Program-made: the position numbers and the translations under genes
Part shown: one piece after another, positions 1-41,030 of the stretch
Layout of the letters: each line of letters starts with the position of its first letter
Position numbering within the stretch: the first letter of the stretch is position 1
From: Rhodocyclales bacterium RIFCSPLOWO2_02_FULL_63_24
GTDB lineage: Bacteria; Pseudomonadota; Gammaproteobacteria; Burkholderiales; Rhodocyclaceae
DNA: 41,030 nt
NCBI GenBank assembly: GCA_001828935.1
Contig: MHZX01000123.1
Coordinates: 1 to 41,030 of the forward strand
Direction of reading: 5' to 3'
The notes under the pieces: generated by a model
Told to the model about the DNA's origin: nothing
The model's database searches: none
What the model saw: the letters and a program-made list of their open reading frames with translations, nothing else

Positions 1-104
1 CACCCGAGGCAGGAGCCTTGTGCGGTAGTTCCGCTCGCAGGGATCTGTGCGGGGGGCAGGGGGTAACCTCTGTCCCTACCGCGACCCCGCGGGTTGTCTC
101 GGGT

Positions 105-133
105 TTGCGATAGATGATGTGACGAGCTATAAT
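105..133 (+). promoter_or_regulatory. sigma70-type promoter of the carA operon
   Basis: A perfect -10 hexamer TATAAT (128-133) stands 17 bp downstream of TTGCGA (105-110), which matches 4 of 6 positions of the -35 consensus. It lies about 80 bp before the carA start, so transcription would leave a leader of about 75 nt. The first 100 bases hold no recognisable gene; I saw no PyrR-type or other attenuator that I could defend. Confidence 0.7.
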
Positions 134-213
134 TTAAAGGTTTGCCGGACGCTATGTGAATCAAGCGGTGTCCGGTTCCGATTGCCGAATTGCCTTGTTC
201 CGGGAGATCCATC

Positions 214-1356
214 GTGTCTCACTTTCCGCCCGCCCTTCTTGCCTTGGCCGACGGAACGGTGTTTAGAGGCAAAGGCGTTGGCGCCAGCGGCAGCAGCGTG
301 GGCGAAGTCGTATTCAATACCGCGTTGACCGGCTACCAGGAAATCCTGACCGATCCGTCCTACGCCCGCCAGATCGTCACGCTGACCTATCCGCATATCG
401 GCAACTACGGAGTCAATAGCGAAGACTGCGAGGCGGGGCGCATTCATGCGGCCGGGCTGGTGATTCGCGATCTGCCATTGCTGGCCTCGAACTTCCGCAG
501 CGAACAATCCATCGATGCCTATCTGCGTGCCGAGAAGGTGCTTGGATTGGCCGACATCGATACGCGCAAACTGACCCGCATCCTGCGTGAAAAGGGCGCG
601 CAGGCCGGATGCCTGATGGCGGGTGAGCAACTCGATGCCGATACTGCCGTGGCCCAAGCGCGCGCTTTCCCTGGATTGGCCGGGATGGACCTGGCGCAGG
701 TGGTCAGTGCGCGGGAGCCCTACTCCTGGAGCGAAGGTGAATGGAAGCTTGGTGACGGCTTTGCGCGTCCGGACAGTTTCCGTTTCAATGTCGTTGCCTA
801 TGATTTCGGCGTCAAGCGCAACATTCTGCGCATGCTGGCTTCGCGCGGCTGCAAGCTCACCGTGGTGCCGGCCAGGACATCGGCTGCGGAGGTGCTGGCG
901 CTGAATCCCGATGGCATCTTCCTGTCCAACGGACCTGGCGATCCCGAGCCTTGCGACTATGCCGTGGCGGCGATCCGCGAGTTTCTTGAACGGCGCCTGC
1001 CAACTTTCGGCATCTGCCTTGGCCATCAGTTGATGGGCCTGGCGGCCGGCGGCAAGACAATGAAAATGAAATTCGGCCACCACGGCGCCAATCATCCAGT
1101 CAAGGATCTCGATTCGGGACAGGTGCTGATCACCAGCCAGAATCATGGCTTTGCGGTAAATCCGGGCAGCCTGCCACAGAACGTGAAAGTAACCCACGTT
1201 TCGCTGTTCGACGGCAGCTTGCAGGGTATGGCGTGGACCGATCGGCCGGCGTTCTGTTTTCAGGGGCATCCCGAAGCCAGTCCAGGCCCGCACGATGTGG
1301 CCTATCTGTTCGACCGCTTTATTCAGTCGATGGCTGCGCAGCGGCCGGCGCACTGA
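214..1356 (+). CDS. carA: carbamoyl-phosphate synthase small subunit
   Basis: Glutaminase subunit of carbamoyl-phosphate synthase: it hydrolyses glutamine and passes ammonia to CarB for pyrimidine and arginine synthesis in the cytoplasm. The 380-residue product has the CPSase small-chain domain (about 1-140) and a class I glutamine amidotransferase domain (about 190-370). The catalytic triad is visible: Cys268 in FGICLGHQ, and His352 and Glu354 in GHPEAS, almost the E. coli numbering. I chose GTG 214 because GGGAGA sits 6 nt upstream and the protein then begins like the family ([17 protein letters not shown]); an upstream TTG at 190 has no ribosome site. The partner carB is separated from it by leuE, and the three genes run in the same direction with short gaps, so one transcript is likely. 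Confidence 0.96.
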
Positions 1357-1375
1357 GGCCATCGCGAACCCGCCC

Positions 1376-2023
1376 ATGTTCTACGGCATCACCGATCTCG
1401 CCACCTATGTGCTGGGGACGATTTTCATCGTCCTGCTGCCGGGGCCGAATTCGCTCTATGTTCTGTCGGTGGCGTCGCAGCGCGGCGTTCGCGCCGGCTA
1501 TTTCGGGGCCTGCGGGATTTTTGTCGGCGACGCGATTCTGATGGTGCTCTCGGCGACCGGCGTGACGTCTCTGCTGCAGGCCAGTCCGGCACTGTTCATG
1601 GTACTCAAGACGATCGGCGCGGCCTATCTGGCGTGGCTGGGTATCGGTCTCCTGAGGGCGGCGTGGGAGCTGTGGCAGGTTCGGGCGCTGGTGCCGCCGA
1701 CGCAGCCGAGAGTGGACGCGACGCGACCCTTCCGCACCGCACTGGTCATCAGCCTGATGAACCCCAAGGCGATCATGTTTTTTGTTTCCTTCTTCATCCA
1801 GTTCGTCGATCCGGGTTATGCCTATCCGGCGCTCTCCTTTGCCATTCTCGGACTGATCTGCCAGATCATCAGCGGGGTATACCTGTCCGCGTTGATTCTG
1901 GGGGGCGCCCATCTGGCGCAACAGTTCCGCAGTCGGCGCCGGCTTGCCGCCGGGGCAACGGGCGGGGTGGGCGCAATGTTTATCGTTTTCGGCGTCAGGC
2001 TCGCCGATTCGACCCTGAATTGA
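1376..2023 (+). CDS. leuE: LysE/RhtB-family amino-acid exporter, LeuE-like
   Basis: Inner-membrane exporter of the LysE/RhtB family, 215 residues with about six hydrophobic segments. It contains the family's N-terminal signature (FIVLLPGPNSLYVL, residues about 17-30) and, near 130, the NPKA motif followed by FFVSFF. From memory it aligns along its length with E. coli LeuE, an exporter of leucine and some analogues, including the YGI start and the ACGIFVGDA stretch. The substrate is therefore inferred. The gene sits 19 nt after carA and 24 nt before carB, inside what is usually a two-gene unit. Start ATG 1376 gives the family N-terminus; an earlier in-frame ATG at 1295 would overlap carA. Confidence 0.88.
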   Translation: MFYGITDLATYVLGTIFIVLLPGPNSLYVLSVASQRGVRAGYFGACGIFVGDAILMVLSATGVTSLLQASPALFMVLKTIGAAYLAWLGIGLLRAAWELWQVRALVPPTQPRVDATRPFRTALVISLMNPKAIMFFVSFFIQFVDPGYAYPALSFAILGLICQIISGVYLSALILGGAHLAQQFRSRRRLAAGATGGVGAMFIVFGVRLADSTLN

Positions 2024-2047
2024 CAGGCACACCAGGCACAACAAGTC

Positions 2048-5289
<3,242 letters not shown>

Positions 5290-5293
<4 letters not shown>

Positions 5294-5769
5294 GTGGAAA
5301 ATACCCCATTACCCTGCGTGGTGCCGAACTGCTGCGAAAAGAGTTGCAGCGCCTGAAGACGGTCGATCGTCCGTCCGTGATAGCCGCCATCGCCGAGGCC
5401 CGTTCGCACGGCGATCTCTCGGAGAACGCCGAGTACGATGCCGCCAAGGAGCGGCAAGGCTTCATCGAAGGCCGCATCAAGGAGGTCGAAGGCAAGCTCG
5501 GCAATGCGCAGATCATCGATCCGGCATCGCTTGATGCCGATGGCCGCGTCGTGTTCGGTTCCACCGTCGAGCTGGAGGACATGGACAGCGGCAACATCGT
5601 GACGTATCAGATCGTTGGCGATGACGAGGCCGACATCAAGGCCGCCATGATTTCCCTGAACTCCCCGGTGGCGCGTGCGCTGATCGGCAAGTTTGCCGGC
5701 GACGTCGCCGAGGTGCAGACGCCGGGCGGGCAGCGCGAGTACGAAATACTCGACGTCAAATATATTTAG
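5290..5769 (+). CDS. greA: transcription elongation factor GreA
   Basis: GreA rescues backtracked RNA polymerase by stimulating cleavage of the nascent RNA 3' end. The 159-residue protein has the normal length and layout: an N-terminal antiparallel coiled coil (about 1-75) with the two acidic tip residues in the [13 protein letters not shown] stretch, then the globular C-terminal domain with the GxxVxLxD-like start ([10 protein letters not shown]) and a PVARALIGK motif. It overlaps carB by 4 nt, and its stop codon directly abuts the ATG of the next gene, so it is inside the car transcript. Confidence 0.96.
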
Positions 5770-6234
5770 ATGAAGGCTTTGGCGTCCGCGCTCTACAGCA
5801 TCGCCGTTGCGGTCTGGGTCGGCGGGCTGCTGGCGATCGGCTTGATCGCCGCCCCCGTGTTATTCACTCAACTCGCGGATCGCGCCGTGGCAGGCAATCT
5901 GGCTGGCGCGATGTTCTCGATCACCGCCTGGGTCGGCCTCGCCTGCGGTGGCTACCTGATATTGTTCGTGATAGGCGCCAAGGGTTGGCGGGCGATCAAA
6001 TCCAGCGTGTTCTGGATCGTGCTGTTGATGCTCGCCCTGACCATCGCCGGCCACTTTGGTGTGCAACCGATATTGATGCAACTGAAGGCGGATGCCTTGC
6101 CGCGCCAAGTAATGGAAAGCGCATTGCGCGATCGCTTTCAGACCTGGCACGGCGTGTCGAGTGCGCTTTATCTGGTGCAGTCCCTGCTCGGGATTGCGCT
6201 GACGATCCTGCAGGATCGGGGCAGGGGGCGCTAG
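5770..6234 (+). CDS. DUF4149-type small inner-membrane protein
   Basis: A 154-residue membrane protein with four predicted hydrophobic segments (about 5-25, 43-66, 80-99 and 125-147) and no catalytic motif I can see. It looks like the DUF4149 proteins that follow greA in many betaproteobacteria; the function is unknown. The ATG follows the greA stop with no gap. Its TAG stop lies in a CTAG palindrome that also supplies the stop of the convergent yhbY, so the two genes overlap by 4 nt. Confidence 0.8.
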   Translation: MKALASALYSIAVAVWVGGLLAIGLIAAPVLFTQLADRAVAGNLAGAMFSITAWVGLACGGYLILFVIGAKGWRAIKSSVFWIVLLMLALTIAGHFGVQPILMQLKADALPRQVMESALRDRFQTWHGVSSALYLVQSLLGIALTILQDRGRGR

Positions 6235-6608
6235 CGCTTGCGGTTGCGGGCTTCGGTGCGCGCGGCGGCCTGCTTCTTGGTGGCCGGCGCAGCCTTGCGC
6301 CGTGATGCCAGCGCCGACTCCTGTGCGGCAACATCCTTTGGGTTCTCGCGCCAGAGCACCAGCAGGTTGCCGATGTGTTGTACTGCGGCGCAGTTGAGTG
6401 CGCCGCAGATTTCCGCGAACAATGCCTCGCGATCCTCGCGTTCGATGCCGTAAAGTCGCAGCTTGATCAGTTCGTGGGCCTTGAGGCAGCGGTCGATTTC
6501 CGCCAGGACGGAAGGCGTCAGGCCTTTCTGGCTGATGGAAACGACGGGATTCAGGTGGTGCGCGGCGGCTCTCAGGGCGCGGCGCTGGGCGGGAGCAAGT
6601 TCAGTCAT
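6231..6608 (-). CDS. yhbY: YhbY/CRS1-type ribosome-associated RNA-binding protein
   Basis: Single CRS1-YhbY (CRM) domain protein of 125 residues, a family associated with pre-50S ribosomal particles. The core (about 5-95) shows the [13 protein letters not shown] strand-loop, the HELIKLR segment and the IGxxLVLWR ending. The last 30 residues are a basic Lys/Ala/Arg tail beyond the usual domain. That tail contains a diverged copy of the window's dispersed 26-bp repeat, read as QESALASRR. It is transcribed away from rlmE, with only 14 nt between the two start codons, an arrangement seen in many proteobacteria. Confidence 0.92.
6298..6323 (-). repeat. diverged copy of dispersed 26-bp repeat, inside yhbY
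   Basis: On the minus strand this reads CAGGAGTCGGCGCTGG followed by CATCACGGCG, matching the other copies except at 2-3 positions. It is translated as part of the basic C-terminal tail of YhbY. Other copies are at 16945, 24425, 29166, 31809, 35254 and 40474. Confidence 0.55.
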
Positions 6609-6622
6609 GGCGGGATTGTAAC

Positions 6623-7264
6623 GTGAGCGGCAAAGTCGAGAGCAACAAGAAGAACAAGACCAACAAGGCTTGGATCACCGAGCACGTCAATGATGCCTAT
6701 GTGCAGCGCGCCAGGGCCGAGGGTTGGCGTTCCCGTGCCGCCTTCAAATTGATCGAGATAGACGACAAGGACAAGTTGCTCAGGCCAGGCATGACTGTGG
6801 TCGACCTGGGTTCCGCTCCTGGCAGCTGGTCGCAGGTTGCCGCCAGGCGCGTGATGCCCGGCGGGCGGTTGATCGCGCTCGATCTGCTGCCGATGGATCC
6901 TGTACATGGCGTCGAGTTCATTCAGGGGGATTTCCGCGACGACGCGGTGCTGCAAGCGCTGACCGCAGCGCTCGATGGCCGCCAGGTTGACCTTGTATTG
7001 TCGGACATGGCCCCCAATATGTCGGGTATTGCCGTGGTCGATCAGGCGCGGGTAATGCATTTGGCGGAACTCACACTGGAATTTTGCGCACTGCACCTGA
7101 AACCCGGAGGTGCCATGCTGACCAAGGTTTTTCAGGGAGACGGCTTCATGGAGTTGCGCAACGCCTTGCAGACGCAGTTTCAGATATTGCAGATGAGAAA
7201 GCCGGCCGCTTCGCGCAATCGCAGCGCCGAGATTTACCTGTTGGCGCGGGGCAAGCGGGGTTGA
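6623..7264 (+). CDS. rlmE: 23S rRNA 2'-O-methyltransferase RlmE (FtsJ/RrmJ)
   Basis: SAM-dependent methyltransferase that 2'-O-methylates U2552 (E. coli numbering) in the A loop of 23S rRNA. The 213-residue protein carries the SAM-binding motif [10 protein letters not shown] (61-70) and the full K-D-K-E catalytic set: Lys42 (AFKLIE), Asp128 (SDMAPN), Lys168 (TKVFQG) and Glu203 (SAEIYL). The N-terminus is rich in Lys/Asn as expected for rRNA binding. The start is GTG 6623. It precedes ftsH, the classical ftsJ-ftsH order. Confidence 0.96.
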
Positions 7265-7281
7265 TGGGTGACGGATGCGGT

Positions 7282-7310
7282 TTGCAGGGTATTGGAATCA
7301 GCATTAGAAT
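7282..7310 (+). promoter_or_regulatory. candidate ftsH promoter
   Basis: TTGCAG (7282-7287) and TAGAAT (7305-7310) are separated by 17 bp, about 44 bp upstream of the ftsH start. The -10 matches 5 of 6 positions; the -35 only 3 of 6, so it may depend on another sigma factor or activator. Confidence 0.45.
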
Positions 7311-7353
7311 GAACTGATATGTAATCCCGACCGAGGGAAAGAGAGGCTCCACC

Positions 7354-9237
7354 TTGAATAATATGTTCAAAAATATGGCGATCTGGCTGGTGATAGGCAT
7401 CGTCCTGATGACCGTGTTCAACCAGTTCAACACGCGCCAGACCGTCCTCGGTTCGCTGGAGTATTCCCAGTTCCTCGAAGAGGTGAAGCAGGGGCGCATC
7501 ACCAAGGTGGTGATTCAGGGGCGCACCCTGGAAGCCACCACGACCGACGGCAAGCGGATTACCACCTACGCGCCGCCGGACTTGTGGATGGTGTCAGATT
7601 TGCTGAAGAACAATGTCAAGGTGGTTGCCAAGCCCGAGGAAGAGCAATCCTTCCTGACCAGCATTTTCGTTTCGTGGTTCCCGATGCTGCTGCTGATCGG
7701 CGTCTGGGTTTTCTTCATGCGCCAGATGCAGGGCGGCGGCAAGGGCGGCGCCTTTTCCTTCGGCAAGAGCCGCGCGCGGATGATGGATGAATCGTCCAAC
7801 ACCATCACCTTTGCCGACGTGGCGGGTTGCGATGAAGCGAAGGAAGAAGTCTACGAAATGGTGGACTTCCTGCGCGATCCCTCGAAATTCCAGAAACTCG
7901 GCGGTCGCATTCCGCGTGGCGTGCTGCTGGTCGGCTCGCCCGGCACCGGCAAGACCCTGCTGGCCAAGGCCATTGCCGGCGAGGCCAAGGTGCCTTTCTT
8001 CTCGATTTCTGGTTCCGACTTCGTCGAGATGTTCGTCGGCGTTGGCGCCGCGCGCGTGCGCGACATGTTCGACCAGGCCAAGAAAGCGGCACCCTGCATC
8101 ATCTTCATCGACGAGCTCGATGCCGTCGGCCGCCAGCGTGGTGCCGGCCTTGGCGGTGGCAATGACGAGCGAGAACAGACCCTGAACCAGATGCTGGTCG
8201 AGATGGACGGCTTCGAGCCGTCGGTGGGCGTCATCGTGGTGGCCGCCACCAACCGTCCCGACGTACTCGACCCGGCGTTGCTGCGCCCGGGCCGTTTCGA
8301 CCGCCAGGTCGTGGTGCCGCTGCCCGACATTCGCGGCCGCGAGCAGATTCTAAAAGTGCATATGCGCAAGGTGCCGGTGGCCCCGGATATCGACGCATCG
8401 ATTCTGGCCCGTGGCTGCCCCGGATTCTCCGGCGCCGATCTGGCCAACCTGGTCAATGAAGCCGCGTTGTTTGCCGCGCGCGGTAACAAGCGCCTGGTGG
8501 ACATGGAAGACTTCGAGCGCGCCAAGGACAAGATCATGATGGGCGCCGAGCGCCGCTCGATGGTCATGCCCGAAGAGGAGCGCAAGAACACCGCCTACCA
8601 CGAGTCGGGTCACGCCGTGGTGGCCAAGCTGCTGCCGAAGACCGATCCTGTGCACAAGGTCACCATCATCCCGCGTGGCCGCGCGCTCGGCCTGACCATG
8701 CAGTTGCCCGACCAGGAGCGCTACAGCCAGGATCGCGAACGCCTGCTCAGCACCATTACCGTGCTGTTCGGCGGTCGCATCGCAGAAGAGTTGTTCATGC
8801 AGCAGATGACCACCGGCGCCTCCAACGATTTCCAGCGCGCGACTGATCTGGCGCGGCGCATGGTGACGCAGTGGGGCATGTCCGACAGCCTGGGGCCGAT
8901 GGTGTATGGCGAAGAGGAAGGCGAGATTTTCCTCGGCCGTTCCGTCACCACGCACAAGAACGTCTCCGAATCCACCATGCAGAAGGTGGATACCGAGATT
9001 CGCCGCATCCTCGACGAGCAGTACGCGCGTGCGCGCCGGCTGCTGGAAGACAACCGCGACAAGGTCGAGGCGATGACCGCGGCCCTGCTGGAACTGGAAA
9101 CCATCGACGCCGACCAGATCAACGACATCATGGCCGGCCTGCCGCCGCGTCCGCCCAAGCCGTCCAGCGCACCGCCGGCGCCGAGAGGCGGCGACAGCGC
9201 GCCGGGACCCGAGCCGACCGCCCCGGCACCGGCCTGA
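7354..9237 (+). CDS. ftsH: ATP-dependent zinc metalloprotease FtsH
   Basis: Membrane-anchored AAA+ protease that degrades unassembled membrane proteins and regulatory proteins. The 627-residue protein has two N-terminal membrane segments (about 8-26 and 102-125) around a periplasmic domain, an AAA+ module with Walker A GSPGTGKT (194-201) and Walker B IIFIDE (ending at Glu254), and an M41 peptidase domain with HESGH (416-420) and the third zinc ligand Asp492. The Walker A second residue is Ser rather than the common Pro. The start is TTG 7354, preceded by GAGAGG; the alternative ATG 7363 would lose three residues. The C-terminal 30 residues are a Pro/Ala-rich tail. Confidence 0.96.
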
Positions 9238-9257
9238 TCCTTATCACAGCTCTTATG

Positions 9258-9297
9258 GGCCGCCGAAGCAGAACCGATTCGGCGGCCTCCGTTTTTT
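9258..9297 (+). terminator. rho-independent terminator after ftsH
   Basis: A 10-bp perfect stem (GGCCGCCGAA at 9258-9267 with TTCGGCGGCC at 9278-9287), a 10-nt loop and a T-rich tract with six consecutive T. It lies between the ftsH stop and the folP start, so folP-glmM either read through it or start from an unseen promoter. Confidence 0.85.
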
Positions 9298-9298
9298 C

Positions 9299-10129
9299 AT
9301 GACCGAGACTTTTCACTGCGGCCGCTTTGTGCTCAATGCCGAGCGTCCGCTCATCATGGGCATCGTCAACCTGTCCGACGATTCCTTTTCAGGCGATGGC
9401 CTGCGCGGCGATATCGACGGCGCCATCGCGCAAGGTCGGCGCTTGGTCGATGAAGGGGCGCATATTCTTGACCTTGGCGCCGAATCCTCGCGGCCGGGCG
9501 CGGCGCCGGTGCCTGTGCAGCAGGAGATCGATCGCCTGCTGCCGGTGATCGAAGCCCTGCACGATTGTGGCGTGCCGCTCTCGGTCGACAGCGCCAAGCC
9601 GGAAGTAATGCGCGTCGCGCTGGCAGCCGGTGCCGACATGATCAACGACATTGCGGCGCTGCGCGCTCCGGGCGCGCTGGACATCGTCGCCGCCAGCACC
9701 GCGGGGATTTGCCTGATGCACATGCAGGGCGAACCCGGCACCATGCAGGAGGATCCGCACTACGTTGATGTCGTCGCCGAGGTCGCCGATTTTCTCGCCG
9801 AGCGGGTGGCCGCAGCCGAAGCGGCCGGCATTGCCCTGAGCCGGATCGCGGTCGATCCCGGTTTCGGCTTCGGCAAGACCCTGGAGCACAATATTGCCTT
9901 GCTGCGCCGCCTGGACGAACTGGTGGTGCCCGGCCTGCCCCTGCTGGTGGGGTTCTCGCGCAAATCGATGCTGGGCCTGCTGACCGGGCGTCCGGCAACC
10001 GAGCGAATCTACGCCGGTGTGGCGGCGCATGTGCTGGCGGTCATGCGTGGCGCACGTATCGTGCGCGTGCATGACGTCGCGGCGACGCGCGACGCGCTGG
10101 CGGTTCTGCAAGCCGTGGAGGATTACTGA
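9299..10129 (+). CDS. folP: dihydropteroate synthase
   Basis: Condenses 6-hydroxymethyl-dihydropterin diphosphate with p-aminobenzoate in folate synthesis; the target of sulfonamides. It has 276 residues, a TIM barrel of normal length. Recognisable family motifs are the first loop [15 protein letters not shown] (about 20-34), the pterin-binding ESSRPGA segment, DPGFGFGKT, and GFSRKSMLG near the C-terminus. The first loop departs from the usual MGIxNxTPDSFSDGG: the Thr-Pro pair near the sulfonamide/pABA site is Ser-Asp here. The ATG lies within the T-tract end of the ftsH terminator. The TGA shares its last base with the ATG of glmM. Confidence 0.94.
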
Positions 10130-11484
10130 TGGGACGCAAGTATTTCGGCACCGACGGCGTGCGCGGACGTGTCGGCCAGGCGCCGATCACACCGGAGTTC
10201 GTCATGCGCCTCGGTTTTGCGGCAGGCTCCGCGCTGGTGGCGCGCGACGGTTTGCCGGCCAACGAACATCCCGCGGTGCTGGTCGGCAAGGACACGCGGA
10301 TTTCCGGTTACATGCTGGAAGCCGCGCTGGAGGCGGGGTTTTCTGCCGCCGGCGTCGACGTGATGTTGTGCGGGCCGATGCCGACGCCGGCGGTGGCCTA
10401 CCTGACGCGTGCGCTGCGTCTGCAGGCCGGCGTGGTGATTTCCGCCTCGCACAATCCCTATGACGACAACGGCATCAAGTTCTTCTCGGCCCAGGGCACC
10501 AAGCTGCCGGATGCGGTGGAACTCGACATCGAAGCACGGCTCGACCAGCCGATGACCTGCATGGAGTCGGCCAAGCTCGGCAAGGCGCGTCGCGTCGACG
10601 ACGCCGCCGGGCGCTACATCGAATTCTGTAAGAGCACCTTCCCCAACGATCTTGATCTGCGCGGCCTCAAGATCGTGGTGGACAGTGCTCACGGCGCCGC
10701 CTATCACGTCGCGCCCAGCGTGTTCCATGAACTCGGCGCCGAGATAGTCGGCGTTGGCGACACGCCGAACGGATTGAACATCAACCACGAAGTGGGCGCC
10801 ACGGCGCCCGCCGCCTTGCGCCGTGCCGTGCTGGAACACCGTGCCGACTGCGGCATCGCGCTCGACGGCGACGGTGACCGGTTGGTGATGGTCGATGCCG
10901 CCGGCGCACTCTACGACGGCGATCAACTGCTCTACGTGATTGCCCGCCAGCGTGCGCGCAATCAGTCGGTGCCCGGCGTGGCCGGTACCCTGATGAGCAA
11001 CCTCGGTTTCGAACACGCACTGGGGCGGCTGGGCATCGCCTGCGGCCGCGCCAAGGTCGGCGACCGCTATGTGCTGGAGATGATGAAGGAGAAGGGCTGG
11101 CTGCTCGGTGGCGAGAACTCGGGACACATCATCTGTCTCGATCGCCACACCACCGGCGACGGCATCATTGCCGCGCTGCAAGTGCTGGCCGCGTTGCGCG
11201 CGAGCGGCGAAACCCTGGCGCAGGCCTGTGCCGACCTGACGCTGTATCCGCAGAAGCTGGTCAACGTGCGGATGCCGGCGGGCTTCGACTGGAAATCCGA
11301 CGCCGGCATCGCCGCCGCCGCGCAAGCGGCCGAAACCCGCCTGGATGGCGCCGGCCGCGTACTGCTGCGTCCGTCAGGGACCGAGCCGCTGTTGCGGGTG
11401 ATGGTCGAGGGCCAGGACCGCGTTCTGGTGACGGAACAGGCGGAAGCCATCGCCGGAGCTGTGCGACAGGCTTTCGGCGAGTAG
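10129..11484 (+). CDS. glmM: phosphoglucosamine mutase
   Basis: Interconverts glucosamine-6-phosphate and glucosamine-1-phosphate, feeding UDP-GlcNAc for peptidoglycan and LPS. The 451 residues fit the family, with an N-terminal [10 protein letters not shown] start, the active phosphoserine loop ISASHNP (Ser107 as phosphoacceptor), the metal loop DGDGDR near 245, a sugar-binding GGENSGH loop near 325 and the phosphate-binding RPSGTEP near 406. It follows folP with a 1-nt overlap, the common folP-glmM pairing. Confidence 0.97.
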
Positions 11485-11488
11485 CCGT

Positions 11489-13876
11489 TCAGTCGAAGTC
11501 GATAAACAGCGCCGAGCACCACACCTTGGCGTCGTCGACCTGGCGGCCGAACAGGTACACCGGTCGATGGCCATGCGGGCCGTTCTGCGCGCCGATCTCC
11601 AATTGTCCGGAGACGTCGCGCGGCGCCGGCCATTCGCTCATGCGTTCGAAGGCGAGGAACATCTCGACGCCCGGCAGTTCATTGCGCAGGCGCGACTGGG
11701 CCAGCAACTCGCGGCCGGTGATTTCCCATTCAAAGGTGGGGCAGTGCACGAAGGGATTGCCCTTGAGCGGGTCGCCCACCTTGACGTAGCCGTCGATCGT
11801 GCCCTCGACCCGGATCACCGCCGTATCGAGGTGCGAGACATCGATCTCGATCGCATCGACGTCGCCGTAGGTATCGCTGCGAAAGCCGATCTGGGTTGCG
11901 CTTTCGCGCCAGCAGGTTTCCTCCGTGTGTTCGAAGCCGCGGCCGTTGAAGTCATTGATCACCGCGTTGCGGATCGTGATCTTGCCCTTCCACGCCGCCC
12001 AGCGGTAGCGGTCCTTGATCCGTGCGCCGCCCCAGCGAAAGCGGATCTTGCGCGCCGAATAGCCCAGTTCCTGCTGCAAGTCGCGACGCCAGATCGGGCC
12101 GCTGTGGTCGAAGGCGACGATTTCGTCCCAGCCGGTGTCACCGAGGAAGCGATACTCCAGCGTCGCCGGTCCCTTGTGCTTGAAGTCGTCGCCCATGATG
12201 TGGGGACCGCAGCGCACCAGGCCGAAAGTCCGCTCGCCGGTCGAGGCGAAGGTATGGCGCGCGCGCAACGCCTCGGCGATCGCCTTGCGCGTCAGCGCCG
12301 GGGCAATCACGCCCGACATGCCGCCCTTGGTGCCGAATACCGCTGTGCCCGGCACGCCGCCGCCGCAGCGGCCGCGATGTTCGTCGCCGGCCATCGAGGC
12401 GCCGATCTTGTAGCCGCGTTCGATGGCTTCCTGGTACAGCCAGCCGAAGTGACCCCACGAGGAACCGATCTCGATCAGGCGTTCCAGTTGCGGGTGATGC
12501 CAGTCGAGGATGCAGCGTCGGCCGCCGACGTGCGGGATCAGCAGATGGCCTTCCGGGTCCTTGGCGTAGGCGGCCCAGAGTTCCTCCAGCGGCCAGGCAC
12601 CGGGCTCAATGGTGGCGGCACCTTTCATCTCCTCGTTCCATTCGAAGGAGCGCACATGCTCGCCGCTCTTCAGGTAGGGAAACTCGGGTTCGTGATCGTG
12701 CAGGAACACGACATTGTGATCGCCGCCGGCGCAGGAACTGCCGCACCATTCGGTGCCCGGATAGGCGACGAACTGGCCCTCCTCGTGGATTTCGCGCATC
12801 AGCTCGACGGTCTTGTCCCACTTCGCCTTGGTGATGTTGAAGTCGTTGTGGGCGAAGGCGAGTACGTCAAGGCCGGAGACATCGCGGCCGTAGGTCAGGT
12901 TGTAGGTCGTGCTGTTGGTGCCGATGGTGTCCTCGGAGTGCACATGCAAGTCGGCATAGAAGACGCGCGGCGCCTCCAGCGACCGATCGATCGTGACGTA
13001 GAAGGTTTGCGGCTTGACGGCGGGGTGGTCGGGCAGCTGCGCGGTCACTGCCAGTTCCCCCGGCGCGCCGCTCGGCAGGTCGTCGAGTTTGAGGATGGCC
13101 CAGCCCTGTGCGGCCAGGCGTGCCTCCCTTGAATACACCGGCTTGCCGTCCAGGGTGGCGCCGATGACGACGCGCTCCGGCAGGTTCCAGCAGGTATTGC
13201 CCCACTCGTCCTCGGCGCGCAGGCGCAGCGCGAAGGGCTCGCCGGCGCGCACGATGCGCGAGGCCACCAGCACCAGTTGCGCCGGGGCGCCGGGCACGAT
13301 GTTGATTACGATATCCTTGCCGGCCTCGGCAAAGCGCGAGGTGCCGAGCGGATCGGTGTAGCAGCGGATGCGGAAGTTCTCCTCGACGAAGGTCTGCGCC
13401 CGCGTCCCGGCCCCGCCGAAGCGGCGGTCGCCGAGGCGGATCACGATGTGGTCGCCGCCCTTGAGGTAGCCGTCCACGGTATCGACGATCACCGCCTTCT
13501 GGAACGGACGCTCGTGCCCCTTCTGGTCGAAGCGCACCTTGAGCGCCTGCACCGTGGCCGTACTCTGGCCCGGAACCAGCGGCCCGGCGTGGTATTCGGC
13601 AGAGACGTAATTCGCTGCGCCGGGGTCGGTGGTCTGGAACAATGCCCAGTCCGAATAGAAACGGAAGGTGGCCTTGAACCAGGAACCGTCGGCCATGCCG
13701 GCTGCGCCGAGTTCATAGTCGAGGATGATCTCCTGCCATGAGCCGGCGACCATACGTTCGACGTTGCAGCTCACCTTGCCGACGAAGGACATCGCCTTGG
13801 TCTTTTGATACAGGCCCTGCGGAGCGTGGTAATGCCCGAGTTTGTCCTTGAGTTCCTGCTCGGTCATGGTTTTCAT
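11489..13876 (-). CDS. DUF3604 protein with PHP-like metal site
   Basis: A large soluble protein of 795 residues from the DUF3604 family. No signal peptide is visible. The first 300 residues look beta-rich; at about 306-320 comes a PHP-like metal motif, DLHVHSEDT, followed by FAHND and GTEW, so a metal-dependent phosphoesterase-like fold is likely, but the substrate is unknown. Further His-rich stretches (IPHVGG, AGDEHRG) could complete the metal site. Start ATG 13876 follows GGAGAA at 7 nt; an upstream in-frame ATG at 13903 lacks one. It lies 37 nt after the DASS transporter on the same strand, suggesting that it acts on the imported anion or its product. It converges on glmM with 4 nt between the stops. 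Confidence 0.8.
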   Translation of the reverse strand: MKTMTEQELKDKLGHYHAPQGLYQKTKAMSFVGKVSCNVERMVAGSWQEIILDYELGAAGMADGSWFKATFRFYSDWALFQTTDPGAANYVSAEYHAGPLVPGQSTATVQALKVRFDQKGHERPFQKAVIVDTVDGYLKGGDHIVIRLGDRRFGGAGTRAQTFVEENFRIRCYTDPLGTSRFAEAGKDIVINIVPGAPAQLVLVASRIVRAGEPFALRLRAEDEWGNTCWNLPERVVIGATLDGKPVYSREARLAAQGWAILKLDDLPSGAPGELAVTAQLPDHPAVKPQTFYVTIDRSLEAPRVFYADLHVHSEDTIGTNSTTYNLTYGRDVSGLDVLAFAHNDFNITKAKWDKTVELMREIHEEGQFVAYPGTEWCGSSCAGGDHNVVFLHDHEPEFPYLKSGEHVRSFEWNEEMKGAATIEPGAWPLEELWAAYAKDPEGHLLIPHVGGRRCILDWHHPQLERLIEIGSSWGHFGWLYQEAIERGYKIGASMAGDEHRGRCGGGVPGTAVFGTKGGMSGVIAPALTRKAIAEALRARHTFASTGERTFGLVRCGPHIMGDDFKHKGPATLEYRFLGDTGWDEIVAFDHSGPIWRRDLQQELGYSARKIRFRWGGARIKDRYRWAAWKGKITIRNAVINDFNGRGFEHTEETCWRESATQIGFRSDTYGDVDAIEIDVSHLDTAVIRVEGTIDGYVKVGDPLKGNPFVHCPTFEWEITGRELLAQSRLRNELPGVEMFLAFERMSEWPAPRDVSGQLEIGAQNGPHGHRPVYLFGRQVDDAKVWCSALFIDFD

Positions 13877-13913
13877 TGATGTTCTCCGTTGCTGTTGATT
13901 CAATAAGTCGCGG

Positions 13914-15461
13914 TCACTTGCCGGGTACCGTGCCGAATGGCCATGGTGCGGCGGGATCCCACACCGGGATGCCCATGAACGCGTACCAGGGGGCCATGAT
14001 GCAGATGCCGTAGGCGATGGCGATCAGCACCGACAGCCAGCCGACCTTGGCGTAGTCGCCCATGCTGAAAGTGCCGCTGCTGTAGGCGATGACGGCGGCG
14101 GTGATCTGCGTCGGCAGGATGTAGGCGAAGGTGTCGGTGTCGGAGACCAGCATGGTGAAGGCCACCGGATGCAGGCCGAGTTTCGGCGCCAATGCCAGGA
14201 GCACCGGCGCCAGCATGGTGATGGCGGCGACGTTCGACAACATGCCGAGGCGGATGACGTGGGTGCCGAGCATCAGGATCAGCAGCACCATCCACCAGGG
14301 GTGGCCGACCGCCAGCGGATGGATCAGATCCGACAGCCATTGCGCGAGGCCGGTCTTGCCCATTGCATCGGACATCGAAAGCGCGCCGGCCAGCAGCAGC
14401 ATGGTGCCCCAGATGGTGCGGTCCTGGATTTCCTTCCATTTGTAGGGGAACAGGCCCGGCACGAACAGCAATGCCATCGCCATCAGCGCCGCGTTGTGCG
14501 AGGCGATCTTGTGCCAGGATTCGGTCACCCAGAGCCCCGCCAGCAACGCCAGCACCGCCAGGATCAGCCACTCGGTGCGGCTGGTCCGCGGCAACTCGTC
14601 ATACTGCCGCTGCACCGCTTCGAAGCCACCGTGAACGCCGACATTGCGGGTTTTGAAGAAATACTGCACCCACCACTGGGTCAGGACGAACATGCCGAGA
14701 TAGGGCCATTGCAGCAGGAACCAGTCGAAGTAGGAAAGCTTCAGGCCCTGCTTTTCGAACAGTCCGACCAGCACGAAGTTCGGCAGGTGCGCGGTCATGA
14801 TGCACATGCCGCTGATCATCGAACCGTAGACCAGCGTCTGGATCACGATCGCCTTCTTCGCCGCACGTTCGGCCTCGGTGTCGCCGAAAAACCGGGTGAT
14901 GCCATTGACCACCGGCAACAGCGTGGCGGCGCGCGCATTGGCGGCCGGGATGATGAGGGACAGTACCAGGTTCGCCGCGAACATCGACCAGATCACGCCA
15001 TTGACGGTACTGGCTCGCAGCCGGTGCAGCAATGACAGCGCGATGCGCCGGTCGACGCCCGCCGCCTGCATGATTGCGGCAAAAATAAACGCCGACAGGC
15101 AGAGAAACACGACCGGCGTGGTAAAGCCGCTGGCCGAGGCCGGAAAGGGTTTCACGGCATTGGTCATCACCAGCAGCATCGGGATCAACAGCCCGGAGAC
15201 GCCGACCGGCACCGCCTCGGTGATCCACATCAGGCAGGCCCACACCATTACCGCCAGCGTTGCCTGGCCGGCCTTGTTGAGGCCGGCCGGAGCCGGCAGC
15301 AGATAAAGGATGAAGAAAAAGGCGGCCCATGCGGCGGCGAAACCCAGCAGCGTCTTCGTCGGACTTCGCCCGGAGTTGACGACATTCAGTTTCCAACTCG
15401 CCATCCAGCCGTCGGTCGAGGCGGGTTCCATTGCAGGACTTGCAATTCCCTGTTGGGCCAT
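13914..15461 (-). CDS. SLC13/DASS-family anion (dicarboxylate) transporter
   Basis: Inner-membrane permease of 515 residues with roughly 11-12 hydrophobic segments and the two-repeat layout of the DASS family. The first substrate-loop motif, normally SNT-like, reads IPAANARAA here, and the second reads SNVAAITML (near 408), followed by DTDTFAYILP. These changes mean the substrate (succinate, citrate, sulfate or another anion) cannot be named. The start is ATG 15461 with a very strong AGGAGG site; the frame is open further upstream but without support. It is the first gene of a two-gene unit with the DUF3604 protein and is divergent from a Crp/Fnr-type regulator. Confidence 0.85.
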   Translation of the reverse strand: MAQQGIASPAMEPASTDGWMASWKLNVVNSGRSPTKTLLGFAAAWAAFFFILYLLPAPAGLNKAGQATLAVMVWACLMWITEAVPVGVSGLLIPMLLVMTNAVKPFPASASGFTTPVVFLCLSAFIFAAIMQAAGVDRRIALSLLHRLRASTVNGVIWSMFAANLVLSLIIPAANARAATLLPVVNGITRFFGDTEAERAAKKAIVIQTLVYGSMISGMCIMTAHLPNFVLVGLFEKQGLKLSYFDWFLLQWPYLGMFVLTQWWVQYFFKTRNVGVHGGFEAVQRQYDELPRTSRTEWLILAVLALLAGLWVTESWHKIASHNAALMAMALLFVPGLFPYKWKEIQDRTIWGTMLLLAGALSMSDAMGKTGLAQWLSDLIHPLAVGHPWWMVLLILMLGTHVIRLGMLSNVAAITMLAPVLLALAPKLGLHPVAFTMLVSDTDTFAYILPTQITAAVIAYSSGTFSMGDYAKVGWLSVLIAIAYGICIMAPWYAFMGIPVWDPAAPWPFGTVPGK

Positions 15462-15556
15462 GTCATTCCTCCTTTGATTGGCGTTGTTCGCCCGCTGCCT
15501 GCGCTTGCCAGCCCGGCCGACACCGCGTAGCATTTTTTTGTATTCCGATTTCCGCC

Positions 15557-15599
15557 AATCTAATCTTGCACGGGGAGCGCGTCTGTCGGCCAGCCGACA
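15557..15599 (-). promoter_or_regulatory. palindromic Crp-type operator and promoter between DASS transporter and regulator
   Basis: TGTCGGC (15584-15590) and GCCGACA (15593-15599) form a perfect palindrome with a 2-bp centre. Read as TGTCG-N6-CGACA it has the half-site spacing of Crp-family operators. On the minus strand the hexamer TAGATT (15562-15557) would be the -10 if the palindrome were centred at -41.5, the class II activator position, for the DASS-DUF3604 operon. The same site ends 12 bp before the start codon of the divergent regulator, where binding could repress that gene. Binding itself is inferred. Confidence 0.5.
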
Positions 15600-15611
15600 T
15601 CCGCGAAAATA

Positions 15612-16382
15612 ATGCGCGACGGCAGACCGATCGATGACAGGCAAACGGATGGCGGCGAGGCGTTCCGTTCGGTGGAAGCACAGCATACGCCGTCCAAATT
15701 CCTGACCCGCCTCACCGGCCCCGACCGTGCCGCGCTGGCCGCGCTGGCCGCTTCGCGCCGGGTTCCTCGCGGCGAGGCGGTGTTCAGTGCCGGCGGTCCC
15801 GGCAAACACGTCTATTTCCTGGAGTCCGGCAAGATCAAAATCTGCCAGCCATCGCCCGCCGGCAACGAGATCATCCTGTGGTTCTGTCTGCCAGGCGAAA
15901 TTTTTGGCCTGGCCGAGGTGTCCCACGGTGGCGGGCGCGTCGTCAGTGCCTTCGCCTGCGAGGAATCGCTGGTCCTGTCGCTAAGTCAGAAGGATTTCCG
16001 CGAATTTCTCGCAACGCATCCCGACACGGTCATGCTATCCATGCAGGCCCTCTCGTCGAGGCTGAGGGTGCTCGGCGAAATGGTCGTCAATCTGGTTTCT
16101 GACGATGCCAACACGCGTATCGCCAAGCTGCTGCTGCGTCTGGCGGCACGCTATGGCAAGCGCGAAGGTGGCATCGTGCACCTCGACCTGCCGCTTACCC
16201 ACGAGGAAATCGCCAACATGGTTGGAACCACGCGGCAAACCGTCACCACCGTCATCGGCCAGTTTCGCCGCCAGGGCGTGCTGAGCATCGAGAACCGCCG
16301 CATTCAAATCGAGAGCGAAGACCTTCTGACGGAGATTTCGCAGGCTGCGGCGCCGCCGGCAAAGCACCGTCCGGGGTCTTGA
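15612..16382 (+). CDS. Crp/Fnr-family transcriptional regulator
   Basis: A 256-residue regulator with a cyclic-nucleotide-binding-like beta-barrel (about 30-145, with PGKHVYFLESGKIKI and PGEIFGLAEV), a long dimer helix and a C-terminal winged helix (about 165-235). The recognition helix region reads THEEIANMVGTTRQTVTTVIGQF. The N-terminal Cys cluster of FNR is absent, so it is not an oxygen-sensing Fe-S protein of that type. The residues around the recognition helix (R-Q-T-V-T-T) differ from Crp (R-E-T-V-G-R), in line with a non-TGTGA operator. It is divergent from the DASS-DUF3604 genes, so I infer that it controls them. The start at 15612 is not strongly supported; GTG 15673 is an alternative. 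Confidence 0.88.
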   Translation: MRDGRPIDDRQTDGGEAFRSVEAQHTPSKFLTRLTGPDRAALAALAASRRVPRGEAVFSAGGPGKHVYFLESGKIKICQPSPAGNEIILWFCLPGEIFGLAEVSHGGGRVVSAFACEESLVLSLSQKDFREFLATHPDTVMLSMQALSSRLRVLGEMVVNLVSDDANTRIAKLLLRLAARYGKREGGIVHLDLPLTHEEIANMVGTTRQTVTTVIGQFRRQGVLSIENRRIQIESEDLLTEISQAAAPPAKHRPGS

Positions 16383-16394
16383 TGCAGGAGTGCC

Positions 16395-16844
16395 TCAGGG
16401 GTTGCGCACCGCGCGCAGCACGGTTTGCGTCTCGTCATGGCGCACCCGGTTGGTGAACCACCAGACGCCGCCTTTCTTGATGCTCCAGTCGGCCTCGCTG
16501 CCGGCCAGCAGCAGCGCCGCCAAGCGCCCCAGCGCCGGCTGATGGCTGACCAGGATGATCGCGCCGGGGCGCTCCGGCCAGTCGGCGGCGGCGATCAGGT
16601 CCGGTGTACTGGCGCCGACCCCGAGTTGCGTCTTGACCTTGACCGGCAGACCGAGTGCCTGCGCGGTCTGGATCGCGCGCCGGGTTGGGCTTGAAAGCAC
16701 CATGGCGTCGCGCAGGCGCTGGCGCCGCAGCCAGTCGGCCATCTGCTCGGCCTGGCGCAGACCCTGCGTCGTGAGTTCCCGATCGGCATCGGCGATCGCG
16801 CCGGCTTCCCTGGCCTCGGCATGACGCCACAGTATCAGGTCCAT
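16395..16844 (-). CDS. sixA: phosphohistidine phosphatase SixA
   Basis: Histidine-phosphatase-superfamily protein of 149 residues, the short form typical of SixA, which dephosphorylates phosphohistidine on phosphotransfer (HPt) domains or PTS proteins. The catalytic RHAEA motif is at residues 7-11 (His8), the SSPTRRAIQTA segment follows near 51, and the second conserved His is in SHQPALGRL near 100. The start ATG 16844 has AGGAGA 6 nt upstream. It is convergent with the Crp-type regulator gene, 12 nt between the stops. Confidence 0.9.
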   Translation of the reverse strand: MDLILWRHAEAREAGAIADADRELTTQGLRQAEQMADWLRRQRLRDAMVLSSPTRRAIQTAQALGLPVKVKTQLGVGASTPDLIAAADWPERPGAIILVSHQPALGRLAALLLAGSEADWSIKKGGVWWFTNRVRHDETQTVLRAVRNP

Positions 16845-16944
16845 GTTGTCTCCTGTACAAGTGAGGCCGGCAGGTTAGATCATGTGAGTGACAAGGGCAT
16901 GACAGGAAGGATAGGGCTGGCCGTGCAGCAAGTAAGTCGCAGAG

Positions 16945-16973
16945 CGAAAGTCGGCGCTCGCGACACGCTGGCA
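16945..16973 (+). repeat. diverged copy of dispersed 26-bp repeat
   Basis: CGAAAGTCGGCGCTCG followed by CGACACGCTGGCA, in the 237-bp gap between sixA and the porin gene. It keeps the AGTCGGCGCT core and the CGACACG block of the perfect copies at 24425 and 29166. Apart from this and the porin terminator I see nothing else in the gap. Confidence 0.55.
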
Positions 16974-17013
16974 CGCCGCAACATGCTTCTCAGTTGTCGG
17001 CTATTGTCCGATG

Positions 17014-17041
17014 AAAAAAAAGGCCACCTTGGAAGGTGGCC
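17014..17041 (-). terminator. rho-independent terminator of the porin gene
   Basis: On the minus strand, a 9-bp perfect stem (GGCCACCTT paired with AAGGTGGCC) is followed by eight T, 40 bp past the porin stop codon. Confidence 0.9.
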
Positions 17042-17081
17042 AAAATCTATGCAACTCATTCGGCGCCTGGCCGACGCCTGT

Positions 17082-18197
17082 TCAGAAGCTGTGCTTCAGA
17101 CCAAATGCAGTGCGGTTGAACTTGCCGCCGGCGGAACCCGTGACGGCAGACTTGTCGTTGTCGCCACCCTCCCAGCGCGCGTAGGCCGTGGTGCGCTTGC
17201 TCATGGCATAGTCGAGGCCGAGCGCGTTCAGGCTGCGATCCTGGTCGGCGACCAGCTTGTCATCCGAGCGCAGCACGTTGGCGGCAATTGCGAGACTCGG
17301 GGTGGCCTGCCATTTCAAGGCGACGTTCCAGGAGCGGGCATCGACGGACGAGGTGGCAAGGCCAGCTGCTGCGCCGTTGACACCGGTGGACTTCGAAGAG
17401 GTCCAGCCGCCGTACAGGGTCACAGTGCCGAATTTGTAGTTGGCGCCGAGCAGATTGTGCGTGGTAACTCCCTTGTTCAGGCTGGCGACGTTGCTCAGGA
17501 TGTTGGAGTGCGCGTAGGCGATGTTGAGCGGGCCGTTGTTGTAGGCGAGGCCAACCTGGGTCTGACCGTCGGCATCTGCCGCGGCGTTGCCGGAACCGGA
17601 GTTCGGCGAGCGATAGATCAGGCCGGCGGTGAAGCCGGAGAAGCTCGGACTGTCCCACTTGATCGAGTTGTTGGCGCGGATGTCGCGGGCACCGGCAAAG
17701 GCGCCGGCGGTAACGGCAGTCGCCACTGCAACGTTGGCAGGCGCGCCGATGACGCTTACGCCATTCAGACGGCCAAAGGCGCTGGTGTAGCCACCGCCCA
17801 TGGCCGTGCCGAACGGTTGTGCCGTTGTTGCGGCGGTGTTGGCGAAGTTGTTCATGTAGCCGAGCGAGACCTTGCCGAAGCCACCGGACAGGTAGAGATA
17901 GTTCTGGCTGTTCCACATGCTGGCGGCGGCGTTGGCCGTGCCGGCCGTCGGATCGGTTTCAAGAAACAGGCCTGCCTTCATGTTGTCGCCTAAGGCCTCG
18001 TCAACCAAGAAGGTGAGGTTGGTGGTGCCGGTATTGCTGGAAGACCCCCAGCGGTTGGTCTTGGTCGTGACGCCGGCGCTTTCCGTCTTGAACATCTGCA
18101 CGCCGGTATCGAACAGGCCCGTGATGGTGACGGTGCTCTGGGCAAGGGCTGTTCCGGACAGGCCAGCGACGGCTATTGCCAACAGTTTCTGCTTCAT
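17082..18197 (-). CDS. outer-membrane porin (Porin_4 type), probable phosphate-starvation porin
   Basis: A trimeric-type general porin, 371 residues before processing. The N-terminus is a clear signal peptide (MKQKLLAIAVAGLSGTALA, cleavage before QS), the mature start STVTITGLFDTGVQMF is typical of betaproteobacterial porins, and the last residues FGLKHSF end in Phe as BamA substrates do. Start ATG 18197 has GGAGAA 6 nt upstream. The promoter region carries three NNGTAA-type heptamers at 11-bp spacing plus an AATAAT -10, the PhoB-type layout shared with pstS. I therefore infer induction by phosphate limitation; whether the pore prefers phosphate, as PhoE or OprP do, cannot be read from the sequence. 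Confidence 0.9.
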   Translation of the reverse strand: MKQKLLAIAVAGLSGTALAQSTVTITGLFDTGVQMFKTESAGVTTKTNRWGSSSNTGTTNLTFLVDEALGDNMKAGLFLETDPTAGTANAAASMWNSQNYLYLSGGFGKVSLGYMNNFANTAATTAQPFGTAMGGGYTSAFGRLNGVSVIGAPANVAVATAVTAGAFAGARDIRANNSIKWDSPSFSGFTAGLIYRSPNSGSGNAAADADGQTQVGLAYNNGPLNIAYAHSNILSNVASLNKGVTTHNLLGANYKFGTVTLYGGWTSSKSTGVNGAAAGLATSSVDARSWNVALKWQATPSLAIAANVLRSDDKLVADQDRSLNALGLDYAMSKRTTAYARWEGGDNDKSAVTGSAGGKFNRTAFGLKHSF

Positions 18198-18289
18198 GAA
18201 CTTCTCCAAAAAATTAGTTGAATGGAAACCACGTGGGCCCCTAGCGATTTGTTGCAGTGCTGGAGCCCTTTGGGCGTAGCACCTGCCGA

Positions 18290-18334
18290 ATTATTCGGGG
18301 CTTCGGTTACCTGCCCGTTACAGAAATCTTACGA
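18290..18334 (-). promoter_or_regulatory. candidate PhoB box and -10 of the porin gene
   Basis: Minus strand: TCGTAAG-N4-CTGTAAC-N4-AGGTAAC (18334 to 18306) with an exact 11-bp period, then 10 bp, then AATAAT (18295-18290), a 5/6 match to the -10 consensus. There is no -35, as expected for an activator-dependent promoter. The leader would be about 85 nt. The PhoB assignment is inference from geometry and from recurrence at other phosphate-related genes here. Confidence 0.7.
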
Positions 18335-18421
18335 ATGCCGTTTGTTGTCCTTGTGTCACGGAGACAATGCTGCTGCTGTCCTGTCGAAAGGATAAGTATT
18401 GGAATTTGCGAGTGGCACCGG

Positions 18422-20329
18422 CTACATCGCGTAGCAGGCCTGCAGCGGAGTGGAAGTTCCCTCAGGGACGCAGCGCGCTGGTACTGGCGCGACGCCGTCG
18501 ATATCCGGCGCGGAGACTGGTGCGCCGGCGCTGCCGTGGTATTGGCGGCGTTCGACGAACAGCGCGCTGCCGGGGATGCGCTTGGCCTCCTTTTTTGCGT
18601 CACCGAGGGCGGCGGAGACATCGTAGTGGCCGGCAAAGGCGCCCGGTCGCACCATGACGCAGCCGATCGAGAGCGCCGGCAGCGGATGGAACACGGCCTG
18701 GCCGCGCCGGTCCTCGCCGCAATAGCCGCCAGCGGCAAGGTGCTCGGCGCTGACATGCTGCGCCAGCGCGGCGTCGAATTCGACGATGACGCGGCGCAGC
18801 CGCGCTTCCCAGTCGCGGCTTTGCATCAGCACGATGAAATCGTCGCCGCCGACATGGCCGATGAAATCCTCGTGATCGGCGACCGCCTCGCTCAGGAGGG
18901 TGCCGACTTGCTGGATCATCTGGTCGCCGCGGCGATAGCCGTAGGCGTCGTTGTAGGGCTTGAAGTGGTCGAGATCGCAGTAGGCGGCAACGAAGCCGTG
19001 CTCGGCCTCGATCAGGCGGTCCATCTGCTCGTTGATCGGCACGTTGCCGGGCAACTGGGTCAGCGGGTTGGCATAGCGCGCGGCGCGAATCTGCATGTCG
19101 GTGATGATCGCCATCAGTTCGCGCAGGAAGCCGATGCCGCGATAGCGGCCTTGTCGCGTGATGACGAAGGCATCGGATATCTCCGTGCCGCGCTGGCTGC
19201 CGATGATCTGCGCGACTTCCTGCACCGACTGGGCCTCGTCGACCAGCAGCGGAGGATCCATCAGCATCTTGCACGGACGCTTGCCATACAGCTCGCGGCG
19301 AAACGGGCGGGCGAAGCGGTCGATCAACGCGCTGCGCGTGATCACTCCCAGCGGCAGGCCGTTGGCCACCACCGGCACGATGTTGAGCGCCGGCTGATGC
19401 TCGAAAATCCGGTACACGGCGTCGTTGTCGGTGTCCGGCGTTACCGGCAGCAACTCGTGCAGGAGCTGCTCGATGCGCGGCACGCGACGTCCGGCGCGCG
19501 GGCGCGAGGGCAGCACCAGGATGCCGCTGTCCGTCGCCGCGGCCTGGACGCTGTGCGGCACGGCGGCAATGACGCGGTGCGGGCGGGCGATGCCGAAGCC
19601 CTGCACATAGGGAATCCCGAGATTGCGCAGCACCGCCAGTTGCTCGACGGTTTCCACGCCTTCGGCGATCAGGGCGCTGCCGCAGGCGTCGGCGATTTCG
19701 TGCATGGCGCGCACGAAATGCAGCTTGAGGGGATCGCTGTCGATGCCGGAGACGAAATGGCGGTCGATCTTGACGAACTCCGGCCGTACTTCGGACCACA
19801 TGCGCAGATTGGAGAAGCCCTCTCCCATGTCGTCCATGGCGATCTGGATGCCGATCCTGCGGAAGTCCTGCAGGGTCTCCTGCAGATCGGAAAAATCGTT
19901 CACCGACTCGTTTTCGGTCAACTCGATGACGATTCGCGACGGCGGTACGCCGAGGCGCAGCAGGACCTGGCGCACGGCGGCCAGACGCTTGCGGCTGGCG
20001 TGCAGGCAACTGATGCTCATGTTCACGAACAGCCGCAGTGCGCAAGGCTGCTCGGCGAACTGCAGGATGGCGGTTTCCACCGCCAGCCATTCCAGTTCGT
20101 GCGTGCATTGCGCGGTGGCGGCGGCCGCGAACAGGGCGTCGGGCGCGTGCAAGGCGGAATCTTCCGGGCCGCGGATCAGCGCTTCGCAGGCGAAATAGCT
20201 GCCCTGGCGCAGGTCGAGAATGGGCTGGTAAACGGCATGCAGGCCGCGATCCTGCATCAAGCTGCGCAGCATGTCGCCGTGAGGGCTTGCGCTTGCGGCG
20301 ATCTGGTCGCCTTGGTGCTGGATGTCCAT
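18422..20329 (-). CDS. EAL-CBS-GGDEF cyclic-di-GMP enzyme, last gene of Sia-like operon
   Basis: A soluble 635-residue protein with an EAL domain (about 15-255), a CBS-type pair (about 285-410) and a GGDEF domain (about 420-600). The EAL catalytic set is largely present: EAL (49-51), ELTEN (136-140), DD of MDDMGEG (165-171), KID (187-189) and AEGVE (222-226), though loop 6 is altered (DDMGEG for DDFGTG). The GGDEF signature reads GGDDF (494-498), with no RxxD inhibitory site upstream. It could degrade c-di-GMP, make it, or both. It occupies the place of the diguanylate cyclase SiaD in the P. aeruginosa sia operon. Its CBS-like module is visibly related to that of the phosphatase at the head of this operon. 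The C-terminus (605-635) is unconserved tail. Confidence 0.88.
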   Translation of the reverse strand: MDIQHQGDQIAASASPHGDMLRSLMQDRGLHAVYQPILDLRQGSYFACEALIRGPEDSALHAPDALFAAAATAQCTHELEWLAVETAILQFAEQPCALRLFVNMSISCLHASRKRLAAVRQVLLRLGVPPSRIVIELTENESVNDFSDLQETLQDFRRIGIQIAMDDMGEGFSNLRMWSEVRPEFVKIDRHFVSGIDSDPLKLHFVRAMHEIADACGSALIAEGVETVEQLAVLRNLGIPYVQGFGIARPHRVIAAVPHSVQAAATDSGILVLPSRPRAGRRVPRIEQLLHELLPVTPDTDNDAVYRIFEHQPALNIVPVVANGLPLGVITRSALIDRFARPFRRELYGKRPCKMLMDPPLLVDEAQSVQEVAQIIGSQRGTEISDAFVITRQGRYRGIGFLRELMAIITDMQIRAARYANPLTQLPGNVPINEQMDRLIEAEHGFVAAYCDLDHFKPYNDAYGYRRGDQMIQQVGTLLSEAVADHEDFIGHVGGDDFIVLMQSRDWEARLRRVIVEFDAALAQHVSAEHLAAGGYCGEDRRGQAVFHPLPALSIGCVMVRPGAFAGHYDVSAALGDAKKEAKRIPGSALFVERRQYHGSAGAPVSAPDIDGVAPVPARCVPEGTSTPLQACYAM

Positions 20330-20394
20330 GGTGTCCTGGTCCTTCTTCTGGATGCACGCGTGTGCCGCATCGCCGTCGGGCGCTGCCGCCGATG

Positions 20395-20787
20395 TCAGGC
20401 GGCTTCGGCGACGACGGTGTTGAACTTCAGCGAGCGGTGCTCTTCCTTCAGGTCGGTGCCGAATTCCAGCATCATGTCGTCGTCCTCGTCGTGCAGCCAG
20501 TCGACTGAAATCGACGGGCCGTTGCTGGCCTTCTCGTCGAGCATGCCGATCAGGGCGCGAATCAGCTTGGTGCTGGAACTGTTGAAATAGCGCAGGCCGA
20601 TGTTGACCTCGACCCTGCCGTCGGCGGGCAGTTTTTCCAGGTAGTTTTGCAGGCTGGAGCGGATCGGGCCGTAGAAACTCATCGCGTTCTCCGGGTAGGA
20701 CTCGCCGTGCATGCTGAGGCAGTGGCGGGAAAACTCGAAGCGGACTTCCGGCGTTTCGTTGCTGGCGGGGATGTGCAGGTCTTCCAT
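20395..20787 (-). CDS. siaC: SiaC-family (DUF1987) regulatory phosphoprotein
   Basis: A 130-residue protein of the DUF1987/SiaC family. In Pseudomonas aeruginosa SiaC is phosphorylated by SiaB and dephosphorylated by SiaA, and the unphosphorylated form activates the diguanylate cyclase SiaD. The family core is visible: SRHCLSMHGESYPENAMSFY, then the LRYFNSSSTK segment, where the family's phosphoacceptor Thr/Ser lies (Ser70 or a neighbour here). It is 28 nt downstream of siaB and 65 nt upstream of the EAL-GGDEF gene. Together these make a partner-switch whose output is most likely the adjacent c-di-GMP enzyme. Confidence 0.88.
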   Translation of the reverse strand: MEDLHIPASNETPEVRFEFSRHCLSMHGESYPENAMSFYGPIRSSLQNYLEKLPADGRVEVNIGLRYFNSSSTKLIRALIGMLDEKASNGPSISVDWLHDEDDDMMLEFGTDLKEEHRSLKFNTVVAEAA

Positions 20788-20815
20788 GATGGCTTGCTCC
20801 TGTAGTGCGGGGGGG

Positions 20816-21385
20816 TCAGATGGTGGCGCGCAGGTAGAGGTCGGCGCGTCCGCCGCTTGCCTCGCTGGCGAAGGCGATGCTGTATTCGATCGGTTCCGTG
20901 GCGTCGCGCGCCATGGTCAGGAAACCCAGGCCGGCGCCCTTGCTGACGCTGTCGCTGGCGTGGTCCTCGTTGCGCAGTTGTTCGCGGTAGGCTGCCTTGA
21001 TCTCGGCGATGCTCATCTGGCGCAGGGGTTCCAGCTTTTCGTGCAGGCGCGAGATGTCCTCCATGCGCACCGGATTGCCGCAGACGACAAAGAACTTCTC
21101 CTCGTCGTTGCGCCCGACGGCGAGCGCGCCGCACTTGGCCGGCGGTCCTGCGCCGTCGTCCTCGGTCAGCTCCGGGGCGTAGTGCAGGATGTTCTGCGCC
21201 ATTTCGATGAAGGTGGAGAACACCTTGCGCCGCGCCGCGCTGCTGGCGTTGACGCTGTCCAGGCGCTGCTTGAGCGAGTCGCCGATGGCGGCGATGACGT
21301 TCTGCGAAAACACGCCGGTGTAGTAGAAGATGACGCCGTTTTCGTGCGCGGTGTCGCGGAAGGTATTGAACAGGTCGAGTTTCAT
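20816..21385 (-). CDS. siaB: SiaB-family protein kinase
   Basis: A 189-residue protein resembling the SiaB (DUF6272) kinases, a GHKL-like ATPase relative that phosphorylates SiaC. The opening (DLFNTFRDTAHENGVIFYYTG) and the helix with FIEMAQNILHYAP, the likely N-box with its Asn, are characteristic; a late glycine-rich stretch (SKGAGLGFLTMARD) would bind ATP. The start ATG 21385 was chosen because it lies 14 nt after the phosphatase stop and gives the family N-terminus; the frame stays open far upstream without support. Confidence 0.85.
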   Translation of the reverse strand: MKLDLFNTFRDTAHENGVIFYYTGVFSQNVIAAIGDSLKQRLDSVNASSAARRKVFSTFIEMAQNILHYAPELTEDDGAGPPAKCGALAVGRNDEEKFFVVCGNPVRMEDISRLHEKLEPLRQMSIAEIKAAYREQLRNEDHASDSVSKGAGLGFLTMARDATEPIEYSIAFASEASGGRADLYLRATI

Positions 21386-21399
21386 GGTGAATGTCCCGG

Positions 21400-22698
21400 T
21401 CACAGGCGAAAGCCGATCAGGCCGACATCGTCGCGCCGCGCATCCTTGCCCTGGTAGTCCTCCAGCGCCTGCAGGATGACGCCGCGCAGCGGTGCCAGGG
21501 TGGTAGCGTGGCGGTGTTCGGCAAGCAGTGCGCACAGCCGCTTCTTGCCGAAGGCGATGCGCTTCGGCCCGCCCGGCTGGTCGATCAGGCCGTCTGTGGT
21601 GAGGTATGCGGCCGTGCCCGGCGGTAGCGGGAAGCTGTGGTTCTGCCAGGTCTGGTCCATTGGCGTCGAGGCGTAGCCGACGCCGGCCCGGTCGCCTTCG
21701 AACAGTTCGATCTCCTGACCGGGACGCAGCAGGATCAGCGGCGAGTGGGCGCCCGCATAAATCATCTGCCGTTCGGCCGGGGCCACCCAGCAGAAGGCGG
21801 CGTCCATGCCGTCGTCGGAGCGGTGCTCGGCTTCGTCGTTGCTGGCTGCGGCCTTGTGGCGGTGGTCGATCTGGCCCAGCGCGCTCTTGACCCGCTGGTT
21901 GACCTCCGTCATCACCGCCGCCGGATCCTGCCTGTTTTCCTCGCGCAAAGCGCTGTCGATGAAGGAGGCCATGATCAATGTCATGAAGGCGCCGGGCACG
22001 CCGTGGCCGGTACAGTCGAACAGGGTCAGGAAAAAGCCGTCGTCGAAGCGGCGGCAATAGAAGTAATCGCCGCCCACCAGATCGCGCGGCTCCCACAGCA
22101 GCAGATGGTCCGGCAGCAGGCTGCGCAAGGCTTCGCGCGAAGGGCGCAGGAACGAACGCTGGATGACGCTGGCGTAGTCGATGCTCTCCATCACGATCCG
22201 GCTCTTCTCCGCCTGCATGCCGGCGATGGCGCGCACCAGATCCTGGCCGGTGCCCATACCGAGGTAGCGGCCGCCGGCGGTGATGACGAAGCCGTCGTTG
22301 AGGGTCTTGCCGCCGGCATCGACGACGCGGAAGCTCAGGTCCTGGATGCTCATGTCGCCGTCGACGATCAGCGGCTGCTTGTCCATGAAGGCGATGCAAC
22401 TCTTGCGGCCGTAGACCTCGCGGTGAAACGGCCGGGCGAAGGAATCCATGAAGATGTTGCGGTTGATCAGGCCGATCGGCCGGTCGTCTTCGGCCACCGG
22501 CAGCGCCGACAGGCCCGGCGCGGCATCGAACAGGGCGAATACTTCGTCGTTGGTCTGGCTGGGCGATACGGCGGGCAGCGGTATCACCAGGCTGATGGCG
22601 AGGCCCTTTTGCTGGCCTGGCGCCGCGGCTGCCGGAGCGGCGGGCGCGGCGGGTGCGGCGGGTGCGGCGGGTGCGGCGGCGACTGAAAGAACGGGCAT
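21400..22698 (-). CDS. CBS-domain plus PP2C/SpoIIE phosphatase, SiaA-like
   Basis: A soluble 432-residue protein. After a short Ala/Pro linker (about 6-28) there is a CBS-type sensory module (about 35-165) and a PP2C/SpoIIE phosphatase domain (about 170-432), with metal-binding Asp in LVGGDYF (Asp211), Asp in FDCTGHGVPGA (Asp228) and the C-terminal DDVGLIGF. It heads the operon in the position of SiaA, the phosphatase that reactivates SiaC. P. aeruginosa SiaA is membrane-bound with a HAMP domain; here the sensor is a cytoplasmic CBS-like unit related to the one in the EAL-GGDEF protein. Start ATG 22698 has GGAG at 7 nt and lies downstream of the inferred transcription start; an ATG at 22728 would fall too close to the -10. 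Confidence 0.87.
   Translation of the reverse strand: MPVLSVAAAPAAPAAPAAPAAPAAAAPGQQKGLAISLVIPLPAVSPSQTNDEVFALFDAAPGLSALPVAEDDRPIGLINRNIFMDSFARPFHREVYGRKSCIAFMDKQPLIVDGDMSIQDLSFRVVDAGGKTLNDGFVITAGGRYLGMGTGQDLVRAIAGMQAEKSRIVMESIDYASVIQRSFLRPSREALRSLLPDHLLLWEPRDLVGGDYFYCRRFDDGFFLTLFDCTGHGVPGAFMTLIMASFIDSALREENRQDPAAVMTEVNQRVKSALGQIDHRHKAAASNDEAEHRSDDGMDAAFCWVAPAERQMIYAGAHSPLILLRPGQEIELFEGDRAGVGYASTPMDQTWQNHSFPLPPGTAAYLTTDGLIDQPGGPKRIAFGKKRLCALLAEHRHATTLAPLRGVILQALEDYQGKDARRDDVGLIGFRL
22635..22680 (-). repeat. 9-bp tandem repeat encoding an Ala/Pro linker
   Basis: Several 9-bp units (GTGCGGCGG on the plus strand, the upstream ones imperfect) encode Ala-Ala-Pro repeats near the N-terminus of the SiaA-like phosphatase. 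The number of units could vary by slippage without breaking the frame. Confidence 0.7.
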
Positions 22699-22731
22699 GG
22701 AATGCTCCGGTAAATGTTGTTGGAGCAAACC

Positions 22732-22776
22732 ATCCTAGGGTTCGAATATTACAGATCGATAACGACTTTGTTGCAG
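22732..22776 (-). promoter_or_regulatory. candidate PhoB box and -10 of the Sia-like operon
   Basis: Minus strand: CTGCAAC-N4-TCGTTAT-N4-CTGTAAT (22776 to 22748), exact 11-bp period, then 10 bp, then TAGGAT (22737-22732). The spacing is the same as at the porin and pstS promoters. Transcription would begin near 22725, about 27 nt before the chosen start codon. Confidence 0.6.
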
Positions 22777-22795
22777 TGCGGCGGTGTCCAGCTTA

Positions 22796-24325
22796 TCAGG
22801 CGGGCGACTTGTCCAGGTGCGGCAGATCGAGGCCGCGGATGCGTTTCAGCTTGTTGGGGATGTCGCCGAGCAGGGCCGCATGACGCGGTCCGTGCCAGCC
22901 GCCGATCAGGGTTACGGCTTCGCGCAAGTGCGGGTCCTTGCCGGCGCAGACCATCAGCAAGGTGCCGGCACTGGCCAGATCGTTGAGCTGACCGAGTTCC
23001 TCCTGCAAGCCCGCAAGCCGCTTGATGACCGTGACGCCTGACTTGCCAGGGATCATGGGGCCGAAGAACTCGATGGCGTAACGCAGGCGCTTGATGCCGA
23101 TGCGCAGTTCATGCAGCGACGGAGGATAGTCGACGCGGGCGGCGTCGGCCAGTTCGAGAATCCGCTTCAGCAGCCGGCGCAGGCGACGGTCGGCGAATTG
23201 CAGCAGGGACGGCATTCCCGCGGCGGCGTCCGCCGCTTCGACAAAGGGTGCGCGCTGCAGCAGGCTGCCGGCGGTCAGCAGCAACTGGCCGTAGCCGGGT
23301 TGGCGCAGCACATGGCGGGTGTCTGCGCGCGCGGCGTAAAGGCGGTTGGTGATGGCGCCGGCCAGGTCGGTCAGGCGCGGCTCATCGGGCAGGGCCTTGG
23401 CCACCGGGGCGACAATCTCCGCCATCAGCACGTCGAGGTCGCGGGCCTGCCCCAGCGCGCGCATCAGTTCGCGCATCGGCGGCAACAACTGCTCGGCGAA
23501 ACCGGCCGGCAGCACCGGACGGAACATGCGCAGCGCGGCACGCAGGCGGCGCGTGGCGACCCGCATCTGATGCACGTATTCGGGATCGTCGCGGTGCACC
23601 GCCCCATCGTGGTTGAGTTGCAGGTGCGACAGGCAATCCAGCGCGATCAGGCGGAACGCCGCGAGCGGCGTGTCGCCGGCGTCGATCGGCACTTCGCCGG
23701 CCTTCACCGGGGCCGGCGGCGTGGCGAGGAACAGCCGGTAGCCGCGCTCCGCCTTGGACAGCAGCAGCGGCGGCAGGGCCAGGCGCTGGCCGAGCTGCAG
23801 GGCGAGGGCGTACAGACTGTCGATGCCGCCCGAGAGCAGTTGCAGTTCGAGTTCGGAGATCGTGTCGCGGCGGCCGCTGGAGGCAATCCAGCCGCGGTCG
23901 AGTTTGACCAGGATGCGGTTGTCCTTGCCCATATCGAGTTGCCAGACGGTGCGCCGGAAATTGGTTTCGAAGATCGCCGCGAGGCGGCCGGCGATCTTGT
24001 CCCGCTGCAGCCAGTCGCGCAGTTCGGCGTCCTCAACGTGGGAGAAATCGAAATGGTTGAGGTAGGGCGCCTGCCACTCGGGTCTTTGTGTCAGGCCGCC
24101 GCGCGACTCGTCCTGGCGCTTGATGGTCTGCTGCCACGTGTTGCCGTGCTTGCGCAGACGCAGCAGGATGCCGGCGCGGCGCAGCGCCATGCGTCGGGTG
24201 TCGTAATAGATGCTGACCAGATGGTGCTGCTCGCGCGCGGACTCGCGGGCAAGCGACGGGTGCCGCAGCAGGGCGCCGTGACGGTCCTCGGCCAGCGCCA
24301 GCTTGAGAGCGATTTGTTGAGCCAT
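22796..24325 (-). CDS. CYTH-CHAD domain protein (YgiF-like)
   Basis: A 509-residue cytoplasmic protein with an N-terminal CYTH tunnel domain (about 1-205) and a C-terminal CHAD domain (about 215-500) made of two helical repeats, each with His and Arg/Lys-rich helices (YVHQMRVATRRLR near 248, LHELRIGIKRLRY near 405). E. coli YgiF with the same layout is an inorganic triphosphatase, and CHAD domains bind polyphosphate. The ExExK metal motif that opens CYTH domains is degenerate here: MAQQIALK in place of MAQEIELK, losing both Glu (positions 4 and 6). ELELQLL near 170 is retained. Catalysis is therefore doubtful, and a polyphosphate-binding role seems more likely. Confidence 0.87.
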   Translation of the reverse strand: MAQQIALKLALAEDRHGALLRHPSLARESAREQHHLVSIYYDTRRMALRRAGILLRLRKHGNTWQQTIKRQDESRGGLTQRPEWQAPYLNHFDFSHVEDAELRDWLQRDKIAGRLAAIFETNFRRTVWQLDMGKDNRILVKLDRGWIASSGRRDTISELELQLLSGGIDSLYALALQLGQRLALPPLLLSKAERGYRLFLATPPAPVKAGEVPIDAGDTPLAAFRLIALDCLSHLQLNHDGAVHRDDPEYVHQMRVATRRLRAALRMFRPVLPAGFAEQLLPPMRELMRALGQARDLDVLMAEIVAPVAKALPDEPRLTDLAGAITNRLYAARADTRHVLRQPGYGQLLLTAGSLLQRAPFVEAADAAAGMPSLLQFADRRLRRLLKRILELADAARVDYPPSLHELRIGIKRLRYAIEFFGPMIPGKSGVTVIKRLAGLQEELGQLNDLASAGTLLMVCAGKDPHLREAVTLIGGWHGPRHAALLGDIPNKLKRIRGLDLPHLDKSPA

Positions 24326-24355
24326 CGGGTCGATGCCGGAAGCGGATTGAAGCCC

Positions 24356-24400
24356 AGTTTAGCCTTCGCTGCCGCGAGAATTATTACAGTTGTATTGCAC
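24356..24400 (-). promoter_or_regulatory. possible PhoB box upstream of the CYTH-CHAD gene
   Basis: Minus strand: GTGCAAT-N4-CTGTAAT (24400 to 24383) at 11-bp period, a third heptamer in register that is poor (CTCGCGG), then 10 bp and TAAACT (24361-24356). This is weaker than the other four sites because the half-site next to the -10 does not match. Confidence 0.35.
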
Positions 24401-24424
24401 CCGCATCGTGTTGCGGCGGAGCGG

Positions 24425-24453
24425 CAAGAGTCGGCGCTGGCGACACGGCGGCG
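24425..24453 (+). repeat. dispersed 26-bp repeat, perfect copy
   Basis: CAAGAGTCGGCGCTGG followed by CGACACGGCGGCG, identical over 29 bp to the copy at 29166. It lies between the CYTH-CHAD gene and creB. The core can fold into a short imperfect hairpin (GTCG...CGAC). Confidence 0.85.
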
Positions 24454-24526
24454 GGATTGGAAAGGGCTCGTCTGGTAATCTTCGTTACGGTGTTTTCTCT
24501 TATCACAGTCCCAAGCTCATACCGAC

Positions 24527-25210
24527 GTGCAAACCACAATTCTGATCGTCGATGACGAACCGAGCATTGCCGACACCCTGGATTACGCGCTGCGTACCGA
24601 GGGCTTCCAAACCCTTTGCGTCGGGCTAGGCCGGCAGGCTTTGGCGGCCTTGCACGACAATGACGTCGCTCTGGTCATTCTCGATGTCGGCCTGCCAGAC
24701 ATGAATGGCTTTGATGTGTGTCGCGAACTGCGGCGCGAATCGGATGTGCCGGTGATTTTCCTCACGGCGCGCGCAGACGAGGTCGATCGGATTGTGGGTC
24801 TGGAACTCGGCGCCGACGACTATGTGGCGAAGCCCTTCAGTCCGCGCGAAGTGGCCTCGCGGGTGCGCGCCATCCTGCGCCGGGCCCGTCAACCGGGGCC
24901 CGTCGTGAGGGCGGAGCGGCCGCGCTTTCAGATCGATATCGAAGCTGCGCGCATCGCCTGGGACGGTACCTGGCTGGCGCTGACGCGCTATGAATACGGG
25001 CTGCTTTGTGCCTTGTTGGAGCGTCCCGGGCGGGTGCTGAGCCGCGCCCGTCTGATGGAACTGGTCTGGAGCGATGCCGAGGAAAGCCTGGAGCGCACGG
25101 TGGACGCGCACGTCAAGACCCTGCGTGCCAAGCTGCGCGCGATCCGCGGCGATGACCCGATCGAGACGCACCGCGGACTCGGTTACAGCATACGCGGCAG
25201 CGCATCGTGA
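24527..25210 (+). CDS. creB: response regulator CreB
   Basis: OmpR-family response regulator of 227 residues: receiver domain (1-120) with the acidic pair DDE (10-12), phosphoacceptor Asp53 (LDVGLPDMNG) and Lys near 102 (AKPFS), and a winged-helix output domain (about 130-225). With creC and creD downstream it is the CreBC system, which in enterobacteria responds to growth conditions and envelope stress and activates creD. The start is GTG 24527. It overlaps creC by 4 nt (GTGA). Confidence 0.92.
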   Translation: MQTTILIVDDEPSIADTLDYALRTEGFQTLCVGLGRQALAALHDNDVALVILDVGLPDMNGFDVCRELRRESDVPVIFLTARADEVDRIVGLELGADDYVAKPFSPREVASRVRAILRRARQPGPVVRAERPRFQIDIEAARIAWDGTWLALTRYEYGLLCALLERPGRVLSRARLMELVWSDAEESLERTVDAHVKTLRAKLRAIRGDDPIETHRGLGYSIRGSAS

Positions 25211-26631
25211 ACATCGCGATCCGCCTGTTCCTCGGATATTTCCTGATCGTCGGCGTGGCGGCCTGGTTTGTGGTCAATATTTTCGCCCGCGAAGTCGAGC
25301 CCGGCGTACGCCAGGCCACCGAGGACACGCTGGTCGATACTGCCAACTTGCTGGCCGAATTGGCGGTGGACGAACTGGCCGCCGGCAAGATTGGTCAGGG
25401 CGGTTTTGCCGCCGCCGTGCGCAACGCGCAACTGCGCGAACCGCAGGCGTCGATTTGGGGCGTCAGCAAGGAGTCGGTCGATTTCCGGGTCTATCTGACC
25501 GATGCCCGCGGCATTGTCGTGTATGACTCCGAGGGCGTCGCGGTGAATGCCGATTACAGCCAGTGGCGCGACGTGGCCCGCGTCCTGCACGGCGAATACG
25601 GCGCTCGCAGCACGCGCGAAGACCCTGCCGATCCGGAGAGTTCGGTGATGTATGTGGCGGCGCCAGTGCTGCGTCAGGGCGCGCTGATCGGCGTGCTCAC
25701 TGTGGCCAAGCCAATGACGGCACTGACACCTTATGTCGAGCGCGCCCGCGACCGGGTCAGGCGCGCGGGCTTCGTCCTGCTCGGGGTCTCGGCCGTGATC
25801 GGCTTGTTGTTTACGCTTTGGCTGACCTGGTCGCTGAACCGGCTGCGCGACTATGCGCGGTCGGTCGCCAACGGCGACAAGGTGCTGCCGCCGACCGTCG
25901 GCGGGCGCCAGTTGTCCGAGTTGGCGCGGGCGCTGGCCCTGATGCGGGAACGCCTGGATGGCAAGCAGTATGTCGAAAACTACGTGCAAAGCCTCGCCCA
26001 CGAAATGAAAAGCCCCTTGACGGCCGTGCGCGGCGCCGCCGAGTTGCTGCAGGAAGACCCCTCCGTCGCGGACCGGCAGCGCTTCGCCCGCAGCATCGTC
26101 GAGCAGGCCGAGCGCATGCAGTTGATCATCGAGCGTCTGCTGGCGCTGGCGCGCATCGAACAATTGCAGGCACCCGAGGAGATTCGCGACATCGCGCTGG
26201 GCGATCTGGCGCGCGAGGCGCTGGCCGGTCGGGCGGAACAACTGGCGGCGCGCGGCATCACGGCGCGCATCGGCGGCGAACTGGCGGCCCAGGTGCGCGG
26301 CGATCCTTTCCTGCTGCAACAGGCCGTCGGCAACCTGTTGGACAACGCCATCGAATTTTCTTCGGATGGCGCGGGGATCGAAATCGACATCGGCGGCGAT
26401 GGCGCCCACCACGTTGTTTCGGTACGCGACCACGGTCCCGGCGCGCCGGATTTCGCCTTGCCGCATTTGTTTGAGCGCTTCTATTCGCTGCCGCGCCCGG
26501 CCACCGGTCGGAAGAGCACCGGTCTGGGCCTCGCCTTCGTGCGCGAAGTGGCCAAGCTTCACGGCGGTCGCGTCGAGTTCGCCAATGCGGTTGACGGCGG
26601 CGCCGTGGCCCGGCTTGCGCTTTCCCTCTGA
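25207..26631 (+). CDS. creC: sensor histidine kinase CreC
   Basis: Inner-membrane sensor kinase of 474 residues. Two membrane segments (about 6-25 and 185-206) flank a periplasmic sensor of the CreC type; a HAMP-like linker follows. The H-box is SLAHEMKSPLTAVRGAAELL with His265, nearly identical to what I recall of E. coli CreC, then N-box (NLLDNAIEF), G1 (DHGPGA) and G2 (STGLGLAFV). Start GTG 25207 overlaps the creB stop by 4 nt, so the two are co-translated. Confidence 0.93.
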   Translation: MNIAIRLFLGYFLIVGVAAWFVVNIFAREVEPGVRQATEDTLVDTANLLAELAVDELAAGKIGQGGFAAAVRNAQLREPQASIWGVSKESVDFRVYLTDARGIVVYDSEGVAVNADYSQWRDVARVLHGEYGARSTREDPADPESSVMYVAAPVLRQGALIGVLTVAKPMTALTPYVERARDRVRRAGFVLLGVSAVIGLLFTLWLTWSLNRLRDYARSVANGDKVLPPTVGGRQLSELARALALMRERLDGKQYVENYVQSLAHEMKSPLTAVRGAAELLQEDPSVADRQRFARSIVEQAERMQLIIERLLALARIEQLQAPEEIRDIALGDLAREALAGRAEQLAARGITARIGGELAAQVRGDPFLLQQAVGNLLDNAIEFSSDGAGIEIDIGGDGAHHVVSVRDHGPGAPDFALPHLFERFYSLPRPATGRKSTGLGLAFVREVAKLHGGRVEFANAVDGGAVARLALSL

Positions 26632-26707
26632 CGGGCGCCTGCCGGCTCCCCCTCCCCAGCACCTCCCCCCGCGAGGGGTATGGGAGCGTCGTGAGTGGCT
26701 GTGTGGC

Positions 26708-26755
26708 TTTCACGCGACTTCATACTCGCTTCATTTTCGCTTCTCCGCTACTTCA
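26708..26755 (+). promoter_or_regulatory. array of five CreB cre-tag half-sites before creD
   Basis: TTCAC (26708), TTCAT (26718), TTCAT (26729), TTCTC (26740) and TTCAC (26751) follow one another at 10, 11, 11 and 11 bp. The known enterobacterial CreB site is TTCAC-N6-TTCAC, i.e. 11-bp spacing. A hexamer TAGCCT at 26766 could serve as a -10, and creD starts at 26804. CreB binding is inferred from the match and the context. Confidence 0.75.
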
Positions 26756-26803
26756 CCGCGGGCTCTTAGCCTCACTCCACCGAATTCATCCGAGGGGAGT
26801 GCC

Positions 26804-28120
26804 ATGCAGAAGAAACTGTTCCAGAAGCTCGCGGCGATTGCCGTCCTGTCATTGCTGCTGCTGATTCCGCTGTCCCTCATCGAGGGCCAGATTGCCGGCC
26901 GCAGTGCGCGTCAGGCCGAGGTCATGCGTAATATCGCCGAATCGGCGGCCGGCGCCCAAACCCTGATCGGGCCCGTGCTCGCGGTCCGCTACCACGAGCG
27001 CGTCGAGCGGCGGGGAAAAGACGAGACGATGCATCACGAGATCGTCACGCGCACCGAGGTCTTGCCGCCGCAGCGACTGGATATCGGCGGCGAGGCGCGG
27101 GTCGAAACCCGCAGTCGCGGTCTCTACCGGGCGCGCCTGTATCACTTGGCGCTTCAGATCGCGGGCAAGGCGGTCGTGCCACCCGGCTTGGGCCTGACTT
27201 CGTTGCGCAACATCGTCGATGCCCAGGCGATTCTGGTGCTCGGCGTTGCCGATCCGCGAGGCGTCGACAACGACCCGGAAGTCAGCGTCAACGGACGTGC
27301 GCATCGCTTTGCCACCGGCACCTTCGGCGTTGTCGCCGGGCAGGGCGTGCATGTGCCGCTGGGTCCGGTCGACCTCGCCACGGGCGGCAGTTTCGAGTTT
27401 GCATTGCCGCTCAACCTCACCGGTTCCGAACGCCTGGCAATCGCCCCGGCGGGCAATGCGACCACGGTGACGCTGAAATCCGACTGGCCGCATCCGAGTT
27501 TCCAGGGGCGCTTCCTGCCGACGACACGCACGGTTGGCGCGGCCGGATTCGATGCGCGCTGGCAGGTGTCGCACCTTGCGCGCAGCTTCGATCGCGTGCT
27601 CAAGAGCAGTGAGGCCAATCCGTCGGGCGAGACGCTGGACATCAGCTTCATGGAGCCGGTGAATGTCTATCTGAAATCCGAGCGCGCGGTGAAGTACGGG
27701 CTGCTCTTCGTCGTCCTCACCTTTGCCGCCTTCTTCCTGACCGAGGTACTGCGCCGCCTGGCGATCCATCCGCTGCAATACCTGCTGGTCGGCCTGGCCC
27801 TGGCGATCTTCTTCCTGCTGCTCATCGCGCTGTCGGAACATCTCAGCTTTGCCCTTGCCTACGGCATATCGGCGACGGCTTGCGTGACCCTGATCGGCAC
27901 CTACCTGTCCGGCGCGCTGGGCAGCCGCTGGCGCGGTGCGGCCTTCGGCGCGGGCATAGCAGCCTTGTACGGCGTGCTCTATGGTGTGCTGCTGTCCGAG
28001 GACAATGCCTTGCTGATGGGCGCGCTGCTGCTGTTCGCCGCACTCGGCGCCAGCATGCTCGCCACGCGGCGCATCGACTGGTATGGGATCGGCGGCGGCG
28101 CGGCCGAAGGAGGGCTGTGA
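26804..28120 (+). CDS. creD: inner-membrane protein CreD
   Basis: A 438-residue member of the CreD/Cet family of inner-membrane proteins, the main output of CreBC; in other bacteria it affects colicin tolerance, envelope integrity and beta-lactam response, but its biochemical role is not known. One N-terminal membrane segment (about 8-26) is followed by a long periplasmic part with family motifs (QTLIGPVLAVRYHE, EVLPPQRLDI, DWPHPSFQGRFLP) and a cluster of about five membrane segments from 300 onward. Start ATG 26804 has a GAGGGGAG site. It is preceded by the cre-tag array, which implies its own promoter in addition to any creBC read-through. Confidence 0.92.
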   Translation: MQKKLFQKLAAIAVLSLLLLIPLSLIEGQIAGRSARQAEVMRNIAESAAGAQTLIGPVLAVRYHERVERRGKDETMHHEIVTRTEVLPPQRLDIGGEARVETRSRGLYRARLYHLALQIAGKAVVPPGLGLTSLRNIVDAQAILVLGVADPRGVDNDPEVSVNGRAHRFATGTFGVVAGQGVHVPLGPVDLATGGSFEFALPLNLTGSERLAIAPAGNATTVTLKSDWPHPSFQGRFLPTTRTVGAAGFDARWQVSHLARSFDRVLKSSEANPSGETLDISFMEPVNVYLKSERAVKYGLLFVVLTFAAFFLTEVLRRLAIHPLQYLLVGLALAIFFLLLIALSEHLSFALAYGISATACVTLIGTYLSGALGSRWRGAAFGAGIAALYGVLYGVLLSEDNALLMGALLLFAALGASMLATRRIDWYGIGGGAAEGGL

Positions 28121-28121
28121 G

Positions 28122-29118
28122 GTGTGGCGCCTACATGCGGCACGGGCGCTGCGCCCGCTGTCGCGCTGGGTGCCGGCGCTGCTGCTGCTGTATGTGGCGC
28201 TGCATCCGAGAAGTCCCTATCTCCTCGTCCTGCGCAGCGTTGAAACGCCGCTGCTGGTGCTGCTCGGCGGCCTCGTCTGGTGGCGCGCGAGAGGCTGCTG
28301 CGGGCGCCGGGAAGGCGCCCTGCTCGGCGCCGTGTTGCTCGTCGTGGCGATCCTCGCCGTCGGCAACGAAGCGATTTTCCGCTGCCAGCGCGCCGAGGTG
28401 CTGGCGGCCGACGCGGCGACGCGGACCCTCGGCCAGCATTTCATCGTCGGCTATACGCGCTTCGATGAAGTCGCGATGCTGGCCGAACGCGGCCTGATCG
28501 GCGGCATCTACCTTGGGCGCGGCAATGTCCGCGGCCGCACGTTGTCGGCCATCCGCGCCGAGATCGACGCCCTGCAAGGTTTGCGCCGCCGCGCCGGCCT
28601 GCCGCCATTGATCGTTGCCGCCGATCAGGAAGGCGGCAGCGTGGCGCACCTGACGCCGCCCCTGGCGGCATTGCCGTCACTGGCGAGCGTGGTCGAAGCG
28701 GGCAGCGACGCAAGGCTCGAAGCCCGTGTCCAGGACTATGGCGAAACGCAAGGGCGCGGTCTGGCCGCGCTCGGCGTCAATCTGAACCTGGGGCCGGTGG
28801 CGGACCTGCGTCCGCTGCACGGCGGGCCGGCTTTCGATACCCACACGCTGATTGGGCGCCGTGTATCGGCTCGGTATCGGCAATGCGGCGGTGGCGGCGC
28901 TCGCTGCCGGTGTCGATATGCTGCTGATTTCCTGCGATCCGGATCAGTACTATCGTGCCATGCATGACGCAGCGGAAGCTTGGCGGCGCGGGGCTTTCGA
29001 TCCGGCGCGGCTTGCCGCGAGCCGGCGCCGCATTGCCGCGGCGGTGGACGTGGCGGTGGGTGCGGCGCGCATGGCCGCACGCATGGCCGCACGCATGGCC
29101 GAGCCGCGGCAGCTATAG
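28122..29118 (+). pseudogene. broken GH3 / NagZ-like beta-N-acetylhexosaminidase with N-terminal membrane segments
   Basis: Remnant of a glycoside hydrolase family 3 gene. From GTG 28122 (AAGGAGG 8 nt upstream) the frame encodes two or three membrane segments and the start of a NagZ-like barrel (HFIVGYTRFDE, AADQEGGSVAHL, LNLGPVADL, DTHTLIGRR) and then leaves homology near 28860, stopping at 28967. The family resumes in another frame from about 28860 (YRLGIGNAAVAALAAGVDMLLISCDPDQYYRAM) and ends at 29118. Between these two halves the family normally has some 120-160 residues, including the KHFPG and catalytic His/Asp loop. So there is an internal deletion plus frameshift, and the product cannot be active. 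Confidence 0.8.
29068..29103 (+). repeat. three tandem 12-bp units at the 3' end of the GH3 remnant
   Basis: Two copies of CGCATGGCCGCA and a third ending in GAG, read as Arg-Met-Ala-Ala repeats just before the stop codon. A recent slippage product, consistent with loss of constraint in the broken gene. Confidence 0.8.
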
Positions 29119-29165
29119 CCGCACGGTTTCCGCGCCGCAGGCGATGCCGGCCTGCGGCAGGTCGT

Positions 29166-29194
29166 CAAGAGTCGGCGCTGGCGACACGGCGGCG
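29166..29194 (+). repeat. dispersed 26-bp repeat, left boundary of the ParA/AlbA_2 cassette
   Basis: Identical over 29 bp to the copy at 24425 and, over its first 26 bp, to the copy at 31809. It stands 48 bp after the GH3 remnant and 52 bp before the ParA-type gene, in the same orientation as the copy beyond the other end of the gene pair. Confidence 0.85.
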
Positions 29195-29246
29195 ATCCCA
29201 TGTTTGATCGAAAGGTCGACTTCGATGAGACGTTTGGGATACGCCG

Positions 29247-30251
29247 TCATGCAGTCTGTGCCATGCTTATTCGCTCCAATACATTTTTCGCCAGCTTCTG
29301 GAAATCCTTGTAAGCATCCTGGACCGCATACGAGTGGGCGCCGATGGCACCGTCCGCCGAGCGCAGCAGGAACAGGGGCTTTCTTGCCTCCATCGCCATT
29401 GGCGCAAGGCTGTGGTAATGCTTCAACAAGGCAAGACACTCCGGGTCTGCTGCGACCGCGGGTGCCTTCGAGACTTTCTTGCCCAGGACGCTTTGGCGGT
29501 ACTCCAGGGGCATTCGATTGAGCCAGCGGTCGTAGGCTTTAACCGGCCTTGACAGACGAACACCATGTTGCTGGGCCAGATAGCCGATCGGCGTCATCAG
29601 GCCCTTGGGCAAGGCGATAGTCGGCGTCGTCCAGTTGTCGACCCGCTTTTTCCAGAGCGTGCGCCAGCTACGCAGCATCGGGCCGAGGTTTCGCAGGCCC
29701 TGCAAGGAGAACAGGTCGACTCCCAAGGGAATCACGACAAAATCGGAGGCGATGAGGGCGGACCGGTTTATCGCGCCAAGATTCGGGCCTACGTCCACCA
29801 ATATCAAGTCTGCATCGTGCGCCTCCGCTGCTTGTTGCATGACTTGCCAAAATGCAGTTAGCACTTTGAATGGGCGCACCAGATTCTGGTCGCCCATGCT
29901 GGCCGGCCATTGGTTGGACAGCTCATCCTCGAATCCGGAGAGCGCCAAGTCGCCCGCAATCAAGGAAATCTCCCGCGTGATCTTGATGCGTTCGGCGATC
30001 TGGATGTCGCCCACTTCAAGCAAGGGCTGAATACAACGAAAGATCGTGTTGGGCTGGTCGGGATTGTCTTCCCAGAGGTCCTCGAGCCGGTCTTCGTCGA
30101 GAAACGCTGCAGTCAGGTTCGCTTGCGGATCGAGGTCAATGGCAAGAATCCGCTTCCCCTGTTCGCCAAACATCCAGGCCAAATGATAGGCGAGCGAGGT
30201 TTTGCCGACTCCGCCCTTGTTGTTGAAGAAGCTCAGTACCGGAATGCTCAT
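29247..30251 (-). CDS. orphan ParA/Soj-type AAA ATPase
   Basis: A 334-residue ParA-family ATPase with the deviant Walker A KGGVGKTS (12-19), the A' motif AIDLDPQANLT (near 38-48) and the Walker B-like LILVDVGPNLGAINRSAL (near 150). There is no ParB gene or parS-like site beside it, so it is not an ordinary chromosome partition locus. The C-terminal half (from about 220) has no recognised domain. Its ATG overlaps the stop of the upstream AlbA_2/HATPase gene by 4 nt, indicating coupled translation and a joint function. Base composition looks lower in GC than in the neighbours, consistent with acquisition. Confidence 0.85.
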   Translation of the reverse strand: MSIPVLSFFNNKGGVGKTSLAYHLAWMFGEQGKRILAIDLDPQANLTAAFLDEDRLEDLWEDNPDQPNTIFRCIQPLLEVGDIQIAERIKITREISLIAGDLALSGFEDELSNQWPASMGDQNLVRPFKVLTAFWQVMQQAAEAHDADLILVDVGPNLGAINRSALIASDFVVIPLGVDLFSLQGLRNLGPMLRSWRTLWKKRVDNWTTPTIALPKGLMTPIGYLAQQHGVRLSRPVKAYDRWLNRMPLEYRQSVLGKKVSKAPAVAADPECLALLKHYHSLAPMAMEARKPLFLLRSADGAIGAHSYAVQDAYKDFQKLAKNVLERISMAQTA

Positions 30252-31489
30252 GTCTTCCTCCGCACCGTGACGAACACGAGGGTGTCCTCGGGATCAAAGA
30301 CCGCGGGCGGATTGCCGTTGGCTGCCAGTTCGCGCTGTGCGGTTTGAATGCCGACCCCGAATCGCTGCACGAACCCCAGCACACGCATGGCCTCGGCGAG
30401 GTTCGGGTTGCGGTAGTCGGTATAGCCGGGTTTGCCGAAATTCTGGCGGGTGACGATGCCGTAAGGGCCGCCAGGGTTGGTGATTTCTATTCGGTCGTTG
30501 AACCAGGTGACGCGCACCGGTGCATTGGTCGCTTCATAGGTGCGATGCATCAAGGCATTGCGCGCAAGCTGCTGCAAGGCCGCCAAAGGGTAGTCGGGAG
30601 AGCGCTGCTCCACCGAGCCTTTGATATCCACCGCCGTCTGGATATGCGCTTCGAGTTTGTCGTCGAGGCGGCGGAGCATCTGCGCCAGCGGGCCGTCGAT
30701 CACTTCCTCGTCCTTGATGGGATCGGCAAGGTTGGTTCCGTCGATGCGCAGGAACTGAACGTAGTCGCATGACACGAGGTCACGCGCCCGTGCGCTCAAA
30801 ACGATGCACCCCAGAACCGTGGGTGTGGCGTTGTCGGTGGACTCGACCATGCGGCTGGCGGCCAAGCGCTCTTCGTAGGTTCTTTGGTTGGCGGCCAATA
30901 CGTCAGCCGCCACGGCGGCCGGGAGATATTCGCTTTCGAAGGTCGCTCGGTTGAGGTCAGCCAGATTCGCAAACGAAACCGGTTGAAGATCGAACGGCAA
31001 ATCCCGATGCCGCCTTTTCTTGTTCAGGATGCGTTCGTCCTGCGCGCTCGCGATGTCGCGGCGAGGGCCGGTGCGTATCCAGACACGGCCCTTGTATCTC
31101 ACCGGTGGCGAGTCCGCCGGCAGCACCGTGATAACCGCCATTTCCGCCCCCTTGAACTGCCGCTTTTCGACGGTCATTGTCGGGATGGGAAGAATGCTTC
31201 CTTCGGAGCGGATGCTGGCCAGGGTCAGCAGCAACTCATCGCTTACGACAAGGCCCTTGGGGGAACCGTCGTCCCGCGCGCCGATGAAGACGACACCGGG
31301 TTCGGCGTGATTCGGCAGATCGTTGGCGAAGGCGCAGATCGCCTGCCGGACCTTTTCCTGTGCGTCGCCGTTGAATGTCTCCTTGCGCTCTGCCCGGTCC
31401 GATTCGAGATCGTTCAGCAGCGCTTCCAGTTCGTTGTCATTCAGTTTCAACTTGTGCTCCGTACTTGGCGCGTTCCTCTTGGAGTTCAA
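30248..31489 (-). CDS. AlbA_2 (Schlafen-like) plus HATPase_c_4 protein
   Basis: A 413-residue protein with an N-terminal AlbA_2/Schlafen-AAA-like nucleic-acid domain (about 30-150; ERKETFN, GGxVxIGAxDDG-like GVVFIGARDDGSPKG, YKGRVWIRTGP) and a C-terminal GHKL/HATPase_c_4 ATP site (about 300-400; N-box NALMHRTY, then NDRIEITNPGG and GFVQRFGVGI). Such proteins are often annotated as transcriptional regulators or ATP-dependent helicases, without clear evidence. It is the first gene of a two-gene unit with the ParA-type ATPase. The start is uncertain: TTG 31489 is the first candidate and has no clear ribosome site. The 269-bp stretch upstream (31490-31758) holds nothing I can name. Confidence 0.8.
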   Translation of the reverse strand: MNSKRNAPSTEHKLKLNDNELEALLNDLESDRAERKETFNGDAQEKVRQAICAFANDLPNHAEPGVVFIGARDDGSPKGLVVSDELLLTLASIRSEGSILPIPTMTVEKRQFKGAEMAVITVLPADSPPVRYKGRVWIRTGPRRDIASAQDERILNKKRRHRDLPFDLQPVSFANLADLNRATFESEYLPAAVAADVLAANQRTYEERLAASRMVESTDNATPTVLGCIVLSARARDLVSCDYVQFLRIDGTNLADPIKDEEVIDGPLAQMLRRLDDKLEAHIQTAVDIKGSVEQRSPDYPLAALQQLARNALMHRTYEATNAPVRVTWFNDRIEITNPGGPYGIVTRQNFGKPGYTDYRNPNLAEAMRVLGFVQRFGVGIQTAQRELAANGNPPAVFDPEDTLVFVTVRRKT

Positions 31490-31758
31490 CGGGGTGCCGG
31501 ATTGAGTTCACCTTTAGCCGGCAATGCTCGACCTCGACAACAGGCTGTCATTCCGGAGTTGCAGGATTACGCAGGATGTTAATCGATGGATTGGCCGACG
31601 CACAGTGAAACACGACGTAGAGCCGGTAGTCGTCTCGCCGACGTGGGAGCGCAATATCGGCAAGGGCCATGGTTTAGGAAGCTTTGATTCCAGTCTACCA
31701 CCGCATCAACGGGCGTCAGGCGACACTCCGCTGAAATGCGGGCGTACTCAACTCGCCT

Positions 31759-32598
31759 CTATTGCGAATTCAGTTGCGCCAGTCCACCTTGCAAATGATC
31801 GGTTGGCTCAAGAGTCGGCGCTGGCGACACGGCGCTGGGGCGCGTCGCGGTCACCGCGGCGGCGACCGGCTGCCATGCGCGGACCAGTTCCAGCCGGCCG
31901 TCGTGGTGCTCGACGATGGCGCTGCAACTATCGACCCAGTCGCCGCAATTGACGTAGACCACGTCGCCCAGCGGGCGGATCGCGGCGCTGTGGATGTGGC
32001 CGCAGATCACGCCATCGAGCCCGCGCTCGCGCACGGCGCGGATCACCGAATCCTCGAAGTCGAAGATGAAGGAAACGGCACGCTTGACGCGGCTTTTGGC
32101 GTAGCCGGCCAGCGACCAGTAGCCGGGGCGACGCAGCAGTCGGCGCAGTCGCGAGAGCGAGGCGTTTACGCGCACCAGCAGGTTGTAGCCGAGATCGCCA
32201 AGCACCGCCAGCCAGCGATGGTAGCGTGTCACCTGGTCGAATTCGTCGCCATGCAGCAGCAGATAGCGGCGACCGTCGGCGGCTACATGGATATGTTCGC
32301 GGCAGACCACGATGTCGCCGAATGAAATGCCGTCGTATTCCCGCAGCGCCTCGTCGTGGTTGCCGGGAATCAGCATCACGTGCTGGCCGTGGCGGGCGCG
32401 GCGCAGGATCTTCTGCACCACGGTGTTCTGTGCCGCGGTCCAGTGGATGCCGCGGTTCATGGCCCAGAAGTCGATGATGTCGCCGATCAGGAACAGGTTC
32501 TCGCTGTCGTAGTCGCGCAGGAAGTCGAGCAGGCGTTCGGCCTGGCAGCCGCGGGTGCCGAGATGGACGTCGGAGATGAAGATCGAGCGGACCTGCAT
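31759..32598 (-). CDS. plcP: PlcP-type metallophosphoesterase (phospholipase C of lipid remodelling)
   Basis: A calcineurin-like metallophosphoesterase, 279 residues. All metal motifs are present: D10-x-H12 (SDVHLG), Asp40 (IGDIID), N80-H81 (PGNHDE), His116 (LLHGDEF), and GHIH (200-203). It resembles UDP-2,3-diacylglucosamine hydrolases, but the TRGC start, RRYLLLHGDEFD, the YWSL segment and VNCGDWVDSCSAIVEHHDG match PlcP of Sinorhizobium, which cleaves phosphatidylcholine/ethanolamine to diacylglycerol under phosphate limitation. The operon (glycosyltransferases, DgkA, OlsB) supports this reading. Residues after about 243 are an atypical tail, part of which is encoded by the dispersed repeat. 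Its start overlaps the upstream gene by 1 nt. Confidence 0.85.
   Translation of the reverse strand: MQVRSIFISDVHLGTRGCQAERLLDFLRDYDSENLFLIGDIIDFWAMNRGIHWTAAQNTVVQKILRRARHGQHVMLIPGNHDEALREYDGISFGDIVVCREHIHVAADGRRYLLLHGDEFDQVTRYHRWLAVLGDLGYNLLVRVNASLSRLRRLLRRPGYWSLAGYAKSRVKRAVSFIFDFEDSVIRAVRERGLDGVICGHIHSAAIRPLGDVVYVNCGDWVDSCSAIVEHHDGRLELVRAWQPVAAAVTATRPSAVSPAPTLEPTDHLQGGLAQLNSQ
31809..31834 (+). repeat. dispersed 26-bp repeat, right boundary of the ParA/AlbA_2 cassette, inside plcP 3' end
   Basis: CAAGAGTCGGCGCTGG followed by CGACACGGCG, in the same orientation as the copy at 29166 and separated from it by 2.6 kb containing only the ParA and AlbA_2/HATPase genes and their flanks. It encodes, on the minus strand, residues about 255-263 of the plcP product. 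Confidence 0.85.
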
Positions 32599-33788
32599 CA
32601 GTCGGCCTGGAAGCCCAGGCGCGATTCGTCCGCCGCCGGGATGTCGGGGCGGGCGATGGCATCGCGCAGGGTCTCCACCAGTAATTCATGGATGCGCTCC
32701 CAGTCGAGCGCGGCGACGCTGTGCGGGGCGGCTGTGGCGGCCTGGCGCAGGGCGCCGGGGCGGGTGACGAGATCGAGCGCGGCGCGTACGAACTGGGCGC
32801 TGGCGCCGGGTTCGGCCAGCATGCCGTTGTCGCCGTGGCGGATCAGCTCGGCCGCCGCCGCCATGCGGTAGGCCACCACCGGCAGGCCGCTGGCCAGCGC
32901 TTCGAGCGTGACGTTGCCATAGGTCTCGGTCATGCTCGGGAACAGGAACAGGTCGGCCGAGGCGTAGTGGGTGGCGAGGTCCTCGCCGTGGCGCATGCCG
33001 GCGAAGATATGCTGCGGATGCGATCGCTCCAGCCGCTGCCGCGCGGGGCCGTCGCCGACCAGCAGGAGCCGCGCCTCGGGGACGTGGGCGCGGATTGCGT
33101 CGAAGGTGGCGAGTACCAGCGGCAGGTTCTTCTCCGCCGCCAGGCGGCCGACGTGGGCCACCACCAGGTCCTCGTCGCGCACTCGCCAGGCGGCGCGCAA
33201 GACCGCGCTGCGGCGTGTCGGAGTGAACAGCGCGGTATCGACGCCACGGGCCACCACGCGGATGCGGCGGTAGCCCCGGCGCTGGAGTTCGGCGCCGAGT
33301 TCGCGGCTGGGCACCAGGGTCATCCGGCTGCGGTTGTGCAGGCGCCGCAGGTGGGCGGCGACCAGTCTTTCCAGCCAGGCGACGCCGTAATGCCGGCTGT
33401 AGGCGTGGAAATTGGTGTGGAACTCGGAGACCACCGGGATATCCAGCGCGCGCGCCACGGCGATGGCCGAGGCGCCCAGCGGCCCTTCGGTGACCACCTG
33501 CACCACGTCGGGCCGTTCGGCGCGCCACTGGCGGCGCAGCAGGCGCGATGCCGGCAGGCCGAACTTGAGGCCGGCATAGCCGGGGATCGGCAGGCCGCGC
33601 ACCAGCGTGGTTGCATAGCGCGCTGTAGCCGGCGGCGCGTCCTGCGCATGCTGGCGCGGCCGCGTCAGGCTGACGCGATGACCGCGCGCCAGCAGGCCCT
33701 GCACCATGCGCTCCAGCGTCATGGCGACGCCATTGACTTCCGGCGGGTAGGTCTCGGTGACGATGGCGACGTGCAAGGGCGCCGTCAT
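32598..33788 (-). CDS. GT4-family glycosyltransferase (MgtA/SqdX-like)
   Basis: A 396-residue GT-B fold retaining glycosyltransferase. The N-terminal domain opens with VAIVTETYPPEVNGVAMTL, and FHTNFHAYSRHYG (near 123) is typical of SqdX/MgtA-like enzymes that glycosylate diacylglycerol or related lipids. The C-terminal nucleotide-sugar domain has the VGRLAAEKNL start, and ETYGNVTLEALASGLPVV carries the E-x7-E motif. The lipid acceptor is inferred from the operon; sugar donor unknown. Its stop shares one base with the plcP start. It is separated by 124 nt from dgkA; that gap contains a strong hairpin at 33820-33840. Confidence 0.85.
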   Translation of the reverse strand: MTAPLHVAIVTETYPPEVNGVAMTLERMVQGLLARGHRVSLTRPRQHAQDAPPATARYATTLVRGLPIPGYAGLKFGLPASRLLRRQWRAERPDVVQVVTEGPLGASAIAVARALDIPVVSEFHTNFHAYSRHYGVAWLERLVAAHLRRLHNRSRMTLVPSRELGAELQRRGYRRIRVVARGVDTALFTPTRRSAVLRAAWRVRDEDLVVAHVGRLAAEKNLPLVLATFDAIRAHVPEARLLLVGDGPARQRLERSHPQHIFAGMRHGEDLATHYASADLFLFPSMTETYGNVTLEALASGLPVVAYRMAAAAELIRHGDNGMLAEPGASAQFVRAALDLVTRPGALRQAATAAPHSVAALDWERIHELLVETLRDAIARPDIPAADESRLGFQAD

Positions 33789-33819
33789 GTCGCGCTCACG
33801 GGACTACCATCCCCCCCAG

Positions 33820-33840
33820 CCCCCTGCCCAAGGCAGGGGG
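33820..33840. repeat. GC-rich inverted repeat in the lipid operon
   Basis: CCCCCTGCC and GGCAGGGGG form a perfect 9-bp stem with a 3-nt loop in the 124-nt gap between dgkA and the second glycosyltransferase gene. No T-tract follows on either strand, so it is more likely an mRNA-stabilising or processing hairpin, or a dispersed element, than a terminator. Confidence 0.6.
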
Positions 33841-33912
33841 TGACGGTAGTTCGCCGCTGCGCGGCTCCGTGGTTTGGCTGCGCCGCCCTTGGGACGGCCC
33901 GGCGAGCGGCGC

Positions 33913-34302
33913 TCAGAACCACAGCACCAGCGACCAGGTCGCCAGCACGTTGAGCAGGGCGATCAGCACCGCGGCGCTGCCGATGTCCTTGGCGCGCTTC
34001 GAGAGCCGGTGCCGGTCCAGCGAAATGCGGTCGATCGCGGCTTCGATCGCCGAGTTGAGCAGTTCGACGATCAGCACCAGCAGGATGCTGGCGATCATCA
34101 GCGCCTTGGCCGTGCCCGGCAGAGGCAGCACCAGGGCGATCGGGATCAGCAGCGCGGCCAGCAGGCTTTCCTGGCGGAAGGCGTCTTCGTTGAGGTAGGC
34201 GGCGTGCAGGCCGGACAGCGAATAGTTGAAGGCGTTCCAGATGCGGCGCAGGCCGGTCTGGCCCTTGAAGGGGCTTTCTTCGGCGATGGGATCGGTATTC
34301 AT
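33913..34302 (-). CDS. dgkA: diacylglycerol kinase
   Basis: Small integral-membrane diacylglycerol kinase, 129 residues with three hydrophobic segments after an amphipathic start (FKGQTGLRRIWNAFNYSLSGL). The catalytic signature ELLNSAIEAAIDR with its Glu/Asn is near residue 75. It returns diacylglycerol to phosphatidic acid. In this operon it would compete with the glycosyltransferases for the diacylglycerol made by PlcP, or recycle it. The start ATG 34302 overlaps the upstream glycosyltransferase stop by 4 nt. Confidence 0.93.
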   Translation of the reverse strand: MNTDPIAEESPFKGQTGLRRIWNAFNYSLSGLHAAYLNEDAFRQESLLAALLIPIALVLPLPGTAKALMIASILLVLIVELLNSAIEAAIDRISLDRHRLSKRAKDIGSAAVLIALLNVLATWSLVLWF

Positions 34303-35603
34303 GGGTTCGCAGGGATGGCTTGGGGTTGGGGCAGATCGCGCGGTGCGGTGGCTGGCGCGCGCGCCAGTTCCTGGTACAAGGCCGCCAGCCGGGCGCCCTG
34401 GGTCGCGGCATCCCACTCGCGGGCGAACGCTACTGCCTCCGTCGCCATGGCGGCGAGGGTGGCGGGCCGGTCGAGCAACTCCACGAGTTGCGCGGCAAAG
34501 CCGGCCGGCGTGCCGGCGGCGGCGATGGCGCCGCGTTGCGGGGCGACGATCTCGGCCGCGCCGAGGGCCGCAATGGCCAGCACCGGCAGGCCGATCGCCA
34601 TGGCTTCGAGCAGCACCAGGCCCTGGGTTTCGGTACGCGAGGCGAAGGTGAATACGTCGGCGGCGGCGTAGCAGTCGCGCAAGCTGCCCTGGCGCGGCAG
34701 GTAGCCGACGAAGCGGACATGATCATCGAGTCGCAACGCCGCGGCCTGGCGGCGAAGCGCCGGCAGCGCAGGCCCTTCGCCGGCGATCACCAGCATCAGC
34801 TCGGGCACCTGCCGGCGCGCCAGCGCGACCATGTCGAGCAGGAAGCCGATGTTCTTTTCGAAGGCGGCGCGGCCGACGAAGAGCGCGAGCTTGCGCTCCG
34901 GGGCGATGTCCCAGGCGCGGCGGAATCGATCGCCGTCGCCGCGCAGGAACTGGCTTTCGGGCAGGCCGGTGGCGATTACCTGCAGCGGCATGGTGACGCC
35001 GTAGTCGCGCAAGGTGGCAGCCATCGGCTGCGAGGGCACGACGACGGCATCGAGCGCATTGCACTGGTGCCGGGCCAGCCGGCGCGCGGCGGCGCGCAAC
35101 ACGCGCTTGGGCAGGACGCGGATGTAGTGGAACAGGTATTCCTCGAAATGCGTGTGGTAGGTCGCAATGCAGGGTATGCCCCAGGCCCGCGCCAGGTGCA
35201 GGCCCGCGTAGTGCGCGGCGAAAGGGGTCTGCACATGCACCAGATCAAAGCCGCAAGAGTCGGCGCTTGCCGGCCCGCGAAGCGGAATCCCCGGCAGACA
35301 GAGTCCGAGACGGCGATCGAGGGCGGCCAGGGCGCGCCATTGCATCAGCCGGTCTTCCGGGTCCAGCGGCACGGCACGCGACGGCAGGCGCGTTATGTTC
35401 GCCGCGGCGTCGGCGGCGGGATCGGTGCCCGGATAGTCGGGCGCCACCACCGTGGTATGCACGCCAAGGCCGGCGAGCGTGGCGCGAAAGGTCTGGATCG
35501 AGGTGGAAACGCCGTTGATGCGCGGAAAATAGACGTCGCTGAGCATCAGCACCTTCAGCGCATGGCTATCCCTTACTGCTGCGTCGATTCCGCTCAAACT
35601 CAT
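34299..35603 (-). CDS. GT4-family glycosyltransferase, probable glycolipid synthase
   Basis: A second GT-B glycosyltransferase, 434 residues. The acceptor domain begins VLMLSDVYFPRINGVSTSIQTF and has YHTHFEEYLFHYI near 149, reminiscent of diacylglycerol glycosyltransferases; the donor domain has FVGRAAFEKNIGFL and ETQGLVLLEAMAIGLPVL with the E-x7-E motif. With PlcP in the same operon it is the best candidate for the Agt-type enzyme that makes monoglycosyl-diacylglycerol during phosphate starvation; the other GT4 gene could add a second sugar. It overlaps olsB and dgkA by 4 nt each. A partial copy of the dispersed repeat lies in its coding region (35254-35274). Confidence 0.85.
   Translation of the reverse strand: MSLSGIDAAVRDSHALKVLMLSDVYFPRINGVSTSIQTFRATLAGLGVHTTVVAPDYPGTDPAADAAANITRLPSRAVPLDPEDRLMQWRALAALDRRLGLCLPGIPLRGPASADSCGFDLVHVQTPFAAHYAGLHLARAWGIPCIATYHTHFEEYLFHYIRVLPKRVLRAAARRLARHQCNALDAVVVPSQPMAATLRDYGVTMPLQVIATGLPESQFLRGDGDRFRRAWDIAPERKLALFVGRAAFEKNIGFLLDMVALARRQVPELMLVIAGEGPALPALRRQAAALRLDDHVRFVGYLPRQGSLRDCYAAADVFTFASRTETQGLVLLEAMAIGLPVLAIAALGAAEIVAPQRGAIAAAGTPAGFAAQLVELLDRPATLAAMATEAVAFAREWDAATQGARLAALYQELARAPATAPRDLPQPQAIPANP
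35254..35274 (+). repeat. partial copy of dispersed 26-bp repeat within a glycosyltransferase gene
   Basis: CAAGAGTCGGCGCTTGC then CGGC; the first 14 bases match the perfect copies exactly, after which similarity fades. It encodes part of a Ser/Ala-rich stretch (PASADSCG) that interrupts an otherwise family-like segment. Confidence 0.45.
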
Positions 35604-36373
35604 GCCGCGAGCGGCTCCGCCGGCTTGACGAAGTGCCGCATGTAGCGCGGGTTCATGCGCGACATCGGCAGCAGCAAGAGCAGGTCGGCGGTATTGAAAT
35701 CCGGATCCCAGGCCGGTTCGCCGCAGACCCAGGCGCCGACCCGCAGATAGCCCTTGATCAGCGGCGGGATCAGCGCCGGCTGGCCGTTGGCGAGGCGTTC
35801 GAAGGGCAGGCCGTTTTGCGGGAAGACGCGGTATTCGGCCGGCGCCATGTGCGCCGGGTCCATCTGGCTGAACAGATTGGCGGCGTTGTGTCCGCCGTCG
35901 GCCATGCCGATCGAGGCGCAGCCCATCAGGTATTCGTAGTTGTTGCTCACCATGTACTCGGCGAGCCCGGCCCAGAGCAGGGTGATCACCGCGCCGCTGC
36001 GATAGTCGGGATGGATGCAGGAGCGGCCGACTTCCACCATGCGATTGCGCAGGTTTTGCAGGCGGTTGATGTAGAACTCGTTCTCCGAGTAGTAGTTGCC
36101 GACGCGGCGCGAAGCTTCGGGCGACAGGATGCGGTAGGTGCCGACGATGCGGTCGCCCTGGCTTTCGCGCACGATCAGGTGATCGCAGAAGGCATCGTAG
36201 AGATCGATGTCGTGATTCGGCGTACGGGTCGGGATGCGGGCGCCGAGTTCCTCGACAAACACCTTGTAGCGCAGGCGCTGCGCTTCGCGCACTTCCTCTT
36301 CGCTGCGCGCCAGCGCAACGCTGTAACCGACTTTCTGGCTGGTGACCGCGGCTTCTATCAGATTCTTATGCAT
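35600..36373 (-). CDS. olsB: OlsB-like ornithine N-acyltransferase (GNAT fold)
   Basis: A 257-residue acyltransferase of the OlsB/hemolysin-like GNAT group, which attaches a 3-hydroxyacyl chain from acyl-ACP to ornithine, the first step to phosphorus-free ornithine lipids. Family features: EAQRLRYKVFVEELGA (near 29-45), DAFCDHLIVRE, IVGTYRILSPE, VEVGRSCIHPDYRSG (near 113) and the LIKGYLRVGAWVCGEPAWDPDFNTADL block (near 206-232). The second enzyme, OlsA, is not in the window. Start ATG 36373 has AGGAGA upstream. It is the first gene of the lipid operon and is divergent from pstS, sharing a 231-bp control region with PhoB-like arrays pointing both ways. Confidence 0.87.
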   Translation of the reverse strand: MHKNLIEAAVTSQKVGYSVALARSEEEVREAQRLRYKVFVEELGARIPTRTPNHDIDLYDAFCDHLIVRESQGDRIVGTYRILSPEASRRVGNYYSENEFYINRLQNLRNRMVEVGRSCIHPDYRSGAVITLLWAGLAEYMVSNNYEYLMGCASIGMADGGHNAANLFSQMDPAHMAPAEYRVFPQNGLPFERLANGQPALIPPLIKGYLRVGAWVCGEPAWDPDFNTADLLLLLPMSRMNPRYMRHFVKPAEPLAA

Positions 36374-36405
36374 GGCGCTCTCCTGTTCTCTTGGGGTTCG
36401 CCGCC

Positions 36406-36461
36406 ATTCTCGAAAGCCGGGGTTACCGCCTGATTGCCGCCGCGTTACGGATAGGTTGCGG
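36406..36461 (-). promoter_or_regulatory. four-copy PhoB-like array and -10 of the olsB lipid operon
   Basis: Minus strand: CCGCAAC-N4-CCGTAAC-N4-CGGCAAT-N4-CGGTAAC (36461 to 36422), all in exact 11-bp register, then 10 bp, then GAGAAT (36411-36406; 4/6 to the -10 consensus). Four half-sites on one face of the helix would allow two PhoB dimers to bind. Confidence 0.65.
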
Positions 36462-36532
36462 CTTCCCGATGGCGGCGCCGGTCACGTTTCCGACCGAACC
36501 TCAAACATTGAAAATTGATCTTCCGGCGGGCG

Positions 36533-36566
36533 ATTTCACGGCTCTGTAACATTCGCTGCCTAGACT
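36533..36566 (+). promoter_or_regulatory. candidate PhoB box and -10 of pstS
   Basis: ATTTCAC (36533-36539), N4, CTGTAAC (36544-36550), then 10 bp, then TAGACT (36561-36566). The half-sites match the classical CTGTCAC at 5/7 and 6/7, and the spacing to the -10 is the same as at the other PhoB-like promoters in this window. The leader is about 30 nt and carries the AAGGAG site of pstS. Confidence 0.7.
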
Positions 36567-36604
36567 TCGGTTTTTCACACCGCACTGCATAAAGGAGTTT
36601 GCTG

Positions 36605-37585
36605 ATGAAATCCATGAAGATTGCTGCTGTTGTCGCCGGCGTTTTCGCTTCGGCGACGGTCTACGCCCAGGCCCTGGTGAAGATCGACGGCTCCTCGACC
36701 GTCTATCCGATTACCGAGGCTGTGGCCGAAGAGTTCCAGAAGTCGAAAAAGAACGCCATCAAGGTCACGGTCGGCATTTCCGGTACCGGCGGCGGCTTCA
36801 AGAAGTTCTGCCGCGGCGAGACCGACATTTCCGACGCCTCGCGGCCGATCGTCAAGAAGGAAATGGACGCCTGTGCCGCCGCCGGCATCAAGTACGTCGA
36901 ACTGCCGGTGGCCTTCGACGCGTTGACCGTTGTGGTGCACCCGAGCAACACCTGGGCCGCCAACATGAAGCCGGAGCAGCTCAAGGTCATGTGGGAGCCT
37001 GCTGCGCAAGGCAAGATCACCAACTGGAAGCAGGTCGATCCGAGCTTCCCCGACCTGCCGCTCAAGCTCTATGGTCCGGGTGCCGATTCGGGCACCTTCG
37101 AGTACTTCACCGAGGCCATCGTCGGCAAGGCAAAGTCTTCGCGCGGCGACTACACCGCGTCGGAAGACGACAACGTGCTGGTGCAGGGCGTGTCCCGCGA
37201 CAAGGGCGGCATCGGCTATTTCGGCTTCGCCTACTACATCGAGAATGCCGGCAAGCTGAAGGCCGCTGCGATCTGGAACGGCAAGAAATTCGTGGCACCG
37301 TCCGCCGCCGTGGTCGAGGATGGTTCCTACCAGCCCCTGGCGCGGCCGATTTTCATCTACGTCAATGCCAAGTCTTTGGAGAAGCCGGAAGTCAAGGAGT
37401 TCGTGCACTTCTACATGAAGCACGGCGCCAAGCTGACCCAGGAAGTGAAGTACGTTCAGCTACCTGCCAAGATTTATGAGATCAACTCCGGGCATGTGAA
37501 CAAGATGAAGCTCGGCACCGTGTTCGGCGGCGTGCCCGAGGTCGGCGTCAAGATCGACGAACTGGTCAAGCGCGAAGCCAAGTAA
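36605..37585 (+). CDS. pstS: phosphate ABC transporter substrate-binding protein PstS
   Basis: Periplasmic phosphate-binding protein, 326 residues with a signal peptide (MKSMKIAAVVAGVFASATVYA, cleavage before QA). The mature start VKIDGSSTVYP contains the Ser/Thr phosphate-binding loop; FCRGETDISDASRP and GPGADSGTFEYFTE supply the other phosphate ligands. Start ATG 36605 has AAGGAG at 7 nt. It is followed by a terminator before pstC, which would give pstS a higher transcript level than the rest. Confidence 0.95.
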   Translation: MKSMKIAAVVAGVFASATVYAQALVKIDGSSTVYPITEAVAEEFQKSKKNAIKVTVGISGTGGGFKKFCRGETDISDASRPIVKKEMDACAAAGIKYVELPVAFDALTVVVHPSNTWAANMKPEQLKVMWEPAAQGKITNWKQVDPSFPDLPLKLYGPGADSGTFEYFTEAIVGKAKSSRGDYTASEDDNVLVQGVSRDKGGIGYFGFAYYIENAGKLKAAAIWNGKKFVAPSAAVVEDGSYQPLARPIFIYVNAKSLEKPEVKEFVHFYMKHGAKLTQEVKYVQLPAKIYEINSGHVNKMKLGTVFGGVPEVGVKIDELVKREAK

Positions 37586-37598
37586 GCAGCCGTGATAC

Positions 37599-37627
37599 GC
37601 CCCGGGACCGATGTTCCGGGGCTTTTT
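37599..37627 (+). terminator. attenuating terminator between pstS and pstC
   Basis: GCCCCGG (37599-37605) pairs with CCGGGGC (37616-37622) across a 10-nt loop that can add two weak pairs, followed by five T. It lies 13 nt after the pstS stop and 30 nt before the pstC start, so partial read-through is likely. Confidence 0.8.
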
Positions 37628-37656
37628 GCTGTACATTTTCATCCGCCCCGTTTCCG

Positions 37657-38604
37657 ATGAGTGCAACCCTGCCCGTCCAAGTACCCCTTATGACCGAGTT
37701 TGTCAGCGACCGGCTGAGCAAGAAGGCATCGCGTCATGTCAAGGAACGCATCATCGAGTTCCTGCTGTTCAGTGCCGCGGCGTTTTCCGTGTTCGTCACC
37801 GTCACCATCGTCTATGTGCTGGTCAAGGAATCCTGGGTTTTCTTCCAGACGGTGCCGCTTTCCGATTTCCTGTTCGATACCCAATGGACGCCGCTGTTCG
37901 ACGATGCCCACTACGGCATCATGGTGCTGCTCTCGGGCACGCTCACCAGTTCGGCCGTGGCCTTGCTGGTGGCGATTCCGCTGGGCACCATCATCGCCAT
38001 CTATCTTTCCGAATTTGCCGGCTTCAAGCTGCGCGAGATCGCCAAGCCCTTTCTTGAACTGCTGGGCGGCGTGCCGACCATCGTCTATGGCTACTTCGCC
38101 CTGACTTTCCTGACGCCGCTGCTGCAAAAAATCTACCCCGACCTGCCCGGTTTCAACCTGCTCTCGGCCGGTCTGGTGATGGGCGTCATGATCGTTCCCT
38201 ACGTCGCTTCGCTCTCGGAAGACGCCATGCGCGCAGTGCCCATGGCGCTGCGCGAGGGTTCCTACGCGATGGGCGCGACGCGTTTGCAGACAGCGCTCTG
38301 GGTGGTGACGCCGGCAGCCACCTCAGGCATTGCCTCGGCCTATATCCTCGGCATCTCCCGCGCGGTCGGCGAGACCATGATTCTCGCCGTGGCGGCCGGC
38401 ATGCAGCCGAACCTGACCTTCAATCCCGCCGAGCCGGGCGCGACGATCACCTCCTATATCGTGCAGGTGGCGCTGGGCGATCTGCCGCATGGCTCGATCG
38501 GCTACCAGACCATTTTCGCCGCCGGCCTCACCCTGTTGCTGATGACCCTGGCCTTCAACCTGCTCGGCTACTGGCTGCGCAAGCATTACCGGGAGGTGTA
38601 CTGA
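37657..38604 (+). CDS. pstC: phosphate ABC transporter permease PstC
   Basis: Inner-membrane permease of 315 residues with six membrane segments, the first near 37-60, and the ABC-coupling EAA-like loop (MALREGSYAMGATRLQTALWVVTPAATSGI, about 190-220). Contains the PstC-type LGGVPTIVYGYFAL and ISRAVGETMILAVAAG segments. ATG 37657 and ATG 37690 are both possible starts; neither has a clear ribosome site. Confidence 0.94.
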   Translation: MSATLPVQVPLMTEFVSDRLSKKASRHVKERIIEFLLFSAAAFSVFVTVTIVYVLVKESWVFFQTVPLSDFLFDTQWTPLFDDAHYGIMVLLSGTLTSSAVALLVAIPLGTIIAIYLSEFAGFKLREIAKPFLELLGGVPTIVYGYFALTFLTPLLQKIYPDLPGFNLLSAGLVMGVMIVPYVASLSEDAMRAVPMALREGSYAMGATRLQTALWVVTPAATSGIASAYILGISRAVGETMILAVAAGMQPNLTFNPAEPGATITSYIVQVALGDLPHGSIGYQTIFAAGLTLLLMTLAFNLLGYWLRKHYREVY

Positions 38605-38605
38605 G

Positions 38606-39532
38606 ATGGACATCGAGCAGAAGCTTGAGAATATCCGCGGCATCATTGTCCGCGCCAAGCGCTGGGACCTGTTCTTCACCTTGCTCGGCATTCTTTCCCT
38701 GATGGTGGGCGTGCTGACTTTCACCATCCTGTTCGTGGACATGGCGATCGAGGGCGTGCCGCGACTGAGCATGGACTTCTTCACCTCCTTCCCATCACGC
38801 CGCGCCGCCAACGCCGGCATTCTGTCGGCCTGGGTCGGCACCGTGCTGGTGATGCTGCTGACGGCGCTGGCGGCGGTGCCGCTGGGCGTCGCCGCCGGCG
38901 TCTATCTTGAGGAATACGCGCCGAAGAACTGGATCACGGACATCATCGAGATCAACATCAGCAACCTGGCCGGCATTCCGTCCATCGTCTATGGCCTGCT
39001 GGCGCTCGGCCTGTTCGTGTATTACTTCGGCTTCGGCCAGAGCATCCTTTCCGCCGGCCTGACGCTGGCGCTGCTGATCCTGCCGGTGATCATCGTCGCT
39101 ACGCGGGAAGCCATCCGCTCCATTCCGCAAGCGATCCACGAGGGCTCCTATGCCTGCGGCGCGACCACCTGGCAGACGGTGCGCGACCACATCCTGCCGT
39201 ATTCCTCGGCCGGCATCCTGACCGGCGTGATTCTCGGCATGGCGCGCGCCATCGGCGAGACGGCGCCGATCATCACCATCGGCGCGCTGACCTTCATCGC
39301 CTTCCTGCCGCCAGCTCCCTTCACCGGCGAGCCGCCGGCGGGGCTGTTCGATTGGATCTTCGCGCCCTTCACGGTGATGCCGATCCAGATGTTCAACTGG
39401 ACCTCGCGGCCCGAGGCGGCCTTTACCGTCAATGCCGCGGCGGCCGGCTTCGTTCTCGTCTTCATGACCCTGGCCATGAACGGCCTGGCAATCTATCTGC
39501 GCTATCGTTTGCGCAAAAACATCAAGTGGTGA
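38606..39532 (+). CDS. pstA: phosphate ABC transporter permease PstA
   Basis: The second phosphate permease, 308 residues with six membrane segments, pairing with PstC to form the channel. It has the [19 protein letters not shown] motif, the coupling loop around [25 protein letters not shown] and the [15 protein letters not shown] segment. It follows the pstC stop by 1 nt with GGGAGG overlapping the end of pstC. Confidence 0.94.
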
Positions 39533-39537
39533 GCACC

Positions 39538-40341
39538 ATGCAGATTCCAACCAGGTACGAAGCGGGCGTCGAGGGCAACGTCCTCAAGGCCAATGTCAGC
39601 GACCTTGATTTCTACTATGGCGCCTTCCACGCGCTGAAGCGGGTTTCGATGCCGATCCACGACCGCAAGGTGACGGCGCTGATCGGCCCCTCGGGTTGCG
39701 GCAAGTCCACGCTGCTGCGCTGCTTCAACCGCATGCACGACCTGTATCCCGGCAATCGCTATGCCGGCGGCGGCATCGTGCTCTACCCGGACAATACCAA
39801 CCTGCTCGCGCCCGGCGTCGATCCGATCGAAGTGCGGATGCGCATCAGCATGGTGTTCCAGAAGCCGAACCCCTTCCCCAAGTCGATCTACGAGAACGTC
39901 GCCTACAGCCTGCGGGTGCGCGGCATGCGCAACAAAAGCGAACTCGACGACCGCGTCGAATCGGCGCTGAAGGGCGCCGCGCTGTGGAACGAAGTCAGCA
40001 ACCGGCTCAAGGAACTCGGCGCCAATCTCTCCGGCGGCCAGCAGCAGCGCCTGTGCATCGCCCGCGCCCTGGCTTCCGACCCGGAGATCATCCTGTTCGA
40101 CGAGCCGACTTCGGCCCTCGATCCGATCGCCACCGCCAGCATCGAGGAACTGATCATCGAGCTGAAGGAAAAGGTCACCATCCTCATCGTCACCCACAAC
40201 ATGCAGCAGGCCGCGCGCATCTCCGATTACACGGCCTACATGTATCTGGGCGAGATGATCGAGTTCGGTGTCACCGACCAGATCTTCATCAAGCCGCAGA
40301 AGAAGGCGACGGAAGATTACATCACCGGCAGGTTCGGCTAG
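39538..40341 (+). CDS. pstB: phosphate ABC transporter ATPase PstB
   Basis: ATPase of the Pst importer, 267 residues. Walker [10 protein letters not shown] is near residues 50-58, the Q-loop is FQKPNPFP, the signature is LSGGQQQR near 163-170, the Walker B is [12 protein letters not shown] near 184-195 and the switch His is in [13 protein letters not shown]. Start ATG 39538 lies 5 nt after the pstA stop; the frame is open upstream inside pstA but without support. No phoU, phoB or phoR follows within the window. Confidence 0.96.
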
Positions 40342-40395
40342 CGCAACGGTGGCGAAATGACCGTTCCCTTGTGGGGCGAACTGGACGGACTGTAG

Positions 40396-40413
40396 GGCGG
40401 ACTTCAGTCCGCC
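40396..40413. repeat. inverted repeat downstream of pstB
   Basis: GGCGGACT, TC, AGTCCGCC: a perfect 8-bp stem with a 2-nt loop and no T-tract. This form of GC-rich palindrome with a TTCA centre is common as an intergenic element in betaproteobacteria; it could protect the 3' end of the pst mRNA. Confidence 0.65.
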
Positions 40414-40473
40414 AACCACGTCGACCACGTCGACTGGCTGAAGCCAGGCTCACAGTATTGCGAAGCAGATCGT

Positions 40474-40500
40474 CAGGAGTCGGCGCTGACGGTACGGCGG
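40474..40500 (+). repeat. diverged copy of dispersed 26-bp repeat after pstB
   Basis: CAGGAGTCGGCGCTGACGG then TACGGCGG. Shares CAGGAGTCGGCGCTG with the copy in yhbY and the core with the perfect copies. Confidence 0.6.
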
Positions 40501-40659
40501 TTGTTCGACCGGACGAATGGACCAAAATCTGACTCAGCTGCTAATGATCGGCAACCAGACATTCGCTGTTAATTGCCAATACGAGTGTTCGCTTCACTCA
40601 AACTGACGGGGGGCACTCAACCCGAAGCGGAAGTGGCGTGATTGTTTCAACAAACAATA

Positions 40660-40923
40660 TCAAGTATCCAGGGCGACGATACTAACAACCACTCCATCAG
40701 ACACCTTGACAGATTGCGCCTGGACTTTGAGGTTGTACGCCCCGCGACCGGTGAGCCAACGGGCTCCCGGTTCTTGGCGAACAGAAGTTTTGCCCTGAGC
40801 TTGAGGCGAGTAGAGCAGCTCAAAAGCGTCGGTGTCGCTGTGCAACTCCATTGCCGGCCATAGTTCATGAGGAAAGAGCGGTCCGCGGACGAACCACTCG
40901 CGCTTGCTTTGGGAGTGGCACAT
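40660..40923 (-). CDS. hypothetical 87-residue ORF, possibly a gene remnant
   Basis: Reads MCHSQSKREWFVRGPLFP at the start and ends VSDGVVVSIVALDT. I do not recognise it. It has no ribosome site upstream and no membrane segment or domain, and another minus-strand frame of similar length overlaps it. The composition of its second half looks more protein-like than chance, so it may be the tail of a lost gene. Confidence 0.2.
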   Translation of the reverse strand: MCHSQSKREWFVRGPLFPHELWPAMELHSDTDAFELLYSPQAQGKTSVRQEPGARWLTGRGAYNLKVQAQSVKVSDGVVVSIVALDT

Positions 40924-41030
40924 GACAGCTGCGGGCTTTTCGCCACACCTAGCAGCCTGTCGGACTTGAGTTCGTCGGACGGCCCGATTTCACGATCCGG
41001 GATGAATTCGTGCGTTGCTGGCTGAAATCA

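Follow-up and report, generated by a model that had tools for sequence, protein, structure and literature searches.

The promoter sites analysed here are predicted to be PhoB boxes, and the region they serve to be a Pho (phosphate-starvation) island in a bacterium of the Sulfuritalea group, a reading to which we assign a probability of about 0.88. The sequence and spacing of the boxes, their conservation in relatives, their enrichment in the window (the whole stretch of 41,030 nucleotides that was analysed), their likeness to E. coli PhoB boxes, and the presence of PhoB and PhoR in the genome were all established directly. The island reaches further than the earlier note on this DNA had placed it, to sixA on the left and through the pst genes to pstB on the right. 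Six promoters carry the following sites (half-sites and -10 hexamer with intervening base pairs, then matrix score):

16872..16916, minus strand: PhoB-type box of sixA, the sixth box and absent from the earlier note; CTGTCAT-4-TTGTCAC-10-TAACCT, 27 bp before sixA; 18.2
18290..18334, minus strand: PhoB-type box of the porin gene; TCGTAAG, CTGTAAC, AGGTAAC, 10 bp, AATAAT; 29.5
22732..22776, minus strand: PhoB-type box of the Sia-like operon; CTGCAAC, TCGTTAT, CTGTAAT, 10 bp, TAGGAT; 27.8
24356..24400, minus strand: candidate box of the CYTH-CHAD gene; GTGCAAT-4-CTGTAAT, then 21 bp to TAAACT; 14.7
36406..36461, minus strand: PhoB-type box of the olsB operon; CCGCAAC, CCGTAAC, CGGCAAT, CGGTAAC, 10 bp, GAGAAT; 29.2
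36533..36566, plus strand: PhoB-type box of pstS; ATTTCAC-4-CTGTAAC-10-TAGACT; 24.0

PHO boxes consist of 11-bp repeats with seven conserved and four less conserved bases (PMC4415409). Heptamers close to NNGYAAY at an 11-bp period, with a -10 hexamer exactly 10 bp downstream, had been described for four of these promoters, and the porin, Sia-like, and olsB promoters have this layout as described. At pstS the 11-bp period and the 10-bp spacer hold, but only one heptamer fits NNGYAAY strictly, the second repeat being ATTTCAC. The weaker fifth site reported before CYTH-CHAD does contain tandem half-sites, although its score is weak and its spacing differs; the -10 lies 10 bp from the last half-site in the porin, Sia, olsB, pstS, and sixA promoters and 21 bp from it in the CHAD promoter.

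The matrix was built from promoters of relatives, with no site of this genome in the training set; because that set holds orthologues of the promoters under test (sixA is absent from it), scoring was repeated with one class left out at a time. The window contains four matches of at least 22 and five of at least 17, and other DNA of the genome was not matched as often, 748,248 b yielding none at ≥22 and three at ≥17; 100 dinucleotide shuffles of the window gave 0.05 matches at ≥17 per shuffle and none at ≥22. With their own class left out, the porin, olsB, and Sia boxes still scored 26.4, 24.8, and 26.7, and for each of them no background match was as high, while the pstS box, scored without either of the two pstS classes, reached 17.7 (one background match as high). 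The sixA box dropped to 12.0 without either pstS class, and the CHAD site was never among the top in class-out scoring (8 to 50 or more background matches as high). Upstream regions of the operon-internal pstC, pstA, GTb, dagK, GTa, and plcP genes in relatives gave no match (0/99), even at ≥14. In a layout control on 477,640 b of island DNA, 121 matches of at least 17 (background, 3) were found at period 11 and spacer 10, 17–52 at period 11 with other spacers, and 0–5 at periods 8–10 and 12–14, a comparison that is partly circular because the training sites were chosen with the 11/10 layout fixed and about 22 of the 121 matches are training promoters, as judged by contig match. A separate sequence-only model run on the whole genome, with 150 of 409 first-look candidates scored, returned three matches at E ≤ 10, all in the window (pstS, olsB, and Sia); a search across the genus hit 30 of 31 genomes at E ≤ 10, and the coordinates place most of these matches at pstS and olsB, both of them promoters used in training.

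Outside the window, the best match is the box in front of phoB in this same genome, with its -10 ending 28 bp before the start codon. PhoB and PhoR exceed the cut-offs of TIGR02154 (348.7 vs. 296.2) and TIGR02966 (405.8 vs. 334.2), respectively, and fall below those of PRK10161 (298.6 vs. 471) and PRK11006 (352.7 vs. 390). In its recognition helix, RTVDVHIRRLR, PhoB does not differ from the E. coli protein, whereas CreB does. Trained without E. coli, the matrix gave three matches of at least 17 in 24 kb of MG1655, the top two being the phoA and phoB boxes and the third (18.8) lying inside phoR. One background match in the present genome (21.5) stands before a small membrane-protein gene that we take to resemble DUF485, and we know of no phosphate link for such a gene. 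Because of this match and the one inside phoR, the matrix has either false positives or unexplained targets.

The uptake-type and lipid genes behind the boxes are as follows:

17082..18197, minus strand: outer-membrane porin, Porin_4 (PF13609, 133.7 bits)
36605..40341, plus strand: pstS, pstC, pstA, and pstB, with pstB from about 39538 (TIGR02136, TIGR02138, and TIGR00972 over cut-off; PF00528 for pstA)
35600..36373, minus strand: OlsB-like N-acyltransferase (PF13444, Acetyltransf_5, 122.4), below the cut-offs of the NCBIfam OlsB equivalogs (182.1 vs. 320, 181.3 vs. 350)
34299..35603, minus strand: GT4 glycosyltransferase, GTb (PF00534, 117.1)
33913..34303, minus strand: diacylglycerol kinase, DgkA (PF01219, 110.5, on 33913-34416)
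32598..33788, minus strand: GT4 glycosyltransferase, GTa (PF13692, 110.9)
31759..32598, minus strand: metallophosphoesterase and PlcP candidate (PF00149, Metallophos, 50.1), below the cut-offs of the LpxH equivalogs (47.6 vs. 134, 46.5 vs. 190.35)

The metallophosphoesterase is a candidate PlcP on the basis of its gene context. The sites are kept in relatives: the pstS box was found in 13/13 loci and the olsB box in 18/18 (both at ≥17), of which four and six loci, respectively, lie outside the training set. The porin box is present in two close orthologues and absent from two paralogues that are 73% identical. In the islands of relatives, further boxes stand before an acyltransferase gene at 10 loci and before genes for PhoX, Porin_O_P, and DUF3419 at a single locus each.

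Two further genes with their own sites encode proteins that may be linked to polyphosphate:

16395..16844, minus strand: SixA-like histidine phosphatase (PF00300, 45.9 bits, cut-off 21.7), below the cut-off of the SixA equivalog TIGR00249 (65.5 vs. 74.5 bits)
22796..24325, minus strand: CYTH-CHAD protein (PF05235, 192.5; PF01928, 49.1)

The sixA box occurs in 17/17 relatives at ≥14 (15/17 at ≥17), in each case ending 26–30 bp before the start. As a general rule beyond Rhodocyclaceae it was rejected, with 2/47 loci at ≥17 and 4/47 at ≥14; random 120-mers gave 0/940 and 2/940 at the same thresholds. The CHAD domain binds polyphosphate (PMC6416229); our literature search for the CHAD domain and polyphosphate together with PhoB found no link, the text match being the word Phobius. 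The one complete genome from the same genus that was covered lacks a CHAD gene of the island type.

The signalling operon comprises four genes:

21400..22698, minus strand: SiaA-like phosphatase with CBS module and SpoIIE/PP2C domain (PF07228, 81.1; PF00571, 33; on 21400-22728), below the SiaA equivalog cut-off (205.4 vs. 700)
20816..21385, minus strand: SiaB-family kinase, DUF6272 (PF19788, 134.5; NF038262, 177.4 over a cut-off of 85), below the cut-off of equivalog NF038264 (112.4 vs. 225)
20395..20787, minus strand: SiaC-like phosphoprotein (PF09345, 127.9), below the SiaC equivalog cut-off (74.7 vs. 150)
18422..20329, minus strand: EAL-CBS-GGDEF protein (PF00563, 168.4; PF00990, 61.8); the SiaD equivalog scores 46.5 against 290

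The last of these carries EAL, NMS, ELTEN, DDMG, KID, EGVE, and QG, the catalytic motif set of EAL phosphodiesterases, and its GGDEF motif reads GGDDF; the gene thus probably encodes an EAL phosphodiesterase, as judged from these motifs. They are intact in eight of the nine relatives' copies that cover them, and in one copy of L176 two of the motifs carry E-to-K changes. The siaC-first operons of both relatives that have them are preceded by boxes (24.4 in L168, 23.2 in L176). A box directly before the EAL gene was rejected as a rule, being found within 300 bp in one of ten cases; within 600 bp it was found in seven of ten at ≥14. A literature search found no work joining SiaD, SiaC, and phosphate starvation.

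It is very improbable that the boxes serve a different regulator of the OmpR family that uses 11-bp repeats, of which CreB is the foremost candidate. CreB also uses TTCAC repeats spaced 11 bp (the cre tag), its gene lies inside the region, CreB and CreC both exceed the cut-offs of their models, and the distal pstS half-site reads TTTCAC. Against this, the boxes match the phoB promoter of this genome as well as the phoA and phoB boxes of E. coli, and 26 relatives' loci (3.6 to 21.5 kb each) contain the boxes and no creB match of at least 50% identity, although creB could lie elsewhere in those genomes. The cre features of the window are:

24527..28120, plus strand: creB, creC, and creD (CreB 341.2 vs. 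cut-off 273; CreC 642.1 vs. 356; CreD PF06123, 479.8)
26719..26772, plus strand: cre-tag-like array before creD, four TTC[AT][CT] every 11 bp with TAGCCT following after 10 bp; its motif is distinct, and it is left out of the Pho boxes

CreB was rejected as the regulator of the boxes because creD carries this array of its own, on which the Pho matrix scores 11.5. Runs of at least three TTC[AT][CT] were absent from the 748,248 b of other genome DNA and occur in the window solely before creD; by eye, none of the six boxes has a TTCAC pair, and the pstS box has a single TTCAC. In addition to the four repeats in register, the creD array has a further TTCAC 10 bp from the next repeat, and so out of register. 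Unlike the gene order in relatives, creBCD sits here between CHAD and plcP.

PhoB control could also be narrower, with pstS, olsB, and the porin gene as the only true targets and the Sia, SixA, and CHAD sites weak and without effect. Confirmed PHO boxes without phosphate regulation exist (PMC4415409), the sixA box is mostly missing outside Rhodocyclaceae and depends for its score on the pstS classes, and the geometry at CHAD is weaker and variable. We consider so small a regulon quite unlikely, given the score of the Sia box with and without its class, the similar boxes before siaC in both relatives, the constant position of the sixA boxes, and tandem half-sites (at least two) before 18 of 23 CHAD orthologues vs. 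39 of 5000 background 140-mers. For CHAD alone, the conserved CTGTAATAAT might be the extended -10 of an ordinary promoter rather than a PhoB half-site, since TGTAATAAT resembles the extended -10 consensus and is better conserved than any other block upstream of CHAD. The -10 of CHAD orthologues lies mostly 21–22 bp from the last half-site, and the CHAD box scores 14 or more at only 12 of 24 loci. This explanation is nevertheless doubtful in view of the tandem half-sites themselves and of the four among those 18 orthologues (4/23 overall) in which the -10 lies exactly 10 bp past the last half-site. CHAD is the least certain regulon member. The earlier proposal that all these genes form one Pho regulon is supported by the specificity of the matrix and by conservation in relatives, with CHAD weak and the creD array separate.

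In the PhoB reading, which we prefer, binding, induction, lipid products, and the direction of the c-di-GMP change are inferred. Low phosphate would be sensed via PstSCAB and PhoR, leading to phosphorylation of PhoB, which would bind head-to-tail on the 11-bp repeats that stand in for a -35 element. Bound so that 10 bp separate the final half-site from the -10, PhoB would recruit RNA polymerase. This would activate genes for phosphate uptake (pst, porin), for membrane lipids free of phosphorus (OlsB-like protein, two glycosyltransferases, DgkA, and the PlcP-like protein), and for polyphosphate-linked proteins (CHAD, SixA-like), as well as the signalling operon (SiaA/B/C-like proteins and EAL phosphodiesterase), the last lowering c-di-GMP. 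The polyphosphate-linked and cell-signalling genes of the island are not textbook Pho members. More tentatively, the Rhodocyclaceae Pho regulon might connect to two additional layers. One would be a pair linked to polyphosphate, CHAD and SixA-like, each of which has a box to itself in the Sulfuritalea group; the other would be signalling through one CBS module, found on the SiaA-like phosphatase and the EAL phosphodiesterase and, in relatives, also on a histidine kinase. This module could possibly act as a second intracellular sensor (e.g., of adenine nucleotides): after PhoB has brought about synthesis of the proteins, it would decide on c-di-GMP lowering and biofilm exit.

These results make the phosphate response of this lineage a tested sequence prediction. 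Likely new Pho members are the CHAD protein, the SixA-like phosphatase, and the c-di-GMP module with its CBS link, and the reading can be tested directly on six promoters that follow a clear spacing rule. Accumulibacter belongs to the same family (Rhodocyclaceae), and the joining of Pho control, polyphosphate, and aggregation is of practical interest in wastewater treatment. Polyphosphate-accumulating relatives matter there, as described in work on other genera (PMC12604563).

The island shares with the E. coli Pho regulon the 11-bp repeats, half-sites of the CTGTCAT type, and the 10-bp spacer to the -10, and both proven E. coli boxes were found by the matrix; it differs in that the half-site drifts to CTGTAAY or CGGTAAC and in that CHAD, SixA-like, Sia-like, and EAL genes are among the candidate members. 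As in the plcP/agt lipid-remodelling clusters described in PMC4796936, a PlcP-type metallophosphoesterase and glycosyltransferase neighbours stand behind a Pho box, whereas here OlsB-like and DgkA genes are in the same gene row, followed by CHAD in relatives. The phosphate-related flexible islands of marine HIMB59 (PMC10734472) likewise combine pstSCAB, phoRB, ppk, ppx, SixA, diacylglycerol kinase, LpxH-like, and glycosyltransferase genes, although the terms Pho box, CHAD, and c-di-GMP are absent from the main text of that paper, and phoBR is here on another contig. In SiaABCD of Pseudomonas aeruginosa, as described in PMC7647112, a phosphatase, a kinase, and a SiaC-type phosphoprotein also form a gene row that precedes a c-di-GMP enzyme; here a CBS module replaces the HAMP and membrane segments in the SiaA-like protein, and the EAL-CBS-GGDEF protein takes the place of SiaD. 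A parallel in regulation is RapA of Pseudomonas fluorescens Pf0-1, a c-di-GMP phosphodiesterase that is expressed at low phosphate from a gene behind a PhoB box (PMC3032545), whereas the EAL protein here has a CBS module and follows SiaA/B/C-like genes. Because of this precedent, the extension of the regulon proposed in the earlier note would be one of membership (CHAD and the signalling genes) and not wholly new in kind.

All of the heptamers, 11-bp periods and 10-bp spacers claimed by the earlier note are present in the sequence. The window, which is the entire contig C123 of a 4.31-Mb draft genome, is organised as follows:

Up to about 16 kb: carA, carB, ftsH, and genes for a pterin-binding enzyme, a phosphomutase and a sulfate-type symporter
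Also up to about 16 kb: Crp-type regulator gene
16.4 to 40.3 kb: the island, with sixA-like, porin, EAL-CBS-GGDEF, siaC/B/A-like, CYTH-CHAD and creBCD plus accessory genes, then plcP-like, two glycosyltransferase, dgkA, olsB-like and pstSCAB genes

A ParA-like ATPase and AlbA/Schlafen-type gene pair (29247-31489) separates creD from plcP; in most relatives, CHAD directly follows plcP. The glycoside hydrolase family 3 gene (28083-28967) covers just profile positions 19-126 of 316, and seems shortened. A dispersed 22-bp repeat, GTGTCGCCAGCGCCGACTCTTG, has exact copies at 24425-24446, 29166-29187 and 31809-31830, and copies with three mismatches at 6302-6323 and 16945-16966; the 13-bp core of this repeat was counted 52 times across 748 kb of host DNA outside the window and 23 times in the relatives' loci L160-L184.

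The box matrix combined one 7-bp half-site and one -10 hexamer (spacers ignored), and was trained on 45 promoters of relatives in five equally weighted classes (olsB 20, pstS 18, order-level pstS 4, porin 2, Sia 1), one of 46 candidate sites (G051) having been dropped; each was the best site with the 11/10 layout fixed beforehand, and none came from the host genome, although they are orthologues of its promoters. In the window, porin scored 29.5, olsB 29.2, Sia 27.8 and pstS 24.0, with an extra site ahead of sixA at 18.2 and CHAD at 14.7. Across 748,248 bases (including 156 N) in 38 other stretches of the host genome, no match reached 22, and three reached 17:

L231:11379-11423, score 21.9: phoB promoter (phoB starts at 11452)
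L258:6585-6629, score 21.5: promoter of a small membrane-protein gene that we take to resemble DUF485
Score 21.1: promoter of a second sixA, adjoining a CHAD paralogue

Five of the 38 stretches had been picked for pstS-like genes, phoB or the CHAD paralogue found there earlier, and the remainder came from contigs that happened to turn up in earlier searches, not looked at first. The L258 array (GTAAG three times at 11 bp, 10-bp spacer to TAGGAT) would belong either to another regulator or to an unknown Pho target. Dinucleotide-shuffled versions of the window averaged 0.05 matches of at least 17; E-values from the sequence-only model are rough.

With their own class left out of training, porin (26.4), Sia (26.7) and olsB (24.8) had no background match as high, and pstS (17.7) had one. 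A matrix from the four order-level pstS promoters alone scored Sia at 27.2 (no background match as high), porin 18.6, pstS 17.6, sixA 17.4 and olsB 16.4 (two each), and CHAD 11.0 (at least 23). In 477,640 bases comprising the window and 25 relatives' loci, period 11 with spacer 10 yielded 121 matches of at least 17 (about 22 of them training promoters by contig match), against 17-52 for other spacers and 0-5 for any other period; the geometry control in other host DNA gave three.

An island-type CHAD gene (70-86% identity) is present in 25 named relatives' loci (11 labelled Sulfuritalea, seven Rhodocyclales or Rhodocyclaceae, the remainder other or unspecific), from which we take the host to be a member of the Sulfuritalea group, Rhodocyclaceae. 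Some contigs of relatives are cut, and the G-numbered genomes overlap with L160-L228. Conservation was counted in 26 relatives' loci for boxes within 300 bp of the start, with orthologue numbers dependent on identity thresholds. The expected conservation was borne out at scores of at least 20 for pstS (13/13), olsB (18/18), porin (2/2) and siaC (2/2). Boxes of at least 17 precede sixA in 15 of 17 loci (17 of 17 at 14) and CHAD in seven of 24 (12 at 14); EAL genes have one in 1/10. By contig match, four of the 13 pstS, six of the 18 olsB and all sixA, siaC, CHAD and EAL promoters lie outside training. Even at 14, no box precedes the operon-internal genes (pstC 0/12, pstA 0/12, GTa and GTb, the two glycosyltransferases, 0/19 each, dagK 0/17, plcP 0/20) or relatives' crp (0/1), and one of 2000 random 300-mers of other DNA reached 17. 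The porin box is present in two close orthologues, and absent from two 73%-identical paralogues and four 47-50% homologues.

The proposal of CHAD as a fifth, weaker site holds in part. Tandem half-sites (at least two at 11 bp) occur in 18 of 23 orthologues, against 39 of 5000 background 140-mers; however, the -10 mostly lies at 21-22 bp, and at exactly 10 bp in four. The tandem half-sites, taken with the displaced -10, make CHAD look PhoB-bound through a shifted array; the rival reading is an ordinary extended -10 promoter. No comparable box precedes CHAD in five CHAD-paralogue promoters. Ahead of creD, a cre-tag-like array (26719-26772) repeats TTC[AT][CT] four times at an 11-bp period, and TAGCCT follows after 10 bp, which gives the promoter layout of Pho boxes with a different motif; runs of three or more are absent from the 748,248 bases of other host DNA.

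The earlier note missed sixA (16395-16844), where CTGTCAT-4-TTGTCAC-10-TAACCT ends 27 bp ahead of the start. Around the CHAD paralogue, 44 further loci (700,405 bases) held 20 matches of at least 17, 18 of them 24-43 bp ahead of a sixA (18 of 44 sixA genes examined). As a general rule the sixA box fails beyond the family: among 47 order-level sixA loci, almost all of which belong elsewhere, only two have a box of at least 17.

In relatives, a box stands no more than 600 bp upstream of seven of ten EAL copies, and mostly it precedes a small ORF or siaC; the L176 copy makes an eighth, about 580 bp behind a siaC box (23.2). EAL motifs are intact in eight of the nine relatives' copies covering them, and GGDDF stands in place of the GGDEF motif in the window protein and all nine copies, which suggests a phosphodiesterase. 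The SiaA-like and EAL proteins have CBS modules that share 40% identity over 124 residues. Counted by eye, the SiaA-like protein is matched in 22 same-genus genomes, including the window's; with G002 (without island-type CHAD) and G011 (without module match) left out, 18 of 20 have a module match no more than 15 kb from CHAD on the same contig (exceptions G016 and G024). In relatives, boxes also stand ahead of an acyltransferase gene that lies between pstS and olsB (10 loci) and of a CBS histidine kinase hybrid (one locus, with similar genes in two others). Boxes of single loci precede genes for a chemoreceptor, PhoX, Porin_O_P, a CorA-like protein and, at a distance of 143 bp, DUF3419, presumably a betaine-lipid synthase. 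A response-regulator gene in a relative's island (L179:13971-14663; 32% identical to CreB; box score 26.2) is a possible second regulator under Pho control. Boxes of similar form, YTGTCAT-4-NTGAAAA-4-YTGCAAC-10, occur in 11 relatives' loci and in five of these stand 324-353 bp ahead of the EAL gene; the one at L160:13396-13440 precedes an ORF of 85 aa with no Pfam match. In nine of the 11, no complete 80-aa ORF starts within 260 bp, and the box may thus serve a small protein or RNA.

The host PhoB and PhoR exceed the TIGR02154 and TIGR02966 cut-offs, and the recognition helix RTVDVHIRRLR of PhoB is identical to that of E. coli PhoB; CreB differs. In 24 kb of MG1655, the box matrix, trained without E. 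coli, gave three matches of at least 17, the top two being the phoA (20.5) and phoB (20.3) promoters and the third lying within phoR. We regard the boxes as probable PhoB sites, predicted from sequence. Control of sixA by a PhoB box was not found in the parts of the SixA literature covered, which place SixA beside CHAD in archaea (PMC10892726) and in phosphate islands of HIMB59 (PMC10734472). In Accumulibacter, another genus, pho and pst are up at low phosphate (PMC12604563).
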